The notes under the pieces: generated by a model
Told to the model about the DNA's origin: nothing
Databases searched by the model: none
Seen by the model: the letters and a program-made list of their open reading frames with translations, nothing else
Program-made: the position numbers and the translations under genes
Shown here: positions 1-37,434 of the stretch, one piece after another
How the letters are laid out: every line of letters starts with the position of its first letter
Position numbering within the stretch: the stretch's first letter is position 1
NCBI GenBank assembly: GCA_031267055.1
Contig: JAIRZV010000016.1
Coordinates: forward strand, 1 to 37,434
DNA: 37,434 nucleotides
Direction: 5' to 3'
DNA from: Candidatus Margulisiibacteriota bacterium
GTDB lineage: Bacteria > Margulisbacteria > Termititenacia > Termititenacales > Termititenacaceae

Positions 1-130
1 ACGTCTGGAGCGTGATGTCACAGTGCATCTGGCTGGCGGAGTTTTAAAAATTTCCTGGGACGCTGACGATAATCATGTGTCGATGTCCGGCCCGGCTTTT
101 GAGGTTTTTAAAGGCGAGGTGCTCTTGTAA
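1..130 (+). CDS. dapF: Diaminopimelate epimerase, C-terminal end (partial)
   Basis: The reading frame that ends with TAA at 128-130 is open from the left edge and encodes the last 42 residues of a protein. The tail carries the pattern VHLAGGVLKISW, then VSMSGPAFEVFKGEV, which matches the end of DapF (typically V-x-L-x-G-G-x-L-x-I-x-W, then V-x-M-x-G-P-A-x-x-V-F-x-G-E). DapF is the cytoplasmic enzyme that interconverts LL- and meso-diaminopimelate, giving the peptidoglycan cross-linker and the lysine precursor. The catalytic cysteines lie upstream, outside the window. The stop codon directly touches the ATG of the next gene, dapL, which makes the preceding reactant of the pathway, so the two are surely co-transcribed. 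The short length available limits the certainty. Confidence 0.85.
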   Translation, partial: RLERDVTVHLAGGVLKISWDADDNHVSMSGPAFEVFKGEVLL

Positions 131-1315
131 ATGGTCGAACGCAATCCTAATTTTGCCAGACTGCAAGCCGGTTATTTATTTCCCGAGATCGCCAGACGCC
201 GCCGCACTTTACTGGAGAAACAGCCTGACGCCAAAATTATCAGTCTTGGTATCGGCAATACTACCGAACCGTTGACGCCAGAGATCACCAAAAGCTTGGT
301 GGACGCGGCCGCGCGGTTGGGCACGGCGGACGGTTATTCCGGCTACGGCGATGAACAAGGGCTGCTTGCCCTGCGCGAGCAAATTGCCAAAGTTTTGTAC
401 AAAGACCTGATCCATGCCGAGGAGATCACTATTTCTGACGGCGCGAAATGTGATATCGGGCGGCTGCAAATTTTATTTGGCAGCCGGGCAACTGTGGCCG
501 TGCAGGATCCAGCCTATCCGGTCTATGTCGACGGCTCGATCATCGCCGGCGCGGACTCCGGTTTACAGTACATGACCTGCCGGCCGGAAAATAATTTTTT
601 TCCGGACTTGAGCAAATTGCCACGCGTGAACTTGATCTATTTCTGCTCGCCGAATAATCCCACCGGCGCAGTGGCGACCAAAGCGCAGCTGGTGGAATTG
701 GTAAAATTTGCCTGCAGGAATAAATCTATAATAATTTTTGACGCGGCGTACAGCGAGTTCATCGCGGACAGGGATTTGCCGCGGAGTATTTATGAAATAG
801 ACGGCGCGGACGAGGTGGCGATAGAGGTCAATTCTTTTTCCAAATCGATCGGCTTTACCGGTGTGCGTCTGGGCTGGTGCGTGGTACCGCGGAAATTAAA
901 ATTTGCGGACGGCACGGAAATACTCCAAGACTGGACGCGCGTTATTACCACGCTTTTCAACGGTGCGTCGAATATCGCCCAGTATGGCGGTTTGGCCGCG
1001 CTGACCGCGACCGGCCGTCAGGAAACCCAAACGCTGATCGCCTATTATCGGGAAAACGCGCGGCTCATCCGTGAGGGTTTGCAGGCTTTGAATATTCAGA
1101 CCTACGGCGGTGTAAACTCTCCGTATATCTGGGCGCATTTCCCGGCGCAAAAATCCTGGGATGTTTTTGCGAAAATTCTTAATGAAGCCCAGGTCGTGAC
1201 CACACCGGGCGCCGGTTTTGGCCCGGCAGGCGAGAGTTTTATCCGCTTCAGCTCATTTGGCCGCAAAGCTGATGTACAGGAAGCAATGCGGCGATTGCGG
1301 CCGGTTTTGGCTTGA
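131..1315 (+). CDS. dapL: LL-diaminopimelate aminotransferase
   Basis: This 394-residue protein is a fold-type I PLP aminotransferase. DapL converts tetrahydrodipicolinate and glutamate directly to LL-diaminopimelate in the cytoplasm, bypassing the succinylase or acetylase branches. Family landmarks in order: the N-terminal NPNFARLQAGYLFPEIARR block, SLGIGNTTEPL, YSGYGDEQG, SDGAKCDIGRLQ, DPAYPVYVD, CSPNNPTGA, FDAAYSEF, and the Schiff-base lysine in NSFSKSIGFTGVRLGW (K238). IRFSSFG near the C-terminus contains the carboxylate-binding arginine expected in this class. The length is close to the usual ~410 residues. The ATG directly follows the dapF stop with no gap, and dapF would epimerise its product. 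The end TGATG also offers an overlapping ATG for a tiny downstream frame. I am confident of the identification. Confidence 0.95.
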   Translation: MVERNPNFARLQAGYLFPEIARRRRTLLEKQPDAKIISLGIGNTTEPLTPEITKSLVDAAARLGTADGYSGYGDEQGLLALREQIAKVLYKDLIHAEEITISDGAKCDIGRLQILFGSRATVAVQDPAYPVYVDGSIIAGADSGLQYMTCRPENNFFPDLSKLPRVNLIYFCSPNNPTGAVATKAQLVELVKFACRNKSIIIFDAAYSEFIADRDLPRSIYEIDGADEVAIEVNSFSKSIGFTGVRLGWCVVPRKLKFADGTEILQDWTRVITTLFNGASNIAQYGGLAALTATGRQETQTLIAYYRENARLIREGLQALNIQTYGGVNSPYIWAHFPAQKSWDVFAKILNEAQVVTTPGAGFGPAGESFIRFSSFGRKADVQEAMRRLRPVLA

Positions 1316-1449
1316 TGTCTCACTTACGCTCGACACCCCACCAGTCTGCCGCTTACGCGCCAGCCAGCCTTAGTAAAGGAGCCAATATGCTGATTCTGCA
1401 ATCTTTTGCCGTGGTAAACTCAGACAATTGGTTCGAATTTGTGTTGTAG
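1315..1449 (+). CDS. Possible 44-aa (or 20-aa) small ORF ending inside the 45-bp repeat
   Basis: An open frame starts at the ATG that overlaps the dapL stop (TGATG, 1313-1317) and ends with TAG at 1447-1449. An internal ATG at 1387 has a strong Shine-Dalgarno sequence, AAAGGAG at 1375-1381, five bases upstream, and would give a 20-residue peptide ending in NSDNWFEFVL. The last 14 codons lie in the 45-bp repeat that recurs at 2907-2951. I do not recognise the product. It may be a real microprotein, the remnant of a larger gene whose 3' end serves as an integration site, or a chance frame through a dispersed intergenic repeat. The good ribosome-binding site favours translation; the short length and lack of family argue for caution. 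Confidence 0.25.
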   Translation: MSHLRSTPHQSAAYAPASLSKGANMLILQSFAVVNSDNWFEFVL

Positions 1450-1450
1450 G
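1406..1450 (+). repeat. 45-bp direct repeat, left copy
   Basis: This 45-base block, beginning TTGCCGTGGTAAAC and ending TTGTGTTGTAGG, is identical to 2907-2951. The two copies enclose the toxin-antitoxin pair. It contains the small palindromes CAATTG and TTCGAA and a weak hairpin formed by ACAATT and AATTTGT. In one frame it reads as the end of an ORF, with TAG at 1447-1449. Confidence 0.95.
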
Positions 1451-1503
1451 CCTATTCCGACATAGCGGTGGTCAAGGAACAATCGACGGTCACTGTTGCT
1501 TTC

Positions 1504-1533
1504 TTAGCAAAATGTGTTATATTTTTGTATAAT
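1504..1533 (+). promoter_or_regulatory. Candidate sigma-70 promoter of the toxin-antitoxin pair
   Basis: A consensus -10 box TATAAT lies at 1528-1533. A four-of-six match to the -35 box, TTAGCA (1504-1509), sits 18 bases upstream. A small perfect hairpin, TTGCT at 1496-1500 and AGCAA at 1506-1510, overlaps the -35 region. The -10 is about 32 bases from the antitoxin ATG, suitable for a short leader. Confidence 0.55.
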
Positions 1534-1545
1534 AATGTGTTATAT
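1511..1545 (+). promoter_or_regulatory. Two 12-bp direct repeats flanking the -10 box (operator candidate)
   Basis: AATGTGTTATAT occurs exactly at 1511-1522 and again at 1534-1545, 23 bases apart start to start, or roughly two helical turns. The TATAAT box lies between them. AbiEi-type antitoxins are known to repress their own operon by binding repeated sites at the promoter, so these are good candidates for antitoxin binding. Confidence 0.5.
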
Positions 1546-1565
1546 GTTTGCAAAGGGGTTTTGGT

Positions 1566-1979
1566 ATGGCTAGAAGATTATATAACGGCAATTTAACAGT
1601 AGAGGATAGGATTTTGGCGCGAATTAACCGCTCCAGAGCAGCCGTTTTTGTACCCAAAGATTTTCAGGACATTTCTTCCTATCCGCAGGTTTTGCGTGCC
1701 TTGAAACAGCTTGTGAAAGACAGGAAAATCGTCAGATTTGGCTATGGCTCTTATGCTAAAGCAAAAATAAATCCCTTTGACAACCGCTGCTATCCCGCGC
1801 AGGATATGGTCTCCGTAGTGAGGGAGCTTTTTGACAAACTGGGCATTGACTGGGATTACTCGCAAGCGGTCAAGGATTACAATTTAGGATTGTCGATGCA
1901 GATGCCAATGAAAAATTTTTTTGTGTTAAACACCCGTTTTAACCGTAACTTGAAAGGAGCGGAGGAGCTTTATGCCTGA
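1566..1979 (+). CDS. AbiEi/DUF6088-like winged-helix antitoxin (type IV TA)
   Basis: This 137-residue protein begins MARRLYNGNL. I chose ATG 1566 because AAGGGG lies about eight bases upstream; an earlier TTG at 1548 overlaps that ribosome site. Residues roughly 10-60 form a winged-helix pattern: a helix with DRILARI, then VFVPKDFQDISSYPQVLRALKQLVKDRKIVRFGYGSYAK, the typical basic recognition helix and wing of AbiEi-like antitoxins annotated as DUF6088. The gene overlaps the toxin start by eight bases (ATGCCTGA), the usual TA layout. In characterised AbiE systems the antitoxin does not bind the toxin but counteracts its effect and represses the operon. The length is shorter than classic AbiEi (~200 residues), in line with the DUF6088 subgroup. 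Function is inferred from family and context. Confidence 0.8.
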   Translation: MARRLYNGNLTVEDRILARINRSRAAVFVPKDFQDISSYPQVLRALKQLVKDRKIVRFGYGSYAKAKINPFDNRCYPAQDMVSVVRELFDKLGIDWDYSQAVKDYNLGLSMQMPMKNFFVLNTRFNRNLKGAEELYA

Positions 1980-2886
1980 CCAGCAATTGCTTACACAGGT
2001 AGCACAATTCTATGGCTTTCCAGACATCGAGTTTGTGAACAAAGATTTTTATGTGGTGGAAGTCCTAAAAATGTTATCCACCATTCAGCCGGATGTCTGC
2101 GATTTTATTTTTTCCGGCGGCACCTGTCTGTCCAAGGCATACAATTTGATAGAGCGTATGTCCGAAGATGTGGACATAAAAGTTCGTTTGCAAAATAACA
2201 CTATGAGCGCCGGAGTTCTAAGAAAAACCCTGAGCAAAACTAAGCATCAGATAGAGATTGAATTAAAGAAAATGTTTCCGCGGTTTTCCGAAACTGATAT
2301 TTCCGCTGACCATGGCAACAGGCATATTGCCTTTAATATTACTTATCCTGCTGTCCGAGAAACGCCAGTGTTAAGGAACGGCATCAAACTTGAGCTTACT
2401 CAGTCCACGATTAGGCTTGTGCCGATAGCCAAGCCGATCAGTTCTTTGATTACCACAGCCCGGAAAAATCACCCTGATATTGCGGAGTTCTTATGCGTTG
2501 ATCCCTTGGAAACGCTTGCGGAAAAAATTGTCGCCCTACTGAGAAGGATTTGCGCCAGACTGGAGACCGGCAAGCAAAAATTCGATCCAGCGCTTATCCG
2601 CCATGTTTACGATATTCAGGTTATCTACTCTAAAATTGATACTAAAAAACTTGTGCCATTGGCAAGAGAGATAATCCAGCAAGACGCAGAATCTTATCGG
2701 ACCTGGCATCCAAAATGGTCTGCCGATCCGGCCGTTAACACCAAACTTGCTTTGGCGGAATTGAAACAGAATGAATATGCGGATATGTTTGAGAAATATA
2801 CTAAGGTGATGATTTATGCCAGGAAAATACCGAAATATAGCGAAGCATTAAAAACGGTTGCCGAAATTGCGGAAAATATATTTTAA
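1972..2886 (+). CDS. AbiEii/AbiGii-type nucleotidyltransferase toxin
   Basis: This 304-residue protein belongs to the NTase_AbiEii family. The nucleotidyltransferase core is visible as FSGGTCLSKAYNL (GGT at residues 49-51, lysine 55), followed by MSEDVDIKV (metal-binding aspartates D66 and D68). Downstream is the family block DPLETLAEKIVALLRR near residue 180 and then RHVYDIQVIY, both typical of AbiEii proteins. Members are toxins that act as nucleotidyltransferases, in studied cases on tRNA, and can protect against phage by abortive infection or stabilise DNA. The ATG lies inside the antitoxin 3' end, and GGAGGAG just upstream supplies the ribosome site, so the two proteins are translationally coupled. 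The core motifs and length look intact, so the toxin is probably active. Confidence 0.88.
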   Translation: MPDQQLLTQVAQFYGFPDIEFVNKDFYVVEVLKMLSTIQPDVCDFIFSGGTCLSKAYNLIERMSEDVDIKVRLQNNTMSAGVLRKTLSKTKHQIEIELKKMFPRFSETDISADHGNRHIAFNITYPAVRETPVLRNGIKLELTQSTIRLVPIAKPISSLITTARKNHPDIAEFLCVDPLETLAEKIVALLRRICARLETGKQKFDPALIRHVYDIQVIYSKIDTKKLVPLAREIIQQDAESYRTWHPKWSADPAVNTKLALAELKQNEYADMFEKYTKVMIYARKIPKYSEALKTVAEIAENIF

Positions 2887-2906
2887 AACGATCAAAGCAC
2901 AGGCGC

Positions 2907-2951
2907 TTGCCGTGGTAAACTCAGACAATTGGTTCGAATTTGTGTTGTAGG
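2907..2951 (+). repeat. 45-bp direct repeat, right copy
   Basis: This is identical over 45 bases to 1406-1450. It starts 21 bases after the toxin stop codon. The same ORF tail is encoded here (ending NSDNWFEFVL, then TAG), but no start codon with a ribosome site precedes it, so this copy looks like a non-coding duplicate. Confidence 0.95.
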
Positions 2952-2995
2952 TATAAATTGTGCCTTTTAGGGTATTCTTTTCCTAACGTGAATAG

Positions 2996-3085
2996 TATTT
3001 AAAATAATGTGGGACGATTTCAGGTTACTTACGATATATTAGTAAGAACTAAAGCCTGAAACTCGAAAATGTTGGGAGTAAGGTA
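2996..3085 (+). promoter_or_regulatory. Structured 5' leader of the giant-gene cluster
   Basis: A weak -10-like TAAAAT lies at 3000-3005 without a clear -35. A long imperfect hairpin follows: CGATTTCAGG at 3015-3024 pairs with CCTGAAA(C)TCG at 3055-3065 with one bulge, enclosing CTTAC at 3028-3032 paired with GTAAG at 3042-3046. The arm TTACTTAC (3025-3032) is also nearly complementary to GTAAGGTAA at 3078-3086, which spans the region between the Shine-Dalgarno GGGAG (3074-3078) and the ATG. The leader could therefore switch between exposing and hiding the ribosome site. It does not match a riboswitch class that I recognise. Confidence 0.4.
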
Positions 3086-6000
3086 ATGTATCAGTATTTG
3101 CTTAAAGTGATCTCCGATAGAGTAGGTCCGCCGGACAGAAGGGAGATTGCTAACTCAAATGTTCCAAATGCTAATAATGCCGAGACTGGATTAGTAGATG
3201 CATATGGGAGAGAACTGGATGCTCGTTCTCCGGCCACTGTGCGCTTGCGTTTGGCAGACGGGACTATTGTTGACGCTGCGGTTTTAGATTATGTGTATGC
3301 CGGACAACAAGTAAAACTTCTTACCGATGGAGCAGGTCGGCCTTTGTTTATTGCCAAGCCTACCGGTTATGACGTGCACGGAAATATTGAATACGAATTT
3401 ATGGAAGTTGTGCGTGATGCCGCCGGAGCTATTCACGGACAACGTATAAAAAGAATACTACTCTTAAATGCCGACGGATCTATTTATCGAACCATAAAAG
3501 AAGAAAAAATAATCCTTAACGACTCTGATTTATCAAGAGTGGTTGTAATTGGCACAAATACTGCGGCGCGGCAAGCTTCGGAAAATGAGCGAAACGGGTT
3601 TGCCGAGGATGGTACCGAGTTTAATGTTAGCGAGCTAAGTAAAGAAATCGGCACCACTTTTAATCTGCGAGTGTACAAAGATGGAGCCGCCGGGGAAGCT
3701 CCTAGTGTTTACACGCGGATAATAAAATTTGGAAACAGTTCGGTGGAAAATCTGGCTGTTTTTGATAAAAATGGGCTTCTTTACGTGGTTATGCCGGGTA
3801 AGGCCGCGGAAACATGGGAACTTCATAGTGCTAGATTTAAGGATGAAGTTCAGAACATGGTAATTATCGGGGCAGAAGTAACCGGCAGCTCACAGGTGAG
3901 TTTTGCCGGGGCGGTTGTGGGGGCTGAAGCGGCACAGATTATGCCGAAAAATAATGCTGCGGCTGCTACTATTAGCGACAATCATATTGAGCCTTCGGGT
4001 TTGACAACAACTCTCACGCAGGCCGGAGAATATTTTCGAGATAATTATAAAGGTCATTTGGCGATAACCCAAAGTCGTAACCCGGCTCATGCTTTTAGAA
4101 AAGAAATAGGCAAAGAAGGCGGCGATTATGATATTGATATATATCCTATTGTTGAAAGGTTATACGAAAAATCGGCTACAAACAAAGAGCTATTGACAGT
4201 AATAGAGGCGATGAACAAGAGCGAAAAGAAGAAGCTGTTGCACTGGCTAGAAAAGAGAGCCAAGGAACTGGAAAAGAAGGTCGAAGAGACTGAACTGTTG
4301 GGTGGTATTAAAAGATATCCGCTGCGCGCTACAGCAGATATTTTAATGCAGCTATTCTTGCGTACGCTGGCGCCGGAGGCTGGCGTTGGTTCGGAGGCTT
4401 TACTGGGCGCGATTAATCAGATGGTTTACAGTTATTTCGGCGGTTCGATGAATTACTTTTTCAAAAGCATGATGGACTACAGCAAAGAAACTCATTATGC
4501 AGATAAGAGCGGCGGCAGTTCATTTGTGCTTGCTATGCATGGTAATCCAGAATTGGGCAGGTTTTTAGGGACAATACCTAAAGAATACACTAGAGAATAT
4601 GTGAACACGGAAGATGCAGCTGGCCGGTATGGCGATACCGGTATTGTCTTGAAAAAACAAGGAGATGGGAGTATTGATTTCCGTTTTAGTTACGCGACAT
4701 CTTTGCAGGACGCCAGAGAGTTTGGGGTTTACATTAACGGCTTGATTGCCCGCGCCGAGCGTGAGCTGGCTGATCTCAAGACCCGAAATTCTGAATATTC
4801 GGCCAAAGAGCAAGAAATCTTTGCGCGCCGCGAGGCTGAGCTGGAAAAATTGAAAGAGTCTTACGGCAAAGATGCTCATGGCCGAGATATAGGTTATTTG
4901 GCACGGGCCGAGAAACTGCTGGATAATTTTGATAAAGAGCTGGAGGCTTTAACGGCCGAATACAAAGACATAGTTGCAGCGCAGGAGCTGCTTGGCAGTT
5001 TGTATTCTATTCGCTATGCCGCGGACAGGCGTTTTTCTTTGTCCGACGCCGGACGCCGTGACCGAGGCTGGGCCGGAATCTGGTATTTTCAACTGGATAA
5101 AAAGAAACCTTTGACTCTGCCAAAGGAAATACAGGATCATAAGGGTGTATATATTCATGAAAAAAATAATATATTACAAGTCAATTATTTTCTGACTAGA
5201 GCTGAGCTGGATGAGTATTTAGTACCGGCTTTGAAAAATGCTGGTTATAGCAATGATTTTATTGAAAAAGTCCGGATTGGTTTCAAAATTGTTGAGTCTG
5301 CCTATTATGCCGAGATTGCCAATAGAGGGCCTTTCACCGAATTGCCGGCGGATCAGCGGCAAAGACAGGTGACGGAAGTCGCCGCTTTCACCAGCGTGAT
5401 CTATGATCTGCCGATCGAGCATCTGTATATCTCATTTATGCAGGAAGAGTATTCACTGCACAAAGTGACGCTTGCTATTCAGGCCAACAGCCCCGAGGAA
5501 ACGCATAGCGCTAACGCTTATGGCAATGCCGCTCATGCCCGCGAGAGAGAGACCAGAGCTAACGCGGTGAACGATACTATAATGACCAGATACAGCAAGG
5601 GACGTTTGGTGCATTTGCTGGAAGAATTGATGTCCGAGATTAGCAAAAAACATATTGAGATCGGCAGCAATCTGGACAATATACTGGAGTCGATCGTCTA
5701 TATGTTTGACGCCAGTAAAACACAATCCCAAGCCGAGCGTCTGCTGGCGGTCAAGGAAATTGTGTTAAATTTTCTGTCCGGCAATTTGGACACCAAAGAA
5801 AAACGCATCGCCACTTTGCAGGCCGCGATCCAGATGGATGATTTTGTTTCTGCCGACGCGCAGAGAAATGAACTGCTCAGTCATAATTACCGTTTATTGG
5901 GGCTTATATTGGCCGATCAGCATGGCCGCCGTATCCCGTGGAATATGATACTTGATGAAGTGCTGCAGGACCCAAGAATTTTTCCGGCGGACGACCGCGA

Positions 6001-9000
6001 GCGCAGCATAATGACAGTTGGTTTTCAGAAGTTAAATATGTTCCAAAACGAAAATGCCGGTAAACGGGGTGCGGTTCCTTACAAGCATCGAGGAATAGTT
6101 ATTAACGATCTTAACGGATACGATCCCGAAACGGAATTTCCTTTAAGGCAGGCCTTGCGCGAGGTCTTGGCGGAAGAACTGAAAAAAGGCCTGATCCTAG
6201 AGGCGCAGATAGACAATACTGTAAATCTCTTGATCACCGCTACGGAGTGGCAGGAAAAATCCGTTCCGCGTATCGCAGAGATCATGAGCGGTTTTTGGAC
6301 GAACGGCCAATTATCCATAGCCGAACAGGACGAATTGCGCGGGCTGTTGCTCCAGTATTTTGCCGTGGATGCCGATGAGATGCAGCGGATCATCAATGAC
6401 TTGATCGCCAATAAAGAAGCGATTAGAAATCGTGAACAACTTTATCTCGATACAGACATCGGCTCAAATCATATCAATCAGATCAATGCTGAAAACTTGG
6501 GACTTAAAGCCTATCTGGGCGTGTACGGTTACGCGCGTGGCTACAATATTTACACCAAGGGTTCCTCTCGTCCCAATATCAGCGAGGCGCTGGCTGCCAA
6601 ACCAAAAGGAGAGAAATTTAGCGAAAAGGAGATTAAAGAATTATTTGGCGCGGCTTTTATGGATTACATGTCCGGCCGTACCGGATCGGACGGCGGCATA
6701 AATGAAGTAACGCGCTGGATCGAGTCAGAACATCTGCTTCTGGGTTTTTCCGACTTGCGCCGCCAGAATGGTATGCAAAAAGCTAGAGAGAGTCGGATAA
6801 TAGATCCGACTTTTGGCAAGCTTAGGCGCAGGCTTGGTTTGAGCGACATAGATAATCAACTCTATTTTCCTGAAAGTCATGGCGAGTTGTATCAGGAATT
6901 AACGCATGTGAAAGAGACGCAAAAAATTCATAACAACGGCACAATGGCCTCCTTGAGCAAAGATAGCCTTGATCATATTGTTAGGAATTATGACACGATA
7001 GGCTATGAGATCATGTCAGCTGTGGCTGAATATGAAGACACAGCTTCGATCGATGCGACTATCGAGAAACTTAAAGCTGCTGGTTTCAATGTTGTTGATT
7101 TAAAGAATATTGAGCCAGAAACTGATAAGGATAAACAGGAATGTATCTATGATCTTGATAAGAGAACAATTACCGTAACGCCAAATGTGGAAGAGCTACG
7201 CAAAACTATAATCAGAGAATTGGACGGGGACAGCCACAAGATCGTGAGTTACAAAAACGGCATGTTTACAATTGAATTTGATGAGGGCACTGAGGGTATG
7301 GCACTATGGTTAGCGGATAGTCTAGAAGCGAAAGGATACACCGCCCGTGCTAACACTAGATGGGTTACAGTCGAGTCCAATATCAATTTGATAACCGACA
7401 TTTTGGGCGCGGAAGGGGAAAAGGTGAAGTACAACAGAGAATTAACTTTTGTCACCAATTCGCGGGATTTTATAAAGTTGATTCTGGATGAAAAACTAAG
7501 TCAGGACGAAGCGAAAGTGCTGGTAACGATTTTTAATAGTCACGCGGAATATGTTTCGGATTTTAAAGGCGAAGAAGAAAGGAAAATGAATTATTTGTCC
7601 GAGGCTTTGAGACGAAAGGTTGTGGAAGTTCTGAAGGACCCGCACGTTGGTCTTTACGCCAGTCTTGATGATATGGAAAAGTGGATCAATGACAAAAGCA
7701 AGGAAAACCTCTGGTTTGCTGGTCAGACGCACCGCGAGCAAGTCAGAGCTTTTTGGCGAGATAGACGCGCCAAACTGAAAATTAAATTGAATGAAGCTAT
7801 CAAAGAATTTGCTGGGGATCATAAGGCGGATATAGAGGGTTTTACAAGTATAAATGCCGATACTTTAACCGACCGCTATATGGAGGTTATCGAGGACGCG
7901 CAAAATCTGCTGCAGGCCACGGCTGACGGCATGCTGCTGGAGATCAACCGCGCGGTCGATAACTACAAAGTGATCGTCGGCCAAAATATACTGGCGCCTG
8001 TATCCGCCGCGGCTGGCCAAAATTTGACTGTCCAGCAAATCCTGCTGAATATGCAGATCGACGGCGCTAACAGCTCGCGGGCTGAATTAGACGCTGTATC
8101 TTCCGGGATAGATTGGATGGGAACCAATGATAAGAAAATCGTGGATGCGCTGAAATTTTTGCTCAGCGTGCCAAAGAATGTAAATAAGCCAAATCAAAGT
8201 GGAGCAGTAGATCCTAAAAACATTCAACTCTCTTTTGCGCAGTTGGCCAACGGCCGCAAGCTGGATAAAGAAAATCCTGTCGGCTATCTGGCCGGAGCTT
8301 TGAAACTGGCCGCGGCGCATCAGCCCGGACAAAAATATGTTCGTTCCAAACACTGGAATATTTTTGTTTCTGACCTATTGAGTTCGATCAGCGTCAACGG
8401 CGGCAGAGAAGCTAAAAATTATACCGGCGCAGAAGCAACGATCAAGACAGTGGCAGAATTGGCCGAACATGACGAAGTTAAAAAGATTTTAGAACTGCTG
8501 AAAGGTCTTTCGGAAAACGAGATACAAAGTTTGATCGATCAAACTGTCGCTTGGCTGGAAGCTGAAGCGCGCTACAAGGCCAGTTTGGAGCCTATTCTGG
8601 AAGGCAAAGGCATGTCCCGTGACACGGCTACAGTGCTGACGGATATGTTGTTTGCGCAGGATACTGAAGATGGTTATCGAGGAGAGCTGTCAGTTAAAGC
8701 CAATGCTATAGAGTTTGTGGACACCTACCATAAGGATAGTTATCCCAAAGGGGCGCATACCACAGGAGAATATGAAATGCCGGACGGCACAAAAGGAAAT
8801 GGGCTCATACTGAACAATGGTATTTTAAGAGATTATATTAAAGCGAGAATTGACGCTCAGTCCGCGCCTAAACGCGCTGAGCTGGATTCTTGGAAGCGCG
8901 AACAGGAATCCATGTTTAACATTATCCGCATTTCGCCCAAATATGACAGCACTTTTAAGCCGGAAACTTTCAACGGGTCTTACATTGGCCTGACGCCGTT

Positions 9001-11635
9001 CGAGACTATGCAAAAAATTATCAAAGGTATGTTCTTGCATTACTATCAATGGAACGGACAGTACACCATTCAGCAAGTCTGGGCAAATTTCAAAGACGAA
9101 ATGCAGCGTGACACTATCTCCAACGCTATGCCGACTATTCTTTACCGCGGTGTTGAATATCCTTTCTGGGATTTGCTGGATAAAGTTTTTGCGGAAATCG
9201 ATAAGAAAAAACTGCTGTCGCTGCATAGCTTTAAAGCGAACGGAAAAGAAAACTATGACTATGCTTTGGACGCTATGCGCCAGCGTTATAAAAAAGTCGA
9301 TGAAATTTTTGATGATGTTATGTTGAAAGTCATTTCGAATTTTAAAAGTTATGTTGAGGTTACTCAGCCTTATCTGGATGAACTAGCTATTGATCCTGAG
9401 ATGCAGGCGCTAAATAGAGAAAATCAGAAAGAGCTGGATATGCTTTCCACTTTACTGCCTACTTTACTGTTCGTGGCAAATGCCGGCCTGACTATGGACG
9501 AGATCGAGGACGCGCTGGTTTCAGAAAATGCGGATAAAGATAATTTGTTCAATAAATATAATTCTCTTCCGGTATTGTCCGCGTACCGGCCGGATGAGCA
9601 AGGCAATATCGTCAACTGGACGACAGTTTTATTACAGGCGCAGCAGGCTATGTATTATTCAATGTGGAATAAAAATCAGCGCGGCGGCTGGTATGATATG
9701 CTCGATTTCAATAGAACCAAATCTTATGTTGATGAAATGATGGGCTTTTTGCAAAATCAAGGCTGTTTCAATAAAAACCTACGTGTTCACGCGACTTATC
9801 TGCATTTGCTGCGTGGCGTGATCAATGTCGCCGTGCCGGTAGATAATTCTATTATGGACAACGGTCTGCCGAACACTGTTGGCAATAATCCCAATCCGCC
9901 GAGCTATGTACCAAGGATGTCCACAGAGCTGGGCGTTCCGGCCGCTGCCGCTGCCCTGTCCTCGGTGGTTATGCCGCTATTGGGGCCTGTTCTGTCGCCG
10001 CTGCTGCTCAATATTTTGACTTCAGTGTTGTATCTGAATGTTGTGCCCGGGGTACAGAGAAAAATGCAGGAAACTTACCGGCGTGTGTCTGTTTTGAAAG
10101 AGGAGAAAGAGGATGATAACTTTCTGCTTCGGCTGGAAAAATTGCATCAAGTTTTGGACTTGAGTAAGACCTACAGCGCGGTGGAGGATTACCGGATCAC
10201 GCTGGAGATGATGAAGTCTTTTTTGTGGGGACGGCAGATCAGGAGTTTTATCGGCTCGGCCAAAGCGGAAAGCGATCATGACGTCACCGCTCTGGTGCAA
10301 TTCCCACGCTGGTTTGGCGCGATCTTGGAACTGTCGCCAGCGGAGCTGATGGACGCCAAGTTTATGGAGAGATTTGCCAAAGAGCATCATATGCCGAAAT
10401 GGATTATGCGAGAAATAGTTAAATTCCGCGAGGAAGCGAGCTTCCATGACCTGCACCCGATGTCTATGTATTACAATCTGCGTTTTAGCATGGTGATGTC
10501 CATGTACGCGCTGTTCGGTTTTTCGCCGTTCTCTTTTGCCGGGCCGTTGAGCGCTGTGGCTGGCTCCGCGCTGCTGATCGGAGCGGTGGGTATATTTGCC
10601 TTGTTTGATTATATGTTTATTAAAAACCAAATCGCGGCGCATCACTGGACAGCCGCTGGCATCAATAGAGCCAATGAGAGGGTGGCGGAAGACCGGTCCA
10701 ATACGATCAACGGTATTTTAATACCCAAGATCGAGAGCACGCTGGTCAGCGTATATAAAATGAAGTTCATTTCTTCCCAGCCGGTGTATATACCTGAGAA
10801 ACGTTATGCGGATGGTCTGTATTTTGGCAAGGCGGATGCGCTCAAAATGCAAATAGCGGCTAAACTGCAATACCGCCAGAAATTAGCAGATTTGGCAACA
10901 ATGAAAGAACAGGCCGAAAAAAATATAACGGCGCTGGTCAACCAAATCGCCGGGCCTGAGCTGGCTAGATATGAAAAGGAGCTGCGTCAAGATAAACACT
11001 GGCAGAATAAGAGCGAAGCGGAAATAACACAAGAAGCCAAGCAGCGCGCTTATAAAGATATTCTGAATCTGGCACGCGGAGATGCCGGAATTCAAATATC
11101 TCTTAGATCTGGTCTTGAGTTAAACAAAAAACAAAAAGAAGGAATGTTAAGAAAAATAAACACCTTGTCGCAAGCCGCTGACTCGACTGAGGAGCAAAAA
11201 ATGGCTCTGCTGGATAATTTGATCGATATAGCTAAGCTAGATGATGTGATTGTGCGGACAGAAGCCACTATCGCCAGCAGCCGTGGTGGTATTGGTAACC
11301 CGCTGGGAGCATTAAGAGCCAGACGCCCCGGCGTAAGACTTAACAACTGGCACAATATGGTCCGCAAATATATGCCGGCGGTTTCTATGAGCGCTCTCAG
11401 CGCTTCCGCTTTGCTAACAATTGCCAGCAATCCTATGTCTGCGATTCTCTTAGTGCCTGTGCTGGTGTTTGGCTGGTTTAGCACGAGGAATCTTTTTCTC
11501 CGTCCGAAAAATTATGTGGAAAGAGGCATCGGTGGAGCAGTGCCCAGCCTGCGCGAAGCTCAATTATACGCGGAAAGATATTTTGATGGGCAAGGAACGC
11601 ATAATACAGCAAATGGAGGTGGCGATCATGAATAA
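3086..11635 (+). CDS. Giant 2849-aa protein of unknown function with C-terminal membrane segments
   Basis: I do not recognise a family. ATG 3086 is preceded by GGGAG seven bases upstream and by an in-frame TAA at 3050, so no signal peptide is hidden upstream. Residues about 30-280 are beta-rich (ADGTIVDAAV, NADGSIYRTIKEEK and similar). Lysine/glutamate-rich coiled-coil-like stretches lie near residues 370-410 and 550-640. A long mostly helical hydrophilic middle follows. Near the end are three hydrophobic zones, about residues 2283-2322, 2469-2512 and 2763-2798, each long enough for one or two membrane spans, with a charged coiled coil between the last two. The protein is thus probably inner-membrane anchored by its C-terminus. 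It overlaps the GH8-like gene by eight bases, so coupling is expected. By position it could stand in for the synthase or inner-membrane subunit of an exopolysaccharide system, but I see no convincing glycosyltransferase core. Confidence 0.9.
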   Translation: MYQYLLKVISDRVGPPDRREIANSNVPNANNAETGLVDAYGRELDARSPATVRLRLADGTIVDAAVLDYVYAGQQVKLLTDGAGRPLFIAKPTGYDVHGNIEYEFMEVVRDAAGAIHGQRIKRILLLNADGSIYRTIKEEKIILNDSDLSRVVVIGTNTAARQASENERNGFAEDGTEFNVSELSKEIGTTFNLRVYKDGAAGEAPSVYTRIIKFGNSSVENLAVFDKNGLLYVVMPGKAAETWELHSARFKDEVQNMVIIGAEVTGSSQVSFAGAVVGAEAAQIMPKNNAAAATISDNHIEPSGLTTTLTQAGEYFRDNYKGHLAITQSRNPAHAFRKEIGKEGGDYDIDIYPIVERLYEKSATNKELLTVIEAMNKSEKKKLLHWLEKRAKELEKKVEETELLGGIKRYPLRATADILMQLFLRTLAPEAGVGSEALLGAINQMVYSYFGGSMNYFFKSMMDYSKETHYADKSGGSSFVLAMHGNPELGRFLGTIPKEYTREYVNTEDAAGRYGDTGIVLKKQGDGSIDFRFSYATSLQDAREFGVYINGLIARAERELADLKTRNSEYSAKEQEIFARREAELEKLKESYGKDAHGRDIGYLARAEKLLDNFDKELEALTAEYKDIVAAQELLGSLYSIRYAADRRFSLSDAGRRDRGWAGIWYFQLDKKKPLTLPKEIQDHKGVYIHEKNNILQVNYFLTRAELDEYLVPALKNAGYSNDFIEKVRIGFKIVESAYYAEIANRGPFTELPADQRQRQVTEVAAFTSVIYDLPIEHLYISFMQEEYSLHKVTLAIQANSPEETHSANAYGNAAHARERETRANAVNDTIMTRYSKGRLVHLLEELMSEISKKHIEIGSNLDNILESIVYMFDASKTQSQAERLLAVKEIVLNFLSGNLDTKEKRIATLQAAIQMDDFVSADAQRNELLSHNYRLLGLILADQHGRRIPWNMILDEVLQDPRIFPADDRERSIMTVGFQKLNMFQNENAGKRGAVPYKHRGIVINDLNGYDPETEFPLRQALREVLAEELKKGLILEAQIDNTVNLLITATEWQEKSVPRIAEIMSGFWTNGQLSIAEQDELRGLLLQYFAVDADEMQRIINDLIANKEAIRNREQLYLDTDIGSNHINQINAENLGLKAYLGVYGYARGYNIYTKGSSRPNISEALAAKPKGEKFSEKEIKELFGAAFMDYMSGRTGSDGGINEVTRWIESEHLLLGFSDLRRQNGMQKARESRIIDPTFGKLRRRLGLSDIDNQLYFPESHGELYQELTHVKETQKIHNNGTMASLSKDSLDHIVRNYDTIGYEIMSAVAEYEDTASIDATIEKLKAAGFNVVDLKNIEPETDKDKQECIYDLDKRTITVTPNVEELRKTIIRELDGDSHKIVSYKNGMFTIEFDEGTEGMALWLADSLEAKGYTARANTRWVTVESNINLITDILGAEGEKVKYNRELTFVTNSRDFIKLILDEKLSQDEAKVLVTIFNSHAEYVSDFKGEEERKMNYLSEALRRKVVEVLKDPHVGLYASLDDMEKWINDKSKENLWFAGQTHREQVRAFWRDRRAKLKIKLNEAIKEFAGDHKADIEGFTSINADTLTDRYMEVIEDAQNLLQATADGMLLEINRAVDNYKVIVGQNILAPVSAAAGQNLTVQQILLNMQIDGANSSRAELDAVSSGIDWMGTNDKKIVDALKFLLSVPKNVNKPNQSGAVDPKNIQLSFAQLANGRKLDKENPVGYLAGALKLAAAHQPGQKYVRSKHWNIFVSDLLSSISVNGGREAKNYTGAEATIKTVAELAEHDEVKKILELLKGLSENEIQSLIDQTVAWLEAEARYKASLEPILEGKGMSRDTATVLTDMLFAQDTEDGYRGELSVKANAIEFVDTYHKDSYPKGAHTTGEYEMPDGTKGNGLILNNGILRDYIKARIDAQSAPKRAELDSWKREQESMFNIIRISPKYDSTFKPETFNGSYIGLTPFETMQKIIKGMFLHYYQWNGQYTIQQVWANFKDEMQRDTISNAMPTILYRGVEYPFWDLLDKVFAEIDKKKLLSLHSFKANGKENYDYALDAMRQRYKKVDEIFDDVMLKVISNFKSYVEVTQPYLDELAIDPEMQALNRENQKELDMLSTLLPTLLFVANAGLTMDEIEDALVSENADKDNLFNKYNSLPVLSAYRPDEQGNIVNWTTVLLQAQQAMYYSMWNKNQRGGWYDMLDFNRTKSYVDEMMGFLQNQGCFNKNLRVHATYLHLLRGVINVAVPVDNSIMDNGLPNTVGNNPNPPSYVPRMSTELGVPAAAAALSSVVMPLLGPVLSPLLLNILTSVLYLNVVPGVQRKMQETYRRVSVLKEEKEDDNFLLRLEKLHQVLDLSKTYSAVEDYRITLEMMKSFLWGRQIRSFIGSAKAESDHDVTALVQFPRWFGAILELSPAELMDAKFMERFAKEHHMPKWIMREIVKFREEASFHDLHPMSMYYNLRFSMVMSMYALFGFSPFSFAGPLSAVAGSALLIGAVGIFALFDYMFIKNQIAAHHWTAAGINRANERVAEDRSNTINGILIPKIESTLVSVYKMKFISSQPVYIPEKRYADGLYFGKADALKMQIAAKLQYRQKLADLATMKEQAEKNITALVNQIAGPELARYEKELRQDKHWQNKSEAEITQEAKQRAYKDILNLARGDAGIQISLRSGLELNKKQKEGMLRKINTLSQAADSTEEQKMALLDNLIDIAKLDDVIVRTEATIASSRGGIGNPLGALRARRPGVRLNNWHNMVRKYMPAVSMSALSASALLTIASNPMSAILLVPVLVFGWFSTRNLFLRPKNYVERGIGGAVPSLREAQLYAERYFDGQGTHNTANGGGDHE

Positions 11636-14600
11636 ATGGCTGACTAAAATACTTTCGGATGAAGAGTTATTAAGAAGAGTCAGAATGGGCGGCGGATCGA
11701 AACCGCCGAGAAAACCCTGGCCGCCTCTGGCTAAAGCAGGGATTGCCGTTGCTGGACTTGGCGCAGTTGGTGTTGCTGGCTATCAATGCGAAGCAGCCAA
11801 AGAATCCAGAAGAAGCGAAGTAGAGCCTGCTGAGGCAACGGAAGCCTTAGAACAGGAAACGGCCGAAAGCGAAACGACATCTATCCATGACGAAGGAATG
11901 AAAATTTTAAACGAGGCTTTGGAAAAAACTGACTTGAAAAACGAGGAAAATCTGAACATCAAAATTCAGACCACGCTTGATAATGTTATGCGGGGTGATA
12001 ACGGCAACAAATTAAAAGTGACGCTTGGCGACGCGATATTTATTCAAGATCCCAGCCAGCCACAAAATGGCATTGTTTCGGAAAGTGTTTATTTCCTGCG
12101 CATCGCCGCGGCTAAGCCTAGCGAGGAAACCCAGAAGTTTTTTGACGGGCTGCTGCGTGGCTTTGATCAAATGACTGCGCTGGGTGGCGGCCACGGCGTG
12201 TTCCCGGCTTGGACGGTAAAGATCGAGAACGACCGTTTGGTTTTGAATACAGACAAAGACGCTGGCGCGCATAATTCTGCCGCTGACTCCGATCATGATC
12301 TGATCATGGCTTTGCTGGTAGCCGTGCAAAATGTAAAAAACAATGATTGGGAGGATAGTGATTACGCCGAGCGGCTGGAAAAACTGATCGATGGTCTGGC
12401 TAAAGAATATATTGAGGTGGCTGGCCGCTGGGCGCTGAAGCCTTCAGAAGATTGGTACGGCGATGAGCAGGGCGAATGGTTTTATCTGGACTACTTTTCC
12501 CCAGAAACCTGTTTTGCGCTGGCGCAATATTTAGCTGCCAAAAATGATCCGCGCGCGGCGTTTTGGCAAAAGTGCGGAGAGGACAGTCTGGAAATATATG
12601 CCGCTTGTCTGGAGCAGATCGGCTGGGTGCCTGAGCAGGTTTCCCTTGGCATTGATGAGGATGGCAATCTGCTGGTCGAAGCGCGGCAAGGCCATGGTTT
12701 GCAGGGTTGGGACGGCATTCGCGCGCCAAGCCGTATTGCTGCCGGTCTGCCTTATTATATTAAGGCCAATAAATTGACCGAAGAACAAAAAGCGATTTTT
12801 ACAGAATATCTAAATAAATGGAATGATCCTGCCGGCAAAGCTTCCGGCATGGCTCCGGCTTTGACTGCGGCGGCTTATCTGCCTCTGGCTGTGCAGCTGG
12901 GCGCTGTTGATTTGGCCGCCGAGATGCTGTCCGTGCTGGCCAAAGAAAATACCGCCGCGGTTTATGCCAGTCAAGATCAGTATTACGAAACCTCGTTGAT
13001 TTTAAAAGCGTTGGTTGATGTCAGCGCGCCTTATGATCTAGACAAGTATTCTCGGATGGGCGACTATACTCCGGCTTGGCGGTTAGAAGACATTTGCGAT
13101 CCACAGGCTGGTTATTATGGCCAAGTTGGTGTTTTGAGCGCTTTTGGCGCGCTGGGTTTTGTGATCAACCCCGATCCGCCCAGCCAGTTTAAGATTTATA
13201 AAGGCATTAACACCCATATTATTACCGCCGAGAGTATGCTTTCTGGTTTGGCTGACGCAATGGCCGCGGGTGATATGGCTAAATTTCAGGCCATCTTTAA
13301 TATGATCGATGCGCTGTGCGTAGAAAATTATAACAAGGGCAAAGCCAAAAGATTATTTTTGCCGAGAGTGGTGACCTTGAAGCCGCAGGATAGCGCGCGT
13401 AAATTGTCTTTAGACAATTTTACTATACCCGGAGGCAATGACGGCAAAGCTTCCAGCAGCGGCGCGGATTTAATGCTGCTGGCTTTATTGATCAAGGCTC
13501 TGGACATGGATTTTAATACAGGATTGATGAACGCTCCAAAGTTTTTGTACGATGCTCAGAACCGGATCAGGAATTTTATCGCCAGATACGCCAGCGAGAT
13601 GGTCAAGAGCAGTGGCGATGTTTATCCTTATACGGATGAGACTGGCGCAACGCGGCTGCTATTGACACCAGGTGGTTTGATTGGCAGTAATGAGTCACCA
13701 AGAGATCAGAGCATTATATACGAGTATCATACTGATTATGTACAAAATCTGGATATTTTGCGCTGCATCGTTCAATATTTTAGGCCGGGATTTGGCATTG
13801 GTAATAGTAAAGGTTCCTCAGAGTTGTATACAATTTTTACCGCACTGTTGTCCGATACGGAAGAATTGAAAAAAAGGATTGACGCGAAATTTTCTGACGC
13901 CGTTAAATATCCGCAAGGGATGCCGCAAACGGTGTACATCTACCTGCCCCACGCGTCTGGGCAGCCGGTGCGAGTGCTGGATGCCAATGAATTTAGCGCG
14001 GAGATGAATCCAAATAAGAAAGAGGAATATATTTCATTGAATTACCCGGGCTCCAATGGCTATGATTACGGTTACTATTATACGCAAATCATGCAAGCCG
14101 CCAGCTCCGGCAAACAACCAGCGATAGATTTTAAGCAAACGAAAGCGCAGGTCAATGTGAATGAGGACTATATCTATGGCAAGACCGGCATCGGCGTGGT
14201 GGCCAATCATGTTGCACGTCATCATGGCGTGGCCGGTATATCTCCGTTGCATGATCGGAGATTGCAAAATGATTCGGAAATCGGCCGCGGCCGCCTGCAG
14301 ACAGCGGATTCTAAAGCATATGATAGGACGCCTTACCCGTTTGCTGTGTCAATTCCTATACTTTTTTTCAATATTGATATTATTGGCGACTGGGAAAAAG
14401 TTTTCAGCGACCGGCTGCGCGCGGCGCTCAGGAGAATGAGCGAAGCGGATTATGCGGCGCAGGGCGAACAAATGTACACCAATACTTTGCTGGCTTATGC
14501 CGGATTGCCCACTGCGAAAATGGTCAAAAAGGGCATGACTACCGAGCGCGTTGCCATTACCGCTATACGGGTAGATGACTTTCTGGAATCAGTTCTGGGT

Positions 14601-16295
14601 TTTTCCGAAGAATTTGTCCGTAAAGGTCTTTATATTGAAATTTCTGCCGTTGATGTGGTTTCTTATTACTTGCTGCAGATTAGCGCGATGTTCGGTTATG
14701 ACAAGCCGGAATTGCTGCATCGTATCAATATGCTGCTGGCGGAGATCGAGAGACAGGCGCAGACTAAAGGAAAAGAAGTGGATTTAGACAATCCTATTGT
14801 CAAGGCGCTGAAGCTCCAGCAGCTTTTGCTGTGGAACAATATGTCGCCGCTGCAAAGAGACCGGCTTGATCTTGCCGATCTGGAGCATTACGGGTTAAGG
14901 CCTCTCTATAATTATTTTAAAGACCAACCCGCAACGCAAAACGATATCATTAAGCTGACAGAATTTTCTTGGGATGGCATTGAACTGGATGTGTCCGATG
15001 CAATAGTAGACCCTGTTACAGGAGAAAAAGAGTATACGTTGACGCCGGATAAACTCAAAAAGATGCGCATACCGCAGCAGTTGAAAGATGTGGTGTTTAG
15101 TGAAATAGCGCGGAGAGATATTTTAGAAAAGATTAAAAAGTATCCATTGCCTGTTCCGCTGGAAAGAGAGAAAGAGCGTGAAGAAAACCTTAGAGAAGAG
15201 CTTTTTGATTATATAGATAATTTGCCGAAAGAGTATAAGGTGCCCGGTTTGATCCCGATCCTTTTCTCGGAAGGCGAGCTTGATGAAAATGACGAACGCA
15301 AACCTGACCCGATCCCGCGCGCCATCAAGGAAGAATTTATCCGTACATATCTGGATGAAATCGACTACACTAAAGCCGGCGCTTCTGGAAAGTACAACAC
15401 TTTGTGGCAGGCGTATACTTTGCTTCTTTATAAAGAAGTCAGCAAGGAGATCAGCGATTGGGTAAAGAAAGTAAAAGCCGACGAGAGTGATCAGCCGAAT
15501 GCAAAGACGCTGCTGTTGATAAAACAAAAATTAGCAAATCTGACCGCTATGCTGAATATTATGCATCTGACCGGCCTGCCACTGGAGCAGCAGAGCACTG
15601 ACCCGCTGATCGAACAATTCGCTAAGGCCAGGGAAATTAATGATAAAGCGTTCGACGATTTTGTGGGCACATATGAGGAACAAGGAATCTTGGCGGATAT
15701 ATTCAACAATATCTACTGGCTAGGCAACGATCTAGAACAGCTCAAAGATGCTAAAGAAGACGGAAGCTTGTACAGACAGAGAGGGTTTGATTTATTGAAT
15801 GTCTATACAACAAATAATGCGGATTGGGAAAATAGTGATAAATTGAACGGCGTGTATATGCGTTTGCATCTGCAGGAAAGTGCTAGAAACAAGGAGCTTA
15901 CTCCAGAGCAAATTACAGAAAATTTAAATAAACTGCGGCAGCGGCAAAGAGCAGCCAATGCCTATGGCAATAAACGGGAATATGCTTACTTTTTGCAGAC
16001 GGAAGCGTTTGTATATTCACAAGTGGGTTATAACCCGCAGCCGGATGAAAGGAATGAAAATCCAGAAAACGGGTATAGTAGATATAGGGATATAGTAACT
16101 GACGAAATTCTTAAACAGTTCGATTATATATTGGCTGAGGTGAAAAATATGCAAATGGATGTAGAGTCTATAAATCCGCCACCGCTTTCTCCGGTTTCGG
16201 CAGATGATTCACAGGAAAATAACCCGACGGATACCCATGAAGATCGTACGGAAGAGACTAATATTGACGATGCAAGGAATATATTTGGTTTTTAA
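11628..16295 (+). CDS. Membrane-anchored protein with tandem GH8-like glycosidase domains
   Basis: This gene encodes 1555 residues from ATG 11628, chosen for GGAGGT at 11615-11620. The N-terminus is a charged, Gly/Pro-rich stretch (MGGGSKPPRKPWPP), then a hydrophobic segment at about residues 35-53 ending at C54, so it is probably exported and anchored. Residues ~148-400 match glycoside hydrolase family 8, an (alpha/alpha)6 barrel: VSES with E152 at the proton-donor position, ADSDHDLIMALL (D220, D222, D224) at the DxDxDIAxALL signature, DYFSPETCFAL, and GWDGIRAPSRIA (D362) at the YDAxRxPWRIA block. A second, degenerate copy follows from ~526: ITAES (E535), GADLMLLALL (D614), EYHTDYVQNLDIL, and YDYGYYY (D813). 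GH8 enzymes cut beta-1,4-linked glucans, chitosan or xylan; BcsZ is the cellulose-operon member. The remainder (~1000-1555) is helical and unrecognised. The next gene, with TPR-like and barrel regions, mirrors the bcsZ-bcsC order. Confidence 0.85.
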   Translation: MNKWLTKILSDEELLRRVRMGGGSKPPRKPWPPLAKAGIAVAGLGAVGVAGYQCEAAKESRRSEVEPAEATEALEQETAESETTSIHDEGMKILNEALEKTDLKNEENLNIKIQTTLDNVMRGDNGNKLKVTLGDAIFIQDPSQPQNGIVSESVYFLRIAAAKPSEETQKFFDGLLRGFDQMTALGGGHGVFPAWTVKIENDRLVLNTDKDAGAHNSAADSDHDLIMALLVAVQNVKNNDWEDSDYAERLEKLIDGLAKEYIEVAGRWALKPSEDWYGDEQGEWFYLDYFSPETCFALAQYLAAKNDPRAAFWQKCGEDSLEIYAACLEQIGWVPEQVSLGIDEDGNLLVEARQGHGLQGWDGIRAPSRIAAGLPYYIKANKLTEEQKAIFTEYLNKWNDPAGKASGMAPALTAAAYLPLAVQLGAVDLAAEMLSVLAKENTAAVYASQDQYYETSLILKALVDVSAPYDLDKYSRMGDYTPAWRLEDICDPQAGYYGQVGVLSAFGALGFVINPDPPSQFKIYKGINTHIITAESMLSGLADAMAAGDMAKFQAIFNMIDALCVENYNKGKAKRLFLPRVVTLKPQDSARKLSLDNFTIPGGNDGKASSSGADLMLLALLIKALDMDFNTGLMNAPKFLYDAQNRIRNFIARYASEMVKSSGDVYPYTDETGATRLLLTPGGLIGSNESPRDQSIIYEYHTDYVQNLDILRCIVQYFRPGFGIGNSKGSSELYTIFTALLSDTEELKKRIDAKFSDAVKYPQGMPQTVYIYLPHASGQPVRVLDANEFSAEMNPNKKEEYISLNYPGSNGYDYGYYYTQIMQAASSGKQPAIDFKQTKAQVNVNEDYIYGKTGIGVVANHVARHHGVAGISPLHDRRLQNDSEIGRGRLQTADSKAYDRTPYPFAVSIPILFFNIDIIGDWEKVFSDRLRAALRRMSEADYAAQGEQMYTNTLLAYAGLPTAKMVKKGMTTERVAITAIRVDDFLESVLGFSEEFVRKGLYIEISAVDVVSYYLLQISAMFGYDKPELLHRINMLLAEIERQAQTKGKEVDLDNPIVKALKLQQLLLWNNMSPLQRDRLDLADLEHYGLRPLYNYFKDQPATQNDIIKLTEFSWDGIELDVSDAIVDPVTGEKEYTLTPDKLKKMRIPQQLKDVVFSEIARRDILEKIKKYPLPVPLEREKEREENLREELFDYIDNLPKEYKVPGLIPILFSEGELDENDERKPDPIPRAIKEEFIRTYLDEIDYTKAGASGKYNTLWQAYTLLLYKEVSKEISDWVKKVKADESDQPNAKTLLLIKQKLANLTAMLNIMHLTGLPLEQQSTDPLIEQFAKAREINDKAFDDFVGTYEEQGILADIFNNIYWLGNDLEQLKDAKEDGSLYRQRGFDLLNVYTTNNADWENSDKLNGVYMRLHLQESARNKELTPEQITENLNKLRQRQRAANAYGNKREYAYFLQTEAFVYSQVGYNPQPDERNENPENGYSRYRDIVTDEILKQFDYILAEVKNMQMDVESINPPPLSPVSADDSQENNPTDTHEDRTEETNIDDARNIFGF
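12069..14105 (+). repeat. Internal duplication of the GH8-like core within the coding sequence
   Basis: Unit 1 covers about 12069-12770 and unit 2 about 13203-14105. The same four landmarks occur in the same order in both: the Glu helix, the ADL/DxD helix followed by ALL, the aromatic D/E-Y block, and the WDGI/YDYG helix. Similarity is at protein level only, so the duplication is old. The second unit keeps only one of the clustered aspartates. Confidence 0.55.
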
Positions 16296-16320
16296 GAGAG
16301 CCTAAATTTGGAGGAAAGTT

Positions 16321-19300
16321 ATGACAGATGTAGTGACCGGCGTTAATAACAATTTAAACTGGCCGGAAATAATAACCAATCGGCAAACTCCTCATATAGG
16401 TGGTTTAAATGAGGATGAGTGGAAAAATTTGTTGGGGTTTACTACTTATGTGCAAGAAGATCACTATGATCCTTATATTCAAAATATTTATGATGAAATA
16501 ACTTTTCTAGAGCAAAATTATTGGCAAGATGAAAAGTATCGCAGTAGATTAACCCAAGATTTGGCAGAAATAAATCAAATTATCTCTGAGGCTACTAAAC
16601 CAAAAACGTTTAATTATAGTCCCAGACAATGCCTGTCGTTTTGTTATGCGGCGATCAGTTTGAATATTGTTCTTGGTGACAAGACTGGCAATACGACTTA
16701 TTACAATAATGCGCGCGAATTACTGGCGCGTTTTGATGTAAGACATGGAAATTATGTATTTCGCGCTCGGAATGAGGAGGTAACGCTTGCTTCCCATACT
16801 TTTGATCAAAGTTTATGGTTTGTGTCGCTGGTCGGCCAGTTGATCGAGCGTGGTGTCATTACGCCAGATACAGAAAAGACAAATAATATAGTTGGTCTTC
16901 TTGGTAATACAATAAAAACTATCGGGAATAATTATATTAATGAAAAAAATGAAGAAAAGAAAGCCGAATTATATATAAGAGGAAGATATTTTACTGCGGC
17001 TAGCCTTTATTTAGATGCCAAGCTGGAAAGAACAGAAGCGACCAGAGCCGCAAAGTATAAGGAAATATATGACAATTTGAAGAAGGATGGTACTTCCTCT
17101 CCTTTGTTACTTGTTTTGAGATTAACTGTATTAAATAGTTTGCTTTCCACTTCTCTCGATGCTGATGTTGTGAGGGATTATGGTGTAGATATGGCAGAAC
17201 TGGAACGATTTTTTAATTGGACTTTACTGCCTTCCGCAAATGCTATTAAACAAGCCCCAAATACTCCACGTGAGCGTGCCATAAAAGAAACAGACAAATC
17301 GTATTTGCAGGCTAAATATAATAGTTATGTGCAATACTATATGTCCCGCGCCAATTACTTGCGCACCGCAGCGCAGCAAGCTATAAAACAAATTAAATCT
17401 GCTGCGAATATCAATACAGCTATCAATAACGCCGCCACCGCTGTAAAGAATTTCAATGATTTTCTCTATGTCAGGGTTACTAATGATTTAGCGGACAGAG
17501 AAAATTCTTATTTTAAGGATTTTCTGACCTCAGCCAAACAAGAAGTGGAATTTCTCGAGTTAGATATTGTTTTGACCAGAGCGGAGCGCGGCGATACCAG
17601 TGTTAATTTAAATAGCTTAATGGGTCGTATTAACAGCCTAACGGCCAGCACTCCTGGAAACAACGCCCGCCGTTATTATTTCCGGTCGCGTTTGTTCAGT
17701 TTGCAGATCAAGCGCGAACCGAATCCAGAAAGAAAAAATATAATTCGCCGCAACGCTCTTGCTTTTATTATCGGTGGCCAAACCAGCGATGGAAAACCTA
17801 TTGCAGATAATGTGCTGACGGCTGATTATAATTTGAATAATATTTATAGAACTAACAATGCCGCTGACAATAAAAACTTGCAGCTCAACGCCCTCTGCGA
17901 AGCGGCGGAATTGCTTATGGATTTAGATAGAAAGAGTGAAGCCAAAGACTACTATGCGATTTTGGAAAGGCCTGCGGTATCCAATTTGACAGCTTTATTG
18001 AGTGTTGACCCGAGAACTAATCGATATGCTTTTCAAAGCGCGGATTTGAATGCGACATCCGCCCGAGTGCTGTTTTTGGCTGCCAGCTTAAAAGACAACA
18101 AAACTCTGTCAGAGGCCATTGCTAACCGGTTGATAGATGTGTTTGGTCCGGCGGGAAGTCCTAAAGACGAAACTATATTCAATGGCGCGCTGGCTCTTAG
18201 GGAAGGCTTCCGTTTTGACTATGTTTTAGATAATTTGAAAGCGCTGAAAAAAGCAGGCCAATGGGCGGAAGGTTTGGCTAAGATAGATGAAGAAGCGGCT
18301 TTGTTTGCACAGAACGCGGATAACCAGCGCGAGCGCGCTTTCCAATTAGCGGAGTGTAATAATCTGGCTTACCTTTACGACAATGGCAGCAAGCCGGATT
18401 TGAGCAATTTGGCGCAATACACTAATCCGGCCAGCCGGCAGAGACTGCATTATTTAAGAATGGCACAGTTGGCCAGCGACAAGGCTACACCCAGTGGTAA
18501 AGACCTGTCCGGTATTTTGCGAGAGATTGGCGATTTGGTGCGCTGGGATAAAAACTCCCAGAAACTGACTTTCACTTTGTCGAGCGAGTATGATGTTAGA
18601 CTAGATACTGTAAATAAGGATACACAAAAATCGCCGAAAGAATATAACGACGAGTTTGAGTTTGCGGTAATCGCTGAATATTTTGAGACGCTGAATAGTA
18701 TTTTGAATAGTGAAGAAAAAACCGGCCTGCGTCCAGCTGATCCACAATCCGCCGCAGAATTAACCGCCGCGTTTAGAGATTATTTTGATAGGCAGAAAGC
18801 GCGGAATGTCAACAGTCCTTCAGAACAAGATTTGCGCTTTTTGTTCTTCGCCGCGTTGCTCCTTGACGGCGATCAGTCAAAACCGAAAGACATTTACGAG
18901 AAAATTATCCACTGTTATCCCTTGCCAGTGCCGCGGGGCTATGCAGTGTCTGTCAATGGAGTGTCGCAAACTTATTATTACAATTCCGACGCCAAGCGTG
19001 CTTACTGGGAAGCGCAGGCCGGTCTGGTTAATTATTATGCTAAACAAAAGAATTTTGCCGCGCAGAAAACGGCATTTGATAGGATCGAAACCGAATACAA
19101 AAACCGCATTAATCCGCAAAACGTTGCTGGTTATGCCGCCGATGCCGCCTATATCAAAAATCTTTATTTCAACGCGCTGTTGATGCAGTGCCTGTCCGAT
19201 CTGGAGCAAGAAAACCGGAATACAGCCGTTGAACATTTGGGAGCATGGAAAACCCTGCTGGCAGACCCCGGCATTGCCGGACAATTAACTCCGGCGAAAC

Positions 19301-22300
19301 GTGAGCAGCATAAATATACTTTGATCGAAATGTGGACCCGCGCGGCCATGCTGCTGGACACACAGGAAGATCAGCCGCAGGACGCGCTCGACGAACTGCG
19401 CAAAATTTACAACGACAAAGAGTACAATTTATCCAGCGCGCAAAACGCCGCCGCCCGGCTCTGCGCCGACATTATTCGCGGCAATATTGAGGGACTGATT
19501 GCCGCAGACAGGCAGAGAACTACCGGTCCGCGCCTGACCTTTACTCCTGACGATACTTTTAACCCTGACAATATTTCTAAAAATTATTTTACAAAGAACT
19601 TAACGGTTGGCGCTTATACAGACCTGCCGCTTCGTTACGAAAAACAGTTGTTTATTTCTTCACTGCTCAATCGAGCCAAGCTTGGCGATCAACAGGCGGT
19701 TGAGACTTTGCAGGCCTTGCTTGCGCCGGCGCGCGCCGAGCAGACAACTGCTGAAGTTGACAAGGATTTCTTCTCGCAGATCGAGCCGCGCCTGGAGCTG
19801 GATCAAGCCTGGAATTCTCTGAATGATAAATATCAGGGTTATCGGCCTGCGGGTATCAATGCCGAAAATATTGCCAAAAAATATCTTGCTTCTCCATATT
19901 CTGCTGGCACACACGATGAGGCGAAAGACCTGCTCCGTCTGGCCTGGTCGAAAGGCGCTAATCCACAATGGGCTGTCAACGGGACGACTATTACGATCGA
20001 CAATAGGCCAGTACCGATAAAAGGCTATGCAGACCTGGCCGGATTTACCAATAAGCAGGCTCGCTCTGCCGCGGAAAATCTCCTGACGCTTTACGGTTAT
20101 ACTACGGCGACACGCGATGAGAACAAACTGGCCGGATTGATTAAGAATATTCTAACCCCGGGGGTGGCCGACGAAGAATTGTGCTGCAAGGCCCAGTTGG
20201 CCGAAGCCGAACAATACCTGCGGCTCAGCGGCGATCCGGACGCTGTAAAAAATTTACCGGCAGTCCTGTCAGCCTTGGGCTTTCTGTCCGGCGCCAGGAC
20301 CGACCGATACATTCGTCCGGCTATCGAGAAAGCTTTGGAAACCACTTTGGATGTTCTGGGTGATATTTTTACTGAAAATGCCGAAAGCCGTACTTCGGAC
20401 GATTATTATACTTATTGCAATCAGCGTATCCGCTATGTGCTTTTGCAATATGAAAATGCCCCGCAAAACGCTTATGACGCGCTGGAAAAACTGAGCAAGC
20501 CGCTGAATGAAGGTGGGCTGGGCTTGTCCGGCGACAGCCTTACCGGAAAACTCCTGCTGGATACAATTACTGCCAATAGGAATACGTTGCTTCTAGAAAA
20601 CGCGGATAAAATAAATGGCGCCGCAGAAAAGCTGAATTTTGTGCCACAGCCACAGTCGGATCAGGATCAGAAAAAAATTCTTGATGAGTACCTGCATATT
20701 TATGACGAAGATTGCGCCACAAAATTCCAAAAACAATTGCTGATCGGTATCTTGCTGCTTTTGGCCGCTCAGACCCGGATAAGCGGGGCGGAGCCTGCGG
20801 AGTCCGGCGATGATGACGCGGCGGAGATGGCTGTGGAAATACTCCTGGGTCTGCGTCCGAATGATGATCCGCGTAAATTGACTTCCGCAGAACGCTTGGC
20901 GGAAACCGTAGAGTTTATGGGGCAGGAATATTTTGACCTGCTTGAACCGCGCCTGCGTCTGGATTATGCCTGGGCTTTGCTGAAGCCGAATAACCCATCA
21001 GCGGCGGCTTTGAATATTACGGAGCGGATCGCCAGAACAATTATTGAACAGGGTGAGAAAGTCACGGCCAAGATAATTTCTGAAGCGGAAGACCTGCTCC
21101 GTCTGGCCTGGGCTAAGTCTAAAGATAGTGCAGATGGCAAGCCTAAGCCGCAATGGGCTGTCGACGGCAAGAATATTGGCACGGATGACCAGCCGGTGTT
21201 CATAAAAGGTTATGCCGCACTGATCGCTGAACCAACGGATTTTACCGACAAACGAGTGAACGGCGCGTTTGAAAATCTGATCTCACTGTACGGCTACAAT
21301 CCTCTGACGCGCGATGCTGAATCAAATAAAGGCAAATTGGCCGAACTGGTTAAACAATTACAAGAAACTTATGATAGCGCCACGTTCTCTCCACAGCTCA
21401 AACCGGCCGTCAAAAAACTGTACATCAAAGCTCTGCTGGCGCAGGCGGAGACTTATTACCGAGATAAAAATATGATCGACATGGCTAGGGCGCTGGATCT
21501 TTTGTTAGCGAAACCGACTGAGTCTACCGGTGATTACAGCGGCCTGTTATCTGGAGAAATCGGTATTCCAGAAAAAACCGAGGAGTATTATGCCTACTGC
21601 GAGCAGCGCGTCCGTCTGGTTTTGCAACAAGCGCAAGACAACAATAAATCCAAATCGGCGGTGGAGACCGGCAATGATCTGGAAATTTTGCGCGGAGAAT
21701 TAAATCTGATCAGTCCGGAATGGCTCCCGACCAACTTGACCGAAAAATTATTGAATTCTTTTATTACGGTCAACAAGCCGAACATCACACCTCAAGAGAC
21801 CAAGGATGTTATGGCTAATCTGGGTTTTGACATCACAGCAAGCCGCGAGTATTTCGAGAAAACCTGCCGGACCGATTATCAACGCCGCTTATTCATCGGT
21901 ATCTTGTGCAAGCTGGCTGATTCGACCTCAGACGCGCCGAACACCCTTACCCCTGATCAACGCGCGAAGCTTCTTTCGGACGGCGATAACGACATTTATG
22001 AACAGATCGTGGAAGATTTGTTGCTGGACAGCCAAAACCAATACAGGCCCACGACTTTTGCGCAGGATCTTCTGAGTCCGGAATACGCGGCGACGATCCT
22101 GCCGCGTCTGCGTCTGGGCATGGCTTGGCGCGGACTGACCGGTAATGATAATGAATCAGCCGACCAAGTAATTTCCAAAGACTGGTTGGCTGTGGCTGAT
22201 GGAGTGGTCAGTGTTGTTGATGCTTTGTGCGCTGTAAATTTGACGCTGAGAAAAGAACTGCAGAACGAAGTCGATTCTTTGCGTTATTTCGTAATGATCA

Positions 22301-25300
22301 AGAATAAAGATGAAAATAAAGATACACATATAAAGAAAATCAATGAGGCTTTGACTGATTATTACTTGCCGCAAATCGCCGACAATCCGGCAAACATGGA
22401 TGCCAGGACTTTGGTGCTAAGCGCCTATGCCTATGATTTGCAAGAATACTCCGTAGCGTTGAGTTATATCGACGAGAATATTCGATATACTGGCGAAAAT
22501 ATTCGACGTGATGCCGCGCTCGACCCGATTCTTTTCTCTACAGTAGTGGACTGCTGGAGCAAGCAAGAGCCAAAGACGGTAATACCAGAGGTTAGAGTGC
22601 GACAATACATCACTGCTATTCAAACCCAGCCGGAACTTTACGCCAGCGACAAAGCCAAAACCGCGCTGGCCAATATTATCTGTGCTTATGTTTCTCAACA
22701 GTTGGAGGACGGCAATCTGGACGATATCAGTTGGCTGAAAAATATTATTTTGCCGTCAGCCGAACATTCGCCGGGGACGCGTACATATATTGAAGCTAGG
22801 ATCGGTAAGCTCAAAGTTGATGCGTTGATAAAAGAAGGCAGATATGAAGAAGCGCTCAAGCTCTTGCAAGGAACGGATAAAAAGAGTGGAGTTCCGCTAA
22901 GCGGAACGGCTGAAAATGGCGTGGTATATACGCCGGTTAGTTTTAGTTTAAATAGAGAGAATGCGACAACCGGAATTAGCGCGATACTTACAGCAGATAC
23001 TGGTCCAGCTGCGGCGGTTGAAAGTGATGCAAAATCCGGAATTTTGCAAAAATTAGATAGCTTGGAGACAGAATATAATGGCAAGCTGGATTCGCGGCTT
23101 ATTGTTTCCCTGCGCAACGATGTGCGGCGGCAGCAGGCGCAGATCAAAGAGGCGCAGGGTTTTTACACGGAGGCTGTGGCTCGTTTAGACGAAATTGATT
23201 TGAGTTTTATCGATGACGAAAAAGAAAAAACTCAGGCGCAGTTTTATGACGACTTACAGCACGCGCGTATTTTTATTAAGCAGGAAAAATTTGCTGATGC
23301 GCAGAGCATACTAGAAACTCTCCCTGCTCTTGCTGATTCCGCAGAGCTCAAACCCGATGAGCGATGTCTGATTTATTTCAATCTGTTGGACATCGCCCTG
23401 CAAAACCCAGAAGTCGCCTTGGGTTATTTGGCCAAATTAGCAGAATTGTTGTCCGCCGAAAACAATGACGCGCCGGAAAAAAATATTAAACCGGAAACTG
23501 TTTTACTTTATGACTTACAGCGTGTGGCCGCGCGCAAATTGTTGCAAGGACAAATGCCCCCGGACGAAAATATGCCCACGCTGGAAGATGTGGAGCAAAA
23601 AATAAACGCTCTGCCTGCGGGCTACAAACAACAGACTTATAGAAACTTGCTGGCCGAGCTGCAAGCCTACGAACATTTAGAGAGCCGGAGTTATTTACAG
23701 ACAGGCAACGGCGCGATTATTGCGGAATTTGCGTTGCCGCAAACTTTTGAGCCGGCGGACGGTCTGGATTCCGAGGAACACGCGCTGAACATGCGGAAGA
23801 TTTATCTCGATAGCCAGATTACCGCCGGCGGAGCCGCCGCGGCAAACGCTTTGACCAAGATGGATGCGGATCTGGAAAGCGTTGAGACAGCACTCAAAAC
23901 AACAAAAAGCGAAGGTCTGCAAATTGTTCTGCAAAAATATGAAACTGAGTTGCTTTTCCTGAAGTACAGTTTTTTAAGAACTCATTCCCAATATGACGCC
24001 AGCGACAAAAAAATAGAAGGCCGATTGGCTGAAATTAATGAACGGCTGGACAAATCCATAAAAGCCCTGAAAGATTTGGCGCCGTATTCTGCTGTTAATG
24101 TTGAGGAACGGCGGGAAAATCTGCGCGAGTCTTCCAGCGACACGCCGCCCTATGATCTTTTGGAAACGCAGATCAAAGAAGATCTGGATTATTTTTATAA
24201 AGAGAATGGGAAGGATATTCAGCCGGGACAGTTGGAATTCTGGAAATTCAAGAAAAAACTCGACGATCTGTTGAATAATTTTGTCTTGCTGGGCGATAGT
24301 CCGCAGGCCAGCGCCGAGGAAATTATCTTGGCGGTCGACAAACTCTATGATCTACGGCTTGGTCTGGTGGAGTCTGGCGCGGTCTCTGGCGGTCAGCTTC
24401 TGCCCAAGATTGAGGCTTTCCGCGCGCAAATGCCGGCAGGTTTTGTTTTTACCGGTGAGGAAAAGGGCTACGGTTATTACTTGATCTTGAACCTGTTGGA
24501 AAAGGATCTGGCCAAATTCAGCCAAATTGCCAAAAAAGTTTATGACGCGGGTTATTTAAGTAAAAATGAACCGAACGATTATTATGCGCAGTCCAGCGTT
24601 CTGTTGATCGACTTGATAAACACCCAGCTTAAAAACAATGCTGAGTTTAACACTTATATTGGAGCAAACACCCTACCCCAAATTAATTATAAGCCGGATG
24701 GCGACAATCTGGTTACCAAATACGGTGATATGAGTTTGACCACAAATCTAAAGAAAAAAATCGCTTTAGTCGAGGACGAAAATTCTCTAGCCGAGGACGA
24801 AAATTCTCTCAATCTGCCGGCGGAGTTTAAGGCATGGGAGAAAGTGTATAAAAAACGGATAAGCGGCGCGTTGTCCGGAAGCTATAAATACACCGCCGGC
24901 AAGATGTTGCTTGATTATCTCGGCGCCTTGATCCGGCAGCGTGATGAAGGGCGGCCTGTTTCCGGATTGACTACTGTGAATAAAAAGATCAAGTTGTTGT
25001 TTGATTTCCTGAACACTCTGCCGTCGGACAATTTGTTTTCCGACTCGCATTATTATCAGCTCAAAATAGCCGCTTTGAAAATACAATACGCTTCGTCTTT
25101 GTTGTCTAAGGCCGTCGACGCTCGGGACTGGAATACCCCGGCTGCCGGACAGCCCAAACCGCGAAAGATAAGCGATACTTTGCCGGACTATCTGGGCCAA
25201 GCGCGGGATATTCTCGAGGAGCGGCTGGAACACGTCGCGTCGGACAGTGCGGAGCATAAACTGTGCTCGTATTTGCTGTCCGTGCTGAACGGTGAGGACC

Positions 25301-26622
25301 AAGAATTGCCAGAGATTTCCGGTTTGCCGGAAGAAGCTAAATATTTGTATATAGAATTAACTTCTCGTCTGGCCTCCGCACTGCTGGCTCAGCAGCAGTC
25401 CGGTATTCAGCGTTTGGGCGGTGTGGAAAAAAACAAAATCCTCTCACTGACCGACACTATAAAATCCTGGGAACCTGATCATGCCGGGTTGCCGTATCTA
25501 GAACAAAACATAAAAAATGCGACGCAAAAATTGTCCCTTAGTCTGCTGGACAGGCTTGACTTAACCTCCAGCGAAAACACTTCCGTTTGGTGTTCTATTG
25601 ATAATCAGAATGTCCAGCTGGTTAAGAACGGACTTTTCGGCAGTTTGGCGTCTAAGACTGAAAAAATAAATTTAAGTAAAGAGGTTCCTATTATCTGGAC
25701 ACCGTGGAATTTCCTGAACCTGCGGGCGACTCCGGGCGTAGATCTGCAGTGGCTTAAGTCGACGGACAGTATTTCTCAACAAGGCCTATACGAAGGTCTT
25801 TTGTTTACAAAACAAGAGACACATTCATCTGAAACCCCGTTTTTAGAACCGATAATTGTGCCGAAAATTGGCCTTGGTTTTGACCTTATTGCGCCGCAGG
25901 GTTGGCTGCTTGGTTTTTGGCAGCCTTCACTTAGCGGAGATGTTAACTATAGCTATTCGCCGCAACAGCGCTCGCCTTACAATGCCAGTCGTTTTGGTGA
26001 AAAAAATTATTGGGATCATCACTGGTCTTTCGATGTGGCATTCAACAATAAGTTTGCTGTAAACAAATTTTTCGGTTTTGAAATTAATAATGCGCTGCAC
26101 TGGAGCCTGGATAATGGCATGTTGGCTACGGAATCCTACTATTATAAAGAAGAAAAAACGCTGTCCGGCGCTTTCCAATACAATCCGAGGGGACGGGTGA
26201 ATTTCAACTTTGGTGAACTAAGTACGTATTTAGGCGGCGGTTTGTTATTTGAACAGGCCAACAATCTCAATAGCGGCTGGCAATGGGCTGACCGTTTCGG
26301 CTGGGCGGCTGAATTGGGCTGGTCTTATTATAGTCCGCGCTGGTCTGGGAGTGTGGCTGGCAATTTTAGTATACTTGGCAAAGATATTAACACCGGACTG
26401 AATTTCCGTTTTACCCGGCCAAATTGGCCGACCCTGTTGCTGGGCCTTAATTATACGCTGCTGCCCAAAAGGATAACTAACAGCAGTCAGGATATTACTT
26501 ATGATTCTGGTAAGCATACGCTGACGAACACTACAGACACGCGCTCTTCGCAGAATAATCTCAGCGTGTCTCTGAGCGTGGAAATCCCGCTTTCGCCATT
26601 TGACAAACATAACAAAAAATAA
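16321..26622 (+). CDS. Giant 3433-aa TPR-like protein with C-terminal outer-membrane beta-barrel
   Basis: ATG 16321 follows GGAGG at 16310-16314 by six bases; an in-frame TAA at 16303-16305 excludes a longer start. Most of the protein is an alpha-solenoid rich in TPR-like helix pairs, for example EGRYEEALKLL, YTEAVARLDEI and EKFADAQSILETL in the region near residues 2170-2350. Residues ~90-190 contain HTFDQSLWFVSLVGQLIERG, which could be part of an (alpha/alpha) toroid. Residues ~1104-1960 hold two full and one partial ~370-residue repeats. From about residue 3090 to the end the sequence becomes alternating, aromatic-rich beta strands (WSFDVAFNNKFAV, GRVNFNFGEL, SVAGNFSILG, LSVSLSVEIPLSPF), as in a 14-16-strand outer-membrane barrel; the last strand ends in Phe with a short DKHNKK tail. 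BcsC, PgaA and AlgK/AlgE-type polysaccharide exporters combine TPRs with a barrel, but they are much shorter. No signal peptide is visible, which is odd for a barrel protein. Confidence 0.88.
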   Translation: MTDVVTGVNNNLNWPEIITNRQTPHIGGLNEDEWKNLLGFTTYVQEDHYDPYIQNIYDEITFLEQNYWQDEKYRSRLTQDLAEINQIISEATKPKTFNYSPRQCLSFCYAAISLNIVLGDKTGNTTYYNNARELLARFDVRHGNYVFRARNEEVTLASHTFDQSLWFVSLVGQLIERGVITPDTEKTNNIVGLLGNTIKTIGNNYINEKNEEKKAELYIRGRYFTAASLYLDAKLERTEATRAAKYKEIYDNLKKDGTSSPLLLVLRLTVLNSLLSTSLDADVVRDYGVDMAELERFFNWTLLPSANAIKQAPNTPRERAIKETDKSYLQAKYNSYVQYYMSRANYLRTAAQQAIKQIKSAANINTAINNAATAVKNFNDFLYVRVTNDLADRENSYFKDFLTSAKQEVEFLELDIVLTRAERGDTSVNLNSLMGRINSLTASTPGNNARRYYFRSRLFSLQIKREPNPERKNIIRRNALAFIIGGQTSDGKPIADNVLTADYNLNNIYRTNNAADNKNLQLNALCEAAELLMDLDRKSEAKDYYAILERPAVSNLTALLSVDPRTNRYAFQSADLNATSARVLFLAASLKDNKTLSEAIANRLIDVFGPAGSPKDETIFNGALALREGFRFDYVLDNLKALKKAGQWAEGLAKIDEEAALFAQNADNQRERAFQLAECNNLAYLYDNGSKPDLSNLAQYTNPASRQRLHYLRMAQLASDKATPSGKDLSGILREIGDLVRWDKNSQKLTFTLSSEYDVRLDTVNKDTQKSPKEYNDEFEFAVIAEYFETLNSILNSEEKTGLRPADPQSAAELTAAFRDYFDRQKARNVNSPSEQDLRFLFFAALLLDGDQSKPKDIYEKIIHCYPLPVPRGYAVSVNGVSQTYYYNSDAKRAYWEAQAGLVNYYAKQKNFAAQKTAFDRIETEYKNRINPQNVAGYAADAAYIKNLYFNALLMQCLSDLEQENRNTAVEHLGAWKTLLADPGIAGQLTPAKREQHKYTLIEMWTRAAMLLDTQEDQPQDALDELRKIYNDKEYNLSSAQNAAARLCADIIRGNIEGLIAADRQRTTGPRLTFTPDDTFNPDNISKNYFTKNLTVGAYTDLPLRYEKQLFISSLLNRAKLGDQQAVETLQALLAPARAEQTTAEVDKDFFSQIEPRLELDQAWNSLNDKYQGYRPAGINAENIAKKYLASPYSAGTHDEAKDLLRLAWSKGANPQWAVNGTTITIDNRPVPIKGYADLAGFTNKQARSAAENLLTLYGYTTATRDENKLAGLIKNILTPGVADEELCCKAQLAEAEQYLRLSGDPDAVKNLPAVLSALGFLSGARTDRYIRPAIEKALETTLDVLGDIFTENAESRTSDDYYTYCNQRIRYVLLQYENAPQNAYDALEKLSKPLNEGGLGLSGDSLTGKLLLDTITANRNTLLLENADKINGAAEKLNFVPQPQSDQDQKKILDEYLHIYDEDCATKFQKQLLIGILLLLAAQTRISGAEPAESGDDDAAEMAVEILLGLRPNDDPRKLTSAERLAETVEFMGQEYFDLLEPRLRLDYAWALLKPNNPSAAALNITERIARTIIEQGEKVTAKIISEAEDLLRLAWAKSKDSADGKPKPQWAVDGKNIGTDDQPVFIKGYAALIAEPTDFTDKRVNGAFENLISLYGYNPLTRDAESNKGKLAELVKQLQETYDSATFSPQLKPAVKKLYIKALLAQAETYYRDKNMIDMARALDLLLAKPTESTGDYSGLLSGEIGIPEKTEEYYAYCEQRVRLVLQQAQDNNKSKSAVETGNDLEILRGELNLISPEWLPTNLTEKLLNSFITVNKPNITPQETKDVMANLGFDITASREYFEKTCRTDYQRRLFIGILCKLADSTSDAPNTLTPDQRAKLLSDGDNDIYEQIVEDLLLDSQNQYRPTTFAQDLLSPEYAATILPRLRLGMAWRGLTGNDNESADQVISKDWLAVADGVVSVVDALCAVNLTLRKELQNEVDSLRYFVMIKNKDENKDTHIKKINEALTDYYLPQIADNPANMDARTLVLSAYAYDLQEYSVALSYIDENIRYTGENIRRDAALDPILFSTVVDCWSKQEPKTVIPEVRVRQYITAIQTQPELYASDKAKTALANIICAYVSQQLEDGNLDDISWLKNIILPSAEHSPGTRTYIEARIGKLKVDALIKEGRYEEALKLLQGTDKKSGVPLSGTAENGVVYTPVSFSLNRENATTGISAILTADTGPAAAVESDAKSGILQKLDSLETEYNGKLDSRLIVSLRNDVRRQQAQIKEAQGFYTEAVARLDEIDLSFIDDEKEKTQAQFYDDLQHARIFIKQEKFADAQSILETLPALADSAELKPDERCLIYFNLLDIALQNPEVALGYLAKLAELLSAENNDAPEKNIKPETVLLYDLQRVAARKLLQGQMPPDENMPTLEDVEQKINALPAGYKQQTYRNLLAELQAYEHLESRSYLQTGNGAIIAEFALPQTFEPADGLDSEEHALNMRKIYLDSQITAGGAAAANALTKMDADLESVETALKTTKSEGLQIVLQKYETELLFLKYSFLRTHSQYDASDKKIEGRLAEINERLDKSIKALKDLAPYSAVNVEERRENLRESSSDTPPYDLLETQIKEDLDYFYKENGKDIQPGQLEFWKFKKKLDDLLNNFVLLGDSPQASAEEIILAVDKLYDLRLGLVESGAVSGGQLLPKIEAFRAQMPAGFVFTGEEKGYGYYLILNLLEKDLAKFSQIAKKVYDAGYLSKNEPNDYYAQSSVLLIDLINTQLKNNAEFNTYIGANTLPQINYKPDGDNLVTKYGDMSLTTNLKKKIALVEDENSLAEDENSLNLPAEFKAWEKVYKKRISGALSGSYKYTAGKMLLDYLGALIRQRDEGRPVSGLTTVNKKIKLLFDFLNTLPSDNLFSDSHYYQLKIAALKIQYASSLLSKAVDARDWNTPAAGQPKPRKISDTLPDYLGQARDILEERLEHVASDSAEHKLCSYLLSVLNGEDQELPEISGLPEEAKYLYIELTSRLASALLAQQQSGIQRLGGVEKNKILSLTDTIKSWEPDHAGLPYLEQNIKNATQKLSLSLLDRLDLTSSENTSVWCSIDNQNVQLVKNGLFGSLASKTEKINLSKEVPIIWTPWNFLNLRATPGVDLQWLKSTDSISQQGLYEGLLFTKQETHSSETPFLEPIIVPKIGLGFDLIAPQGWLLGFWQPSLSGDVNYSYSPQQRSPYNASRFGEKNYWDHHWSFDVAFNNKFAVNKFFGFEINNALHWSLDNGMLATESYYYKEEKTLSGAFQYNPRGRVNFNFGELSTYLGGGLLFEQANNLNSGWQWADRFGWAAELGWSYYSPRWSGSVAGNFSILGKDINTGLNFRFTRPNWPTLLLGLNYTLLPKRITNSSQDITYDSGKHTLTNTTDTRSSQNNLSVSLSVEIPLSPFDKHNKK
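19630..22200 (+). repeat. Two and a third in-frame ~1.1-kb protein-level repeats in the giant solenoid gene
   Basis: Unit A is about 19630-20719, unit B 20720-21869, and partial unit C 21870-22200. Units start with (Q/R)xLFI-type helices such as KQLFISSLL, KQLLIGILL and RRLFIGILC. They then share IEPRLELDQAW / LEPRLRLDYAW / LPRLRLGMAW. A and B also share EAxDLLRLAWxK, PQWAV(N/D)G, IKGYA, LYGY and a Tyr-rich YYxYCxQRxR helix. This is duplication within the gene, diverged at DNA level. Confidence 0.8.
24771..24809 (+). repeat. Perfect 21-bp-period tandem duplication (EDENSL twice)
   Basis: CGAGGACGAAAATTCTCT occurs at 24771-24788 and again at 24792-24809, 21 bases apart, adding seven codons in frame. 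Perfect identity at DNA level points to a recent slippage event in a linker of the giant solenoid protein. Confidence 0.9.
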
Positions 26623-26636
26623 AAGAGGTGAGGACA

Positions 26637-28517
26637 ATGTTTAACAAACTTATAAACGACGAGCAAAACTACTTGACCGGCTCCGGCGGCGGCAATCCGC
26701 TAAATTTGCTGAGGTTGGGGTTGGTCAGTCTATTTGGTTCGTTATTTTTATTCGGCTGTCTAAATCCTTTTACGGAAGAGGTGACTAAAGAGACGGAATT
26801 TATCAAGTCGGCGCCGGATCCTGTTCCGGATCATATCGATCAACTGATCCCTTACGGCGATCTTACGGCCAAACTCGCGGCAACCTCCGGCGATACGGTC
26901 GAAGTGACTGTGCGTAGCAGCAGAAAAGAAGACTGGAGCACACAGCAAAAAGAGCTGGCCGGCCTAAAAATTTTGCTGGACAAATACTATAAGAATTCGT
27001 CGAATGCTGAGGAAATTAAATTTACTTTTGAGGGATTGACCGGAGAAAACAAAAAATTTGATTTTAAGCGGTTGATCGTCACACTGCTGGACGCTAAAAC
27101 CAAAAATTACGACCATCTGGGCAATGAGAACCTTGCAGAATACGCTGAGTATATGCGTTCGGCGATTTTTGTGCCTTTGTACAGGATGAATCTGGATCCG
27201 TCGTACAATGAACCGTATGCTTGGGACAATCCGCGGACTTACGGCGTCAGCGTGGATCTGGATAAACAAGAAGTGACACTCGACCTGTCTCAGCGTGATG
27301 TGCTGATTCATAATTTGATGCACCGCGATCCGGATACCAAACTTACGAATATTACTATTTCCGAAATTGGGGATCGCTTCGTTAAATTTTCTGTGCGTGA
27401 CACTAGAGGTCTGCCGCCGGAACAAAAATGGTCGTATCTGGGGCTGGACCTCAAAAACCAATTCGGTATAGACGGTCAGATAATTCGAGCGGACGGCGGT
27501 GTGTCTTTTGCCTTGAAAAACACTCCAGCGGATGTTCAATACCGCGTTGTGCTGGAAAACAGCGCCAAAGAAAAGCTGATATTTTACCCGGAGGAGCATC
27601 CGGGAATTAAAGATAGCAGCTTGATCCCGCTAAGCTACTTCCATGAGGATTTTTTTGCGGCGGAGCTTGGCGCTAAGGCAAATTTTACCGAAGGCGCGTT
27701 GCAGGTGAATTTTGCCGGCAAGAATTCCCGGGTTACGGTTACGGATAAATCTGAGACAAAAACCGCGGTCGACCTGCGCCAAAATTATACTGGACAACAA
27801 AATGATTATTTGAAGCTGACTATCGCCGCTGGCACGGAATTTGACTGGCAGAAATTCCTGTTAAATGTGCGACCGACTTTAAGCTGTATCGACGCTTCCG
27901 GTGTGGAAAAATATTACTCGCTGGACAAACAGCTCTCTTATACCACAGACCAATTGGCCATATTTGCCGTTGAAGACACGGCGCGTGGCTGCTGGAATAT
28001 AAATATCCCGCTCTCCTGCGTCGATACTGGAAATGGTTTGCCGGCTGCCGCGCTTACTGTCACCGGCATCTCTCTGGCCGCTACCGACGAAAATTTTACT
28101 GAGGCGTATAATATTCTGGCGATCGAGTTGCGCGACGATGGCACGGCGCCGGGACATATTATTCCATTCCACGCGGTGGATAGAAATACGCCGTTCATCG
28201 CCGCCGGTATTTCTCTGTGCTCGGAGTCCGCGGCTATGCCGGATCTGGAGTTGCGGGATTTTGTTTTGCAGGCTTCCGCGGCTGAGGGAAAAATCGCGCT
28301 GGATTATTTGCGGCAGGAAAAATCTCTGGTCAGCAAAGGAGAGGCGGTGTCGCTGGTATTTTACACCGGAGATTTTGCCGATAAGGAAGAAAAAGATTTT
28401 CATTCAGACCCAGAGGGTCTGGAGACCGCTTACAGAGTTAAAGCCGATTGGCCTATAGTCGATACGTCTATTGCACAACAACTGCTAGACGAACAGACAG
28501 AACAGGAAGGAGAATAG
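26637..28517 (+). CDS. Lipoprotein-like envelope protein, paralogue A (beta-sandwich, CBM-like)
   Basis: This gene encodes 626 residues. I chose ATG 26637 because GAGGTG at 26625-26630 is a good ribosome site six bases upstream; a GTG at 26628 overlaps that site. The N-terminus has about 24 residues with the motif GSGGGNPLN, then a hydrophobic run (LLRLGLVSLFGSLFLFGC) ending in a lipobox-like LFG-C41, so it is probably a lipoprotein despite the long leader. The mature part is beta-rich with no catalytic motif that I recognise. A block NINIPLSC...LTVTGISL...LAIEL resembles the 'IPLS...l..I.f...f.IdDI' end of galactose-binding-like carbohydrate-binding modules. It is homologous to the next gene: both share LDKYY, LTLLD/VTLLD, RVTV-D and the FLLNVRP / FLSKVNP region. 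Function is unknown; polysaccharide binding at the envelope is an inference. Confidence 0.85.
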   Translation: MFNKLINDEQNYLTGSGGGNPLNLLRLGLVSLFGSLFLFGCLNPFTEEVTKETEFIKSAPDPVPDHIDQLIPYGDLTAKLAATSGDTVEVTVRSSRKEDWSTQQKELAGLKILLDKYYKNSSNAEEIKFTFEGLTGENKKFDFKRLIVTLLDAKTKNYDHLGNENLAEYAEYMRSAIFVPLYRMNLDPSYNEPYAWDNPRTYGVSVDLDKQEVTLDLSQRDVLIHNLMHRDPDTKLTNITISEIGDRFVKFSVRDTRGLPPEQKWSYLGLDLKNQFGIDGQIIRADGGVSFALKNTPADVQYRVVLENSAKEKLIFYPEEHPGIKDSSLIPLSYFHEDFFAAELGAKANFTEGALQVNFAGKNSRVTVTDKSETKTAVDLRQNYTGQQNDYLKLTIAAGTEFDWQKFLLNVRPTLSCIDASGVEKYYSLDKQLSYTTDQLAIFAVEDTARGCWNINIPLSCVDTGNGLPAAALTVTGISLAATDENFTEAYNILAIELRDDGTAPGHIIPFHAVDRNTPFIAAGISLCSESAAMPDLELRDFVLQASAAEGKIALDYLRQEKSLVSKGEAVSLVFYTGDFADKEEKDFHSDPEGLETAYRVKADWPIVDTSIAQQLLDEQTEQEGE

Positions 28518-28519
28518 TT

Positions 28520-30388
28520 ATGTATACCAATCTCAAAGCTTTTGAGGACAAACCCGGACAACCACCTGTTCCGCCGAGCGGCAATCCACCGCCACTGGAC
28601 GACAAATCCAAAACTGTGTTGACAACTGCCGCCATTGTTATTACTGCCGCCACTGTAAACTCTTGTGATTTGACTTTTGGCACGGGCAATAAGGTTTTTG
28701 GAGAGCCGATTCCTAACAAAGAAGACCCCGAAAAGATTCCAGAAATGCCGCCGTATGGTCCGGCTCCAGGAACAGGCGCAGTAGAACATCCTGAAGGCAG
28801 CGGTTCCAAGCCGCAGCCGGAGAGCGAAAGCACGGTTAATTCTTGGGGTAAATCCAATTATGAAATCAAAACCCCTAAAGAACTGGATGTAATATTTTAC
28901 GAGTGTGATAAAGATCATCCGGCTGGTATAAAAATCGATCTGGATAAATACTATCGCTTACATGAAGAAGCTGGCCTTGCGCTGCCGTCTACTATTACCT
29001 TGAGATTTGAAAACATAACAAATTTGACGTCTGAGCAGTTAAAAAACTTTACGCTCACTCTGCTGGACTCCACCGGCGCCAAAGAGGAAAAACCCTCGGA
29101 CGCGCACACCGGTTATGTGCGCTTAAAAGACCAGCGTAGTCTGACGAACTCCAATACAGTTTTTAGCGCGAACACCATGACCGTAACTCTGGATCTGACC
29201 AAGCGCAAAATAGAAAGCGCCAATATTATGATGGATGAAGGCGAAGAGTCTGATCCGACGGACGCCAGTTATATCAGCAATATTAGAAGTAACGCTGTCG
29301 ACAGTTTTAGTTTTGACATGGCGGCCAGACAGACTGACAAGAAAGACTGGGCTTTTACCGGCGTTTATTATTCTAAAAAATTTGATCTGCCTGTGAGCGC
29401 CACGTTCAGTTATGGCTTGTCTGATTTTACGCCGCCGAATAAAGAAGACGCTGGTTATCGGATCGTTTTCAGTTTCGGCAAAAAACAGAATGGCAATTAT
29501 AGAGAATTAGTGTATGACCCGACGGGTTTTACGAATGGCCTGACGACTAACGTGCCGGCTGGACGCTTACAAGAGAGCTACCTGTCCCTGCGCGACGCCG
29601 AGGCGGAAGTTCTGGGCAGCGACAATCTGCGGATAAAGTTTTACGATTATCCTAGTGCGCGCGTGACGGTGAAAGATCAAGCGGCCGAGAACGCTAGGTT
29701 TAAATTTGATCTTTTGCATGAAGGTGATGGGAGCGATCCGACGCGCTTGAGTTATCTCAAAATGAAAGTTAAGAAATATCCAGGCTTTAGCAAAGAGGAT
29801 TTTCTGTCCAAAGTTAACCCCGGTTTAATATTAGACGATGGCAAAGAATGCCCTGCTGGTATCAGCTCTGGAGATATGGATTATGTTTTGGCGACCGATC
29901 TGGGAGATAGTTATGAATTGGCTATACCATTATTGCTTATGAACAATATTAATATTGTAGATCAATGTACATTAGGGGGAGTGTTTTTTAGTAGTGTGGC
30001 TGGCCGCAATGAGTTTGAGATCGCGGATATAAAAATCTCCGCGGTCGAGCAGGGGGAGCGTAAATTGGCTTTATCTAAGACTGACCGTACTGGTTTTACC
30101 GGCTTTGGTGTGGCTTTGGATAATAGCGGCGCGCAGACTGGAATAACTCTGAGCGGCCTGAAGGTCGGCTCTCAGGAGATCAATGCCCCGCCCGCGGATC
30201 TGGACAGCGAAGTCCAGGCTATTACATTGACGACTAATACGGGTTATTATCTGAATGACGATGAGGAGCAGTCTTTTATCAGCACTGGACTTATAAATTT
30301 TAAGCTCAAGCTGCCTGAGGAAACCCAAGGTGCGTTTTTCAGAAGTGAGGTCAAGAGCCAGACTGAAGAGACTGGATCGTCTGAATGA
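28520..30388 (+). CDS. Lipoprotein-like envelope protein, paralogue B (beta-sandwich, CBM-like)
   Basis: This gene encodes 622 residues. ATG 28520 has AAGGAG at 28507-28512 and lies two bases after the previous stop, so the genes are coupled. The N-terminus is again unusual: about 30 hydrophilic Pro-rich residues (PPVPPSGNPPPLDD), then a hydrophobic stretch TVLTTAAIVITAATVNSC with a possible lipobox VNS-C49. A Pro/Glu/Gly linker to about residue 110 precedes the folded part. That part is homologous to the upstream paralogue: IDLDKYY, FTLTLLDSTG, TVTLDLTKR, ARVTVKDQ, FLSKVNPGL, then ELAIPLLL and FEIADIKIS, the last resembling the terminal strand of carbohydrate-binding galactose-binding-like domains. 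No enzymatic residues are evident. It probably sits in the envelope beside the giant barrel protein. Confidence 0.85.
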   Translation: MYTNLKAFEDKPGQPPVPPSGNPPPLDDKSKTVLTTAAIVITAATVNSCDLTFGTGNKVFGEPIPNKEDPEKIPEMPPYGPAPGTGAVEHPEGSGSKPQPESESTVNSWGKSNYEIKTPKELDVIFYECDKDHPAGIKIDLDKYYRLHEEAGLALPSTITLRFENITNLTSEQLKNFTLTLLDSTGAKEEKPSDAHTGYVRLKDQRSLTNSNTVFSANTMTVTLDLTKRKIESANIMMDEGEESDPTDASYISNIRSNAVDSFSFDMAARQTDKKDWAFTGVYYSKKFDLPVSATFSYGLSDFTPPNKEDAGYRIVFSFGKKQNGNYRELVYDPTGFTNGLTTNVPAGRLQESYLSLRDAEAEVLGSDNLRIKFYDYPSARVTVKDQAAENARFKFDLLHEGDGSDPTRLSYLKMKVKKYPGFSKEDFLSKVNPGLILDDGKECPAGISSGDMDYVLATDLGDSYELAIPLLLMNNINIVDQCTLGGVFFSSVAGRNEFEIADIKISAVEQGERKLALSKTDRTGFTGFGVALDNSGAQTGITLSGLKVGSQEINAPPADLDSEVQAITLTTNTGYYLNDDEEQSFISTGLINFKLKLPEETQGAFFRSEVKSQTEETGSSE

Positions 30389-30448
30389 AAATAATTTAGG
30401 CTGAAAAAATGGGGGAGGTTGTGTTAAAATAAACTAAGCGGAGCCACT
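30389..30448 (+). promoter_or_regulatory. Gap before the repeat-protein gene with weak promoter-like TAAAAT
   Basis: This 60-base gap is the longest within the giant-gene cluster. It contains TAAAAT at 30425-30430 with no good -35, and GGAG at 30440-30443 five bases before the ATG. A similar TTAAAATAA string occurs upstream of the first giant gene. No terminator hairpin is seen, so read-through from upstream is likely. Confidence 0.25.
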
Positions 30449-33400
30449 ATGCTTAGAAAACCGTATAAGATTTTTTTATTATTGGCTATGGTTTTCTATT
30501 TGTGCAGTCCTGTATATGCAGTGCAGATGCATATTAATAGTTCTGGCGGGACGTATACTGGTTCATCAGTAAAAGTGTATTTGCTGGATAGAGATACAGG
30601 AAAATCAGAAGATATCGGAAATTTTAGTCTTGGTGGAGGGGTAGCTCGTCAGAGTAATTCTCCTAATATTACAGTTAAAATTTCTTCCCCGAATTTTATT
30701 GTTGCCGCTTATTCCGGAGAAAAACATCTTTATAGAACAGCGAGCACAGTAGACCTTACAGGAAGCAGTATTGGTACACATGTATATGTTACTTTCAACA
30801 TCCCCGACAAAACCATCTCCGGCGTGGTCAAAGACGCCAGCGGAATTAATGCTCTGCCCGGTGTGACTGTCCATATTTTCGAGGCGGATTCTGCCAACGA
30901 CCCGGATCATTATTGGCTGGCGCAGGTTACGACCGATGCGTACGGCAGATACGAATTCAAAGGCGTATACAGCGATGTGGACTATCATATCAAAGCCGAG
31001 AAAAGCAATTTTTTCCCGATGTTTGCTTCGAAGACAGCAGACGGCGGCACGTATGATCCGAGTAACGTTAGGGGCGGCGAGACTGTTAACGAAATCCGGT
31101 TGCGTTCCGCCAGCGTTATCAAAGGCACGATCACCAACGGCGACGCGAATACCGAAATTGTGGCTTTCCTGGCCAGCGACGCGCAGAACGATAAATATAC
31201 TTATGTTGGTAAAGTGGTTGGTGCGTCTGCTTACATCTCGACCGGCTTGGCAGTCCCGCAGGGTATAGCGGTGGTTGTAAAAGCCCAGCGCAATGGGTAT
31301 ATGCCGGCTTTCCATAGATCCGGTCAACATCAAACTTACAGCGGCAAAGCCGCGACACCTGTGCAAGGCGGCGCTGCCGGCGTGAATATCACACTGGAGC
31401 AGGCGGGAAGTATCAAAGGGACGATTAGCGGGACAAGCGGGCAGGTGACAATTAACGTGTATGGCAAGAGTGGGCAGACCTTGGAATATCTGAACAGCGT
31501 GACGTGGAACGCGAATAGCGAGTACACTTTGCCCGCGCCTATCAGCAACCGCGCGCTGGTGGTGCAGGCGGAAAAGACGAGCTATCTGAAACGTTTTCAC
31601 AACAACACGTATGAACTGGATAAAGCAACAACATTTACTTTGTCGGATACTGCAGCGAAGTCTGGTGTGAACATCGCACTGGAGCAAGAGGGTAGCATAA
31701 CCGGAACGATCAGTGGGGCGACTGGGACGGTGTCGGTGAATGTGTACGGAAAGAGCGGTAATACGCTGGAGTACCTGAATGGAATAACGATAAATGCCGG
31801 AACAACGGGAACGACTTATACATTGCCCGCGCCAGTGAATAGCGTCCGTACATTAGTGGTGCAGGCGGAGAAGTCCGGCTACCTGAGCCGGTTCCACGGC
31901 AATGTGTATGAATTGGACAAGGTGGCGACATTTACTTTGCCAGATACGGCAGTTAAGTCTGGGGTGAATATCGCATTGCAGTCAGCAGTAACAATCTCCG
32001 GCACGATTACCAATGGCGACAATGCCAAAGTCAGCGCTTTCAGCAAGAACGGTTCTGTTTATGAATACGTCAATAGCGTGACAGCGAATTCCTCCGGTGG
32101 TTACGATTTGCCGATACTTTCCGGTATTGAGCAGGTGATCCTGGCTTCCCGCGCCGGATATATCGACCGCTATTATCAGCTCGGCACGTATGGCACCTAC
32201 AACCGCGATAAAAAAGCCACGCCGCAAAAAACTGCTTCCGGTGGTATCAATATTACTTTACAACAGGCGGTGGACGTGGCCGGCAGTGTCAAGTATAGCG
32301 ACAACACGATTTTGGGTATTCCTCTGACTGTCAACGCTTTTATCAGCGGGCAGGATTATGAGGCCGGTTATGTTACCGCCGCCGCTGTCAGCTCCGCGAC
32401 CGGCGCGTTCAGTATGCGGATACCGAGCGACTCCGCGGGAATTGTTTTGCAGGTGACGCATAACAACAATCAGCTTATCGGTTACAAAGACGGCTCGTGG
32501 TTTGTGGACAACGGCAGTGTCATGTCCTCCGCCAACGCCAGAGTTTTGAAAAGCGGACAGTCCGGCTTGGACAGTCTGCAGATCCGTCTGGACAAATTCT
32601 GGATAGTCACAGGCTCGGTCAGCCCCGCTAATATTCAGGGTGTGGTTGACCTGTACGAATGGGAATCCAACGGCATCAATTACAATAAAAACAAAGGCTG
32701 GGTCACGGCCAATGCGAGCGGCGCGTATGAGATACGCGGCACGGGCAATGTTCAGGTAGTCCTGCGCGCCGGCACGGAAAATTATGTGACCAGGTATCTC
32801 AGCAATACAAATATGTCCAGTCCGGCCTGGGTCGATAATTCTCTGGATTTGGTGACGAACAATGCGCGGCTGACCCTGACGCCGCTAAGCGCTTACACCT
32901 ACAGTCCGTCTTTGACTCTGGGCGGTCAGATCTCGGGCACGATCTCGTCGTCGGGCGGTTCCGGCGTGGTGACAGTCAGCGTGGAGGACGTGACGGGGAA
33001 GTTTTTCAAAGAGGTTACGGTCAATGTTGGCGTTCAATATACAATTAAAGGCATTCCGACCGGCGACTGGAAAGTCCGCGCGGCGCGAAGCGGCGCGATG
33101 CAGACTTACTATGGCGGAGTGTACGGACACAATGACGCCACGACGGTTAATTTAACGACGGCGGGCAGAAATGATATTGATATTACCTTGCCGGCCAGTT
33201 ACGTTATTACCGGCGTGATCAACGGAGTCAGCGGCGGGACCGTAACAATTAGCGCTTTTGAGCTGGCAAACGGTCATCTGGGACGCTGGGCTAGTTCTTA
33301 TACCAGAAGCGGAAACGGGGATTATAGTTTGAATGCGCCGTCCGGCGTGAACTCGATTGTCATGGCGGAGAGCAATGGCTATATAAACCGCTTCTATCAG

Positions 33401-36400
33401 TCCGGTTCCGGCGGCGCTTACTCCGACGAACAGGCGACGACGGTCAACGGCCAGACTGGCGGAGCGAGTATCACTCTGGAGCAGACGGGAAAAATCGAAG
33501 GAACAATAACGAGCCAGACCGGCAGCGGCATAGTGACGGTCAGCGCTTTTGAGAAAAATGGCGAGACGCTTACCTATATAAGCAGCATCACAAAAAATAT
33601 CGGAGCAAGCGGGACGTATGATCTGCCGACACCGGTCAGTAGCGGCAGGACGCTGGTGGTGCAGGCAGAGAAAGCCGAACATATTAAACGCTTCTATGCC
33701 AATACGTACAGCTTAAATCAAGCGACTGAAATTAAATTGAGCAGCACGACGCCGCGACAGGATACAAACATTGATCTGGAGCAGGGAGTTGTTTTGTCCG
33801 GAGCGATTAACGCTATGGGCGTGACTGTGCAGGTCTTTGTCCGCGAGGCGGGGGATACCGAGGACACTTTTTTGCTGCACATGAAAACAGCCGACAACAA
33901 CGGAGACTACACTTTCAATGTCCCGGTAAACAAAAATTATTTTATTCGCGCCGAGAAAACCGGTCTGTTCCCGGGTTTTTATCGGGCAGACGATCAACCT
34001 GCGGCGTTTGGTGAGCAGGATAGGAGCGCTATAAATGTGGCGTCCGTCGCCGTTACTGGCAAGAATTTTAATTTGTATAATGCGGGATCTATTGCCGGAG
34101 ACGTGAAATACCGTGACAGTAGTGACATTGGCAGCGTGGTGACGATCAATGCCTTTGTCGCCAGCACGAATTATACTTTTGTCAGCGCGGTTACGACCAA
34201 TGCCGCCGATGGTTCTTTCAATTTGCCCGTGCCGCAAGATGTGGATTTGGTTTTGCAAGTCACCGCAAACTCTGCTCTGGGTCATGCCAGCGGCACCTGG
34301 TTTCCCGACCGCGAATCTTCCGCCAACTCGACGATTTTTAAGATTACCGCTGACTTGCCGGGGCAGCATTTTATTATTGATAAATTTTGGTATCTGACTG
34401 GCAAAATTGCTTTGAGCGATAATCAAAGTCCGGTCGGCGTGTCGGTTGATGTTTTTGACTATACGAGCGTGACGAGCGGCACGGATTGGCAATGGCTGGC
34501 CGGCGTGACCATCGATAATATTGGTGGTGATTTTGCTATTACCAGTATAAATAGTGTTGAGGCTGTAGTGCGTTTCTCCAGAGACGGATATGTAACGATG
34601 ATTTATCCTGATCTGGTAACGCTAAATAAGATCGGCACGAGCCATAAACAAACCTTGACGATTGGTTCCACGCCGACCAATCTCAGCTTGCAGACTCTCG
34701 CTCGGGGCGGCTCTATCAACGGCAATATTGTGACGCAGGGCGGCTCCGGCACGGTCACTATCAATGTAGAAGATTTGCAGGGCAATTATTTTACCGCGGT
34801 GACCCGCAACGGCGGCGGTGTATACACTGTCCCCAATTTGCCGTCCGGTAATTGGCTGGTGCGCGCCTCACAGGACAACACGATTGCTGAATATTACGGC
34901 GAGACCGCTTCGACATCCAATGCCTTGACGGTCAATGTTGTCGCTGGCCAGACTACAAATAATATCAATATTTACATTGCCAAAGAATGGACAATTTCCG
35001 GCAAGATTTCTGAAAAAGACAATTCGGCGCAGAATATTACTGACGCTTTAGTGTCGGCTTATTTTGTCACCGAGCCAAACACTTGGTTTTGGATCGCTTC
35101 GGCCAATACTGACACCAATGGCGATTACACACTGCGTGGCGGCTACAGCAATAAACAAAATAATCCGACCCAAATTTTCCTGCAAATATCCGCGACGGAT
35201 TATACGGAAATAACAACTAATCCGCTCAGTGTCGAGGTTGCTAAGGATTATGCCGATCAAGACTATCAGCTGGAAGGCGCGGCGTATGTGCAGGGCACGG
35301 TGGTCAATGTCTCGGCGAATCAGACAGTGACTATCAGCGCTTTTGAAAAAGGCTCCAATTTTGTTTTTGTCAGTGAAGTTACTGTCAATGGCAATGACGC
35401 CGCGCCGGTCACTTACGTTTTGCCGATCAAGGCCAATCAAGACCTGGTGGTGCGCGCCGCGGTCAGCGGTTATGAAGACTTGTGGTACAACGATAAAATT
35501 TCTTCCGCGGACGCGGAGACTGTCAATCAAGCCGTGGGCACGACGAAAGACGCGGTGAATTTTAATTTTGCCGGACACAAGCAATGGCTGATCAGCGGCA
35601 GGGTTACGGATACGGACGACAATCCACTGGGCGGCTTGAGCGTGAATGTTTTTGTGAAAGATTCTGATTACGCCGGACCGGACGGCGGCAGCGTCTTGAC
35701 CGGCAGTGACGGAATATTTAGTCTGCAAATCGCGCCGACCGAAGATCTGGTTTTGCAAGTGGCTACGGCTAACCCATATCTTGGTTATCCGACCGGCACG
35801 TATTACAAAGAAAATACCTTTGGCGTGATCGCTTCGGCGGACGCGACTCCGCTGCAATACAGCGCCGGCGATTTAGATATAGACTTTGAAATTAATAGAT
35901 TTTGGCTTGTGAGTGGCGTGATTACTCCTCCAAATATAGAGGCGGTCATTGATATGTATGAATACGACGGCGCGGATATTAACTGGGCAAAAAGCAAAGG
36001 CTGGGTCACGGCTGACGCCGCCGGCAAATATGATATTCGCGGCACCGGCAATGTTACAGTGAATATCCGTGCGGCGACCGGCAATTATATTTCCGCCGGC
36101 ATAAATAAAACCACGCTGGCGCCGGAAAATACTTACACGTACAATTTTAATTTGACGCTCGGCGCGTCGATTTCCGGCCGGGTCACCGCCAACGGCTCCG
36201 GCGTTGTCACGATCAGCGCGCAAGACATCGACGGAAATTGGGAAACTTTTGTGACGCGCAACGGCTCCGGCGACTACACTATACCGCGTATGCCGGCTGG
36301 CGTTTGGCTGGTGTATGCGCAGCATACTGACTGCGTGGCCGAGTATTTCGGCGAGACCGCTTCGACCGGAAACGCGGTCAGAATAAATCTGACCGCCGGA

Positions 36401-37333
36401 CAGACTACGGACAATATCAATATTGAGATCGACCGCGAGTGGACTATCGCGGGTTATGTTAAAACTTCCGGCAGCGCTCCTGTTCAGGACGCCGAAGTCG
36501 ATGTCTGGCGAAGTCTAGAGCCGACATGGGATTTTATCGGCCGCGCGAAAACTGACTCTTTAGGCTACTATATAGTGACCGGCGGGTACAATGATGTCGA
36601 TGTTTATGTCCGCGTTTCGGTTAACGGTTATGAAATTCAATATTACGATGGCCAATACATTATAGCCAGCGCCAATACTGTCAATATGATTCCGGGTACC
36701 CAAAAGACCGATGTTGATTTTACTTTGAGCCAGGTTTGGAAAGTTGCCGGCAATGTCAAAGATACACGCGGCGATCCTTTGTCTGGTGTCAAAGTTTCTT
36801 TGATCGATCAGGCAGATACCCAAAATATTCTGGGCGTCTACACTACTGATGCGTCCGGCGAGTATCAATTTATTTCCGTCAACGCGGTGACGTATCAATT
36901 GTTCTTGCTCGTGGAAAAAGATAATTATATTCCGTCGTCTTCCGCGGTTTTCGATGTGACGCTGGGAGACAGCGTGGAAATTTATTTTGAGCTGCCATTG
37001 AGCGCCGCGCCGGTACAGCCTTTGCCCGCCGGCCAGTCCGTGCTGGATACAATAAAATCCGGCCCCAATCCCGCCGATCCCGAAAAAGGGCCGATCCATA
37101 TCGGCTTTATTCTGGACAGTGCGGCGCGCGCGCGGGTAAAAGTTTACACGCTGGGCGGCGAGTTGGTATTTCAGGACGATCAGCGTTTTCCGCCCGGCTA
37201 CAATGAGTTCGTCTGGAGCGGCGCCAATCTTTACGACCGGCGTCTGCCCAACGGCGTGTATCTGGCCTATGTGGAAATCGACACCGGCCAGGAAAAACTG
37301 CGCAAAGTTTTGAAGATCGCTATCTTGAGGTAA
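30449..37333 (+). CDS. Secreted 2294-aa repeat protein: ~21 carboxypeptidase-regulatory-like domains and FlgD/sorting-type C-terminus
   Basis: The N-terminus is a classical signal peptide (basic MLRKPYK, hydrophobic IFLLLAMVFYLCS, cleavage after PVYA at about residue 24). After a short N-terminal domain come about 21 beta-sandwich repeats of ~80-120 residues. Each opens with a (h)xGx(I/V) strand such as TISGVV, SIKGTIS or LISGRVT. Most have a central 'xxxGxYxxxxxP' segment and a late 'hVVRAxxxGYxxxxY' strand. This is the pattern of carboxypeptidase regulatory-like (PF13620-type) domains, common in long surface stalks and adhesins. The last ~95 residues (SGPNPADPEKGPIHI, ARVKVYTLGGELVF, YNEFVWSGANLYDRRLPNGVYLAYVEI, KVLKIAILR) match FlgD-Ig-like C-terminal modules related to type IX sorting tails. 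The following gene starts like PorV, which fits such a secretion route. It is likely displayed on the cell surface; the ligand is unknown. Confidence 0.9.
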   Translation: MLRKPYKIFLLLAMVFYLCSPVYAVQMHINSSGGTYTGSSVKVYLLDRDTGKSEDIGNFSLGGGVARQSNSPNITVKISSPNFIVAAYSGEKHLYRTASTVDLTGSSIGTHVYVTFNIPDKTISGVVKDASGINALPGVTVHIFEADSANDPDHYWLAQVTTDAYGRYEFKGVYSDVDYHIKAEKSNFFPMFASKTADGGTYDPSNVRGGETVNEIRLRSASVIKGTITNGDANTEIVAFLASDAQNDKYTYVGKVVGASAYISTGLAVPQGIAVVVKAQRNGYMPAFHRSGQHQTYSGKAATPVQGGAAGVNITLEQAGSIKGTISGTSGQVTINVYGKSGQTLEYLNSVTWNANSEYTLPAPISNRALVVQAEKTSYLKRFHNNTYELDKATTFTLSDTAAKSGVNIALEQEGSITGTISGATGTVSVNVYGKSGNTLEYLNGITINAGTTGTTYTLPAPVNSVRTLVVQAEKSGYLSRFHGNVYELDKVATFTLPDTAVKSGVNIALQSAVTISGTITNGDNAKVSAFSKNGSVYEYVNSVTANSSGGYDLPILSGIEQVILASRAGYIDRYYQLGTYGTYNRDKKATPQKTASGGINITLQQAVDVAGSVKYSDNTILGIPLTVNAFISGQDYEAGYVTAAAVSSATGAFSMRIPSDSAGIVLQVTHNNNQLIGYKDGSWFVDNGSVMSSANARVLKSGQSGLDSLQIRLDKFWIVTGSVSPANIQGVVDLYEWESNGINYNKNKGWVTANASGAYEIRGTGNVQVVLRAGTENYVTRYLSNTNMSSPAWVDNSLDLVTNNARLTLTPLSAYTYSPSLTLGGQISGTISSSGGSGVVTVSVEDVTGKFFKEVTVNVGVQYTIKGIPTGDWKVRAARSGAMQTYYGGVYGHNDATTVNLTTAGRNDIDITLPASYVITGVINGVSGGTVTISAFELANGHLGRWASSYTRSGNGDYSLNAPSGVNSIVMAESNGYINRFYQSGSGGAYSDEQATTVNGQTGGASITLEQTGKIEGTITSQTGSGIVTVSAFEKNGETLTYISSITKNIGASGTYDLPTPVSSGRTLVVQAEKAEHIKRFYANTYSLNQATEIKLSSTTPRQDTNIDLEQGVVLSGAINAMGVTVQVFVREAGDTEDTFLLHMKTADNNGDYTFNVPVNKNYFIRAEKTGLFPGFYRADDQPAAFGEQDRSAINVASVAVTGKNFNLYNAGSIAGDVKYRDSSDIGSVVTINAFVASTNYTFVSAVTTNAADGSFNLPVPQDVDLVLQVTANSALGHASGTWFPDRESSANSTIFKITADLPGQHFIIDKFWYLTGKIALSDNQSPVGVSVDVFDYTSVTSGTDWQWLAGVTIDNIGGDFAITSINSVEAVVRFSRDGYVTMIYPDLVTLNKIGTSHKQTLTIGSTPTNLSLQTLARGGSINGNIVTQGGSGTVTINVEDLQGNYFTAVTRNGGGVYTVPNLPSGNWLVRASQDNTIAEYYGETASTSNALTVNVVAGQTTNNINIYIAKEWTISGKISEKDNSAQNITDALVSAYFVTEPNTWFWIASANTDTNGDYTLRGGYSNKQNNPTQIFLQISATDYTEITTNPLSVEVAKDYADQDYQLEGAAYVQGTVVNVSANQTVTISAFEKGSNFVFVSEVTVNGNDAAPVTYVLPIKANQDLVVRAAVSGYEDLWYNDKISSADAETVNQAVGTTKDAVNFNFAGHKQWLISGRVTDTDDNPLGGLSVNVFVKDSDYAGPDGGSVLTGSDGIFSLQIAPTEDLVLQVATANPYLGYPTGTYYKENTFGVIASADATPLQYSAGDLDIDFEINRFWLVSGVITPPNIEAVIDMYEYDGADINWAKSKGWVTADAAGKYDIRGTGNVTVNIRAATGNYISAGINKTTLAPENTYTYNFNLTLGASISGRVTANGSGVVTISAQDIDGNWETFVTRNGSGDYTIPRMPAGVWLVYAQHTDCVAEYFGETASTGNAVRINLTAGQTTDNINIEIDREWTIAGYVKTSGSAPVQDAEVDVWRSLEPTWDFIGRAKTDSLGYYIVTGGYNDVDVYVRVSVNGYEIQYYDGQYIIASANTVNMIPGTQKTDVDFTLSQVWKVAGNVKDTRGDPLSGVKVSLIDQADTQNILGVYTTDASGEYQFISVNAVTYQLFLLVEKDNYIPSSSAVFDVTLGDSVEIYFELPLSAAPVQPLPAGQSVLDTIKSGPNPADPEKGPIHIGFILDSAARARVKVYTLGGELVFQDDQRFPPGYNEFVWSGANLYDRRLPNGVYLAYVEIDTGQEKLRKVLKIAILR
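30803..36990 (+). repeat. Tandem array of ~21 beta-sandwich units with higher-order superrepeats
   Basis: The units are in-frame and diverged. Three-unit blocks recur as a set: about 32268-33191, 34079-34981 and 35575-36435, each containing an LQVT/LQVA unit, a 'GWVT...IRGTGNV'-type or equivalent unit and a 'SGxVTxSxxDxxGN' unit. Blocks two and three are followed by matching 'EWTI(S/A)G' units. Units at 31403-31687, 31688-31981 and 33485-33784 form another close family, all with LVVQAEK. Confidence 0.85.
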
Positions 37334-37337
37334 AACA

Positions 37338-37434
37338 ATGCGGAAAAATTTAATTTTGTTTTTGCTAATCGCTTTGCTGCCGGCCGCGGAATTTTTCTCC
37401 GAATCGACCGGCGCGGCCTTTTTGGACAACGGCT
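37338..37434 (+). CDS. Signal-peptide protein, probably PorV/PorQ-like (partial)
   Basis: ATG 37338 follows GAGG at 37327-37330 by seven bases and lies four bases after the previous stop. The 32 visible residues are a signal peptide (MRKNLILFLLIALLPAAEFF) followed by STGAAFLDNG. The string GAAFL at the start of the mature chain resembles PorV/PorQ (UPF0164-type) outer-membrane barrels, which usually continue with G-A-R-A-x-x-M-G-G-A. In type IX-like systems PorV shuttles proteins carrying C-terminal sorting domains, which would suit the upstream repeat protein. The call rests on very few residues. Confidence 0.5.
   Translation, partial: MRKNLILFLLIALLPAAEFFSESTGAAFLDNG

Follow-up and report, generated by a model that had tools for sequence, protein, structure and literature searches.

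The gene cluster described here (genes A to F) resembles, as judged from the sequences, the arrangement of a cellulose secretion locus, is almost unrecognisable in its individual proteins and changes much faster than the surrounding genes. It lies in the window that was analysed, a stretch of 37,434 bp representing a whole contig of a genome of 1.54 Mb and 74% completeness, which belongs to a Termititenax-like member of the Margulisbacteria whose kinship points to a termite gut. We put at about one half the probability that A to F encode an envelope-spanning machine which moves and trims a glycan and is laid out like Bcs and Pga, in which exopolysaccharide secretion is synthase-dependent. Most likely, the cluster works like one of these systems, combining export with trimming, without being a member of Bcs.

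The core of the cluster consists of three genes on the + strand, A (3086..11635), B (11628..16295) and C (16321..26622), coding for proteins of 2849, 1555 and 3433 amino acids, respectively. The first-pass annotation had described them as co-oriented and either coupled or tightly spaced, and the open reading frames agree with this: the start codon of B lies inside the end of A, so that the two genes overlap, and only 25 bp separate B from C. The ATG codons of B (at 11628) and C are both preceded by GGAGG, and a longer form of B starting from a TTG at 11469 is probably spurious. Three further genes follow on the same strand, D (26637..28517), E (28520..30388) and F (30449..37333). D and E are paralogues with lipoprotein-like N-termini (LFGC and VNSC, respectively), and neither yielded a meaningful match in Pfam, NCBIfam or a PDB sequence search with a D/E profile. 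F codes for a protein of 2294 amino acids with a Sec signal, CarboxypepD_reg repeats and a FlgD_ig/CHU_C-like tail. In an alignment, four of the proteins, A, B, D and E, begin with a similar short leader (3086-3190, 11628-11794, 26637-26780 and 28520-28675, respectively), LLKxISD...GG.PP, which precedes a hydrophobic stretch and a Cys in B, D and E and is a possible common targeting signal. Upstream, the cassette is flanked by an aminotransferase gene (131..1315, + strand), which occupies the same position in the two genus-mates, Candidatus Termititenax aidoneus (G001) and T. persephonae (G003), and serves as yardstick for the identity of the cassette genes. The AbiEi/AbiEii type IV toxin-antitoxin (phage defence) pair found between this gene and A (1548-2886) is missing from the corresponding place in both genus-mates.

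B consists of a lipoprotein-like N-terminus, two GH8-like modules and a C-terminal part without known family; a PDB sequence search with a profile of the second part of B returned nothing meaningful. The GH8 signature reported for this protein by the first-pass annotation was borne out in module 1 (11916..13148, + strand), which matches Pfam family PF01270 with an E value of 3e-06 and 26.9 bits (cut-off 24) and appears as canonical GH8. A profile of nine sequences from the phylum, with BcsZ left out, retrieves CelA of C. thermocellum (E 1.4e-06), and an alignment of ten sequences that includes E. coli BcsZ shows no variation at the three catalytic positions of the latter, namely Glu, the Asp in the motif SAxDxD or (A/S)DxD, and the Asp in YDxIR that acts as base. 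On these features, B should be regarded as a glycosidase and its module 1 as a member of GH8. The relatives of B carry plain lipoboxes (LVVSGC, LAMTGC), while that of the window copy is weaker. Module 2 (13146..14400, + strand) is a diverged GH8-like unit. Its motifs SES..YG and NASASDAD are easily seen in the relatives, whereas of the two Asp residues the window copy no longer has the first, and the YDxIR base was not found. Pfam recognises GH8 in this module in G008_9 alone (27.2 bits), and a home-made profile reached an E value of 4e-4 in G007 with no match in the window copy. Judging from these motifs, module 2 is probably non-catalytic.

C was expected to combine helical repeats with an outer-membrane barrel of 14-16 strands, and both parts were recovered. 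The helical repeat region comprises about 3000 residues, and within it (19315-21400) stretches a few hundred residues long are repeated. No TPR match was obtained in the window copy, while one relative matches TPR_14 (3.3e-05, over the cut-off) and another TPR_16 (3.8e-04, under the cut-off). An AlphaFold model of the last ~360 residues, based on four sequences (pLDDT 66, pTM 0.61), contains 14 long strands according to DSSP and predicts a 14-strand outer-membrane beta-barrel at 25378..26619 (+ strand). As judged from this modelled architecture, C is an outer-membrane protein. No signal peptide was seen in the window copy (16321-16500) or in the three relatives whose N-terminus is present, an unusual feature if C is an exporter of the outer membrane; a misplaced start codon as the cause is ruled out by an in-frame stop 18 bp upstream of the ATG. 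The best fold match of the barrel is CymA of Klebsiella oxytoca (Z 22.1, rmsd 3.4 over 283 residues), followed by OmpG (Z 18.9), at sequence identities of 6-9%. Type 9 translocon barrels also match, below CymA and OmpG, and the barrels of BcsC and PgaA are not among the fold matches listed. CymA and OmpG are monomeric 14-strand barrels like the C-terminus of C, but they are stand-alone porins without a TPR arm, and CymA serves as a cyclodextrin uptake channel (PMC8049027).

This best match keeps up the option of polysaccharide uptake, which the first-pass annotation had already raised. C would then admit cellulose or xylan oligosaccharides of the termite gut through a CymA-like channel, B would digest them in the periplasm, and D and E would bind glycan at the surface, all of which fits with the occurrence of xylan and chitosan enzymes within GH8 and with the named relatives being termite symbionts. 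However, the genes of the window include no recognisable sugar permease or receptor of the TonB/SusC type, the cassette diverges in the manner of a surface antigen locus, and neither a periplasmic arm of 3000 residues nor a cytoplasm-facing membrane giant is known to us from uptake loci. We therefore consider uptake unlikely. A role in protein display seems quite unlikely. In that case A to E would secrete and mount F or another adhesin for attachment, with the GH8 enzymes opening a glycan layer locally, as may be suggested by the large, secreted, repeat-containing F, which two genomes encode together with the other genes of the series, and by the type 9 translocon barrels among the fold matches. 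Yet these barrels score lower than CymA and OmpG, F has an ordinary Sec signal and is far better conserved than A to E (73.5% versus 23-55% identity), and the two GH8-like modules would be hard to account for.

A has relatives in four other genomes and had been described as a membrane protein, which holds for its C-terminal fifth only (about residues 2282-2800). There, one membrane hairpin spans residues ~2282-2323 and another ~2466-2508, with a further membrane segment at ~2776-2794, while the N-terminal ~2280 residues lack a signal peptide. Because the membrane segments form hairpins near the C-terminus, the bulk of the protein and the loops are predicted to be cytoplasmic. Searches of Pfam and NCBIfam recognised no domain in A, including no glycosyltransferase, and a PDB sequence search with profiles of its two halves gave nothing meaningful. 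A wide scan of 84,980 genomes with short patterns located A at three loci only, all in Margulisbacteria. A cyclic-glucan synthase (NdvB/GT84), an idea taken from the length of A, was dropped as it had no profile support.

The main indication of an enzymatic function in A is a motif series at 10184..10777 (+ strand, residues 2367-2564), consisting of ED-x(36)-QxxRW and a downstream KxxFxxS. ED, QxxRW and [KR]xxFxx[ST] are kept in this BcsA-like order in six of six relatives, over a span of 198-220 residues in five of them as compared to 200-243 in four GT2 enzymes of the lineage. In shuffled sequences, the first part occurs in 0.24% and the full series in 0.005%, values to be read with the series having been picked out post hoc. 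The series is a hint of a BcsA-like C-terminal half, and the membrane hairpins are positioned like those in the second half of BcsA. A may thus be a strongly derived, membrane-embedded GT2-like synthase with surviving ED, QxxRW and FxVT-like motifs, which would make the cluster self-sufficient, but this is rather unlikely. One hairpin is located ~45 residues before ED and takes up the place in which a GT-A fold would need its first half, leaving no room for it. In addition, hhalign comparisons of A with BcsA and with the GT2 enzymes of the lineage were insignificant, 31 of 200 column shuffles scoring as high as the match to the GT2 enzymes, and the AlphaFold model of residues 1830-2640 (six sequences), mostly helix, reached a pLDDT of only 39 and was discarded. 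Because of the post hoc motifs, the insignificant profile comparison, the poor model and the position of the hairpin, no synthase is claimed for A. An even more far-reaching proposal, which we regard as distinctly improbable, is a new, self-contained class of polysaccharide synthase-exporters, in which a rearranged GT2-type synthase with a cytoplasmic extension of ~2000 residues (A) would be coupled to a double-GH8 lipoprotein and to a TPR-barrel giant arriving at the outer membrane with no Sec signal; symbionts of termite guts would swap the whole set as a surface cassette that determines their type.

The polymer may instead be made by a separate enzyme, an option foreseen in the first-pass annotation, which had recognised neither a glycosyltransferase nor a PilZ domain in the trio; none was recognised in A to F here either. 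This option is supported by two CelA/PgaC-like GT2 synthases in the genome of the window, both on other contigs, and by free GH8 genes without signal peptide in the sister genus, which are arranged tail-to-tail with CelA/PgaC-like GT2 genes (L057:5997-9165, L070:2-2326).

The gene order, whose conservation in related genomes had been named beforehand as a check, is retained among the relatives. T. aidoneus has the complete series A to F, and T. persephonae has A to E, running to the contig end, plus a second A-B copy, so the trio are neighbours in both. B and C are together in G007, where A is on a separate contig and both are close to contig ends, while C and D are kept together in G006 of the sister genus; in all, B-C and C-D are both seen in the sister genus. 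This conservation rules out that the trio is a product of chance or of the assembly. The GH8 gene adjoins the exporter gene in the window, T. aidoneus, T. persephonae and G007, and the two are fused in one case, G008, which belongs to a second family. There, the gene behind A codes for a protein that has the second GH8-like module, and next comes an ORF of 5569 amino acids, containing GH8, long helical-looking stretches and a stretch judged by eye to be barrel-like. This ORF includes an exact tandem repeat of 3968 bp with a period of 4152 (C20:11847-28556, L022/L023), on a contig with 100 Ns, which may be an assembly artefact or a recent duplication. In T. aidoneus, a type II Cas9-Cas1-Cas2 set (L017:14306-18688; GC of Cas9 0.37) lies directly downstream of F.

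The conserved order is accompanied by a divergence of the cassette in sequence. Between the window and T. aidoneus, the aminotransferases share 88% and the F proteins 73.5% identity, as opposed to 33% for A, 26-41% for B, 34-55% for C and 42% each for D and E; with T. persephonae, the values are about 75% for the aminotransferase and 23% for A. Over all these genomes, A to E thus range at 23-55% versus 74-88% for the aminotransferase, and the A protein of the window is nearer to that of G007 from another genus (38%) than to those of its own genus. The GC contents of A to E are 0.46-0.49 in three genomes (0.51 for the partial E of T. persephonae); in the same genomes, the genes flanking the cassette upstream have values of 0.52-0.58. 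The divergence of A to E could result from fast change, cassette exchange or old paralogues. Together with the low GC content, it goes beyond the first-pass annotation, as do module 2 of B, the lack of a signal peptide in C and the failure to find BcsB, BCSC_C and PilZ.

The claim of a divergent machine for synthesis, trimming and export is in keeping with an inner-membrane giant, a GH8 hydrolase and a TPR-barrel outer-membrane protein following each other in one conserved run, as in bcsABZC, with the catalytic positions of BcsZ and with the fusion in G008, which has a counterpart in the BcsZC fusion of Zymomonas cellulose loci (PMC7112194). Membership in Bcs did not hold up, however. The proteins of the cluster are several-fold larger, BcsA is not recognisable, and BCSC_C (PF05420), BcsB and PilZ were each found in none of ten genomes, the window's own genome among them being 74% complete. 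Further differences are a GH8 lipoprotein with a second GH8-like module, the additional genes D to F and the signal-less C. The barrel of BcsC has 16 strands and that of C is predicted with 14; with this, and with no BcsB, BCSC_C, PilZ or glycosyltransferase domain in A detected, a divergent cellulose locus is not supported. The PNAG system pgaABCD likewise pairs a lipoprotein hydrolase with a TPR-barrel exporter, and the TPR arm of PgaA binds the polymer and stimulates its hydrolase (PMC9384988); PgaB, however, is a deacetylase/hydrolase from a non-GH8 family, and the cluster lacks a PgaC-type synthase. An abundance of huge proteins, with no COGs assigned, has already been noted for Margulisbacteria, and the parts of this survey of Margulisbacteria and Omnitrophota available to us name no such operon; its threshold of 5000 amino acids lies above the proteins of the window and below the 5569-residue ORF of the second family (PMC11573180).

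The export reading is supported by the GH8 catalytic positions, the CymA/OmpG-topped barrel, the TPR matches of the relatives, the kept gene order, the behaviour of the cassette, the lack of uptake components in the window and the precedent of PgaA. It is weakened by the lack of a glycosyltransferase in A to F and of BcsB, PilZ and BCSC_C, by an uptake channel as closest barrel fold and by the missing signal peptide of C. In such an export machine, A would sit mostly in the cytoplasm, held by an inner-membrane anchor, and would deliver or make the polymer, while B may act as a lipoprotein enzyme trimming or clearing beta-glucan-like chains in the periplasm, its module 2 probably only binding the chain. 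The helical arm of C would lead the chain to the protein's own 14-strand channel in the outer membrane, the lipoproteins D and E may be helpers, and F may be a surface protein co-produced with the machine. A to E would form a cassette that stays at one site, evolves fast and may be swappable, like capsule-type surface loci, and its contrast with the slowly changing genes around it suggests that surface identity is under selection. The operons known for synthase-dependent glycan secretion are few and compact. If the proposed function is true, this class would be widened by a giant, conserved version from a symbiont with a small genome, in which no synthase, co-polymerase or c-di-GMP domain is recognisable, and the cluster would be a candidate for the means by which the symbionts acquire a coat and become attached to their partners.

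Follow-up and report, generated by a model that had tools for sequence, protein, structure and literature searches.

How a protein that ends in a predicted outer-membrane barrel could reach that membrane without a signal peptide is the question raised by P0001, a 3433-residue protein encoded in the draft genome of a termite-gut member of the Margulisiibacteriota. In bacteria that possess BamA, the expected path of an outer-membrane barrel across the inner membrane is Sec, with a signal peptide. The window, which is the whole stretch of 37,434 nucleotides analysed here (contig JAIRZV010000016.1), belongs to a genome of the same genus as Candidatus Termititenax aidoneus and T. persephonae. This genome is a fragmented draft of 174 contigs and is 74% complete. 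The window carries one uninterrupted series of plus-strand genes, which includes P0004, P0005, P0001, P0006, P0007, and P0008 in that order:

Upstream part of the series, + strand: DapL-like aminotransferase, which adjoins dapF in relatives
Between the aminotransferase and P0004, + strand: AbiEii-type pair
3086..11635, + strand: P0004, 2849-residue membrane protein with GT2-like motifs (motif-level assignment only)
11628..16295, + strand: P0005, with an N-terminal membrane- or lipoprotein-type segment, a GH8 domain (E 3e-6), and about 1000 further residues
16306..16320, + strand: spacer with a Shine-Dalgarno-like GGAGG; the nearest upstream in-frame stop is at 16303-16305
16321..26622, + strand: P0001, 3433 residues, predicted alpha-solenoid and C-terminal outer-membrane-type barrel, without a signal peptide
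16321..16464, + strand: polar N-terminal 48 residues of P0001 where a signal peptide would be expected, modelled largely at pLDDT under 50
16456..25518, + strand: about 3000 residues resembling an alpha-helical solenoid, modelled at residues 46-500 and 3003-3068, the remainder judged from sequence
25531..26592, + strand: predicted 14-stranded outer-membrane-type barrel, residues 3071-3424 (AlphaFold2, Foldseek, strand alternation, and OMP_b-brl in a homologue)
26637..28517, + strand: P0006, predicted lipoprotein
28520..30388, + strand: P0007, predicted lipoprotein
30449..37333, + strand: P0008, 2294-residue secreted protein with carboxypeptidase-regulatory-like domains and an ordinary signal peptide, used as a control

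The polar N-terminus of P0001 and its counterparts

The P0001 open reading frame is intact, and its nearest in-frame stop starts 18 nt before the ATG, leaving 15 bases between the two. The first-pass annotation, which took this stop to exclude a longer N-terminus, had given the spacing as 16 bases. It had also described residues 1-50 as hydrophilic and lacking a signal peptide, and the measurements agree: in the first 60 residues, the longest run without charged, polar-amide, His, or Pro residues is at most 8, and the maximum 12-residue Kyte-Doolittle mean is 0.23. An AlphaFold2 model of the N-terminal region gives low confidence to the first 48 residues, which are followed by helical hairpins. 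Searches of P0001 against Pfam and NCBIfam returned no match. Weak matches in the analysis, such as those to Sigma70_r1_1, DUF5361, and Phage_sheath_1C, were judged to be due to chance.

Relatives found by sequence come from Candidatus Termititenax aidoneus (whose genome is 93% complete), T. persephonae, and one Margulisiibacteriota MAG. The P0001 homologues comprise 3007 aa in T. aidoneus and 3051 aa in T. persephonae, plus those of two further relatives, G006 (of which the C-terminal end alone is visible) and G007. The viral contigs searched contained no relative. In other families (genomes G014, G016, G021, and G050), a signal-less protein is encoded immediately after a P5-type gene, i.e., a gene of the P0005 type, and measures 1867, 1947, about 2800, and over 1257 residues, respectively. 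No sequence homology could be detected between P0001 and the proteins of G014, G016, and G021, nor any resemblance between those of G014 and G016; these proteins therefore correspond to P0001 only in position and architecture. The TPR family passes the Pfam cut-off in the G016 (2e-11) and G050 (1.9e-6) counterparts.

Nine starts were compared: those of the window, T. aidoneus (two copies), T. persephonae, G007, and the counterparts in G014, G016, G021, and G050. The homologues in T. aidoneus, its second copy (contig C97), T. persephonae, and G007 all have a polar N-terminus, and so do the four counterparts in other families. Across the nine members, the first 60 residues contain at most 3-9 consecutive residues that are not charged, amide, His, or Pro, while the equivalent runs in exported controls from the same genomes are 11-20 in all but one; the exception, P8 of G007, scores 6 owing to an internal lysine and proline, yet has a hydropathy maximum of 2.2. 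The least clear-cut N-terminus is that of the G050 counterpart, with a run of 9, a mean of 1.67, and no positive start. Copies beyond the first occur at T. aidoneus G001 contig C97 (L015), where the P5-P1 pair, or P1, is repeated, and probably also at G007 C20 and C51 (L018 and L062); the system is thus duplicated in some genomes, namely T. aidoneus and probably G007.

The absence of a signal peptide is genuine and conserved. A fragmented draft such as this genome invites suspicion of an assembly, frameshift, or start-site artefact, but this explanation is extremely improbable: the nine loci, several of them from nearly complete genomes, are alike in having an in-frame stop 9-24 nt upstream of the start (9/9) and a preceding gene that ends within about 70 nt. 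The same stops bear out the annotation's exclusion of a missed N-terminal extension, and they make its suggestion that the start of the protein is supplied otherwise very unlikely, as does the frame of P0001 relative to the previous gene, which differs between the window and T. persephonae. Fusion to P0005, or recoding between the two genes, was rejected because this relative frame is not conserved. Tat export of P0001 was also rejected, as the protein has no RR motif with a hydrophobic segment after it.

The barrel could be an ordinary outer-membrane one that uses Sec by means of a cryptic or unusual signal, located in the polar N-terminus or internally. This is the least demanding route and a reasonable, if less than even, possibility: BamA is present, and P5 and the lipoproteins have recognisable signals, several of which follow an unusually long polar n-region, so that atypical signals do occur in this lineage. 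It has to contend, however, with the lack in all nine N-termini of any run of at least 10 uncharged, non-amide, non-His, non-Pro residues in the first 60, and with a P0001 sequence that, along its 3433 residues, attains a hydropathy of 1.5 over 19 residues in just two segments (none in the homologues).

Predicted barrel and helical solenoid

The final ~345 residues were originally read as an outer-membrane barrel, and two observations were named as grounds for dismissing the finding: a predicted structure that is not a closed barrel, or homologues with a normal signal peptide. Neither was made. AlphaFold2, run on residues 3003-3433 together with three relatives (four sequences in total), returns a barrel of 14 long strands at residues 3071-3424, with a mean pLDDT of 75 and a pTM of 0.65. 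When this model was compared with the PDB by Foldseek, the top 50 matches were all outer-membrane barrels, including TodX/FadL (3e-9), FapF (2e-6), EspP (3e-6), and PelB (9h80; 6e-6), as well as Pla/OmpT and porins; TM-scores are modest, at about 0.4, and the exact barrel fold should therefore not be over-read. The in/out hydrophobic alternation of the predicted strands exceeds that of shuffled sequences in 4/4 homologues (z 3.7-5.2; 0/2000 shuffles), and one P0001 homologue matches Pfam OMP_b-brl (E 1.1e-3). A C-terminal strand ending in Phe is typical of BAM substrates. The G014 and G016 counterparts end in such a strand, and P0001 has a 9-residue tail beyond its last strand. BamA-type Omp85 proteins are present in these genomes, where BamA has a normal signal peptide. 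A sequence search of the P0001 C-terminal region against the PDB gave nothing significant, and Pfam BCSC_C (PF05420) has no match in P0001 or anywhere in 11 genomes. As a prediction, the barrel is well supported.

The region ahead of the barrel appears to be a helical solenoid, and between its modelled ends the sequence suggests that it is also alpha-helical. Pfam TPR has no match in P0001 itself, and Foldseek of the N-terminal model gave no match below E 0.001, only generic helical solenoids. If straight, 3000 residues at 34 residues per repeat (about 88 repeats), with a rise per repeat of 7.8 Angstrom (PMC5638805), would extend for about 69 nm. This is far longer than the usual periplasm, and the solenoid would therefore have to coil, fold back, or run along the wall.

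A further TPR protein (TPR_19 E 3e-15) adjoins the P0001 counterpart in G014 (L060:422-3691, - strand). Its C-terminus resembles an Omp85 barrel by eye, and it apparently has no signal peptide.

The operon and its likeness to known exporters

P0001 is the third gene in a conserved order, which runs from a membrane protein with motifs like those of a processive GT2 through a GH8 hydrolase to the helical-repeat and barrel protein. The helical-repeat-plus-barrel protein shares an operon with the other two in the window and in relatives, and the order P0004-P0005-P0001-lipoprotein-lipoprotein is kept at the loci of P0001 homologues wherever these are readable. Just upstream of P0004, an AbiEii match (type IV toxin-antitoxin, E 1e-25) lies at window positions 1548-2886, preceded by a 143-residue ORF; the AbiEii protein was not seen at the corresponding place in T. 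aidoneus or T. persephonae.

P0005 matches Pfam GH8 above the gathering score (E 3e-6), and the family is also found in the P5 proteins of G014, G016, and G050. P5 proteins are homologous across families, and the Glu of SE, the D-x-D signature, and the Asp of DxxR are invariant across nine sequences. The predicted assignment of P0005 to GH8, catalytic residues included, is thus well supported. The P5 proteins of the window, T. aidoneus, and T. persephonae have a polar stretch of 25-40 residues and, after it, a hydrophobic segment of the lipoprotein or anchor type. The P5 proteins of G014 and G016 have an RR-type N-terminal segment (L060:9319-13215 and L081:5580-9860), which resembles a Tat signal (MTRREALVVGAGLTGLIAG; PTRRSILKAAGIGLVLTAAG). 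TatC was found in Termititenacaceae only, among the genomes checked, and not in those of G014 or G016. In G008 C20 (L057/L058), a single 5577-residue ORF without a signal peptide has two GH8 domains that align identically to P0005, and it adjoins P0004- and P0005-like genes. Stand-alone GH8-like proteins of about 530-545 residues are encoded in G005 and G006 (L061:76-1707 and L064:5988-7583); these retain the catalytic motifs, have no signal peptide, and begin with M[SC][DE]EIKTI.AYQTYAARITGG.

The signals of P5 proteins bear on whether P0001 leaves the cytoplasm at all. Its barrel-like domain could be a non-membrane beta structure, with the solenoid acting as a scaffold for the synthase, and the absence of a signal peptide in nine members, together with P5-like or GH8 proteins in G050 and G008 that also lack signals, would fit such a role. 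Strand alternation, the membrane-barrel matches from Foldseek, the OMP_b-brl match, and the strands with a C-terminal Phe in G014 and G016 argue against it, as do the lipoprotein- or anchor-type segments of P5 in the window and its relatives, which put that protein outside the cytoplasm. The chief way to dissolve the puzzle would be a cytoplasmic, non-membrane role for P0001, but such a role is unlikely.

P0004 has the motifs DKD (residues 2150-2152), VED (2366-2368), and QxxRW (2405-2409), and its last 600 residues include hydrophobic segments. In the P0004 group (four relatives, 23-36% identity), DKD, S-x-VED, and QxxRW are all kept in the same order, and the aspartate of VED lies 37 residues from the Q; the corresponding spacing in BcsA is much like this. 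Hydrophobic segments fall between DxD and VED, and hence the topology of P0004 is not that of a classic GT2. Homology between the window's P0004 and G008 is solid. A second group (G014, G016, and G050) keeps DADY-like, ESEDI, and RW-x-RGN motifs, and its G014 and G050 members open with hydrophobic segments, after which comes a DEP/NEP...VAD stretch resembling the start of a GT2 domain. When the profiles of the two groups were compared, no significant mutual homology emerged, and the only recognisable match of the second-group profile in the PDB is BcsA (5ej1), aligned at the RW with a non-significant E of 9.5. P0004 itself has no match to a glycosyltransferase family in Pfam and no significant PDB match by sequence or profile. 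From these motifs, P0004 is a putative glycosyltransferase.

The genes after P0001 encode the two predicted lipoproteins and P0008, whose final domain is FlgD_ig/CHU_C-like (E 0.01-0.04) and recalls a C-terminal sorting domain. P0004 (3086), P0005 (11628), P0006 (26637), P0007 (28520), and homologues in L011, L012, L014, and L063 open alike, in the manner of M-x(3-6)-K-[IL]-I-x-[DE], and a polar stretch rich in Gly and Pro follows in most. The hydrophobic lipoprotein-type segment comes only at residues 25-50 in P0005-P0007, and P0004 has none. The shared opening may be a lineage-specific leader.

Like BcsC, P0001 is predicted to consist of a helical-repeat scaffold followed by a C-terminal barrel of roughly 350-380 residues (PMC5638805, for the layout of BcsC), and its gene has those of a BcsZ-type GH8 hydrolase and a membrane protein with GT2-like motifs as neighbours. 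These neighbours make the comparison with BcsC in the first-pass annotation apt. Unlike BcsC, which has a signal peptide of 20-30 residues (PMC5638805), P0001 has none; its solenoid of about 3000 residues is three to four times longer than the 750-900 residues of BcsC; and its barrel has 14 predicted strands rather than the 16 of BcsC, PgaA, and PelB. Because it has neither a signal peptide nor a Pfam BCSC_C match, P0001 is not placed in the BcsC family. PelB, the exporter of Pel exopolysaccharide, has a TPR scaffold and a 16-strand barrel (PMC12141448), and the predicted helical scaffold and C-terminal barrel of P0001 follow a similar plan. However, PelB belongs to a different operon and keeps 22 apolar N-terminal residues, of which P0001 has no equivalent; the PelB N-terminus may be an uncleaved transmembrane helix (PMC12141448). 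The best structural matches to the P0001 barrel, FadL and TodX, have the same number of strands (14), but they share no sequence with P0001 and lack a solenoid. FadL and TodX take up small hydrophobic substrates rather than exporting polymers, and have normal signal peptides.

Possible export routes and proposed function

A GT2-like synthase, a GH8 hydrolase, and a helical-repeat-barrel protein in one operon correspond to the plan of cellulose-type export, which leads us to read P0001 as an exporter. It is probably the BcsC-like exporter, giant and strongly diverged and without a signal peptide, of an exopolysaccharide system that depends on a synthase, and we have moderate confidence that it works like BcsC. 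This reading has to reckon with the lack of a BCSC_C or glycosyltransferase-family match, the non-classic topology of P0004 and the missing homology between its two groups, a barrel of 14 rather than 16 predicted strands, and a solenoid that far exceeds the width of a periplasm. According to this model, P0004 would polymerise a beta-linked glucan-like chain and extrude it through the inner membrane, P0005 would trim the chain once in the periplasm, and the barrel would receive it by way of the P0001 solenoid, with P0006 and P0007 perhaps serving as accessory lipoproteins. We infer polymer export, its substrate, and the outer-membrane location of P0001; counting against that location is the missing signal peptide itself.

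For the P0001 barrel to lie in the outer membrane, there must be some route that requires no recognisable signal peptide. Of the three options originally offered for this protein (a non-canonical signal, a start of the protein that comes from elsewhere, or another role for the barrel-like region), the second is very unlikely and the third unlikely, and the barrel has gained support. We propose tentatively that Margulisiibacteriota, in which BamA is present, carry very large outer-membrane barrels across the inner membrane by a signal-peptide-independent route. The TPR-Omp85 protein of G014 is possibly a further cargo, and a dedicated export partner for P0001, perhaps within the operon, is possible. 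Mycomembrane proteins such as CpnT reach their outer membrane by type VII secretion and use no Sec signal peptide, and P0001 resembles them as a candidate outer-membrane protein of this kind. CpnT is named as an ESX-5 substrate (PMC8092274); its setting, however, is the actinobacterial mycomembrane, and that of P0001 an outer membrane with BamA.

The flagellar-type export apparatus could offer another way across the inner membrane. The N-terminal 48 residues of P0001, which are polar and modelled as disordered, would act as a type-III-like signal, and BAM would then insert the barrel. FliP was found in 6/6 genomes checked and FlhA in 9/11. However, FlhA was found neither in the window's genome nor in that of T. 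aidoneus, both of which are drafts that carry a P0001 gene, and the N-terminus is as conserved as the rest of the protein (26% identity among relatives vs. 27-28% elsewhere), unlike a freely drifting signal. To our knowledge, no outer-membrane barrel is delivered by a flagellar-type apparatus, and we regard this route as improbable.

A signal-less barrel found across the phylum, in the company of partners with export signals, is a clear exception, through which signal-independent export becomes directly testable. For Termititenax, the analysis identifies a probable, greatly enlarged operon for the export of a cellulose-type polymer. These bacteria reportedly attach to spirochaetes on termite-gut protists, and the exported polymer would therefore be a candidate for their attachment matrix.
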